In this document: one piece after another, positions 1 through 36,104 of the stretch
How the letters are laid out: each line of letters opens with the position of its first letter
Position numbering within the stretch: position 1 is the first letter of the stretch
IMG/VR virus record: IMGVR_UViG_3300009502_000123
Location: 1 to 36,104 of that record
DNA length: 36,104 nt
Reading direction: 5' to 3' (one strand)
From: a virus
Translations under genes and position numbers: made by a program
Notes under the pieces: model-generated
What the model was told of the DNA's origin: nothing
Seen by the model: the letters and a program-made list of their open reading frames with translations, nothing else
The model's database searches: none

Positions 1-810
1 GGTGGAACCAGTGCCGGTGGTGGCGGTGGCGGTTCAGGGCAAGGTATTTTGGCAGCTGCCAGAATATCTCCAGGATCTACTTTAACTATAACTGTGGGCG
101 CAGGCGGTTCAGGAACTGCTGGCAGCAGCAGCACTGCCGGAGCATATGGTTATAGTTCAAGTTTATCGGGCGCTATTGGATCAAGTTCTTATGGTGGCGC
201 AGGCGGCGGATCAGGACCTGGTGGCAGCGGTAATAGTTTTTCTGGATCAGGTGGTGGTGGCGCCGGGGCCGGAGGTGGCGGTGGTGCAGCAGCTCCTTTT
301 TCAGCTGTTGGTGTAGCCAACAATGGTGGTTCTGGCGATACTGGTGCTACTGGAACTTATGCTGCTGGTGGTGGTGGTGGTACAGGTAGTGCTGGTGCTA
401 CAGCAGTTTTTGATGGTTCAACCAGTTATGCTGGATCAGGCGGTGCAGGTTATCAATATACTTTTACAAACAGCGGTTATACAACAGGATATCTTGGTGG
501 TGGTGGTGGTGGTGGCGTGCAGTTTGTTCCAGGATTGAGCCAACCTGCTGGTGGTGGATCAAATATTGGTGGTGATGGTTCATATTATTCAGCAGGTGAC
601 AATGGCGGCGCAGGTGTTGTCAATACCGGTAGTGGTGGTGGTGGTGGTGGCGATAGTGGTGGTAATGGTGGTAATGGTAGTTCAGGAGTTGTGATTTTAT
701 CAATACCAACTGCCAACTACAGTGGCACAACAACTGGTAGTCCAACTGTTACAACCAGTGGTAGTTATACCATATTAACTTACACATCATCAGGAACATA
801 TACTGGATAA
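1..810 (+). CDS. Glycine-rich tail protein, C-terminal part (gene cut by the window edge)
   Basis: The reading frame is open from base 1, so the start lies outside the left edge. Very Gly/Ser/Thr-rich, with poly-Gly runs and the segment ILAAARISPGSTLTITVGAG, which is typical of the Gly-rich proteins found at tail or fibre tips of many aquatic phages. The C-terminus turns into a short Thr/Ser/Tyr-rich beta-like segment (residues about 230 to 269 of this part). The 102 bases at the right edge (36003 to 36104) encode a matching N-terminus ending in poly-Gly, and joining the two ends keeps the frame, interrupted only by a TGA at the exact junction. A surface-exposed tail or fibre-tip role is inferred from composition and from its position right after the giant fibre gene. 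An internal ATG is absent near the left edge; a GTG or TTG start inside the window is unlikely because the family motif begins upstream. Confidence 0.8.
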   Translation, partial: GGTSAGGGGGGSGQGILAAARISPGSTLTITVGAGGSGTAGSSSTAGAYGYSSSLSGAIGSSSYGGAGGGSGPGGSGNSFSGSGGGGAGAGGGGGAAAPFSAVGVANNGGSGDTGATGTYAAGGGGGTGSAGATAVFDGSTSYAGSGGAGYQYTFTNSGYTTGYLGGGGGGGVQFVPGLSQPAGGGSNIGGDGSYYSAGDNGGAGVVNTGSGGGGGGDSGGNGGNGSSGVVILSIPTANYSGTTTGSPTVTTSGSYTILTYTSSGTYTG

Positions 811-819
811 GGAACGGAA

Positions 820-1098
820 ATGAGTCATTACGCAAAAATAGAAAATGGAATAGTAACACAGGTCATTGTGGCCGAAGCTGATGTGCTGCAACACTTCCCT
901 GGCACTTGGATTCAAACCAGCTACAATACTCGTGGCAATGCACATCCAAATGGTACTCCATTAAGAGGCAACTATGCAGGTGCAGGTTATATCTATGATG
1001 CTGATCACGATGTGTTCTATGCACCTCAACCTACACCCGAACACACATTAAATACTACAACCTGGCTGTGGGAACTGCCAACACAAGGAAACATATAA
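820..1098 (+). CDS. Small conserved phage tail-region protein, function unknown
   Basis: 92 residues. It opens with MSHYAKIENGIVTQVIVAE and carries an IQTSYNTRGN segment and a YAGAGYIYDADHDVFYAPQP segment. I recognise this pattern from small proteins next to tail fibre genes in marine phages, where the role is not established. The start has a good Shine-Dalgarno (GGAACGGAA) and the stop overlaps the next start (TAATG), so it is translationally coupled to the downstream structural gene. No membrane segment or catalytic motif is visible. A structural or assembly role at the tail is inferred from position only. Confidence 0.8.
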   Translation: MSHYAKIENGIVTQVIVAEADVLQHFPGTWIQTSYNTRGNAHPNGTPLRGNYAGAGYIYDADHDVFYAPQPTPEHTLNTTTWLWELPTQGNI

Positions 1099-2945
1099 TG
1101 CCAATGCAACAAGCAAGAACACCATTTAGCAATATGAGTTGGACACCAGATGTGCCCAGCACAGCATTGGCTGCAACAGAATACAACGACGGTCTCAATG
1201 TAGAAACAGATGTTCGTGGCATTCGCAGTGTGGCTGGAGATCAAACCATATTGAACACAGTGCCAGGTACTCCTACCTACATATCTGGTGGCTTTAGAGA
1301 AGATGGCAACTATTGGTTTATTGTAGCCACCGACGAGGGTTACTGGTGGGCCAGCAAAGGTGGCAGTTGGCAAAATATTACACCTGGTGGTGGACCCATC
1401 TCTGGCGGTTATACACAGTCAACCAACATTACTGATACTTGGAACGGTACTGTGCCATTTTTCAATGACACACAAAATCCTCCAATGTTCTGGGGCAATG
1501 GCGATGCCACTATGACTTTCTATAGTAACTTGCAGCCATTGACTATCAGTGACATTGTCTATGTTGATTCAGCGACACAACAAATACAGTTAAGTTCAAC
1601 ACTGGCATCAGCTCCATATCTTGCTGGTGATCGTATTGTTATTAGTGGTACTGGATCAAGCTATTATGATGGTACCTATGTTGTTGTAAGTTCAACTACA
1701 TCAACCATCAACTATACAGCCAGCCCTGGTGGCGCATATCCTGGCAATGGTGGCACAGTTGCTCCATTGTACAGTTGGAACTACAACAGCAACTGGAAAA
1801 GCGTCACAGCTGGATGGATGCGTCTATATTCAACTCCCAATGTGGGATCAATCTTGGTTGCTGGCAACTTAACTGCCATTGACCTAAACAACAATGTGCT
1901 ACAGTATCCTGTCACTGTGCAATGGAGTCAGGCTTTTGGTCTTAACCAAGCGCCAACAACTTGGACACCTACTGTGACCAATGTGGCCAACCAGTTGGAA
2001 GTTCCCTTGCGCGGACCTGCCATTGATGCTTTCCCATCAGGTGGTCAGTTCTTCTTGTGTTCATATTGGGACACAGTGGTATTCAGTCCACTGAACTATG
2101 CCACAACTACTGCACCTATTTTGGGTGTGCGTCTGTTTACCAGTGGTCGCGGACTACTCAGTGTCAACTGCTGGGCCATTGCCGACGACAAAGTCTATGG
2201 CGTAGATAGCAAAGACATTTGGGTTTTTGATGGTACCAGCTTTAGAGGTATTGGTAATCAACGAGTCAAAAACTGGTTCTATGACAACTTGAATCAGACC
2301 TATGTGCTGCGTGTCTATATGCGTACCAATACACAAAAGAATCAAATCGAGCTTTACTTCCCAGACAAGACAGCGTCCAATGGTGTGCCCAACAAGATGA
2401 TCAGTTATCGTTATGATCTTGACATTTGGAATCCACCTCGTGATGTCAGTCACGCCACGATGGCTGTAGAAAGTCCTGTATGGTCAGGCACAACACCCAA
2501 CTATGGTACAAGAACTATTGTCTATGCACAGGGTGTCACGGACCAATCGTTGGTACAAAAAGATCAAGGCTACAGTTTCTTGACGGGTGCTATCTCAAGC
2601 CGATTCCGTAGAGACAACATCAAAATCCTGCCCAACTACAGCAGCCAAGTTATGGTACATCGTATCTTGCCCGAAACTATCAACATTGACAGTCAAGGCC
2701 TACCATTGACCACAGCCAGTCCTGGTAATGTCACCATCACTGTAGAAGGTGCCTATGCTGTGGGCAGTGCTGCCAGCAATGTCACAGGTATCAATGTGCC
2801 AATGGATACTACTCAACCTTGGGCACAGGTCAATCAAGACAACTATCGTGTGAACACTGTGCAGATTACCAATGTCAGCAGTACCAATCTTTGGATGTGT
2901 AATGCCATAACTTGGCAATATACACAAGTGGAGGATACTCGTTAA
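1098..2945 (+). CDS. Large tail structural protein (possible tail hub/nozzle)
   Basis: 615 residues from the ATG at 1098, which overlaps the previous stop (TAATG) and has AAGGAAA upstream; an in-frame ATG 30 bases earlier lies inside the previous gene and is less likely. The early segment YNDGLNVETDVRGIRSVAGDQ followed by repeated Gly/Trp-rich beta strands (GNYWFIVATDEGYWW, WNGTVPFFNDTQNPPMFWGN) recalls phage tail-hub or DNA-stabilisation proteins of the P22 gp10 / T7 gp12 functional class, which often begin with an 'N-G-NV..-.-R...G.....G' pattern. The family assignment is an inference from that pattern and from its place between fibre and ejection genes. No enzyme motif is seen. Composition is rich in Thr, Asn, Tyr and Trp, as expected of a beta-rich virion protein. 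Confidence 0.75.
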   Translation: MPMQQARTPFSNMSWTPDVPSTALAATEYNDGLNVETDVRGIRSVAGDQTILNTVPGTPTYISGGFREDGNYWFIVATDEGYWWASKGGSWQNITPGGGPISGGYTQSTNITDTWNGTVPFFNDTQNPPMFWGNGDATMTFYSNLQPLTISDIVYVDSATQQIQLSSTLASAPYLAGDRIVISGTGSSYYDGTYVVVSSTTSTINYTASPGGAYPGNGGTVAPLYSWNYNSNWKSVTAGWMRLYSTPNVGSILVAGNLTAIDLNNNVLQYPVTVQWSQAFGLNQAPTTWTPTVTNVANQLEVPLRGPAIDAFPSGGQFFLCSYWDTVVFSPLNYATTTAPILGVRLFTSGRGLLSVNCWAIADDKVYGVDSKDIWVFDGTSFRGIGNQRVKNWFYDNLNQTYVLRVYMRTNTQKNQIELYFPDKTASNGVPNKMISYRYDLDIWNPPRDVSHATMAVESPVWSGTTPNYGTRTIVYAQGVTDQSLVQKDQGYSFLTGAISSRFRRDNIKILPNYSSQVMVHRILPETINIDSQGLPLTTASPGNVTITVEGAYAVGSAASNVTGINVPMDTTQPWAQVNQDNYRVNTVQITNVSSTNLWMCNAITWQYTQVEDTR

Positions 2946-3796
2946 TGAGTCAGTATCCCATCACTACACCACACGGTGTTTACGAAGCAGTCAACTATCT
3001 TGCATCAGGTCCCAGTGGCCTGGGACAAGCATTTCAGGGCTACAGCGATTACAATACCAAATACCTAACTGGTAACTATCGCTTGCCCTTTACACAAAGC
3101 AATGTGGGCAATGTCTATGTGGCCAATGTGTCCTGTACCAGTGGCGTACAACTTGACAGTGCTACTTTCCAATACAACTTTACATCAGCACAGCCAAGCC
3201 CTCCATTTCCGTTGGGTGCGCCTGTTTATGGTTATAACTTTGACAATAGTGAATACAATGGATCTTGGGAACCTATTGGTGTTGTGGCCTGTACCACAAC
3301 TTATGCCATTGTGAGAGCACAGAATCCTGGAGTATTTGGTAATACTTCAACTGGTTTATTGGGTTATACCATTACCAACAACGGTATTCCAAACTCCACA
3401 GATTGCAATGCTCGTGTGGTTGTCAACAGCGGTACTGACCGTGTGTTTATTAGTGCTCAACTTACTGACACATTAAGTTATGTGGGATCTGGCGATCTTA
3501 CTTATACTGTGCAAGTCAATAGATATTTTGGAGAACTGTCCAAAGATCCTACCAATCCTGACTACAAGTTTATTTTTGATGCCACTGTGAGTCAAAAAGT
3601 CTACACAAGAACTGGGCTAACTGGTCCTGGAACATTGGCCGAAATAGAAACTGTGTTTAGTACAGTTATTGACACACCTGCTCCAAACTATTATTGGTAT
3701 ATTCTTGAAGTGCAGTTTGATGCCACAGGCACACTGAATGTGAGTCAAGCAGCACTGGGACTTCGTAGCCTAAGTGCTCAGGTTGTAAAACAATAA
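2945..3796 (+). CDS. Virion structural protein, unrecognised
   Basis: 283 residues from the ATG at 2945, which overlaps the previous stop (TAATG) and is preceded by GGAGGA. The N-terminus (SQYPITTPHGVYEAVNYLAS) is followed by beta-rich, Thr/Tyr/Gly-rich sequence through to the C-terminus. No membrane segment, coiled coil or catalytic motif stands out. Tight coupling to the tail gene before it makes a tail or virion component the best inference. I cannot name a family. Confidence 0.7.
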   Translation: MSQYPITTPHGVYEAVNYLASGPSGLGQAFQGYSDYNTKYLTGNYRLPFTQSNVGNVYVANVSCTSGVQLDSATFQYNFTSAQPSPPFPLGAPVYGYNFDNSEYNGSWEPIGVVACTTTYAIVRAQNPGVFGNTSTGLLGYTITNNGIPNSTDCNARVVVNSGTDRVFISAQLTDTLSYVGSGDLTYTVQVNRYFGELSKDPTNPDYKFIFDATVSQKVYTRTGLTGPGTLAEIETVFSTVIDTPAPNYYWYILEVQFDATGTLNVSQAALGLRSLSAQVVKQ

Positions 3797-3800
3797 ATAC
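3794..3800 (+). promoter_or_regulatory. TAAATAC late-promoter-like motif at the 3804 gene
   Basis: AATAAATAC overlaps the stop codon of the preceding gene and ends 4 bases before the ATG at 3804. No Shine-Dalgarno is present between them. It matches the motif found before many other genes in this window. If it is a -10 type element the transcript would be leaderless. It also overlaps coding sequence, so chance cannot be excluded here. Confidence 0.4.
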
Positions 3801-3803
3801 TAG

Positions 3804-4217
3804 ATGCTACAAAATCCTATCTTTCAAGTCCTAAATGATACACAAGCAAGATTGATTTGGAATGATATCAAAGCAGGAGTTCAACGAGCCATAGATGGCA
3901 CTCCGGGCAATGAAATCAAAGACATAGAGCGTTATGTAATGACTGCCACAGCAAGAGTTATTGTGATCAAAGATGATGACAACAAGCGATTTGGCAGTGT
4001 GATTTATATGCCCATAGGTGATATGGCCTTTATTGTCAGCATCGAAGGCTATGATATGGTCAACATTGACAACGGAAGATGTTTTCACGATTATATGAAA
4101 ACATTGGGATTTAAGAATACAAACTGTCTTGCAGCACCTGTGCAGGCAAGACTGTGGAAACGATTGGGATATAAACCAGTCAAAACTTTATTGGAAAAAG
4201 ACATATGGGCGGAGTAG
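3804..4217 (+). CDS. GNAT-like acetyltransferase-fold protein in the ejection cluster
   Basis: 137 residues. The C-terminal pattern NCLAAPVQARLWKRLGYKPV resembles the last helix-strand of GNAT N-acetyltransferases (lYekLGFk type), and the strand pairs ARVIVIKDDDNKRFGSVIYM and DMAFIVSIEGY fit the central sheet. The acetyl-CoA loop (Q/RxxGxG/A) is not clear, so enzymatic activity is uncertain. It directly precedes and overlaps the repeat-rich ejection protein gene, and in T7-like phages a small protein (gp13) occupies the comparable place. The start codon lacks a Shine-Dalgarno but has a TAAATAC motif 4 bases upstream. Confidence 0.65.
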   Translation: MLQNPIFQVLNDTQARLIWNDIKAGVQRAIDGTPGNEIKDIERYVMTATARVIVIKDDDNKRFGSVIYMPIGDMAFIVSIEGYDMVNIDNGRCFHDYMKTLGFKNTNCLAAPVQARLWKRLGYKPVKTLLEKDIWAE

Positions 4218-6049
4218 TACAAGCAGTAGTAGACACAGCAAGCAATGTAGTCAATACAGTTGTAGATGATGTTGGCAGTGCTGTCAATACCGTTGGTAAT
4301 GCTGTTGGCAAAGTTGCCAGCGGAGCAGTTAATGTGGTTCACGATGCCGGCAGCGCCCTGAACAACTTTGTCAAAACAACCATCCCCGGGGGTTGGGTTG
4401 GTGTGGGCGCTGCCGCACTGCTGGCTGTAGGTGTCACTGATCCTGAGATCTTGGGTGCAGCCGACAACGGCACTGTGACCAGCACTATGTTGGAAAATGC
4501 TGGCTATGATCCTGGTGCTATTCAAACTGGACTCAGCAACTTGACTACTGAAAGTCAAGCAGCCGGTTTTGGTGCCAACATCAGCGAATACCAAACTGCT
4601 GCTACTGCTGGCTTTCACGATGCAGCAGAATATGATGCTGCCACCAGTGCAGGCTTTACCAACGCAACAGAATACAACTTGGCCACCAGCAGTGGCTTTA
4701 CCAATGCAGCAGAATACAATGCTGCACAGGCTGGAGGCTTTACTGATGCTGCAACTTACAATGCAGCAACGCACTTGGGCTACGCAACAGATGCTGCCTA
4801 CACAGCAGGTTCAGCAGGTGGTTTTGTCAATGCGGCTGAATACAATGCTGCTACCAGTGCTGGCTTTACCAATGCTGCCAACTATACCACAGCACAAAGC
4901 CTGGGCATTGGCACCAACGAAGGTTATCAAGCAGCCATACAAGAAGCAGGATTTACCAGCCCAGAAACATTCAACACTGCGGTCAAAGAAGGATTTAGCA
5001 ATGCAGCAACCTACAATACTGCCACTGCTGAAGGCTTTACCAATGCTGACACTTATAATCTGGCCAACAGCGAAGGCTTCAACAATGCAGCCACATATCA
5101 TACCGCTGAAGCAGAGGGCTTTACAGATGCCAACACCTATCACGATGCCACACAGTTAGGCTACAACAATGCCACTGACTATACCACAGGTACCAGTCAA
5201 GGTTATGCCAATGCTCACGATTACACATTGGGCAGCGGTGCAGGATTCCAAAATGCTGCACAATGGCAAACTGCTGGCGCAGGTGGTTATGGCACATTTG
5301 CAGACTATTCAGCAGCAGCCAAGCAGGCAGGCTTTACCAGCTTAGATGATTTCGAAACAGCATTAAATGCTGGATTTGGTGATGCAGGATCTGGTGTTGG
5401 CGCAGTCGATTGGGAAACAGCACAGGCTGCTGGTATTCCAACTTATGCCAAGTATGCTGCCGCAGTTGGTGCTGGTATGATTATACCTAACTTGATGCAG
5501 GCCTTGCCCACAAACGCTGCCGGAATGGGACCAGCAACACCTTACACTTGGGGTCACGCAGCAGCGCCCATCAACCCAGGTGCCAACCCAGGCCTACTAG
5601 CAGGACAAGTCAATGACTTCTATAATAATGCTCCCGGTAGCCTTGCTGATACTTACTATTGGGGTGTGCATAATCCATTGAATGGCACCAACAACATCAG
5701 CGGTCAATACAACACAGATACCAATGCGCCAGCAACACCTTTTGGTGCAGCACAAAGCGCAGTTGGCGGAAACGAATACTTGAACATTCCACAGTTTGTA
5801 CAAAACACTATTGGAAACCCAAGTTACCAAAAGATGACTGGTTCGCCAGGTCCCTACGAGACCACAGCAGTGCCAGCATTCAGCATACCTGCCAGTTACT
5901 ACACTGACCAAACGCAGGCAGTAAATCCAGGCATTGGACAAAGTTATGGTGGACCCAGATTGAGCCCACTCACTATTGCCAATCCAACATTAAATACACT
6001 AACACCCGTCGCTCCTGCCGGGGCAACCAACGCTGGGCAACCCGTATAA
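4205..6049 (+). CDS. Repeat-rich internal virion (ejection) protein candidate
   Basis: 614 residues, Ala/Asn/Thr/Gly-rich, starting inside the end of the upstream gene (13-base overlap). The N-terminal 60 residues are Val/Ala-rich and amphipathic, followed by a hydrophobic stretch (VGVGAAALLAVGV). From about residue 120 to 395 it is built from roughly 19 copies of a 14-residue unit of the form G-[FY]-x-x-A-x-x-Y-x-x-A-x-x-x. A second hydrophobic segment (AAVGAGMIIPNLM) follows, then a Pro/Asn-rich C-terminus. Size, Ala-rich helical composition and position before the transglycosylase gene suggest one of the proteins ejected with the DNA. The repeat family is not one I can name. Confidence 0.75.
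   Translation: MGGVVQAVVDTASNVVNTVVDDVGSAVNTVGNAVGKVASGAVNVVHDAGSALNNFVKTTIPGGWVGVGAAALLAVGVTDPEILGAADNGTVTSTMLENAGYDPGAIQTGLSNLTTESQAAGFGANISEYQTAATAGFHDAAEYDAATSAGFTNATEYNLATSSGFTNAAEYNAAQAGGFTDAATYNAATHLGYATDAAYTAGSAGGFVNAAEYNAATSAGFTNAANYTTAQSLGIGTNEGYQAAIQEAGFTSPETFNTAVKEGFSNAATYNTATAEGFTNADTYNLANSEGFNNAATYHTAEAEGFTDANTYHDATQLGYNNATDYTTGTSQGYANAHDYTLGSGAGFQNAAQWQTAGAGGYGTFADYSAAAKQAGFTSLDDFETALNAGFGDAGSGVGAVDWETAQAAGIPTYAKYAAAVGAGMIIPNLMQALPTNAAGMGPATPYTWGHAAAPINPGANPGLLAGQVNDFYNNAPGSLADTYYWGVHNPLNGTNNISGQYNTDTNAPATPFGAAQSAVGGNEYLNIPQFVQNTIGNPSYQKMTGSPGPYETTAVPAFSIPASYYTDQTQAVNPGIGQSYGGPRLSPLTIANPTLNTLTPVAPAGATNAGQPV
4607..5390 (+). repeat. Tandem 42-base (14-residue) coding repeat, about 19 degenerate copies
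   Basis: Copies such as GFTNATEYNLATSS, GFTNAAEYNAAQAG, GFTDAATYNAATHL, GFSNAATYNTATAE and GFNNAATYHTAEAE follow one another without gaps. Gly and an aromatic start each unit, an aromatic sits at position 8 and Ala at positions 5 and 11. Two units are 15 residues long. DNA copies have diverged at many third positions, so the array is kept by selection on the protein rather than being a recent duplication. Confidence 0.9.
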
Positions 6050-6068
6050 GGAACACAAAGGATAAACG

Positions 6069-6836
6069 ATGAGTAAAAGCACACAAGGCGGAACAACAAC
6101 AGTTACCCCACAACTAACACCAGAACAAAGAGCAATGTTGTCAGCACAGACTGGCCTGTTTACCAGCACAGTTGCACCCAGCTATCAACAAGCAGTTGGC
6201 GGCGCAACTAACCTGTACAACAACACAGCCAGCGGCGTAACCAATGCAGCACAGAACTTGGCAGGCACAGCAGCACAAGCACAGAACACACTAGGTTCAA
6301 CAGGCCAAAGCGCATTGAACACAGGCATCAGCGGACTTGAAAACTTGTTCAGCCCACAGTATCAACAACAACAGTTGCAGGCAGCACTACAACCAGCACA
6401 GGCTCAATACCTACAAAATATGGCCAATCAAAATGCACAGTTTGGCGGAGCAGGTGAACTAGGTAGTGCTCGTAATGCCTTGGCGGCAGCACAGACTGCT
6501 GGACAAACACAGGCAAGTCAACAACAGGCAGCAGCCGGTGTAGAATCACAGATTGCACAGCAACAACAGGCAGCGGCCAACAGTTTGATCAGCGCAGGTC
6601 AAGCAGGCCTGGGTGGAGCACAAACAGCAGCACAAAATCAAATCACCGCTGCAATGGCACCACAACAACTGTACAATCAATATGCCAGCGTGTTGTTTGG
6701 AACTCCAGCATCAAGTTACGCTCCAAGTTTTGGTGGCACACAAGGTTCTACACAAACAGGCAACCAAACTTCTACAAACTTAAACAGTGGATTAACTGGG
6801 TTAACAGCAGGTGCCCTATTAGGCACATTACTGTAA
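6069..6836 (+). CDS. Gln/Ala-rich internal virion protein candidate
   Basis: 255 residues, dominated by Gln, Ala, Thr, Ser and Gly, with long predicted helical stretches (PQYQQQQLQAALQPAQAQYL and similar). The C-terminus (GLTGLTAGALLGTLL) is hydrophobic and could insert into a membrane. Composition and size resemble small ejection proteins such as T7 gp14 or P22 gp7, although there is no convincing sequence signature. It lies 20 bases after the repeat-rich gene and 9 bases before the transglycosylase gene, with AAGGATAAACG before its ATG. Confidence 0.7.
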   Translation: MSKSTQGGTTTVTPQLTPEQRAMLSAQTGLFTSTVAPSYQQAVGGATNLYNNTASGVTNAAQNLAGTAAQAQNTLGSTGQSALNTGISGLENLFSPQYQQQQLQAALQPAQAQYLQNMANQNAQFGGAGELGSARNALAAAQTAGQTQASQQQAAAGVESQIAQQQQAAANSLISAGQAGLGGAQTAAQNQITAAMAPQQLYNQYASVLFGTPASSYAPSFGGTQGSTQTGNQTSTNLNSGLTGLTAGALLGTLL

Positions 6837-6845
6837 GGATAAAAA

Positions 6846-9413
6846 ATGGCATTTTTTGATAAACTTGATCAGTTGGCAGGCATTGACCCTAACAGTACTT
6901 TTGGTTCTGCTCTGAATCAAATGACTGGTAATGTTCAACAACCTGCGGCACAAGCACCAGTGACCAATGCTCCTGTTGCGCCACAGGCACAACCTGTAGA
7001 GCAAGCACAACCACAACCACAGATGCAGCCTGCTATGGCAGCACAACCTATGGCTCCTGTTAACCCCACACAAATGGGCCCAACACAGGCAGCAGCAATG
7101 GGACAACAACCTGCCAATCCATTGAACCAACCAGTTGGTCCAATGCCACAAGCAATGGCTCCTGCACCACAAGCACGAGCAGCTGGACCCATCCAACCTG
7201 TCAGCACAACTATGCAGCCTGGTGGAGCACAACCTATTCCTACAGCAGTTGCACCTGCACAGGATCCTGTGTATCAACGAATGCTGAATGTTGAAAGTGG
7301 CAACAAAGATTATCAACCAAATGGTCAACCTGTAACAAGTAGTGCTGGAGCTATGTATGCAGCACAAGTTATGCCTGCCACAGCACACAATCCAGGCTTC
7401 GGTATCCAACCAGTAACAGCAGAAACACCATCTGAATATGACCGCGTGGGTCGTGAGTATCACCAAAAGATGCGTGAGAAGTATGGCGACGAAGAAAAAG
7501 CAGCAGCAGCCTACAACGCAGGTCCAGGTCGTGTTGATCGTGCTGTCAAGTTGGCAGAACAACACGGTGGTGACTGGAGATCTTATCTACCAGCAGAGAC
7601 CAAACAGTATCTTGCCAAAGTCAATCCTAATGCAGCCATTCATCAAGTGTCCGCAGTAAATCGTGCTGCCGAACAAGAGACACCTGAAATAAAAACAACA
7701 GGCAATCAAGAACACGATGAACTGATTGCTGCCGGTAATGATCCACAAAGATTAGTTAGTATTGCAATGGACAACACAGGCAAGTACAGTGATGCCACAC
7801 GCAAAGCAGCCAACCAAACTATGTTGGATATGCTGGGTCACGGTCACGGTATGGAGCAGGCCAAGAATGAGTTGACAGCAGCAGCACAGAATGGCAACAT
7901 TCTACCTGTGGTAAACAAAGCTGCCCGCAACACTCCAGAAGGCAGTCGCTTCCGTGCTATGCTGTATGAGTTGGCAGGTGCCAAACAAGCAGCAGCAGAT
8001 GAATACAACAAGCTGGGCGTTGGCTCAACTTGGCAACCTGGGTTGATGATGGGTGCCGACAATAAACTGCAACGCTATGCAGTTTATATGAGTCCTGATG
8101 GACAAGCCAAACGAGCCATTGACAGTACCACAGGACAAGAAATAACTGATCCAAAAATCTTATCGTCACTGAATGGTGGTGGTATGGGTGGTATGGGTCT
8201 AAAATCCGGTGGACTAAGACAAGGCGCCACAACTGGTAATACCTATGAGGTAATGACTGACAAAAATGGTAACACATTCTACAGAGATCCCAAGACAGGT
8301 GCTTTAAGCCCAACACTGAGTGAGAACTTGGTCAATGTAGGATCTAAGACTCTTACTCGTCTTGAACAAGAACAAGCACAGAAAGTCAAGAACAAGTTTG
8401 TGGCCGACAATGATACATTGGCTACCAAATCAGGTGGATGGAATCATCACCCAACTTTTGGTTCACGCCAAGAAATGTTGGATGCTGCCGAACAACAATA
8501 CCAAGGTATGTTGAGTGGTACAACTAAGATTCCAGCAGCAGAAGTTGCACAGGGTCCTATTCCTACTGAACCAGCAGTGGCCAAGCCCGGAGAAGCAGCA
8601 GCACCAGTTGCTCCAAATGCAGCGCCAGCAGCCAAACCAGAAACTGCAAAAGGCGCAGTGCGCCCATACGATGCCAATGACTTTATTGATCGTTATGCAA
8701 TGGATGCAATGAATGGCAAAGCACCAATGCCTAGTATGTCGTCAAGTGGCTTAAATCCACAACAGCGAGCAGCAGTTGAAAAACGCATTGGCGAACTAAG
8801 TCAGCAGACTGGTACCACAGTTGATCGTAATGCGTTTAAGGCAACACAAGGTGCTAATGTGGCAAATGAAAAAGCATTTGCTACAGGACAACAAGGCAAT
8901 GCTGTTCGTAGTATGAACACTGCCATTGACCATATGGATACGCTTCGCGAACAAATCAAGAAGTTGCCTAATGGACAATATCCAGCAATCAATGATATCA
9001 TTACCAACTATGCTCGTGCTACTGGTGATTCTCGCATCAACAGCTATGACGCAGCAGCTGGACTTATTGCTGCTGAAGTTACCAAAGCCATTGTTGCCAA
9101 TGGTGGTACTGGCAATGAGCGTGAAGAAAAAGAAAAACTATTGTCTGTTAGAAACAACCCAGAAGCATTGCGCGGTGTGTTAAACAGTTATACACAGTTG
9201 TTGGGCGGACAGTTGCACGAACTCAAAGGTCAATACGAAGCCAATGGTGGCAAAAACTGGGATCCAAAAGTCAGCAACAGAACAATGTATGCCATCAGTG
9301 AATCAAACATTCACAGACAACTTAGCGACCAAGACAGACAAGCGATTGACTGGGCGAGAAACAATGCCAAAGATCCTCGCGCAGAAACTATTAGAAAGAG
9401 ATTAGGACTATAA
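6846..9413 (+). CDS. Internal virion protein with lytic transglycosylase (SLT) domain
   Basis: 855 residues. Residues 1 to about 140 are Pro/Gln/Ala-rich and likely disordered. Residues about 143 to 260 form a lysozyme-like lytic transglycosylase domain: catalytic Glu is E150 in LNVESGN, followed by SSAGAMYAAQVMPATA and by AAYNAGPGR with Y223 and N224, the three classical SLT motifs. Such domains cut peptidoglycan glycan strands and open the wall during DNA entry. The remaining 600 residues are helical, with a second Pro/Ala-rich linker near 570 to 610, and probably form the ejection channel component. The gene is the largest of the ejection cluster. It is the only peptidoglycan-cleaving domain I could recognise in the window. 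Confidence 0.9.
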   Translation: MAFFDKLDQLAGIDPNSTFGSALNQMTGNVQQPAAQAPVTNAPVAPQAQPVEQAQPQPQMQPAMAAQPMAPVNPTQMGPTQAAAMGQQPANPLNQPVGPMPQAMAPAPQARAAGPIQPVSTTMQPGGAQPIPTAVAPAQDPVYQRMLNVESGNKDYQPNGQPVTSSAGAMYAAQVMPATAHNPGFGIQPVTAETPSEYDRVGREYHQKMREKYGDEEKAAAAYNAGPGRVDRAVKLAEQHGGDWRSYLPAETKQYLAKVNPNAAIHQVSAVNRAAEQETPEIKTTGNQEHDELIAAGNDPQRLVSIAMDNTGKYSDATRKAANQTMLDMLGHGHGMEQAKNELTAAAQNGNILPVVNKAARNTPEGSRFRAMLYELAGAKQAAADEYNKLGVGSTWQPGLMMGADNKLQRYAVYMSPDGQAKRAIDSTTGQEITDPKILSSLNGGGMGGMGLKSGGLRQGATTGNTYEVMTDKNGNTFYRDPKTGALSPTLSENLVNVGSKTLTRLEQEQAQKVKNKFVADNDTLATKSGGWNHHPTFGSRQEMLDAAEQQYQGMLSGTTKIPAAEVAQGPIPTEPAVAKPGEAAAPVAPNAAPAAKPETAKGAVRPYDANDFIDRYAMDAMNGKAPMPSMSSSGLNPQQRAAVEKRIGELSQQTGTTVDRNAFKATQGANVANEKAFATGQQGNAVRSMNTAIDHMDTLREQIKKLPNGQYPAINDIITNYARATGDSRINSYDAAAGLIAAEVTKAIVANGGTGNEREEKEKLLSVRNNPEALRGVLNSYTQLLGGQLHELKGQYEANGGKNWDPKVSNRTMYAISESNIHRQLSDQDRQAIDWARNNAKDPRAETIRKRLGL

Positions 9414-9414
9414 A

Positions 9415-10398
9415 ATGGCTTTTGATCCAAATGAATATGTAGGCAGCCCAGTTGATCCCAATGTGGAGCAACAGGCAACACCAACAACAGATGCCAGTGC
9501 AAGTCAAGCTACAGGTGGATTTGATCCTGATGCTTATCTAGCACAAACACCAGCACATCCTACCGAAACTCATACTGAAAAGACTGCCGGTGAAACTGCC
9601 AAAGATCTTGCAGTAGGAGTACCAGTTACTGCCGCCAAGTGGGCATCTGAAAATCCAAAGACCGCAGCAGTAATGACCGAACTTGGATTGGCAGCTTTAC
9701 CACAAAGTGTAGCCAGCAAAGTCCCAGTACTGAATCAAGCCAGTCAGTTGGCAAAACTTCCATTCCATTTTGGTAATGGCGTATTGGAAAACTGGCAGGT
9801 CAAAAATATCAATGATCTTTCCGAAAGTATTCGTAAGGCAGAGAGATTTGGACAAGATACTACTGCTATGAAAGAGCAGTTAAATCGTTTGATATCAAAA
9901 CTACCTGCTGGTCCTGCTGCACAACAAACAGCACAGGCAGCTCAACAAGCAGCACAAGGACAACAAGCATTTGGTCAAATGGCACAACATTTGCAAACTC
10001 CCGCTCCTGTTGCTCCACAAGCACCAGTAGGTGGCGCACCTGTTGCTCCAGGCGCAGTGCCTCCCGCAAGTCCACAGGCAGCACCAACAGCAGAAAACTT
10101 CCTAAGTCGTATGACACAGATGGCCAAGCAGTATGCTCCACAGGTTGCAGAAACAGCCAGTGATGTTGCAGGCCGTGTGGGTCGTGTGATTGCTCCTGTT
10201 GCTCGCATTGCAGGCAGTGCTCCTGCATTGGGCGCACAACTAATGTTGCACAGCGGCGGTTTGAATACCAACGAAGATGAAGAACTACGCCTGATGCATC
10301 AGAAGCAAGACATTGAAAGACAACGCCTTGCCAATCAGCACGCTCAAGAGTGGAATAAGTACAAAGATGCCAAGATCAAGGCACTAGGATCAATCTAA
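9415..10398 (+). CDS. Ala/Gln/Pro-rich virion protein candidate
   Basis: 327 residues, beginning one base after the transglycosylase stop. The N-terminus has two copies of a short motif, FDPNEYVGSPVDP and FDPDAYLAQTP, of a kind seen at the ends of ejection proteins in other aquatic podoviruses. The middle is helical, then a Pro/Ala/Gln-rich linker (residues about 165 to 225) and a basic, helical C-terminus rich in Lys, Gln and Glu. No catalytic motif is visible. A third ejection or internal virion protein is inferred from position and composition. Confidence 0.65.
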   Translation: MAFDPNEYVGSPVDPNVEQQATPTTDASASQATGGFDPDAYLAQTPAHPTETHTEKTAGETAKDLAVGVPVTAAKWASENPKTAAVMTELGLAALPQSVASKVPVLNQASQLAKLPFHFGNGVLENWQVKNINDLSESIRKAERFGQDTTAMKEQLNRLISKLPAGPAAQQTAQAAQQAAQGQQAFGQMAQHLQTPAPVAPQAPVGGAPVAPGAVPPASPQAAPTAENFLSRMTQMAKQYAPQVAETASDVAGRVGRVIAPVARIAGSAPALGAQLMLHSGGLNTNEDEELRLMHQKQDIERQRLANQHAQEWNKYKDAKIKALGSI

Positions 10399-10407
10399 GG
10401 AACTGCA

Positions 10408-10857
10408 ATGGATTTAACTGAACTAACACAACAACTTGAACGAGTATTTGGCACAAACTTTGTGACCTACTATCGTAGCCACAGCGCACACATCAACATC
10501 AAAGGTCGTAACTTCTATCAAGACCATAAACTACTACAGAAGATCTATGAGTATCTACAAGACAACATAGACACCCTTGGTGAGAAGTTACGCACTGTGG
10601 GAGCCTTGGTTCCTGATATGTTGATGACAGTGGTCAGTACCAGCACAGTGTCTGACTATGGACACACAGGTACCAGCGAAGACCTGTTGGGAGCTGTGTT
10701 GAGAGATATTCTAAACTTGATGGATGACTATCATCAGTTGCGTAGTGCAGCAGATGCAGTCGACTATACAGACATTTCAAATATGAGCGATGATGCTATT
10801 GGTAAACTGGCCCGGTTCAAATGGCAGTTAGAGGCCACGCTTGATGTACAAGAATAA
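10408..10857 (+). CDS. dps: Dps-like ferritin-fold protein
   Basis: 149 residues, close to the usual Dps core length. It aligns without gaps to the Dps ferroxidase region: H28 (SHSAHINIKG) and H40 (QDHKLL) stand 12 apart, and D55 and E59 (NIDTLGEK) follow with the spacing of E. coli Dps H51, H63, D78 and E82. The fifth ligand, D67 in E. coli, is Q44 here. The downstream part (DLLGAVLRDILNLMDDYHQL to DDAIGKLARFKWQLEATLD) matches the second helix pair of the family. There is no Lys-rich N-terminal tail of the type that binds DNA in E. coli Dps. Dps proteins oxidise and store iron with peroxide as oxidant and shield DNA. It sits at the end of the ejection cluster with AAGGAACTGCA before its ATG. 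Confidence 0.88.
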   Translation: MDLTELTQQLERVFGTNFVTYYRSHSAHINIKGRNFYQDHKLLQKIYEYLQDNIDTLGEKLRTVGALVPDMLMTVVSTSTVSDYGHTGTSEDLLGAVLRDILNLMDDYHQLRSAADAVDYTDISNMSDDAIGKLARFKWQLEATLDVQE

Positions 10858-11044
10858 TATTGTTCCACTACCCACTCTAGAAGATCATTTGGCGGAATGT
10901 GAAAATAGGTATCAAGGCCTTGCGGCAAAACTTGATACCCTTGAAAACAAACTTAATCGAATGGAAACGCTATTGCTGGAGATAAAAAATAGCTTAATAT
11001 CTGGCGTTGTAAAACCGCAAAATGTGGTCCATAAACGCTGGTAA
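10844..11044 (+). CDS. Small coiled-coil protein, function unknown
   Basis: 66 residues from the ATG at 10844, which overlaps the end of the Dps-like gene by 14 bases. Residues about 14 to 52 form a heptad pattern (LAAKLDTLENKLNRMETLLL). No membrane segment is visible, which argues against a classical holin, although the coiled coil resembles the N-terminal part of XhlA-type proteins. Its last 51 bases overlap, tail to tail, the leftward gene ending at 10994. Expression is likely by coupling to the Dps-like gene. Confidence 0.55.
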   Translation: MYKNNIVPLPTLEDHLAECENRYQGLAAKLDTLENKLNRMETLLLEIKNSLISGVVKPQNVVHKRW

Positions 11045-11179
11045 ATCAAAGGTTCCGCCTTCGATTCTGTCGCCTTTTTCATCCAGTATATACAGCTCTA
11101 CCTTGTCTGCATAATCGCTGTCGATCACGATTTCTACGCGATCTATGTCCAAACTGGTCACTGGTGTTGAGTCTTTCAT
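10994..11179 (-). CDS. Small leftward protein after the GroES-like gene
   Basis: 61 residues, last gene of the leftward operon. AAGGACACACG stands before the ATG, and the gap to the GroES-like stop is short. The sequence is acidic with alternating strands (VEIVIDSDYADKVELYILDE) followed by a helix. I do not recognise it. Its 3' end overlaps the convergent rightward coiled-coil gene by 51 bases. Confidence 0.6.
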   Translation of the reverse strand: MKDSTPVTSLDIDRVEIVIDSDYADKVELYILDEKGDRIEGGTFDLPAFMDHILRFYNARY

Positions 11180-11188
11180 CGTGTGTCC

Positions 11189-11431
11189 TTATTTGATAGC
11201 ATAGACATTGTCGATGTTGACAATGTAATACTGTGCTTCTAGTTTAACTGGAATGGCAGCACTCCAGTTGATGATCAAGTCATTGCCCACTGCCACACTC
11301 TTGACTTCATCACCAATGGCAATGACTCGTGCCAGTGTAACTTTAGTGTTATCAGTGTAGATGATGCCCACACTGCTTTTGGTTTCTGTTTCTAACCGTT
11401 CTACGATTACATTTTTTCCGATTGCTTGCAT
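11189..11431 (-). CDS. groES: GroES-like co-chaperonin
   Basis: 80 residues against about 95 for bacterial GroES. The order of elements matches GroES: first strand IGKNVIVERLE, mobile loop ETETKSSVGIIYTDN (GroES has ETKSAGGIVL), then ARVIAIGDE, VGNDLIIN and the closing strand YYIVNIDNVYAI. The hydrophobic tip that contacts GroEL is G22-I23-I24-Y25. Phage co-chaperonins such as T4 gp31 replace GroES so that GroEL can fold the capsid protein, and that role is inferred here. A Shine-Dalgarno (AAGGAAA) precedes the ATG. It is the third gene of the leftward operon. Confidence 0.88.
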   Translation of the reverse strand: MQAIGKNVIVERLETETKSSVGIIYTDNTKVTLARVIAIGDEVKSVAVGNDLIINWSAAIPVKLEAQYYIVNIDNVYAIK

Positions 11432-11444
11432 ATCATTTCCTTTC

Positions 11445-11750
11445 TTATTTGCTATGCTTTAGTACAAAATAAGTTGCCTCAGGTGTGTCTTCTCCAAACA
11501 CCTCATTGGCAAAACTTACTAGATCCATTATCCGACCATCAAACATCCATCGTGCTGTGGCGGCTTGACTACGACCCAACCCTGCCATCATTTGGCCATA
11601 TTGGTTAGCGGCCTGTTGCTGTGCCGACTGACTGTTATAACCATTGTACATCTGTGCAATCTGCGCCGGTGTCAATGGCTGTAGTGGACTGGCTGACAAC
11701 TGCCCAAATGAACTAGGATTCACTGTTACTCCTTGACTGGTACCACTCAT
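11445..11750 (-). CDS. Gln/Ser-rich small protein, function unknown
   Basis: 101 residues from the ATG at 11750, chosen because AGAGG precedes it and the ATG overlaps the GNAT stop (ATGA); a longer frame exists but would run inside the GNAT gene. The N-terminus (SGTSQGVTVNPSSFGQ, PLTPAQIAQMYNGYNSQSAQ) is low-complexity; the C-terminus (RIMDLVSFANEVFGEDTPEA) is helical. The low-complexity part resembles internal virion proteins of this phage. No known family recognised. Confidence 0.65.
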   Translation of the reverse strand: MSGTSQGVTVNPSSFGQLSASPLQPLTPAQIAQMYNGYNSQSAQQQAANQYGQMMAGLGRSQAATARWMFDGRIMDLVSFANEVFGEDTPEATYFVLKHSK

Positions 11751-12262
11751 ACCAACCTCTTGAATGCTATGCTGCCACGCACAGTATAACCTGCCTGTGT
11801 GTGCAGTCTTAGAAATACATCTTGTTCGCTGCGAATGGTACTGCTGCACAAACACTTGATACCACATACTGAAGCCCAAGTATCCCAATGTTGCAGTATT
11901 TGTGCAAGTATAGTTATTCGATTTCTTGTGCTGAGTCTTTGGTTTATATGCACAAAGCGGGCTTCGGCCATCTCATCTGTGCTGTAGGGCATATAGACAT
12001 TGCGTTGTATCCAAGCATAGGCAATCAAGGCTGAGTCCATTCGTGCAACTAGGATCTGTTCTGCTGCTGGATTAAACTTTTGATTCACAATGCCTATGCT
12101 GAGATTTCGTGCATACACTGTGGGATCGGGTGTGACAAACTGATCTATCTCCCTTTCAAACTGTGTCTGTGCCAGTGTGACAATCTCATCTAGGTCAGTT
12201 AGATTTGCCACGCGCCAGTTCCAGGCATCACGCTCACTGGGTTTATACTGTTCCAATATCAT
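11747..12262 (-). CDS. GNAT-like N-acetyltransferase family protein
   Basis: 171 residues, first gene of the leftward operon, with AAGGAATCGAA before the ATG. The N-terminal NWRVANLTDLDEIVTLAQ resembles the first strand and helix of GNAT enzymes, and the C-terminal EQDVFLRLHTQAGYTVRGSIAF resembles their last helix and strand. Between them RFVHINQRLSTRNRITILAQ takes the place where the acetyl-CoA pyrophosphate loop usually lies, without a clear Q/RxxGxG/A, so catalysis is uncertain. I believe similar proteins are widespread in small aquatic phages. Substrate unknown. Confidence 0.7.
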   Translation of the reverse strand: MILEQYKPSERDAWNWRVANLTDLDEIVTLAQTQFEREIDQFVTPDPTVYARNLSIGIVNQKFNPAAEQILVARMDSALIAYAWIQRNVYMPYSTDEMAEARFVHINQRLSTRNRITILAQILQHWDTWASVCGIKCLCSSTIRSEQDVFLRLHTQAGYTVRGSIAFKRLV

Positions 12263-12278
12263 TTCGATTCCTTGCTGC

Positions 12279-12317
12279 TTTACTTTATTTAGTCTTATTT
12301 GTATAATAGACTAAATA
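12279..12317. promoter_or_regulatory. Divergent promoter region between the GNAT operon and the HNH gene
   Basis: A perfect 9-base inverted repeat, TATTTAGTC (12286 to 12294) and GACTAAATA (12309 to 12317), puts the CTAAATA motif on both strands, pointing outward. Each motif lies about 24 bases before an ATG that has its own Shine-Dalgarno (leftward ATG 12262, rightward ATG 12342). A rightward sigma70-like pair, TTTACT (12279 to 12284) and TATAAT (12302 to 12307) with 17 bases between, overlaps the repeat. Confidence 0.6.
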
Positions 12318-12341
12318 ATAGCATAAATGAAAGGAAAAGTA

Positions 12342-12884
12342 ATGCCAGCTGGAAGAAAAAGAAACCCTGCAGATTTTGTCCAATCGGGCAACCTGATGTA
12401 CAATGTCAACAAGTTTGTGGAGCGTTGCCGAGAACAAGAAGATGGTTGCATCGTTTGGGTCGGGGGCAAACATAGACAGGGCTATGGTATGTGTGGCGGA
12501 CACTATGCCGACACAGGAACACGATTTATGACCACAGCACATCGTGCTGCTGTGGAGATCAAACTCAAAAGAGAACTCACAAGAGATGAGTATGTGATAC
12601 ATTCGGGCTGTACCAACAACCTTTGTGTGAATCCTGAACACTTGTCTGTGGGCGACAGTTTTGAACGCAGCAAACTGATGGTGGAACGGGGCAACAGCAA
12701 TCTGGCCAAGAAGATGAATCCTCCGGCACGCCAACCAAACCGCAAGTACAAATGGACTGATGAAGAGATTCGTTTTGCACGAATGAATGACACAGCGGCC
12801 ATTGCTCGAAAAATGAACATTACCAAAGGCGAAGCAGGTAGAATGCGTTGGGAATGCCGCAAGGGCTATGTGTGGCTGGATTGA
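12342..12884 (+). CDS. HNH homing-type endonuclease with C-terminal helix-turn-helix
   Basis: 180 residues from the ATG at 12342, preferred over one 15 bases earlier because AAGGA stands 8 bases before it. The HNH core runs from about residue 36 to 103: CIVWVGG, GYG, AHR with H67, VIHSGC with H87 and C90, then C95 and the NPEHL motif with N97 and H100. The C-terminus (YKWTDEEIRFARMNDTAAIA) looks like the DNA-binding helix-turn-helix of free-standing phage HNH nucleases. Such enzymes nick or cut specific DNA and often spread as selfish genes. It stands alone, between the divergent promoter and the putative origin region, without an intron nearby. Confidence 0.85.
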   Translation: MPAGRKRNPADFVQSGNLMYNVNKFVERCREQEDGCIVWVGGKHRQGYGMCGGHYADTGTRFMTTAHRAAVEIKLKRELTRDEYVIHSGCTNNLCVNPEHLSVGDSFERSKLMVERGNSNLAKKMNPPARQPNRKYKWTDEEIRFARMNDTAAIARKMNITKGEAGRMRWECRKGYVWLD

Positions 12885-13016
12885 TTCAGCAGCGGGGAGG
12901 AAACGGCAAAAACTCATTCCCCTGCTCAGATCCTCAATGCGTACCGTTAGCACCAGCCCCAGTATTTAACCAAAATGATTGATCAACCATACGGATTTTG
13001 TGTATTATACATAAAT

Positions 13017-13087
13017 AAAAAGTCCGTGGCGTGTTTGTATTAAAAAGTCAGTTGCGTGTAGCAAAATGCAAAAAGTCCGTGGCGTGT
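13017..13087 (+). repeat. Three iteron-like direct repeats
   Basis: AAAAAGTCCGTGGCGTGT occurs at 13017 to 13034 and, identically, at 13070 to 13087. The middle copy at 13042 to 13059 is AAAAAGTCAGTTGCGTGT, with two changes. Copy starts are 25 and 28 bases apart. They end 20 bases before the polymerase promoter. Binding sites for the downstream protein, or for a repressor, are both possible. Confidence 0.8.
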
Positions 13088-13106
13088 GGTATATGTATGT
13101 ATTGTA

Positions 13107-13134
13107 TTGATAGATCTATAACCCCTGATATGAT
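13107..13134 (+). promoter_or_regulatory. Sigma70-type promoter of the polymerase gene
   Basis: TTGATA (13107 to 13112), a 16-base spacer and TATGAT (13129 to 13134) with an extended TG two bases before the -10. Palindrome TAGATCTA (13111 to 13118) overlaps the -35, and ACAGATCTGT (13143 to 13152) lies at the expected transcript start; both share AGATCT and could be operator half-sites. The leader of about 40 bases ends in AGGAG before the ATG at 13183. Confidence 0.65.
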
Positions 13135-13182
13135 GGGATGAAACAGATCTGTATAGATGTTCCTATTCTCAGGAGATGAAAG

Positions 13183-14757
13183 ATGAACTTGAAACTGTTA
13201 TTGGCAAATGAACTGAAAAGACTCTACCCAGATATAAAACCCTATCTATGTGATAGGTATTCTGACAAGTATTATAATGTTGTAATGAATGAAATCCGAA
13301 ACGCACTTCTTAGACCTAGTAATGATAATGATGAGTTGTCATTTAACAAAGAAATGGTTTACAGAAAACGCGGGGTAGTTTCTACCGGTGCTCCCTTGTT
13401 ATCGTTTATGGGCAAGTCTGCATCTACAAGATTGATTGATGTGGTATTCGAAGGCAACCAGGGTAAAATGAGTAGAGTAGTATTGAATGAAAAATATAAG
13501 GAACAAATAATGAATGATCTCATAGATTTAATAGATGAACCCCAAAACAAACTGACAGCAAAAGAGTTGGATGAGTTGTACCAAAAGGCCAACAAAGTCA
13601 TTCCATTGGATCTTATTTCATTGCGCTGCTATATCGAACAGACCAAACTAGATATTGAGAACAGCACTGGCGACTACAAGATCAAAATCAGCAACAACAA
13701 GATTCAAGCAGATCAAATCTTAATGGAAGCACGAGAAGTTGATGGTGAACATTATGCAATGGAATATTGGACCACAGCAGATACAGGTCGTGTCTATGGA
13801 CATTACAACAGTCTGCAAAGAATGCCAAAGAATGTAAGACACGCAGCTCTAGGTGTTTGTCACAAATATGATTTTCAAGCACACAGTTTTGCTGTAATGG
13901 CCAGTTTGGCCAAGATGTTTGATCCCAATCTCAAAATCGCAGCAGTAGAAGATTACATCAGAAACAGAACACGCATTAGAGCCAGAATAGCCCGGGCAGT
14001 TGGAGTCAGTGAAGATCGTATCAAAGAAGTGTTTACCAGTTTGGGCTTTGGTGCCAAACCTATTAGCAATCCCTATACAGCAATACACAGAGCAGTCTAT
14101 GGACAAAACAACTTTGCCAAGTTGATTGCACAACAAGACTTTGTGTTTATCACAGAAGACCTCAAAAAGATCAATCAAGTAATACTGAAAAACTACCCCA
14201 ACGAAGACTTTGTGGGTATGAATGGATACAAGTATACCTGTATGTCTGACAAAGGCAGAAAGAAAGGACCCAACAAGTTGTTGGCCTGGATCTATCAAAA
14301 CTTAGAAGCACACATTACCAATGAGTTTATTAAGATTGTTCGGGAACGCAGTGGGCTTGAACCTTTGCTTACAGTTCACGATTGTGTCTATTACAAAGAT
14401 CCAGTGCCTGCTGCGACTATAACAGATGCAATGTTTCTGTTGCGCGAGGGATTTCAGTTTGTCAAAGTTGAACACGAAAAGATATTCCCCATAACAACAT
14501 CGGAAGACTATAATCAGAGATTTGCTGAACAGGAGGCTGATGAGTTGGCGCATCGGGAACGCATCAAACGAGAAGAACAGTTGGCTCGAGGTTACAAGAG
14601 TATTCTATCCAACAACACAGTTATAAAATACAATCCAGATCCCATAAAAGAAATCATACGACAACTTGAATGGGCTAGAAAACCAGATATTCCAGACGAG
14701 TATGAATATGAGTACGAATACACAGTAAACGAATATCTAGGAGGTAACCGTGATTAA
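13183..14757 (+). CDS. Polymerase-superfamily protein (family A DNA polymerase / single-subunit RNAP-like)
   Basis: 524 residues. The first 180 have no recognised domain; no 3'-5' exonuclease motif is visible. From about 197 the order of family A elements is clear: TGRVYG and LQRMP (201 to 215), motif A with D230 in YDFQAHSFAVMASLA, motif B with K281 and F289-G290 in KEVFTSLGFGAK, a Q372 helix (YQNLEAHITNEFIK) and motif C with H399-D400 in LLTVHDC. Odd points: the position of the DNA polymerase steric-gate Glu is S235, and the residue after the motif C Asp is Cys, where DNA polymerases have Glu and T7 RNA polymerase has Ser. The FGAK end of motif B resembles YGSK of T7 RNA polymerase. A DNA polymerase, a primase-like initiator and an RNA polymerase all remain possible. 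The C-terminus is Glu/Tyr-rich. It is the only replication-type protein recognised, expressed from its own sigma70 promoter. Confidence 0.75.
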   Translation: MNLKLLLANELKRLYPDIKPYLCDRYSDKYYNVVMNEIRNALLRPSNDNDELSFNKEMVYRKRGVVSTGAPLLSFMGKSASTRLIDVVFEGNQGKMSRVVLNEKYKEQIMNDLIDLIDEPQNKLTAKELDELYQKANKVIPLDLISLRCYIEQTKLDIENSTGDYKIKISNNKIQADQILMEAREVDGEHYAMEYWTTADTGRVYGHYNSLQRMPKNVRHAALGVCHKYDFQAHSFAVMASLAKMFDPNLKIAAVEDYIRNRTRIRARIARAVGVSEDRIKEVFTSLGFGAKPISNPYTAIHRAVYGQNNFAKLIAQQDFVFITEDLKKINQVILKNYPNEDFVGMNGYKYTCMSDKGRKKGPNKLLAWIYQNLEAHITNEFIKIVRERSGLEPLLTVHDCVYYKDPVPAATITDAMFLLREGFQFVKVEHEKIFPITTSEDYNQRFAEQEADELAHRERIKREEQLARGYKSILSNNTVIKYNPDPIKEIIRQLEWARKPDIPDEYEYEYEYTVNEYLGGNRD

Positions 14758-14878
14758 AATAATAGTTTGGTGTCGAGTCAAATCAACAGCAATCAAACCC
14801 TGTTGCCAACATCCAGAAGATGCAGTATGTGGCCAACTGTGTTTGCCTATGAAAAACTATCTAAGGGATCACACATAA
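14750..14878 (+). CDS. Cys-rich microprotein, GTG start
   Basis: 42 residues, starting at a GTG 8 bases inside the end of the polymerase gene with a perfect AGGAGG 6 bases before it. It contains five Cys (positions 8, 18, 19, 27, 31) and a His in a CCQH...C...C arrangement that could bind zinc. Translational coupling to the polymerase is likely. The strong ribosome binding site is the main evidence that it is real; no family is recognised. Confidence 0.5.
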   Translation: MIKIIVWCRVKSTAIKPCCQHPEDAVCGQLCLPMKNYLRDHT

Positions 14879-14903
14879 TCAGATCATCGATTTTGTTGTT
14901 ATG

Positions 14904-14911
14904 TATAAATA
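14904..14911 (+). promoter_or_regulatory. TATAAATA late-promoter-like motif
   Basis: Exact match to the T4 late promoter consensus TATAAATA, in the gap between the Cys-rich microgene and the gene at 14948. A transcript starting about 7 bases after it would have a leader of about 30 bases ending in GGAAAGGAAACGAAG. Confidence 0.5.
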
Positions 14912-14947
14912 AATAAGTTAAAGTTAACATTTGGAAAGGAAACGAAG

Positions 14948-15172
14948 ATGGAAGCATTCACAGAACTAATAGCACAACTCAAACGACTCAATGCAAACCT
15001 GGAGCAACTAAGGGGTATTGCACCTCAAGAGCAGATCATTGCTGTTCCAGAACAGCAGTCAGGTAAACTCAAGCAGTTGCTGGGTGAAATAAAACAGATC
15101 AACAAACCATCATTATGGGATAAAATGAATCAAGACCAATATCATAGAGGAGTTCGCAATGGCAAAGTTTAA
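14948..15172 (+). CDS. Small helical protein, function unknown
   Basis: 74 residues with a strong Shine-Dalgarno (GGAAAGGAAA). Leu/Gln/Lys-rich with heptad-like spacing in the first 30 residues (ELIAQLKRLNANLEQLRG) and a second helix (GKLKQLLGEIKQI), so probably coiled coil. Its last 14 bases overlap the next gene. No known family. Confidence 0.6.
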   Translation: MEAFTELIAQLKRLNANLEQLRGIAPQEQIIAVPEQQSGKLKQLLGEIKQINKPSLWDKMNQDQYHRGVRNGKV

Positions 15173-15557
15173 GATCAAACAAATCAAAAAGATGGAACCA
15201 CGAGCAGGACAAAAGTTCTCCACCGAGTACTATCAACAAAGTCAGCGCGACTACGATGACACATTCAAGTTTATGTTGCGGATTATGACTGAAGTATTGG
15301 AAGCAGCAGAACACAACAACTCGACAGGGGATCTCACAGTGCCCCTGCGAGGCTTTCCTCGCACAGGTGGTCGGCCCAACTACACCACAGAAGATATCCT
15401 GTGTGACCTGATTGAACAGTACAAGTTGGGCAGAGATTGGCCCAGCGGTATGGTGGGTCGTTGGAATAGACTGTTTGAAGACTTTCCTGACTATCAGTTG
15501 GAGTTTGTTGAACACATTGATGCCAACAACTTCAACACATTGTTTACCAACCAATAA
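15159..15557 (+). CDS. Hypothetical early protein
   Basis: 132 residues, start inside the end of the preceding gene with AGAGGAG before the ATG. The N-terminus is basic (MAKFKIKQIKKMEP), the rest helical and acidic with aromatic residues; Trp and Gly occur around GRDWPSGMVGRWNRLFED. A terminator follows 8 bases after the stop, so this ends the polymerase-side rightward unit. Not recognised. Confidence 0.6.
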   Translation: MAKFKIKQIKKMEPRAGQKFSTEYYQQSQRDYDDTFKFMLRIMTEVLEAAEHNNSTGDLTVPLRGFPRTGGRPNYTTEDILCDLIEQYKLGRDWPSGMVGRWNRLFEDFPDYQLEFVEHIDANNFNTLFTNQ

Positions 15558-15560
15558 AAG

Positions 15561-15601
15561 AAAAACCCCAACTGTGTTTCAAGCAGTTGGGGTATTCTTT
15601 T
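15561..15601 (+). terminator. Rho-independent terminator after the 15159 gene
   Basis: Perfect 10-base stem ACCCCAACTG (15565 to 15574) and CAGTTGGGGT (15584 to 15593) with a 9-base loop. AAAAAGA-type A-rich sequence precedes it and ATTCTTTT follows it, so it could stop transcription from both sides, which fits the leftward gene to its right. Confidence 0.85.
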
Positions 15602-15610
15602 GGAAAGAAA

Positions 15611-15672
15611 ATGATTTATGGCAATAAATCACTTGGAGGTGTAAGCAAATGACCGCTTACACAAGTATTTAG
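15611..15672 (+). other. Two coupled micro-ORFs (13 and 7 codons) over a hairpin
   Basis: ATG 15611 opens a 13-residue frame with GGAAAG before it, ending in an ATGA overlap with a 7-residue frame whose ATG at 15649 has a GGAGGT site. The second ATG lies in the loop of a perfect 8-base stem (GTGTAAGC 15639 to 15646 with GCTTACAC 15655 to 15662). Both peptides are too short to judge as genes, and the region follows a terminator. Confidence 0.2.
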
Positions 15673-15673
15673 T

Positions 15674-15913
15674 TTATAACTTATTGCCACTCAAGTCAAT
15701 GATTCCGGCACGATTCTCATCTGCTGCCACCTGTTCTCTCAACTCAATGGCTTTGACAGCAAGTTGTTTGTACTCCTCAGTCATCTCGCCATCAATGATC
15801 CAATCATTCAAGATCATATTGACCAACGAATGAATGTCTTCGGGCGACATCTCTGCGCCCAGCAGTTCGCGTACTGTGTATTCAAGTTTGTGTATTAGGT
15901 TTTTGTAGATCAT
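15674..15913 (-). CDS. Small acidic helical protein, function unknown
   Basis: 79 residues, the only leftward gene in the 12.3 to 36 kb part. GAGGAA stands before its ATG. Composition is Glu/Leu/Ile-rich and fully helical (MSPEDIHSLVNMILNDWIID). It is read from the palindromic promoter-like site at 15939 to 15950. No family recognised; a small regulator or inhibitor of a host protein is only a guess. Confidence 0.6.
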   Translation of the reverse strand: MIYKNLIHKLEYTVRELLGAEMSPEDIHSLVNMILNDWIIDGEMTEEYKQLAVKAIELREQVAADENRAGIIDLSGNKL

Positions 15914-15938
15914 TTCTGTTCCTCGTATTTCAATGTCT

Positions 15939-15950
15939 GTAAATATTTAC
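15939..15950. promoter_or_regulatory. Palindromic GTAAATATTTAC, divergent promoter-like site
   Basis: A perfect 12-base palindrome placing TAAATA on both strands between the leftward gene (ATG 15913, leader with GAGGAA) and the rightward gene (ATG 15954, no Shine-Dalgarno). The rightward transcript would be leaderless. Confidence 0.5.
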
Positions 15951-15953
15951 TCA

Positions 15954-16289
15954 ATGCTATATACCATCTATAAACTTACCTATCCGGGCCACGAAGTTGT
16001 TGATCAATACTACAAGTGGAAACTGAACATACCAGAAACTGATCTAGTCAAAGAAGATCGTCCGGGCCCTCCACGCAAAATGAGAAGTACCATCGACTGT
16101 CCTGGTTGCGGAAAAGTGCTGAACTATCATACAATATACACAGATGGTCATAAATGTCCCGGTACACTGACTGATCATCCAGTGCGCCCCGGCAAGCCGC
16201 GTATGGCGTTAAACAAGCATCAAAAAGAACGCCTGTTTCAAGACTATGTGGCACGACAATCACACCCAATCACCTACAGCAATGAATAG
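15954..16289 (+). CDS. Small zinc-ribbon-like protein
   Basis: 111 residues from the ATG at 15954; an in-frame ATG at 15933 exists but would start inside the palindromic promoter-like site. A C-x2-C pair (C49, C52 in DCPGCGKVL) followed by H59, H66 and C68 (HTIYTDGHKC) suggests one zinc site. The C-terminus is basic (RPGKPRMALNKHQKERLF). Zinc-ribbon proteins of this size often bind DNA or RNA polymerase, which makes it one candidate for a late transcription factor; that is inference only. Confidence 0.6.
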   Translation: MLYTIYKLTYPGHEVVDQYYKWKLNIPETDLVKEDRPGPPRKMRSTIDCPGCGKVLNYHTIYTDGHKCPGTLTDHPVRPGKPRMALNKHQKERLFQDYVARQSHPITYSNE

Positions 16290-16494
16290 TTACAGAATAC
16301 AGTTGGTCAAACACTTTGAGATATCAATCGAAGTGGAGGCCGAAAATGCCATTTGGGCACAGCGAGCCGCAGAAGATCAATGCCCCGGCTATACTGCACA
16401 AGGCATAACTTGGCTCAATGCTCCGCCTCCAGAACCTGTTGTAAAAAAACCACGGGCACCCCGCAAGCCCCGTGTGGCAAAAACGCCACAGTAG
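16282..16494 (+). CDS. Small protein with basic Pro/Arg/Lys tail
   Basis: 70 residues from the ATG at 16282, which overlaps the previous stop by 8 bases. The first 50 residues alternate strands and a helix (IQLVKHFEISIEVEAENAIW) with a pattern similar to the gene at 16958 (strand, A-x-[NS] helix, YxxxxITW), so the two may be distant paralogues. The tail (VVKKPRAPRKPRVAKTPQ) is strongly basic and may bind nucleic acid. No clear Shine-Dalgarno; coupling to the previous gene is likely. Confidence 0.55.
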   Translation: MNSYRIQLVKHFEISIEVEAENAIWAQRAAEDQCPGYTAQGITWLNAPPPEPVVKKPRAPRKPRVAKTPQ

Positions 16495-16537
16495 TTTTGG
16501 TACAAAAAGACACCCCCGAACATTCAGTGAAGAAGAG

Positions 16538-16553
16538 TAATACTTGAGTATTA
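16538..16553. promoter_or_regulatory. Inverted repeat, operator candidate
   Basis: TAATACT and AGTATTA form a perfect 7-base inverted repeat around TG. It lies 24 bases before the -35 of the cassette operon promoter. Too short a loop for a hairpin terminator, so a dimeric protein site is more likely. Confidence 0.4.
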
Positions 16554-16576
16554 GTTGCAGAAATACAACACCCCGT

Positions 16577-16605
16577 TTGCACAATAATGACATTTAGCAT
16601 ACAAT
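16577..16605 (+). promoter_or_regulatory. Sigma70-type promoter of the cassette operon
   Basis: TTGCAC (16577 to 16582), a 17-base spacer and TACAAT (16600 to 16605). The expected transcript start is near 16612, giving a leader of about 30 bases ending in AAGGAGCACACA before the ATG at 16641. Confidence 0.65.
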
Positions 16606-16640
16606 AGTGGCTTAAACAACAACGCTTCAAGGAGCACACA

Positions 16641-16961
16641 ATGAAACGCTACTATATTTTGGGCAACTATATGTCACGCAACAAAACGCCATATGTGGCT
16701 GGATGGGACTATCATTTTAGTGAATCAGGCGATGGTCTTTCTACTATTCATCAGGTTGAAGATTATACTTGTTCTGTGCTTGGTGATCGCAGTTATGACA
16801 AGGCTATGGTTAAAACTGGTAAAGAACTTGCTCGCAAGGCGGGTGTTCGTGTTAAAGACGCCAGTGCCATTGTTGTTAAAGAATCCACAAAGAACAGCAT
16901 TGAACAGCATTTTGCTCCTGAACTATACAAAACTATTTGGATTATGGAGGCCGCAGAATGA
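16641..16961 (+). CDS. First gene of the cassette operon, function unknown
   Basis: 106 residues, with AAGGAG before the ATG. Mixed alpha/beta composition; the segment DRSYDKAMVKTGKELARKAG is helical and basic. The C-terminus ends in MEAAE, read from the repeated junction sequence that also starts the next gene (ATGA overlap). No family recognised. Host-takeover proteins often look like this in small early operons, which is inference from context. Confidence 0.65.
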   Translation: MKRYYILGNYMSRNKTPYVAGWDYHFSESGDGLSTIHQVEDYTCSVLGDRSYDKAMVKTGKELARKAGVRVKDASAIVVKESTKNSIEQHFAPELYKTIWIMEAAE

Positions 16962-17125
16962 ACACATATTTTGTCCGCATACAAACACGCACGGATGACT
17001 TCAATGTTCAGATCCGTGCTGATTCCAAAGAACACGCAGAGGCAATCGTGCGTGAAGATTACACTAACATATATCAGATTAATATTACTGACATTACCTG
17101 GTCAGAATTGGAGGCCTCAGAATGA
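16958..17125 (+). CDS. Second gene of the cassette operon, function unknown
   Basis: 55 residues, starting in an ATGA overlap with GGAGG 7 bases upstream. Strand-helix-strand layout (YFVRIQTRTDDFNVQIRADS, then KEHAEAIVREDY, then INITDITW) similar to the gene at 16282. The last residues are ELEASE from the repeated junction. Not recognised. Confidence 0.6.
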   Translation: MNTYFVRIQTRTDDFNVQIRADSKEHAEAIVREDYTNIYQINITDITWSELEASE

Positions 17126-17316
17126 GAACTTTTACAGCATTCAAGCAAGGTAAACTATTTGAGATGAAACAACAAGGCGACAGAATTGTAGTGACAACCT
17201 ATGATCCTCAATCACCCGACATTGAACAGGCATTATCTGGTAAGACACGAGTGCTTGTTCCAGGTAGCATTGTTTTATGGGACAAACTGGTTAAAGAATT
17301 GGAGGCCTCAGAATGA
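17122..17316 (+). CDS. Third gene of the cassette operon, function unknown
   Basis: 64 residues, ATGA overlap with the previous gene and the same GGAGGCCTCAGA junction before its start. Mostly beta strands (KLFEMKQQGDRIVVTTYD, TRVLVPGSIVLWDKL), compatible with a small SH3- or OB-like barrel, though this is only a composition-based impression. Ends in ELEASE from the repeated junction. Confidence 0.6.
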   Translation: MRTFTAFKQGKLFEMKQQGDRIVVTTYDPQSPDIEQALSGKTRVLVPGSIVLWDKLVKELEASE

Positions 17317-17519
17317 GCAAAGATTTCTATATAGTGACAGGCACCAATCCCGCAACAGGTAATCAAGTAGATCAAGACTTTTGGCGATTTGAGCCAGCCG
17401 CGCAAGCCAGCAAGAACGAATTTTGGATCGCTATGGACGATGTTTGTGTAATGAAGTGCCGCCCGACCAAGACTGACCGTGATGGGATTGCGGCACCAGA
17501 ATTGGAGGCCGCAGAATGA
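17313..17519 (+). CDS. Fourth gene of the cassette operon, function unknown
   Basis: 68 residues, ATGA overlap with the previous gene, same junction sequence before its start. Contains two Cys (CVMKC) and several aromatics. Ends in ELEAAE from the repeated junction, whose ATG opens only a 4-codon frame (17516 to 17530). Not recognised. Confidence 0.6.
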   Translation: MSKDFYIVTGTNPATGNQVDQDFWRFEPAAQASKNEFWIAMDDVCVMKCRPTKTDRDGIAAPELEAAE

Positions 17520-17530
17520 TTAAAACCTAA
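17516..17530 (+). pseudogene. Four-codon frame at the last junction, possible remnant of a lost cassette gene
   Basis: ATG ATT AAA ACC TAA follows the fourth junction, with the full GGAGG site. Its Shine-Dalgarno lies in a perfect 8-base stem (TTGGAGGC 17502 to 17509 with GCCTCCAA 17532 to 17539). It may mark a deleted gene, or be a short stop-signal peptide. Confidence 0.3.
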
Positions 17531-17553
17531 AGCCTCCAAGTTTACGGGTTCGG

Positions 17554-17579
17554 GCCCTGCTAATACCAGGGCTTTTTTT
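17554..17579 (+). terminator. Rho-independent terminator of the cassette operon
   Basis: GCCCTG (17554 to 17559) and CAGGGC (17567 to 17572) form a perfect 6-base stem with a 7-base loop, followed by seven T. It separates the early operon from the late genes. Confidence 0.85.
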
Positions 17580-17642
17580 GTGACCGTACGATCTGCTACG
17601 CCAACCCCCACGCAACGGAAAAGGTTTCAGAAAAACTCTACA

Positions 17643-17649
17643 CTAAATA
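17643..17649 (+). promoter_or_regulatory. CTAAATA motif before the terminase small-subunit candidate
   Basis: CTAAATA ends 5 bases before the ATG at 17655 and no Shine-Dalgarno is present, which fits a leaderless late transcript. It is the first such motif of the late region. Confidence 0.5.
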
Positions 17650-17654
17650 ACAGT

Positions 17655-18017
17655 ATGACTAATGAACAGAAAATCAATGCAAAGACAGGCAAGCCTAAGG
17701 TGTCAAGCCGTGGAGGCGCCAGACCCAACGCGGGCCGTCCCAAAGGTTCCAGCAACAAGCTCAAGATGGAAGATCTACTACAGGACCTTGAACTGGTACT
17801 AGGAAAGACCTACAGTGAACAAATAGCTGAGAACTATGTGCTCAGCATAGGCCGCAGTGATTGGGCCAGCGTAAGAGACTATGACAAGATCCTGTTGGGC
17901 AAGATCATAGCAGACAGACAAGCAGTAGAAGTCACAGACAGTGCCGAGAGCGTGGAAGCCAAGAAGGCTGCTTTCGCTGATGCACTGGCTTCAATGACCG
18001 GCATCAAAAAGGAATAA
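17655..18017 (+). CDS. Terminase small-subunit candidate
   Basis: 120 residues from the ATG at 17655. The N-terminal SSRGGARPNAGRPKGSSNK is the GARPxAGRPKG signature common at the start of phage terminase small subunits and related DNA-binding proteins. A helical region follows, then an Ala/Lys-rich C-terminus (KKAAFADALASMTGIKK). Small subunits recognise the packaging site and form a ring that hands DNA to the large subunit. It lies 3.8 kb before the large subunit rather than next to it, so the protein at 21436 is an alternative. Confidence 0.5.
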   Translation: MTNEQKINAKTGKPKVSSRGGARPNAGRPKGSSNKLKMEDLLQDLELVLGKTYSEQIAENYVLSIGRSDWASVRDYDKILLGKIIADRQAVEVTDSAESVEAKKAAFADALASMTGIKKE

Positions 18018-18018
18018 T

Positions 18019-18288
18019 ATGTCAGTACCCGTTAGTCCATTGTACACGGTAGAGAGTCGTCCAGTTGCTCGGACCAATCCCAAGGGCAACACGCAAACAC
18101 TGAGCAACAGTGAAGCACATCGAAGTTTGAAGAGCCAGGCTGTACCACACAGTGGACATATGAGTGAAAAGTCCAAGCACTATCACGCACGAATAGTTGG
18201 TACCAATACCGAACGAGCAGTGGATGGTCTAAATCCCACAACTGCAAGACCCAATCCAAGATCATTTCCGGGACTGGCCAACGGCTAA
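18019..18288 (+). CDS. Small basic, Ser/His-rich protein, function unknown
   Basis: 89 residues, one base after the previous stop, with AAGGAATAAT upstream. Rich in Ser, Arg, His and Pro, likely disordered. The piece MSEKSKHYHARI resembles SKHRAKASEHYSK in the protein at 18492, so the two may be related. Part of a block of small cationic proteins in the head module. Confidence 0.6.
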   Translation: MSVPVSPLYTVESRPVARTNPKGNTQTLSNSEAHRSLKSQAVPHSGHMSEKSKHYHARIVGTNTERAVDGLNPTTARPNPRSFPGLANG

Positions 18289-18301
18289 CAGAGCCGAGAC
18301 A

Positions 18302-18308
18302 CTAAATA
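18302..18308 (+). promoter_or_regulatory. CTAAATA motif before the 18325 gene
   Basis: CTAAATA in the 36-base gap between two genes, followed by TAGGAAACACA and the ATG at 18325. The expected transcript would have a leader of about 10 bases. Confidence 0.45.
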
Positions 18309-18324
18309 AAGTATAGGAAACACA

Positions 18325-18495
18325 ATGCCTCTAATAAAAAGTAAAAGTCCCCGAGCCTTCTCTGAGAATGTCAAGCGTGAGATAGCAGCCGGTAAGCCAC
18401 AGCGACAAGCAGTGGCCATTGCCTATGCTACCAAACGAGCAGCTGGTGCAAAGAAAACACGAGCTCCAGCAACAGCAAAGGCCCGAAAGAAATGA
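18325..18495 (+). CDS. Small basic phage protein of the KPQRQAVAIAY type
   Basis: 56 residues. It begins PLIKSKSPRAFSENVKREIA, followed by AAGKPQRQAVAIAYATKR, a pattern I know from many small phage and bacterial proteins of unknown function (KPQ-QA-AIAY). The C-terminus is an Ala/Lys/Arg-rich tail (KKTRAPATAKARKK) suited to binding nucleic acid. Good TAGGAAA site upstream. A DNA-binding virion or packaging role is inferred from charge and position. Confidence 0.7.
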   Translation: MPLIKSKSPRAFSENVKREIAAGKPQRQAVAIAYATKRAAGAKKTRAPATAKARKK

Positions 18496-18794
18496 TGAGC
18501 AAACATCTAGCAGTCACACAGAACCGTAAGGCCTCATTGGCAGCGGACCGTGGAGAAAGCGCAACACCATACCATCCCAGCAACAGCAGTACAGTAAGTG
18601 CAGCTGGTGGTAGCAAGAGTTTCGTAGAGTCACCAATGCCAGTGCATAGTAAGCATCGTGCAAAAGCCAGTGAACACTACAGCAAAAACACAGTGGAAGC
18701 CAGTTATGTGCGTCCCAGTGCAACCAAGATGACTCGCACCGAGCATCAGTTAAACAACCAAGAAGATATGTCAGAGAAAGGGCATAAGTTATGA
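18492..18794 (+). CDS. Small basic Ser/His-rich protein, function unknown
   Basis: 100 residues, ATGA overlap with the previous gene (a second ATG follows immediately at 18495). Low-complexity Ser/Ala/Lys/His-rich and probably unfolded on its own. Stop overlaps the next start (ATGA). Similar in style to the protein at 18019. No family recognised. Confidence 0.55.
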   Translation: MMSKHLAVTQNRKASLAADRGESATPYHPSNSSTVSAAGGSKSFVESPMPVHSKHRAKASEHYSKNTVEASYVRPSATKMTRTEHQLNNQEDMSEKGHKL

Positions 18795-19081
18795 AAGCAA
18801 AAGAACTTAAAGGGGTCTATAACTTAAACCCTACTAAGGCAGTTATGAAGTTAGGTGGCGAGCAACAACGCGAAGCCAATCGAGCAGGACCTAAGCGTGT
18901 AGGTGGAACTCGTATGAGTGAAGCACACGAGGCAGGCGCTGATTTGGAAAGCGTGGCACACGAACATAGTCACCCTGCAATGAAGACACGCCACAGTCAT
19001 CCAGCAGAACACAAACACGCTGATGGTCGTAAACACGAAGACCATCACCACGCAGTAAAACAAGCTAAAGGAAAAATGTAA
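18791..19081 (+). CDS. Small basic protein with His-rich tail
   Basis: 96 residues, ATGA overlap with the previous gene. The C-terminal 45 residues hold about 14 His in pairs and spaced HxH units (AHEHSHP, RHSHPAEHKHADG, KHEDHHHA), a pattern able to bind metal ions such as Zn or Ni. The N-terminal half is basic and Gly/Ala-rich. Function unknown; metal binding is inference from composition. Confidence 0.6.
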   Translation: MKAKELKGVYNLNPTKAVMKLGGEQQREANRAGPKRVGGTRMSEAHEAGADLESVAHEHSHPAMKTRHSHPAEHKHADGRKHEDHHHAVKQAKGKM

Positions 19082-19082
19082 T

Positions 19083-19487
19083 ATGGCTAAGAACACAACA
19101 TTGGCTCGCAAGCCAGCAAACACAATGACAAAGAATGCGGGCTTTGATGCTCCACACCCGCGCAGTGACCAACGCGGTGATGGTGCTGACTTTGCATTCA
19201 ACGGACAAATGGGTGATGGTGTCAACCGTGAAGCAGGACACTACAATGGTCGTCACGCAGGCAACCAAGTGGGTCTGATGATGAAAGAAAACTATGGTAT
19301 GCCAGCAGCAGCACGCCGTGGCAATGCCAGCGACAGCATTCAAGAGCGTCGTGAAGCAACTGGCCCAAGTGCAACTCGTGACCCAAACAAGAAGACCATC
19401 AGCACAGCAGCAGAAGGTCACAACATTGGTAAGGAAACTACTGCACGCCGTTTTGCCAATCCAGATTCAATCTATATGGGGAAATAA
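19083..19487 (+). CDS. Head-module protein, function unknown
   Basis: 134 residues, one base after the previous stop. Gly/Asn/Arg-rich with motifs FNGQMGDGVNREAGHYNGRH and MMKENYGMPAAARRGN. No strong predicted structure and no known family. Its place among small cationic proteins before the terminase suggests a virion or packaging role. Confidence 0.6.
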   Translation: MAKNTTLARKPANTMTKNAGFDAPHPRSDQRGDGADFAFNGQMGDGVNREAGHYNGRHAGNQVGLMMKENYGMPAAARRGNASDSIQERREATGPSATRDPNKKTISTAAEGHNIGKETTARRFANPDSIYMGK

Positions 19488-19490
19488 TCG

Positions 19491-19844
19491 ATGTCTAGTA
19501 ACTTCAAACCCCTAGGACCTACAACACTGGCCAACTGTGCTACCAGCGCAGCCACAGTGTTTGTCACTAGCACTCGTCCAGTCAGTAGCTGGTTGATTAC
19601 CAATGCTGGCGCCAACGATGTATTCTTCCGTTTGAGCACAAACGCAGCATCAGTTGCCTCAGCTCCTGTCACAAGCGGTACCAGTGCTCCAGGACAGTTG
19701 ATCAATGCTGGTGATGCTTACATCATTGGTATGCCCGAAGCTGACGGTGCTGGCTCTGGTGCTTACACAGCCAACATCACAGTGTCAGCACAGAGCTTGA
19801 CAGGCACAAGCCAACTGTTCATTACACCAGTACAACAGTTCTAA
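19491..19844 (+). CDS. Beta-rich virion protein candidate (decoration type)
   Basis: 117 residues, Ser/Thr/Ala-rich with alternating strands (ATVFVTSTRPVSSWLITNAG, VFFRLSTNAAS, YTANITVSAQ, QLFITPVQQF). The layout looks like a small beta-sandwich, as in head decoration proteins, which is inference. It is the only clearly folded beta protein in this block. Confidence 0.55.
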   Translation: MSSNFKPLGPTTLANCATSAATVFVTSTRPVSSWLITNAGANDVFFRLSTNAASVASAPVTSGTSAPGQLINAGDAYIIGMPEADGAGSGAYTANITVSAQSLTGTSQLFITPVQQF

Positions 19845-19853
19845 GGACCCGAT

Positions 19854-20051
19854 ATGGCAACTGCTAAAAAATCAACAGGTAAAAACTGGATTGCTGGTGC
19901 AATCAAAAAGCCCGGAGCACTTCGCAAAGAACTTGGCGTCAAGAAGGGGGAGAAGATCCCTGCCGCCCGACTAGCAAAGGCTGCAAAGAAACCAGGAGTT
20001 GAAGGCCGTCGTGCCAGACTTGCTGAAACACTAAAAGGATTTAAGAAATGA
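19854..20051 (+). CDS. Small Lys/Arg-rich protein, function unknown
   Basis: 65 residues, about one third Lys or Arg. The layout NWIAGAIKKPGALRKELGV, then KGEKIPAARLAKAAKKPG and ARLAETLKGF, is one I recognise from small hypothetical phage proteins with the order WI..AIK.PGAL and LA.TLK. DNA binding or condensation is likely from the charge. Its stop overlaps the next start (ATGA). Confidence 0.65.
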   Translation: MATAKKSTGKNWIAGAIKKPGALRKELGVKKGEKIPAARLAKAAKKPGVEGRRARLAETLKGFKK

Positions 20052-20386
20052 AAGAACGCACAGTAAAGTCAGTGAGTGCTGACAAACGAGATACACGCAC
20101 TGAGTCTAAGATGGATGTGCGTAATCCATATGGTCGTGACAATGTCAATGTACCAATGGGACCAAGAACAGGCAACGCTGGAGCACACGAGGCCAAGCGC
20201 AGTAACTTCTTGGATGCCAAAGCCAGCCGTGAAACCATTGCTGATCAGGTGATGGCTGCATTTGCAGGCCGTGCTGCTGAACTTGAAGCCAATCCAGGCC
20301 AACACGAAGTTCCAGGTTCAGGTGGCATTGACAGCAACAGCGGCATCCGTCGTTTTGCAGCTCGCAAAAACAAATACAGAGATTAA
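20048..20386 (+). CDS. Head-module protein, function unknown
   Basis: 112 residues, ATGA overlap with the previous gene. Basic N-terminus, a helix (ASRETIADQVMAAFAGRAAE) and a Gly/Ser-rich, basic C-terminus. No known family. Last of the cationic block before the capsid-like short gene. Confidence 0.6.
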   Translation: MKERTVKSVSADKRDTRTESKMDVRNPYGRDNVNVPMGPRTGNAGAHEAKRSNFLDAKASRETIADQVMAAFAGRAAELEANPGQHEVPGSGGIDSNSGIRRFAARKNKYRD

Positions 20387-20391
20387 ACTGT

Positions 20392-20541
20392 ATGGCTTAT
20401 ATTTCAACCAAACAAGTTGGCAATGGCACATCTGATTACAAGACTGACATTGTTAAAAAAGATTTGCTGAAAGGTCGACGCAAGACTGCTACAACAAAAA
20501 CAGTAGCGTCAGCTAGAAAAAAGAAGCCAAAGAAAAAGTAA
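20392..20541 (+). CDS. Short basic protein with a capsid-protein-like N-terminus
   Basis: 49 residues. The first 26 residues mirror the N-terminus of the major capsid protein encoded at 27368: both have M-x-[FY]-IST, then GNGT, Y-x-TDIV and KDL in the same spacing, about 16 of 26 identical. The second half is Lys/Arg-rich (KGRRKTATTKTVASARKKKP) and should bind nucleic acid. No strong Shine-Dalgarno is visible before its ATG, but it follows the previous stop by 5 bases. A role in head assembly or DNA binding inside the head is inference. Confidence 0.65.
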   Translation: MAYISTKQVGNGTSDYKTDIVKKDLLKGRRKTATTKTVASARKKKPKKK

Positions 20542-20566
20542 TATCAGACAGTAACTTGTATTGATA

Positions 20567-20633
20567 TTAAATACTATACGCTGTTGGGTCACCGGGGCAG
20601 CGTAGCCCGAGTTATAGTCCTACTACCGGTGAC
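20567..20633 (+). promoter_or_regulatory. TTAAATA motif and structured leader before the terminase gene set
   Basis: TTAAATA (20567 to 20573) is followed by a foldable element: GTCACCGG (20588 to 20595) pairs perfectly with CCGGTGAC (20626 to 20633), and GGC/GCC can pair inside the 30-base loop. No T-tract follows, so it is not a typical terminator. AAGGAATAGAA and the ATG at 20651 come next. A leader structure or a packaging (pac/cos) site are both possible. Confidence 0.5.
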
Positions 20634-20650
20634 ACTCTTAAGGAATAGAA

Positions 20651-21439
20651 ATGAACAAAGAAACCAAACCATCTGTGTGGGACACAGAAACAGAATCAGT
20701 TGTCACCAAGGCAACACGAGAAGTCAAAGGCAGCCGAGCGCCCAAGCCTGAAACCCCCAAAACAGTAGAACAAGAACCTCTATACGATCTAGAAGGTTTG
20801 ATGACTGACTTTCCTACTGCCAAAGAACTTGAGAAGTTTGTATTCGACCAAACTGGCATTGTGCTACAGTTGAAAGGTCGCAGCAACAAGTTCAAATATC
20901 AAACTGCAATGGATGTTCTGAATGGTGCTGAACCTGATGCAGCATTGTTGGGCAGTGAAAACCCATACTTAGACAAGAACGATCTAATCCCTGTTGATGA
21001 ACCAAGACCAATACCCGCTCGCCCTGGCGAAGTTGTTGGACAACAGTGTGTGGCCAGTTTCATCAGCAAGACATTCCCTCATCCTGATAATGATTGGAAG
21101 AGCCAAGGACAGAAATGTGAAGTGGTGTTCCGCAAGTATATGAACAATGCCATCACATATGAGATCATTGGTCCAATCTCAACACGCCCAGTCGGCACTC
21201 GAGTAAACAAGTTTGGCAAGGAAGTGCCTGAGAAGTATACTTGGGTTGACCCACGCACAGGCGAACAGATCATTCGCAGCAGCACAGGTATGTTGACTCC
21301 CATTGGCACACGCCTGCGTCAGTTTATGACCAAACAAAAGATCAACAAGAGTGACTACTGGTCAACTTGGATTGACCGTGACTTTGTCATAGGCGATGGT
21401 GGCAACATCCTAGGCGATCCTTGGGGTGATCTCAAGTGA
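20651..21439 (+). CDS. Conserved-looking protein before the terminase, function unknown
   Basis: 262 residues with AAGGAATAG before the ATG. N-terminal 45 residues are Lys/Glu/Pro-rich and likely disordered. The middle has a helical part (LMTDFPTAKELEKFVFDQTG) and a beta-rich part (KCEVVFRKYMNNAITYEIIG). No catalytic motif recognised. Overlap with the next gene (GTGA) and its place before the terminase suggest a packaging or head role. Confidence 0.65.
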   Translation: MNKETKPSVWDTETESVVTKATREVKGSRAPKPETPKTVEQEPLYDLEGLMTDFPTAKELEKFVFDQTGIVLQLKGRSNKFKYQTAMDVLNGAEPDAALLGSENPYLDKNDLIPVDEPRPIPARPGEVVGQQCVASFISKTFPHPDNDWKSQGQKCEVVFRKYMNNAITYEIIGPISTRPVGTRVNKFGKEVPEKYTWVDPRTGEQIIRSSTGMLTPIGTRLRQFMTKQKINKSDYWSTWIDRDFVIGDGGNILGDPWGDLK

Positions 21440-21780
21440 GTGACTTTGCTCCAAGACGCGGACTTCTAACTCGTCCAGCCTTGCCAGCAGCACCTGATCC
21501 CAACGCTGGCTTGACTGGACTCACTGCTGACCTACAGGCAGTGCAAGAAGTCAAGATTATGCAAAAAGTCAATGCCATTCACAGAGAAGCATTCAGTGAA
21601 AAGTTTCCGGGACAGGTTGAACACTGTCTTAGACTTACAATGGAACGCCTACAGGCAGGACTGGACAAGCGTGGTGATGTGGACATAGCCAATCCTGACA
21701 CCTGGCGTATGAGCACTGCTGAACTTGAACAGTTGGCTCAGACAGCTTATCTACTAAACGGTATCCGCAAAGGATTCTAA
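21436..21780 (+). CDS. Small protein coupled to the large terminase (alternative small-subunit candidate)
   Basis: 114 residues with a GTG start in a GTGA overlap. Pro/Ala-rich N-terminus followed by helices (VQEVKIMQKVNAIHREAF, TAELEQLAQTAYLLNGIRKG). The gene ends exactly where the large terminase starts. Small helical protein directly before the large subunit is the usual place for a small terminase subunit, but no helix-turn-helix is obvious. Confidence 0.6.
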   Translation: MSDFAPRRGLLTRPALPAAPDPNAGLTGLTADLQAVQEVKIMQKVNAIHREAFSEKFPGQVEHCLRLTMERLQAGLDKRGDVDIANPDTWRMSTAELEQLAQTAYLLNGIRKGF

Positions 21781-23409
21781 ATGCTTGATCCCAACCTGTT
21801 GATGCGTAGAGCACTGCGATATGCTTGCGACGAACACGGTCTCAAAGTCAACAATCTACACCATATGCCCTTTGCTGCCAAACAGGCCTTAGAGGAGTAT
21901 GTGGTAGAGATTGCTGAAGATATGCGCTACAACCAACTCAAGTACTTCAGACCATTTGATCATCAACGCCGGTTCTTTCGCACAGGCTCCAGTCCACGCC
22001 GTGGTATTCTTGCTGCCAACCGTATTGGTAAAACTGTCAGCACCTGCTTTGAAACTGCAATGCACTTGACTGGTCGTTATCCAGCGTGGTGGGAAGGCAA
22101 ACGCTTTGACAAGCCTGTCAGCGCAATGGTAGCAGGCGAAGGTTGGAGTCAGGTTGCCCTAGTGTTGCAGGCTGAACTGTTGGGTACCAATGACATCAAG
22201 ATCCGTGATGCACTGGGCACGGGAGCCATTCCCCGTGACTGTATTGTGTTTGACACAATGCGTAATGATGGTGCCAACTGTATTGGTGTAGAAGTCAGAC
22301 ACAAGTCAGGTACCAACAGCTATCTATTGTTTGCCAACTACACACAAGAAGTACGACAGATGCAGGGTTTCAAACTGAACCTGGCCATCTTTGACGAACA
22401 ACCACCAGATGACTTCTTCTCAGAAATCGTTACTCGTACTGCCACAACACAGGGACAGGTATTGTGCTCGTTCACACCCCTAAAAGGTCTCAACGGACTG
22501 GTAAGTAAGTTTTGGCACCAAGAAGAAGGCTATGAACATATTAGAGTCAGCTGGGATGATGTGCCCGAATACGATCCCTGGGGCGAACCATTCTTATTAA
22601 ACTCAACAAGGCAACAACTTGAAAGAGACTATCTACCTCACGAACGCGATGCTCGTCGCAATGGTGTTCCTGTTATGGGCAAGGGAGCAGTGTTTCAGAT
22701 TCGAAACTGGCCCATTTATAATACTGGTGACTACGATTTTCGCAGTATGCCTGGCCTGTGCCGCATTATTAGTCTGGACTTGGGTCTAGTAAACGACAAG
22801 ACAGTTATATCATTGATGTACTGGCATCCCGAAGAACAGTTGGCCTGGCTGCACACACAGGTTGTGGTCAAGGGCACAGAAGAAGCCAACCCCACCAACT
22901 ATATCAATCATCTAATGCGCCCCGAAGTGTTTGGCACGCCTATTGTGCTGCCCGCAGATGCCAACAGTCAAGGTCGTTACACAATGAGCAGCCAAAGTCT
23001 ACGCGAGTTCTTTGAACAGTATGAACTCAATGTGCATCCTGAGGCCATTATGAACCCGCCAGATGATCAAGGACGCAGAACCAACCACAAGAGTTTTGGT
23101 ATAAATGTGATGCGACAAATGTTGGAGCAGGGCACTCTGCAGATCAATGCCAACTGCACAGAGTTTCTACGAGAAGCACAAAACTACTATGTGGATGAAC
23201 GGGGACGCTTCAGTGATCCCGATGACTGCATTGACAGTGCTCGCTATGGATTGATAGGATGCCTACAGGGCATAGCTGAACCCTATGATGGACGCAGCCC
23301 ACAACAGCGCATTGCCACTGCTCGACACAATCTACGGGTAATGACAGCCACAAAGAACCGTCAATACGAAACAGATCCACTCAAGCGTGTCTACAGTTCC
23401 AGCGAATAA
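21781..23409 (+). CDS. terL: Terminase large subunit
   Basis: 542 residues, the usual length. ATPase part: Walker A AANRIGKT (78 to 85), Walker B LAIFDE (201 to 206) followed by a coupling motif near LCSFTPLKG (228 to 236). Nuclease part (RNase H fold): first Asp in RIISLDLGLVNDKT (D333) and the last acidic motif in DPDDCIDSARYGL near residue 480. It pumps DNA into the procapsid and cuts the concatemer. AAGGATTCTAA ending in the previous stop gives the ribosome site. The gene context (small subunit, portal) agrees. Confidence 0.95.
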   Translation: MLDPNLLMRRALRYACDEHGLKVNNLHHMPFAAKQALEEYVVEIAEDMRYNQLKYFRPFDHQRRFFRTGSSPRRGILAANRIGKTVSTCFETAMHLTGRYPAWWEGKRFDKPVSAMVAGEGWSQVALVLQAELLGTNDIKIRDALGTGAIPRDCIVFDTMRNDGANCIGVEVRHKSGTNSYLLFANYTQEVRQMQGFKLNLAIFDEQPPDDFFSEIVTRTATTQGQVLCSFTPLKGLNGLVSKFWHQEEGYEHIRVSWDDVPEYDPWGEPFLLNSTRQQLERDYLPHERDARRNGVPVMGKGAVFQIRNWPIYNTGDYDFRSMPGLCRIISLDLGLVNDKTVISLMYWHPEEQLAWLHTQVVVKGTEEANPTNYINHLMRPEVFGTPIVLPADANSQGRYTMSSQSLREFFEQYELNVHPEAIMNPPDDQGRRTNHKSFGINVMRQMLEQGTLQINANCTEFLREAQNYYVDERGRFSDPDDCIDSARYGLIGCLQGIAEPYDGRSPQQRIATARHNLRVMTATKNRQYETDPLKRVYSSSE

Positions 23410-23415
23410 AAAATA

Positions 23416-23423
23416 CATAAATA
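23416..23423 (+). promoter_or_regulatory. CATAAATA motif before the portal gene
   Basis: CATAAATA in the gap after the terminase stop, 23 bases before the portal ATG, followed by AGGAAATC. It fits the NATAAATA form of T4-type late promoters. Confidence 0.55.
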
Positions 23424-23446
23424 ATAAACACAACAGGAAATCCCGA

Positions 23447-25723
23447 ATGTTAGATTTACGCAATGTAGTCATCAGCAACCTAAACGATCACAGTGGCGAA
23501 ATGGCCCGTTTCGTAAAAATGAAGAGCTTGCTGGACCAAAAATGTGCAGCCAACCTGCGTTTGTTGGCCACAAAGAACAACATCAACCGCACAGCCGATT
23601 ATCACTACCTCAACCTTGCCATTGAGGACAGCACTGCTCCTGTCAATGGATTGGACTATATCCATCCGGTGGTCAAACCCGTAGTTGATTATGCCTCAAG
23701 TGTCATTACCAAAGGTATTGCACAAAATGGCGAGATCAACTTTGAGTTTGTGGCCGACAATGAAGCAGACGAAGCGGCAGCGAGACAGGCAACGGAGATG
23801 GTTCACAAGATCATTAACCAAAACAATGATCCGCACTTTATACTACAACACTGGACAATGGATGCTTGCCTACACAAAAATGGCGAGATGATGGTCAGTC
23901 CAATGCGTGAACAGATTGTGCGCTATGTCAAAACGCAAGGCACGCTAGATCAACTTCGTGCATTTGAAACACAAGCAGAAGAAGCAGGACTCCGAGCCAA
24001 ACGCCGCAGTCGTCGTAAGTTGTCTGTGGATCACACACGAGTACTACACGAAACACAACAGTTCCTACAAGGCATTCCTGCTGTACAACGAGCACAGCAC
24101 ATCCAAGACACAATGGATAAACTGCGAGCTGGTGCTGATGGCGACTTTGAATCTGCTGAACAGGTCACAGACTTGCCAGACCTAGAAGTAGATGGAGCAC
24201 ACGCCGCTATTCGTGACAGCGTGAATCGCAACACCATATATGAAGCCAGCTACAAGATGACTGGCTACAACCTAAACATCAAGTTCCGTCCCATAGCCCA
24301 ACACTATTGGATGTGCGATCCTACTGTGATCAGCATTGAAGAACAACCATTCTGTGGTTACTACAAACCAATGAGTATACAGGAAGCAACTGAACTGTAT
24401 CCTGACATTGATTTGGAGCAGTTCAAGATCTATGCCGAATACAGTAATGTTGGTAGTTACCAGGCAGGTAGTTTGTTAAACAACTTGGCCATTCACGCTC
24501 GTGACTCAGTACCTATCAATGGTTTGCCAGCACAAGGTTATAGTGCTCAAGAACCAGAAGCCCGTCAAGTCACAGTGCTCACAGTATGGAACCGCTATGA
24601 CATTGACAATGATGGCGAGCTTGAACTGATTGAACTGATCTACTCTGGTCAGTATGTTATTTCAGCCCGTGAAGTTGAGTTCATTCCTGTGGCCAATATG
24701 GTACCAAAACCCTTGCCACAAAACTTCTATGGTATGAGCATTGCTGAATCAGTTATTCCTATGCAGGAGTATATGACATCAGGTCACCGTGCCGAACTAC
24801 AGTTGGGCTTGTTGCAATCAACCAGTCGTATTGGTGTTAAACCAGACCGTCTAGACTTTGAAGAACTGGCTGATGGTGAAGCAGCAATCTTTATTTTGGA
24901 CAGCAAGTTCAATCCTGCCACCGACATCTATCAAATCCCGGGACCCACAGGCGACATTCGTTTCATTGACCAGGCTATGAACCGTCTACAACAAGACAGT
25001 ATGGCTATGGTTGGTATGACCACTCCACAAGATGTGTTCAACCCAGAAGTTATGGATCCAGGTAACTCAGGTGCCAAACTAAACTTGGCTTTAAGTCCAA
25101 ACCAAATCATTCAAGACAACACTGTGAAGAATGCTGCCGAAGGTCTTAAGGATGCCATTTGGTTGATCTGGCGTACACTGATTGCACACGGTGATGACTA
25201 TGGTGTCAAGAAACTGGCACAACAGTTCCACCCCGAAGGCCGGGCAGAGTTTATGGACTACGAAAACTTCGACAATATGAACTACAACGAACGCAAGACC
25301 ATTCACATTGATCTTGCTCTAGGTATGAAGTCAGAAGAAAACAGTCTACAACGCCTACAGGTCATCAAACAGGCACAAATGGGTCTAACACAAGAAGTCA
25401 CAGCTGGAGTTGCAAGTGGTGCATTGACTGTGAACAGCTTCAAGAAGATTCGCAAGCCCTACGAAGATATGTTGTATGTGTTGGGTGTCAAAGACTGCGA
25501 TACCTATTTGCCCACAGCTGATGAAGTTATGGAAATGGTCAAACAAAGCCAAGCTGCCAAACAGCAACAAGGTCCAAGTCCAGATGATCAGAAGAAAACT
25601 GCTGATGCACAACTTGCACAAGCACGAGCACAAGAGATCATTGCGGATATGAATGGCAATGACGCTAAACGACAACTTGAAGGTTATGCCCTAATGGGAC
25701 AACACAAGGCCCGTGCCTTCTAA
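23447..25723 (+). CDS. Portal protein (P22/SU10 type)
   Basis: 758 residues from the ATG at 23447, which has AGGAAATCCC upstream; a frame opening at 23387 would overlap the terminase gene and lacks such a site. Length fits large P22-like portals (725 residues). Portal-typical segments include PIAQHYWMCDPTVISIEE, MVPKPLPQNFYGMSIAESVI and the long stem helices near DIRFIDQAMNRLQQDSMAMV. Twelve copies form the DNA channel at one vertex. The C-terminal 60 residues are Gln/Lys/Ala-rich and helical (barrel-like). Direct placement after the terminase supports the call. Confidence 0.88.
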   Translation: MLDLRNVVISNLNDHSGEMARFVKMKSLLDQKCAANLRLLATKNNINRTADYHYLNLAIEDSTAPVNGLDYIHPVVKPVVDYASSVITKGIAQNGEINFEFVADNEADEAAARQATEMVHKIINQNNDPHFILQHWTMDACLHKNGEMMVSPMREQIVRYVKTQGTLDQLRAFETQAEEAGLRAKRRSRRKLSVDHTRVLHETQQFLQGIPAVQRAQHIQDTMDKLRAGADGDFESAEQVTDLPDLEVDGAHAAIRDSVNRNTIYEASYKMTGYNLNIKFRPIAQHYWMCDPTVISIEEQPFCGYYKPMSIQEATELYPDIDLEQFKIYAEYSNVGSYQAGSLLNNLAIHARDSVPINGLPAQGYSAQEPEARQVTVLTVWNRYDIDNDGELELIELIYSGQYVISAREVEFIPVANMVPKPLPQNFYGMSIAESVIPMQEYMTSGHRAELQLGLLQSTSRIGVKPDRLDFEELADGEAAIFILDSKFNPATDIYQIPGPTGDIRFIDQAMNRLQQDSMAMVGMTTPQDVFNPEVMDPGNSGAKLNLALSPNQIIQDNTVKNAAEGLKDAIWLIWRTLIAHGDDYGVKKLAQQFHPEGRAEFMDYENFDNMNYNERKTIHIDLALGMKSEENSLQRLQVIKQAQMGLTQEVTAGVASGALTVNSFKKIRKPYEDMLYVLGVKDCDTYLPTADEVMEMVKQSQAAKQQQGPSPDDQKKTADAQLAQARAQEIIADMNGNDAKRQLEGYALMGQHKARAF

Positions 25724-25725
25724 GA

Positions 25726-25733
25726 TATAAATA
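25726..25733 (+). promoter_or_regulatory. TATAAATA motif after the portal gene
   Basis: Exact TATAAATA, immediately after the portal stop and 20 bases before the ATG at 25753, which has GGAATAGAA. Identical to the T4 late promoter consensus. Confidence 0.55.
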
Positions 25734-25752
25734 ACTTTAGATTGGAATAGAA

Positions 25753-26106
25753 ATGTTGACACAAGAAACGATTGATGCGTTTAACAATCGCCTGACCATT
25801 GACTTGAACAGTATCAAGAAGATGACAGCGGCACAGTTAGATCGTGTCAAGACACAGGGCAGTCAAGCTGAAAACTTGATTGCCAATAGAGATTTTGCCC
25901 AGTTTGTTCATACATTCAAGTTTGAACGAATGGACCAACTTAGTGAGATCCAAGGACACACTGAGGATGATGATAAGAAACGAGTTGCTATCATTAATCA
26001 GATAGCAGGCGTAGATGAGTTTGTGAAGTCGCTGCGACGAGCAGTGTACTTCCGAGACCGAGTGGTAAGCCAACAGAACAAAGGTTCTGACAGCCCCAAC
26101 TCATAA
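25753..26106 (+). CDS. Small helical head-module protein, function unknown
   Basis: 117 residues, fully helical and charged (IDLNSIKKMTAAQLDRVKTQ, RVAIINQIAGVDEFVKSLRR). It lies between portal and scaffold genes. A small assembly factor is plausible; no family is recognised. Confidence 0.6.
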   Translation: MLTQETIDAFNNRLTIDLNSIKKMTAAQLDRVKTQGSQAENLIANRDFAQFVHTFKFERMDQLSEIQGHTEDDDKKRVAIINQIAGVDEFVKSLRRAVYFRDRVVSQQNKGSDSPNS

Positions 26107-26123
26107 TGAAAGGAAATCCTTAA

Positions 26124-27332
26124 ATGGAAAACATAGTGCAGGACCGCCCTAATCTCATTCCTGAGACGGTACCGGTTCAAAAAGTCGATAGTGGTTTAGA
26201 TGCAATAGCAGCCAAAATGGCCGCAATGAAAGAAATGACATTGCGTAACCAAATGACAGCTACTAACACAGTCGAAGCAGGGTCAGAAACACCGGCAGGT
26301 GCCAATGCTCCTGTGGCCCCAGAGGGAGTCAAAGTTGACGACAATGTCGACAGCGATACCGATTTAGTAGAGCCAGAAGTTGTTGAACCAGAAGCAGAGT
26401 ATAGTGAAGGCAATGATGAAGCAGTAGCCCCAGATCAAGATGATCAGGTAAGCGGTGCAGATTCAACAAGCGAGGACTTGATCGACTTCTTAGATTTCGC
26501 AGAGACTAATCCGAACGCCAAGTTCAAGTTTATGCGTAATGGTAAGGAGATCACGATTGATGCCAAGAAAGCCGCAGCCATACTGGGTCAAGGTGCAGCA
26601 ATAAGCGAAGATGCAAGACAGTTGAAGATTGAAAAAGCTGAGTTTGATGAATATCTACAAACAAAGCGAGCGGAACAAGAAGGTCTTGTTCTGGCAATGG
26701 AGTTTACTGTAAGACCTCAACTACAAAAGGCTTACGATGAAATCATAAAAACGCAACAGTACCAAAATACTTTTGCACAACAGTTGGCTGCTACGAACGA
26801 TCCTGCACAACAGGCCCGTATTCGTGCAAATATGCAACAAAACGAAAACTATATTCGCCAACAAAGCGATCTAGTTAAACAGTTGAAGCCAAATGTTGAT
26901 CAGTTCTATGACATTCGTAAGCAGCAGGTAGCTGAAGCCTTGGAAACCAGTCGTAAAAACTTTAAGGACAAAGATCTGCGAAACAGTGTTGTCTACAATG
27001 AAATACGCGACAAGGTTGCTGACGGCTGGGATGGTGCCCGTAGACAACTAGTGCCAGGCATTGATAACATTGATCTAATCGTAAGCGACGAACACATTAT
27101 GTCGTTGGTGCGAGACGGATTGAAGTATCGTGATAGACCCAAGACTCGCAGTGCTGGTGGCAGCATTGCAGCATTGACCAATCGCAAGAGTAGCAGTAAT
27201 CTACCTAGTCCAAAATCAACAGATACTTTCGGAGATCTTCGAGAAAAAGCCAGGGGCGGCGATACAAAAGCCGCAGATAATCTACTGATGCAGCAGTTGA
27301 ACGCACTTCGTTCGCAGCGCAGAGGTAGATAA
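26124..27332 (+). CDS. Scaffolding protein candidate
   Basis: 402 residues with GAAAGGAAATCC before the ATG. The first 120 residues are acidic and disordered (Glu/Asp/Val/Pro), then a conserved-looking helical start (DLIDFLDFAETNPNAKFKFM), a long Gln/Lys/Glu helix-rich centre (about 165 to 275), and a basic C-terminus ending RSQRRGR. Acidic N-terminus, coiled-coil centre and basic C-terminal end that can bind capsid protein are the classic layout of scaffolds. It sits directly before the major capsid gene. Confidence 0.75.
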   Translation: MENIVQDRPNLIPETVPVQKVDSGLDAIAAKMAAMKEMTLRNQMTATNTVEAGSETPAGANAPVAPEGVKVDDNVDSDTDLVEPEVVEPEAEYSEGNDEAVAPDQDDQVSGADSTSEDLIDFLDFAETNPNAKFKFMRNGKEITIDAKKAAAILGQGAAISEDARQLKIEKAEFDEYLQTKRAEQEGLVLAMEFTVRPQLQKAYDEIIKTQQYQNTFAQQLAATNDPAQQARIRANMQQNENYIRQQSDLVKQLKPNVDQFYDIRKQQVAEALETSRKNFKDKDLRNSVVYNEIRDKVADGWDGARRQLVPGIDNIDLIVSDEHIMSLVRDGLKYRDRPKTRSAGGSIAALTNRKSSSNLPSPKSTDTFGDLREKARGGDTKAADNLLMQQLNALRSQRRGR

Positions 27333-27342
27333 AAAAAGAAGA

Positions 27343-27350
27343 CATAAATA
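27343..27350 (+). promoter_or_regulatory. CATAAATA motif before the major capsid gene
   Basis: CATAAATA 17 bases before the capsid ATG, in a 35-base A-rich gap, followed by AAAAGGAAAATAA. The expected leader is about 10 bases. Confidence 0.55.
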
Positions 27351-27367
27351 AATCAAAAGGAAAATAA

Positions 27368-28702
27368 ATGTCATTTATCTCAACATCAACCATTGGCAAC
27401 GGAACAGGTACCTACCAAACTGATATCGTTGTTAAGGATTTGGACCTAGATGTGTCCAACCGCGTCAAAGACGACACCCCCGTATTGAATATGTGTATGG
27501 CTAAGAAACGCAAAGTTGTTTCTACATTGCCACTATGGACAAACGATGTGTATCGTCTACCACAAACTCAAGCTCAGCTTGAAGGTGCTGCTGTTAGCAA
27601 TACACAAGTAGAAGCCAACCAGCGTGCCAACTTGGGTAACTACACACAGATCTTCTCAACAGTTGTTGGTGCCACAGGTACTGCTCGTGCTGTTGAACAA
27701 GCTGGTGGTGATCCTCAAGCATACCAAGAAGTAAAACAGTTGATCGAACTGATGTTCGATGTGGAAGCACAAATCGTTCGTGCTGACCAAATCGGTACTA
27801 AGTATTCTGGTCAGAGCGGTTTGGCTTCTGGTGTTGGTATTCCAGCAACAGTATTCACATACCCTACAGGCGATGCTAACCCAAACAACACCAGCGCCAA
27901 TGTCACAGTTGCAGCTTACGGTGTTCAAACAACTACTAGTGCTACTGGTCGTCGTATGGGTTCTTTGAACGCATTCGCAGGTACACACAGTTTCAACCCA
28001 GTTGGATCTGGCACATACTACACAGTTTACAACAACGAATCTAGTGATACTACTACACAAGGTACTGGTAACACTTGGGTTGTTGGTGGTAGCTTGGTAA
28101 GTGGTAGCTTGTCTAACACAGGTGAAGGTCTAGGATCTAGTTTCTATTCTTACACTGGCGTGTTGCAACAGTTCGCTCCATCGTTGTACAAACAGTTGGT
28201 TACAACTGCTGAACAACGCTTCAACGCAAAAATCCGCACTATTGTTTGCCCAACAAGTTTGCGTACACACCTTTCTGATACAATGCCTACAAGCCGTAGT
28301 ATCAACCGTGTGAACAGCGAGCGTGGTGACACTATTGCTACATACGAAGGCGACTTCAACTACACATACGAGATTTTCGATTCTTGGATTATGGATCAAG
28401 TTGGTTCTGGTAACCAGATCTACTTCTTGAACGAAGAAGTCTTGCAATGGGGTAGCTTGCGCGACCTAGGACCTAACAATGAAATCTTCTCGAACGCAGA
28501 TGCGAGTCTTGATCAGTTCATTATGGAAGGTACATTGATTGTTCGTAACCCAGCTGGTGTTGCTGCTCTGCACGACATCTCTGCAAGCGGTCAAAGTGTA
28601 TCGTTTGGTTCTGGCAACGGCGGTGCTTCTAGCATCATCGGTGGAACTCGACCAGCAAGCAATGTGGTACGCTTGAATGCGTGGGACAATGCCAGCTTCT
28701 GA
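27368..28702 (+). CDS. Major capsid protein, SU10 (DUF5309) type
   Basis: 444 residues. The order of motifs fits the SU10 capsid family: NRVKDDTPVLNMC (start of the fold), LWTNDVYRLPQTQAQLEGAA, the RANLGNYTQIFSTVVGATGT strand with ARAVEQAG, a long spine helix (YQEVKQLIELMFDVEAQIVR), GRRMGSLNAF, and near the end RTIVCPTSLRTHLS and YEIFDSWIMDQVGSGNQIYF. This family adopts the HK97 fold and builds podovirus heads. A Gly/Thr/Ser-rich insertion lies between about residues 180 and 270. GroEL dependence would fit the GroES-like gene of this phage. A terminator follows the stop. Confidence 0.92.
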   Translation: MSFISTSTIGNGTGTYQTDIVVKDLDLDVSNRVKDDTPVLNMCMAKKRKVVSTLPLWTNDVYRLPQTQAQLEGAAVSNTQVEANQRANLGNYTQIFSTVVGATGTARAVEQAGGDPQAYQEVKQLIELMFDVEAQIVRADQIGTKYSGQSGLASGVGIPATVFTYPTGDANPNNTSANVTVAAYGVQTTTSATGRRMGSLNAFAGTHSFNPVGSGTYYTVYNNESSDTTTQGTGNTWVVGGSLVSGSLSNTGEGLGSSFYSYTGVLQQFAPSLYKQLVTTAEQRFNAKIRTIVCPTSLRTHLSDTMPTSRSINRVNSERGDTIATYEGDFNYTYEIFDSWIMDQVGSGNQIYFLNEEVLQWGSLRDLGPNNEIFSNADASLDQFIMEGTLIVRNPAGVAALHDISASGQSVSFGSGNGGASSIIGGTRPASNVVRLNAWDNASF

Positions 28703-28729
28703 TCTTAACGATTAGTCTGCATAGACCGG

Positions 28730-28756
28730 AAGGGCCTTTAGGGGCCCTTTCTTTTT
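28730..28756 (+). terminator. Rho-independent terminator after the capsid gene
   Basis: AAGGGCC (28730 to 28736, with A at 28730 and 28731) pairs with GGCCCTT (28743 to 28749) around a 6-base loop; TTTCTTTTT follows. It separates capsid expression from the downstream tail genes. Confidence 0.85.
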
Positions 28757-28760
28757 GACG

Positions 28761-28767
28761 CTAAATA
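28761..28767 (+). promoter_or_regulatory. CTAAATA motif after the capsid terminator
   Basis: CTAAATA ends 4 bases before the ATG at 28772; no Shine-Dalgarno is present, and a terminator stands just upstream. The gene therefore needs its own start of transcription, and a leaderless mRNA is the simplest reading. Confidence 0.55.
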
Positions 28768-28771
28768 CTTG

Positions 28772-29395
28772 ATGAACACAACAAATGAATTCGATGGTTA
28801 CAACGATAAAAGTTATCTAAACCCTGAAGATGAGCCAGAGTTTAACGAAGATAGTCATCGTTGGGACCGAGGTGGACTAGCCACCGATGAAAATGGAATA
28901 GCTGATCGTTTACTAAAAAACGACAAACTTTACAACACAATGAAGGGCGACTGGAGTCGCGAAGGACTTAACCTCAGCAAGAATGTCAAGACCACTACTG
29001 GTCGTGTTGATGGCAAGTTCTTTATGACCAAAGAACAGTTCAACATCCCCCGCATCATTGAAGTTTGTCAAGATTATCGCAAGCGTGCCGAAGCAGGTTA
29101 TATGGATCCTCTAGCACCAGTTATGCCCGATGGCAAACTAGGCTACAAGTGGATGGAACTGCCAGAAGTTATTGCTTGGGAAATATCAACCAAATACTTT
29201 GGCGGTATGCCTTGGGCCGCTATCAAAAGAGACCGTGGACTCAAGGCACAGTTCTATCGGGTAGTAGAAAAAGAATACAATGCTTTTGTCTGTTATCCTG
29301 GTGGCCGGTTACCAATACCAATAGATGTCCCATATCCCACAGCGGTAGGACAAAAAGCCTTTTTTGAAGGCGCAAACTTCGCAGGAAAACAATAA
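28772..29395 (+). CDS. Head-completion or connector protein candidate, function unknown
   Basis: 207 residues from the ATG at 28772. Acidic N-terminus, then motifs FFMTKEQFNIPRIIEVCQ and LPEVIAWEISTKYFGGMPW. No recognised family. It lies between the capsid gene and the adaptor candidate and its stop overlaps the next ATG (TAATG), which suggests a head-tail joining role. Confidence 0.6.
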   Translation: MNTTNEFDGYNDKSYLNPEDEPEFNEDSHRWDRGGLATDENGIADRLLKNDKLYNTMKGDWSREGLNLSKNVKTTTGRVDGKFFMTKEQFNIPRIIEVCQDYRKRAEAGYMDPLAPVMPDGKLGYKWMELPEVIAWEISTKYFGGMPWAAIKRDRGLKAQFYRVVEKEYNAFVCYPGGRLPIPIDVPYPTAVGQKAFFEGANFAGKQ

Positions 29396-30126
29396 TGTCA
29401 ACATTCATCCCAGACGCAAATGGCCTTGTAGCATTTGTAGAATCATTTACAGGCAGCAGCAACGACCAAGAGATCAAAGACTGTATCTACTTGGCCGAAC
29501 TGTCAATGCGTAACATCGAACTGCCAGCCTTGAGAACCAATCCTTGGACCACAACTGGCACAGCCGATCAATGGGGTGCAGTGCCTATTCCATCTGATAT
29601 GAACAGACCCATCTTGTTCTTTAATCAAGGACCACAAAGCAGTTCCAGCACTGGAGCAGGTCCCTGGATTGTCTATGATCGCATTGGTGATCGTGATATG
29701 ATTACAGAACAGTTGGTACAGAATCTGTATCTCAACCCAGTCAACATCTCTGAAGTCTATCGCGGACAGTTCAGTGAAGTAGGCCAGAAGTATGAGTTTA
29801 CTCCTGCTCTAACACAAGGAACTGTGATTAACTTGTACTACTTTACAACTTGGCCATTGTTGTTCACAGTGGAAAGTGATGGAGTTACACAGGTATTAAA
29901 TAATGTAGTATTGCAAAGCTGGCCCGAAGGTTATATCTACGGCACACTACGCGAATACTATCTGAAACGCAAGATGCCCGAAGATGCTGCTGTATGGGAC
30001 AAGAAGTTCCAAGAGGCCTGGAACATTGTTGAGGATCAAAACAACAAAGGCAAATGGTCAGGTGGACACAACAAACTGACCAGCGTATTCCAACCACGCC
30101 GTAACCAAAGATACAGCACACGATAA
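29395..30126 (+). CDS. Head-tail adaptor (tail tubular A-like) candidate
   Basis: 243 residues, in the size range of T7 gp11 (196) and related adaptors. The early helix NDQEIKDCIYLAELSMRNIE, then the beta-rich section AVPIPSDMNRPILFF and a C-terminal helical piece (LREYYLKRKMPEDAAVWDKK, then FQEAWNIVEDQNNKGK) match the general adaptor layout of an N-terminal helix pair, a beta domain and a C-terminal helix around a Trp-Glu region. Position after the capsid gene agrees. Homology itself was not tested. Confidence 0.65.
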   Translation: MSTFIPDANGLVAFVESFTGSSNDQEIKDCIYLAELSMRNIELPALRTNPWTTTGTADQWGAVPIPSDMNRPILFFNQGPQSSSSTGAGPWIVYDRIGDRDMITEQLVQNLYLNPVNISEVYRGQFSEVGQKYEFTPALTQGTVINLYYFTTWPLLFTVESDGVTQVLNNVVLQSWPEGYIYGTLREYYLKRKMPEDAAVWDKKFQEAWNIVEDQNNKGKWSGGHNKLTSVFQPRRNQRYSTR

Positions 30127-30138
30127 TAAGGACGAGTA

Positions 30139-33100
30139 ATGCCAGGTTTATACGATTTTTCTTCTAATGCCAATGTGAGTGTGAGTAACACAACCGGTCT
30201 CTATATTGGGAGCGGTAATGTCAATGTGATCAACTCAGGTTACGGCAATGCACAAGTTGCTGCTTTCTTGCCAACATATCAAGGCAACATCAGCGCAGCA
30301 CACTATTTCTGGGCCAATGGACAACCATTCGCTCCTGGTGGATCTGGCACAATAACTCTGACCGGTAATGTCACTGGTTCGGGCTCGGGCTCTATCAATA
30401 CCATTATTGCCAACACAGGTGTAGCACCTGGCACCTATGGTAGTGATATCGCTATTCCCGTTGTCACTGTGGAAAAAGATGGTCGTGTGACCAGCATCAC
30501 AACTGTGATACCAAGTGGTGGCGGTGGTTATGGCAATGCCAATGTGGCAGCTTACTTGCCTACATACAATGGTCCAGTATTGGCCAGCACTTTAACTGCT
30601 ACCAGCATTACAACAACTGCCAACATCAAAACCTACGGTAATGTGATTGGTGTTGGTTTCCTATATCCCAACGGCGTCAGCATCTTGTCAGGTGTTACTG
30701 CCAACTATGGCAATGCCAATGTCACAGCCCTATTAGCAGGCACTGTGACAGTGGGCAACTTGATCACTGCCAATGGTATTTTCTGGACCAACGGTGCTCC
30801 TTACTCAACAGGTTCCAGTGGGCCCAACAACTATGGCAATGCCAATGTGGCAGCATACCTACCAACTTACACCGGTAGCTTGGGCAACAGCAGTGATATC
30901 ATTGCACTCTATGCTGATGTGGCAGGAGCCAATGCTGCACAGATCTCAGCCAACACAATACAAAGCAATCAGATCACAGCATTGCAAAGTGGACAGACAG
31001 CAGCCAATGCAGCACTTGGTGCATTTGAAACTTATGCCAATGCTACCTATGCAACACAATCAGCATTGAGTGGCTTTGAAACTTATGCCAACTTGACATA
31101 TAGTACTATTGCCAATGCAGCCACACTGCAAAGCGAAATCAATGCTATCAATGCCAATGTAACTGCCGGCAATGCAGCACTCAGCGCATTTGAGACTTAT
31201 GCCAATGCAACTTATGCAACACAGTCAGCATTGAGTGGCTTTGAAACTTATGCCAACTTGACCTACAGCACTATTGCCAACGCTGGCATATTGCAAAATG
31301 AGATCACAGGCGCCAACGCTGCTATCCAAACATTGAGTGCCAACATTGGTGGCTACTACACCTACGCCAATGCCACATACAGCACTATTGCCAATGCAGC
31401 AGTATTGCAAAGCGAAATCACAGCAGCCAATGCTGCTATTGTAACTGCCAACACAGCAATGAAAGCCTATGTTGATGCAACTGAAGCAACCATTACTGCG
31501 GCTTGGACTGCCAATGCTGCCACACAGCAAGGTCAGATCTATGCTATCCAGGCCAATGATGCAACATTTACAACACAGATATCTGCGTTGCAAGCCAACA
31601 CAGGCGTATTGCAAAATGAGATTACAGCAGCCAATGCTGCCATTCAAACTCTAAATGCCAATGTAGGCAGCTTCTATACCTATGCCAATGCTACCTATAG
31701 TACCATTGCCAATGCAGCAAGCCAAGAGAGTGAGATCACAAGTCTTCGTGCCAACATCACAGCAGCCAATAGCACAATACAAACATTGAGTGCCAATGTT
31801 GGTAGTTTCTATACCTATGCCAATGCTACTTACAGTACCATTGCCAATGCTGCGGTATTGCAAGGTGAAATCAACACAATCAATGCCAACATTGGTGCAT
31901 TTGAAACAGCAACAAACTTGAGCCTTGCTGGCGCTAATGCTGCCATTGCAGCAACCAATGCCAACATTGGCAGCTTCTACACATACGCAAATGCTACATA
32001 CAGCACAATCGCTAATGCGGCAAGTCAGCAATCACAGATCAATACTCTGATCAGTGAAGTCTATACCAATGCCAATGTGGCAGCATATTTGCCAACCTAT
32101 AATGGTTATATGGGTGGTACTGCTAACAATATCAATATCTACGAAACAGTTAGCAACAATCCTTATGCAAGTATAACAATGGTAGACAACTCGCTGACAG
32201 GCGGACAAAAACCATTTATCAATACTTCATTGCCAGGTGCTTTCCTAAATACTTTTTATGCAACACCATCCACATTTGGTAACAATCTTGGATACAGTGC
32301 ATTTTGTAATACCACTGGCAACACCATAATATCAGGTGGAGGTATCAGCGGAGTATGGATATCTACTGATGCTGGTCAGACCTGGACTGAAACATCACAA
32401 ACTACTGGAAACTTCTATACTTTCTATAACACAGGTAGTTCAATCCTGGCAACTGCAAAAGTAGGATCTAACACAGGTATCTATAGATCCACCGACGGCG
32501 GCAATAGCTGGACTTTGAGAGCTGCCAACTCAGTTATTAGCAGTGGCGAAACTGGTGGCTATTTTGCCACTCTAGCCAATGGACATATTTGGGCTGCTGG
32601 AGAAAACGGTGTCTGGAACTCATCTAATGATGGTATTACTTGGACACAGTTGGTTTCAACTCCAATGACCACAATATATCAGACCGGAAACTTAACTTTG
32701 TTAGGTGCCGCTCAGAATATATCAACAACAACTTCATACGGTATTTGGTACGCAGTCAATGGCGGCAGTATTACCCAGTCTAATGTCACATTGGGATCAT
32801 TTAATAGTTTTACCAATACAGGAACTCAACTGTTGGCCGTTGGTGGCGGTGATAGTCAACCACTTGGTTTGTATAAATCTACCAACAATGGAGTCAACTG
32901 GATCTATGATTCTAGATACAGTACTTTGATCAGTAGTCTAACCACTCTAAGCAGCGGTATAGTTTTGGCTGCTGGTTCAGACAGTGGCAACACTGATGTC
33001 TGGAGATCTTTAGACAACGGCAATACTTGGAATGTGGTTCCTGGTACAGCATTGGGTCAGTTTGGCTTTGAAAATCAGTTGATAGTTCCAATAAATGGCG

Positions 33101-36003
33101 GAACTACTCTGCTTGGCGGATGTGCTACTGACGGTAGTGGCAATGATTACATTATCAGATTGACAACACAACCAGTTGGTTTGTTCTGGAATGCCAACAC
33201 CACAACACTTAATGTGGCACAAGGTAATGTCAATGCAAACTACTTTACTGGTAACGGTTATTTCTTAACAGGTATTACAGGTGGCGGCTCAAGTTATGGC
33301 AATGCACAAGTTGCTGTCTACTTGCCAACTGATCCTACAATCATATCGATACAAGGTAATGTAACAGCAGCCAATACCAATATTCAAAACATAAGTGCAA
33401 ACTTGGGCAGCTTTGAAACTTATGCTGACAGCACCTATGCAACACAATATGCGTTGTCAAACTTTGAAACTTATGCCAACAGCGCCTATGCAACACAGTC
33501 TGGTTTGAATGCAGCCAATGCAAGCATCAGTAGTGTGTCTTCAGGTCTAAGCAGTTTTGAAACATACGCCAATGCAACTTATGCAACACAGTCTGCTTTG
33601 TCTAGCTATGAAGGCACTGTGTCAGCCACATACGCAACCATTGCAAGTCTAACTGGCTTTGAAACATACGCCAACAGCACCTATGCTACACAAACAGCAT
33701 TGAGTGCATTTGAGACCTATGCCAATGCTACATTTGGAACCAGCAACTATGGCAACAGCAATGTGGCAGCTTACTTGCCAACCTACAGCGGCAGCTTAAA
33801 CAACAGCAGCAGCATTGTGTCATTGAATGCCAATGTCACAGCAGCCAATGCAGCCATAGCAGCAACCAATGCAAACATTGGCGGTTTCTATACCTATGCC
33901 AACGCAACTTATGCAACAAAATCAGGATTGAATGCAGCCAATGCAAGCATCAGTAGTGTATCAACTAACCTAAGCAGCTTTGAAACTTATGCCAATGCAA
34001 CTTATGCAACACAAACTGGTCTAAGTGGCTTTGAAGGTTATGCTAATGCTACCTATGCTACACAGGCAGCATTGACTGCATTTGAAACATACGCCAATGC
34101 TACATTCAGCACAGGCGGCGGTAGCACATATGGCAATGCCAATGTGGCTGCTTATATGCCATCATACTTGCCAACATATTTGCCCAACTATGGCGGAGAC
34201 ATTGGCAACAGCACCGGCAACGCTAACTTTGATGTTGTCAATGCCACTACTCTAAATGGCACCATTGGTACAGCATCACAGACCAACATCACAGCAATCG
34301 ATGGTTATGCCAATGCCGGCGGCTTTACAGAAATACAAAACACAAGCCAAGTATACATTCACGCACCGCAAATAATATTGGGTGATACCAGTTACACACA
34401 GTTAACAGGTATCAATGGTTATTTGAACATTGTTGGCAATGAACCTAGTGGCGATTATGCAGGCAATGCCATTATTGCACAGAACGGCAGTATTGCAGTC
34501 AATCCAGGTTATTACTACTATGGTGATGGTAGCCAACTGGCCAACTTGCCTGTACAACCTGGTACATACAGCAATACCAATGTTGCTGCATACCTGGCTG
34601 GCAGTGTTACTGTTGGTAACATCAAGAGCGCAAATGGCTACTATTGGGCCAACGGTACACCTTATTCAACAGGTGGCGGATCAAGTGGCGTCAGCAGTAT
34701 CACAACAGGCACAGGTATTAGTGCCAATGCAAGCACAGGTGCTGTCACAATCACCAACACAGGCGTAACTGCCATTGTTGCTGGTTCAGGTATCACTGCC
34801 AATGCTGCAACTGGTGTTGTGTCAATCAGCGCAACAGGTGGAGGCGGTGGTAGTTCATTCACTGGCAACTTGTTGGGCAACACATTGGTTGATACTGTAA
34901 ATGGTCGAGTATTGGTCAATGCAAGTCCATATTCAGCTCCTGGTGCAGCAGCGTTCTACACTAACTTTAACCAAACTCCTGTTTATTCAAACGGTGTACT
35001 ACAACCTGTCACAGCACCAAGCGGCAGCAGCACTACACTTGCTTATGTGACCAATACCACATTAGAAACTGTGGCTAACCTTGCTATTCAGTCAAGCTAT
35101 CAGACCAGCACAACTCGTGCTCCAAGTAGTATAGTGAACTATACTCAAATGTGGCCCGTAACTGCCAACACAATGACATCAAGCGATCGCCCACAAGGTT
35201 ATCGTAATGTCACTGAAGTTATGTTGAACAATGTGACCTGGGGTGCCAACAGCACAACTACTCCAATGATTACTGGCGCAAGTGCGATTACTGTGGTCAA
35301 CGGCACAGGAACATTGTGGACTGTTGCTTCAGGCTTGTCACAAGTGATTGTGGCACCAAACGGATCAACACCTGGTTCGGGCAAAGTTGCCAACATTGCA
35401 TTTGCCACAGGGCATCACAGCGTTGTTCAATCAGTTGCAACATTTGGTTCTACACAGACAGCCAACATTACCTATGCTCGTGCATATGATGCACAGGTTG
35501 TTTTGGCCAACAACAACTTCAATGTGGTCAACGCTGTGGGTTTACATACTCCAAGTGGTTGGGCATCAGGCAGCACTGGTATTCAAAACCGATTTGCCTT
35601 GTTGAACGAAGACACTACCACCAATATCCAAACTGCTGGTAACATCACAATGACCAGCGGCAACAAGTTTGTTAACTTGACTGGTTATACAGAAACATTC
35701 TTTACTTACAGTGGTGGTGGCAATGTCAGCGGTGAGTTAACCATCAACTATAATGCGGGCACTGTTCAGTTTATTAACATCAATGGTGCTATTACTATTA
35801 ATGGTAGTGATCTAACCAATATGCCAGTGGGATCAAGTATTACATTGATCATTAACGGTGGCGGAGCTGCTTATACATTGACCAGCACAAGCGGTATTTT
35901 GTGGGCAGGCGGAAATAAACTATTGTCAACAGGTCAAGACATCATTAACATCTTTAATAGTGGTAGCAACTACTACGCAAGTATTGTGAATGGATATCAA
36001 TAA
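30139..36003 (+). CDS. Giant tail fibre with coiled-coil repeats and an Asp-box propeller insert
   Basis: 1954 residues with AAGGACGAG upstream. Residues 1 to about 280 contain several GNANVAAYLPTY units. About 290 to 640 and 1080 to 1330 are built of repeats such as FETYANATYATQSAL and STIANAA-LQSEI, which look like trimeric coiled-coil shaft. Residues about 690 to 1010 hold five Asp-box (BNR) motifs: STDAGQTW (742), STDGGNSW (784), SSNDGITW (828), STNNGVNW (914) and SLDNGNTW (957), as in sialidase-type beta-propellers. The C-terminal 250 residues are beta-rich (GYTETFFTYSGGGNVSGELT), a likely receptor-binding tip or trimerisation end. Its stop overlaps the start of the Gly-rich gene (TAATG). 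It surely recognises the host surface; whether the propeller is enzymatic cannot be told. Confidence 0.9.
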   Translation: MPGLYDFSSNANVSVSNTTGLYIGSGNVNVINSGYGNAQVAAFLPTYQGNISAAHYFWANGQPFAPGGSGTITLTGNVTGSGSGSINTIIANTGVAPGTYGSDIAIPVVTVEKDGRVTSITTVIPSGGGGYGNANVAAYLPTYNGPVLASTLTATSITTTANIKTYGNVIGVGFLYPNGVSILSGVTANYGNANVTALLAGTVTVGNLITANGIFWTNGAPYSTGSSGPNNYGNANVAAYLPTYTGSLGNSSDIIALYADVAGANAAQISANTIQSNQITALQSGQTAANAALGAFETYANATYATQSALSGFETYANLTYSTIANAATLQSEINAINANVTAGNAALSAFETYANATYATQSALSGFETYANLTYSTIANAGILQNEITGANAAIQTLSANIGGYYTYANATYSTIANAAVLQSEITAANAAIVTANTAMKAYVDATEATITAAWTANAATQQGQIYAIQANDATFTTQISALQANTGVLQNEITAANAAIQTLNANVGSFYTYANATYSTIANAASQESEITSLRANITAANSTIQTLSANVGSFYTYANATYSTIANAAVLQGEINTINANIGAFETATNLSLAGANAAIAATNANIGSFYTYANATYSTIANAASQQSQINTLISEVYTNANVAAYLPTYNGYMGGTANNINIYETVSNNPYASITMVDNSLTGGQKPFINTSLPGAFLNTFYATPSTFGNNLGYSAFCNTTGNTIISGGGISGVWISTDAGQTWTETSQTTGNFYTFYNTGSSILATAKVGSNTGIYRSTDGGNSWTLRAANSVISSGETGGYFATLANGHIWAAGENGVWNSSNDGITWTQLVSTPMTTIYQTGNLTLLGAAQNISTTTSYGIWYAVNGGSITQSNVTLGSFNSFTNTGTQLLAVGGGDSQPLGLYKSTNNGVNWIYDSRYSTLISSLTTLSSGIVLAAGSDSGNTDVWRSLDNGNTWNVVPGTALGQFGFENQLIVPINGGTTLLGGCATDGSGNDYIIRLTTQPVGLFWNANTTTLNVAQGNVNANYFTGNGYFLTGITGGGSSYGNAQVAVYLPTDPTIISIQGNVTAANTNIQNISANLGSFETYADSTYATQYALSNFETYANSAYATQSGLNAANASISSVSSGLSSFETYANATYATQSALSSYEGTVSATYATIASLTGFETYANSTYATQTALSAFETYANATFGTSNYGNSNVAAYLPTYSGSLNNSSSIVSLNANVTAANAAIAATNANIGGFYTYANATYATKSGLNAANASISSVSTNLSSFETYANATYATQTGLSGFEGYANATYATQAALTAFETYANATFSTGGGSTYGNANVAAYMPSYLPTYLPNYGGDIGNSTGNANFDVVNATTLNGTIGTASQTNITAIDGYANAGGFTEIQNTSQVYIHAPQIILGDTSYTQLTGINGYLNIVGNEPSGDYAGNAIIAQNGSIAVNPGYYYYGDGSQLANLPVQPGTYSNTNVAAYLAGSVTVGNIKSANGYYWANGTPYSTGGGSSGVSSITTGTGISANASTGAVTITNTGVTAIVAGSGITANAATGVVSISATGGGGGSSFTGNLLGNTLVDTVNGRVLVNASPYSAPGAAAFYTNFNQTPVYSNGVLQPVTAPSGSSTTLAYVTNTTLETVANLAIQSSYQTSTTRAPSSIVNYTQMWPVTANTMTSSDRPQGYRNVTEVMLNNVTWGANSTTTPMITGASAITVVNGTGTLWTVASGLSQVIVAPNGSTPGSGKVANIAFATGHHSVVQSVATFGSTQTANITYARAYDAQVVLANNNFNVVNAVGLHTPSGWASGSTGIQNRFALLNEDTTTNIQTAGNITMTSGNKFVNLTGYTETFFTYSGGGNVSGELTINYNAGTVQFININGAITINGSDLTNMPVGSSITLIINGGGAAYTLTSTSGILWAGGNKLLSTGQDIINIFNSGSNYYASIVNGYQ
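30223..34130 (+). repeat. Degenerate coding repeats of the fibre shaft
   Basis: Units reading TATGCCAATGC[A/T]AC[C/T]TA followed by GCAACACA or AGTACTATTGCCAATGC recur more than a dozen times, and GGCAATGCCAATGTGGCAGC recurs near 30530, 30835, 32065 and 34130. Repeats match at DNA level closely enough to allow recombination or assembly collapse. They code for the coiled-coil and hinge elements of the shaft. Confidence 0.85.
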
Positions 36004-36104
36004 TGTTAGGGGCAATGAGACAGAGTTGGTATGATGCCAACCCACAAGGTTATCTAATAGACTATTTCGTCATCGGTGGTGGTGGTGGTGGCGGTGGTGG
36101 TTGA
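36003..36104 (+). CDS. Glycine-rich tail protein, N-terminal part
   Basis: Starts in a TAATG overlap with the fibre stop. 33 residues (MLGAMRQSWYDANPQGYLID, then YFVIG and poly-Gly) are followed by a TGA that is the last codon of the window. Joining the right edge to base 1 continues the same frame into the Gly-rich sequence of the left edge, giving the usual family layout of a short start, 'Y-V-I-GGGG', then a long Gly-rich body. The TGA at the junction is probably a sequence or assembly error in a GGT repeat, because TGA ends other genes here. Confidence 0.65.
   Translation: MLGAMRQSWYDANPQGYLIDYFVIGGGGGGGGG

Follow-up and report, generated by a model that had tools for sequence, protein, structure and literature searches.

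A short box, [CA]TAAATA, is very probably a promoter element used throughout a clade of small tailed phages, judging from where it stands in their genomes. The window analyzed here is a stretch of 36,104 bases from an uncultured IMG/VR virus record, which encodes terminase, portal, major capsid protein and other tailed-phage virion proteins. Its 3′ end breaks within a run of GGT codons, and its flanking genes and gene order are kept in most relatives, so the window looks nearly complete except for part of a tail gene. Whole-window counts of the motif were unremarkable and without significance (2 versus 0.95 expected for TATAAATA, 12 versus 7.3 for YTAAATA, and 7 versus 4.3 for ATAAATA). Only placement was significant. 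Twelve of the 14 copies of [CA]TAAATA in the window are intergenic, in gaps that amount to 1,544 bases, or 4.3% of the whole. Dinucleotide-shuffled gaps contained 1.26 copies, and none of 2,000 shuffles reached 12 (binomial 3e-15), a frequency well above expectation.

At the left of the window, AATAAATA (3792–3799, plus strand) lies 4 bases from the ATG of gene 3804, which begins 5 nt past the last A. Between the divergent GNAT and HNH genes, two copies of ACTAAATA face outward. The minus-strand copy (12286–12293) is the putative promoter of a leftward GNAT/GroES-like/c18 unit; it stands 23 bases from the ATG of gene 12262, and its transcript start is predicted near 12280. The plus-strand copy (12310–12317) stands 24 bases from the ATG of the HNH gene (start 12342), just downstream of a sigma-70-like TTTACT-17-TATAAT (12279–12307). 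The pair forms a perfect inversion of GACTAAATA (12286–12317), and divergent copies recur at the same spot in relatives. Further right, all on the plus strand, are overlapping copies of TATAAATA/AATAAATA (14904–14915; copies at 14905 and 14909, 36 and 32 bases from the ATG of gene 14948), and copies of ACTAAATA before gene 17655 (17642–17649; 5 bases to the ATG, which begins 6 nt past the last A) and gene 18325 (18301–18308; 16 bases). Farther right still, CATAAATA precedes the portal gene (23447) by 23 bases (23416–23423) and the major capsid gene (27368) by 17 (27343–27350), TATAAATA precedes gene 25753 by 19 (25726–25733), and GCTAAATA precedes gene 28772 by 4 (28760–28767), with the ATG 5 nt past the last A. 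Genes 17655 and 28772 are predicted to be leaderless.

The preliminary description had listed 13 places for the motif, and about 10 of these hold. The sites at 15913 and 15954 are weaker, both resting on one shared palindrome, GTAAATATTTAC, without the C or A, as is that before gene 20651, a TTAAATA 77 nt distant. Orthologues of gene 15954 do carry C/TTAAATA 4–8 nt from the ATG. As a class, TTAAATA is rare in gaps (16 of 124), yet it recurs before orthologues of gene 6069. Two further gap copies, at 13011 and at 15666 on the minus strand, have no obvious gene.

For comparison, we searched IMG/VR with the capsid and terminase proteins and retained the best 80 of hundreds of matches for each. 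Twelve relatives (34–55 kb) were compared whole, giving 13 near-complete motif-bearing genomes with the window, and family-wide gap statistics were drawn from 87 non-redundant loci. The family consists of small (∼36 kb), uncultured, mostly freshwater tailed phages. GenBank holds one relative, MW202484, with ∼50–58% protein identity to the window. Two genes found nearly clade-wide are unexpected in a phage of 36 kb: a Dps/ferritin-like protein (10408–10857; PF00210, 1e-9) and a GroES-like Cpn10 protein (11189–11431; PF00166, 3e-7).

In a pattern-free search of the gaps of the 87 loci, the most enriched 7-mer was CTAAATA, which outranked even the ribosome-binding site. It occurred 121 times, versus 12.5 expected and 1.7 at the coding rate. 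Its orientation was almost invariant: in gaps between co-directional genes, 185 copies of the motif ran along the genes and 1 ran opposite. The observation made in the preliminary description is confirmed and proves stronger than it was put there, the family having the motif ahead of nearly all transcription units. The base 5′ of the C was also constrained: all 108 gap copies had A or G there, versus 33 of 62 copies outside gaps (p=9e-16), where the other 29 had a pyrimidine. The motif was present in all 13 near-complete genomes, at orthologous places. It preceded orthologues of gene 25753 in 13 of 13 genomes, the HNH gene in 11 of 12, gene 17655 in 10 of 12, gene 18325 in 10 of 11, the portal gene in 10 of 13 and gene 28772 in 9 of 13, and was found in the GNAT gap in 10 of 12. 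Motif enrichment was missing from the sister clade of MW202484 (CTAAATA, 5 observed versus 7.8 expected), whose TerL is ∼50% identical and which comes partly from the same metagenome samples.

Distances from motif to ATG were bimodal, with 58 sites at 4–6 bases, 120 sites at 15–29 bases, and almost nothing between. A Shine–Dalgarno element was present in 114 of 120 sites of the longer class versus 0 of 58 of the shorter. Thus, at about one-third of sites, the ATG begins 5–7 bases past the motif and lacks a Shine–Dalgarno. The shorter class is best read as giving leaderless mRNAs, whose first base would be the A of AUG. On this reading, the box would end with its last A near –6, as T4 late promoters do. 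Terminator-like hairpins were found just upstream of 26 of 59 leaderless-class sites versus 1 of 139 other sites; in the window, hairpins at 17552–17574 and 28728–28751 (the latter on the plus strand and resembling an intrinsic terminator) precede the leaderless-class sites at 17642 and 28760, respectively. No conserved –35 element was seen upstream of the motif in family gaps, and the sequence downstream of the box is A/T-rich. These data support the view of the motif as a promoter with one element only, positioned in the register of T4 late promoters.

Other promoters in the family look like those of the housekeeping sigma. Twelve perfect TTGACA-N16/17-TATAAT promoters stand before small early-type genes of relatives, and 9 of the 12 carry [CA]TAAATA inside the spacer, at varying positions. 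With sites called early or late by gene content and position rather than by expression, 17 of 38 early motif sites have sigma-70-like sequences beside them, versus 2 of 49 late ones. Sigma-70 requires an A at –11. In the register proposed here, the motif has a T at –11, and it does not show the features of a housekeeping promoter (TATAAT with –11A and –7T, plus a –35 or an extended –10); 47 of 49 late sites have no sigma-70 elements. Because perfect sigma-70 promoters exist separately, the host housekeeping polymerase appears ordinary in specificity and the motif box something else. The motif very probably marks a second class of promoters throughout the clade, one that probably serves middle and late genes. 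Use in late genes only, as first worded, is unproven, since early-type genes are preceded by the motif too, in many cases within a perfect sigma-70 promoter. The units at 16641 and 13183 have sigma-70-like promoters (for gene 13183, TTGATA-16-TATGAT at 13107–13134, plus strand) and no [CA]TAAATA directly before them; these are possible early-only genes.

The box closely resembles late promoters of the T4 family, which carry a/gC at –13/–12 and lack a –35 (PMC2988020); those of T4 itself have TATAAATA at –13 to –6 and no –35 (PMC1524935; PMC2988020). With the start placed at the leaderless-class ATGs, the box of the small phages would read [RC/NA]TAAATA at –13 to –6. It shares with T4 late promoters, which are recognized by RNAP carrying gp55 together with gp33 and gp45, the single box, the core TAAATA, the probable register, the missing –35 and the A/T-rich downstream sequence. 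It differs in that C is common at –12, many starts are predicted to be leaderless, and the genome is ∼36 kb with no detectable gp55 or clamp. The closest match is Aeromonas phage Aeh1, whose late promoters have CTAAATA from –12 (PMC1524935) and a/gC at –13/–12 (PMC2988020), that is, a purine and C before TAAATA with the C at –12. However, Aeh1 has a diverged gp55, whereas the family has no recognizable one and also uses copies of NATAAATA. The latter is the late box of cyanomyoviruses, but these have large T4-like genomes carrying the T4 late-transcription genes. In RB49 and cyanophages, early and late promoters are reported to overlap, and S-PM2 and Syn9 have genes with both (PMC2984593). A podovirus precedent is phiEco32, with a single-element promoter, a start 6–8 bp downstream, and its own sigma without region 4 (PMC8948821). 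Like the family, as far as sequence goes, phiEco32 combines sigma-70 early promoters with a single-element second class, and it also encodes a Dps-family protein. Yet its middle/late box (tAATGTAtA, read by the sigma gp36) is different, and the family has no gp36 homologue. In literature of partial coverage, we found no earlier report of the motif in small phages.

We searched the 12 genomes for known readers of such a box. The gp55 profiles phrog_234 and phrog_12791 gave no match, while phrog_234 matched the positive controls T4, Moby and S-RIM8. Likewise, neither the sliding clamp gp45 (PF02916, which matched T4) nor the bacterial beta clamp (PF00712) was found in these genomes, consistent with the earlier remark that gp55 and the clamp could not be recognized. 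The sigma-70 region 2 profile (Sigma70_r2) had no match in the 12 genomes, and neither did the phiEco32 gp36 protein and phrog_1740, both of which matched phiEco32. The PF00940 profile matched nothing, controls included, and so is uninformative. Profile–profile comparison of family proteins with gp55 by hhalign was also negative, though a very diverged gp55 could escape it. Its top entry, c12 (gene 28772; E 0.023, probability 2%), was rejected as a spurious alignment; c12 is a strongly conserved gene beside the capsid gene. At the level of promoter sequence, the view that the box works like a T4 late promoter is well supported. That the family has a T4 late system is not, because the tested proteins (gp55 and sliding clamps) were not found. 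Since neither the T4 proteins searched for nor known sigma factors turned up in the family, an unrecognized reader probably exists.

We favor a reading in which host core polymerase, joined by an unrecognized phage factor, recognizes the motif; it seems likely, with less assurance than the promoter itself. When the phage enters, early genes would be transcribed from TTGACA-N17-TATAAT promoters by host RNA polymerase and the housekeeping sigma. Later, the core enzyme would open [CA]TAAATA with another specificity factor, most probably one that the phage encodes. Such a factor would act like T4 gp55 or phiEco32 gp36, recognizing a –10 box alone. The core of this promoter class would be [RC or NA]TAAATA, lying around –13 to –6, with a start 5–6 bases downstream of [CA]TAAATA. 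Where the ATG falls exactly at the start, the mRNA would be leaderless; elsewhere, a leader of ∼10–24 nt would carry a Shine–Dalgarno. Copies within early promoters might keep these genes on later, or the new holoenzyme might displace sigma-70 there. A fuller version can be put forward only tentatively: in this ∼36 kb clade, the factor would have evolved independently or been reduced beyond recognition, so that host RNAP reads a T4/Aeh1-type late promoter with no phage clamp, no recognizable sigma and partly leaderless late mRNAs, and the HNH/HTH protein or c2, described below, would be its possible carrier.

The main rival is a host alternative sigma, the clade having adopted the promoter of a host regulon. 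A search of genome contigs for the host with the capsid and terminase found no near relative, so this reading stays in contention, and a host factor would explain the failure to detect a phage sigma. It would also fit that several bacterial phyla have leaderless genes immediately preceded by a –10 box. We consider a host sigma unlikely, however. We know of no bacterial sigma with the consensus [RC/NA]TAAATA, and a T in place of sigma-70's A at the proposed –11 also speaks against one. Moreover, the motif is common to divergent relatives and missing from a sister clade sampled partly in the same metagenomes, and its presence ahead of almost every structural gene looks like a programme supplied by the phage. 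An archaeal TATA box was rejected: it needs ∼25 bases before the start, and the motif would stand 5–6 bases before it.

A phage single-subunit RNA polymerase might instead read the motif, either the 524 aa protein of gene 13183 (13183–14757, plus strand) or one hidden in a giant virion protein. By eye, the 524 aa protein keeps motifs like those of family-A and single-subunit polymerases (YDFQ, K..F.SLGFGAK and VHDC), and some single-subunit polymerase promoters are short and A/T-rich. But a start ∼6 nt past the box is what a bacterial –10 element would give, and Pfam, PHROGs, NCBIfam and PDB sequence searches left the protein unclassified. Its only counterpart is a 389 aa ORF of one relative, aligned at 26% identity (D230, K281 and H399-D400 shared); other relatives have primase/helicase-like genes in its place. 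Found in 2 of 13 genomes, versus the motif in all, it cannot be the common reader, and we regard this explanation as quite improbable. Positions inside sigma-70 spacers, together with the conserved HNH/HTH protein, would suit an operator, bound by a phage protein that represses or activates sigma-70 promoters. This is very improbable, given that sigma-70 elements are nearly absent from late sites and that the motif's place within the spacer varies. A start element is indicated by the non-palindromic sequence, the strand bias and the fixed 4–6 nt spacing from leaderless ATGs. Finally, the motif nearly always lies on the coding strand shortly before start codons, as a signal in the RNA for mRNA processing or translation start would. 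Yet in early promoters it is upstream of the sigma-70 start and so absent from that RNA, it often follows terminators, and a ribosome site would not fit before the ATG in the leaderless class. An RNA-level role is extremely unlikely.

If a phage factor is the reader, it should be distributed like the motif. By co-occurrence in two clades only, which also differ in many other genes, three proteins are candidate readers. Two of them are the early-region genes common to all 13 genomes. The first is an HNH endonuclease-like protein with a C-terminal helix-turn-helix (12342–12884, plus strand), which heads the early region and is a candidate DNA-binding factor. HNH residues are kept in nearly all members, and the sister clade has two weak matches only. 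Its predicted fold gave weak matches to I-PpoI and HTH domains and no sigma-like match in the PDB. The other is c2, a mostly helical 79 aa protein (15674–15913, minus strand) present in 13 of 13 motif-bearing genomes but undetected in the sister clade. It was predicted to form three helices (pLDDT 88), and c2 had no match in a phage collection. The third and weaker candidate, the 61 aa c18 (10994–11179, minus strand), has the same distribution as c2. Other genes that all or nearly all members of the motif clade have, and that went undetected in the sister clade, include c10 (17655) and those of the Dps-like and GroES-like proteins. The GNAT protein was set aside, being present in the motif-less sister clade as well. 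The preliminary description had sought a new transcription factor among the early proteins at 14948–17519. In this comparison, the proteins of gene 14948 and of 16641–17519 are confined to the window and so are unlikely readers of a clade-wide motif; only c2, in the same interval, passes the distribution filter. The predicted fold of c2 had no match in the PDB, to a sigma or otherwise.

Should the favored reading be correct, the T4-late promoter code would reach well outside the T4-like genomes, and its reader would be a yet undiscovered minimal factor for promoter recognition, different from known sigmas and perhaps <200 residues long. The clade offers a clean comparison between motif-bearing genomes and a motif-less sister, with a short list of candidates, and the start sites of the predicted leaderless late genes are directly checkable.

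Several other features were noted in the early region. Three copies of AAAAAGTC[C/A]GT[G/T]GCGTGT (13017–13034, 13042–13059 and 13070–13087; 0 expected by chance) lie just upstream of the polymerase-like gene 13183; these iteron-like repeats are perhaps an origin or a regulator site. After the strongest sigma-70 promoters of four relatives (G001, G005, G008 and G009), an early leader near CACATTGTTAAACATTAAGGAGGCTTACA is conserved, although the small proteins downstream differ. In the window, the four small overlapping genes at 16641–17519 share GGAGGCC.CAGAATGA, which encodes a C-terminal E-A-[SA]-E and also provides the ribosome site and start of the next gene.
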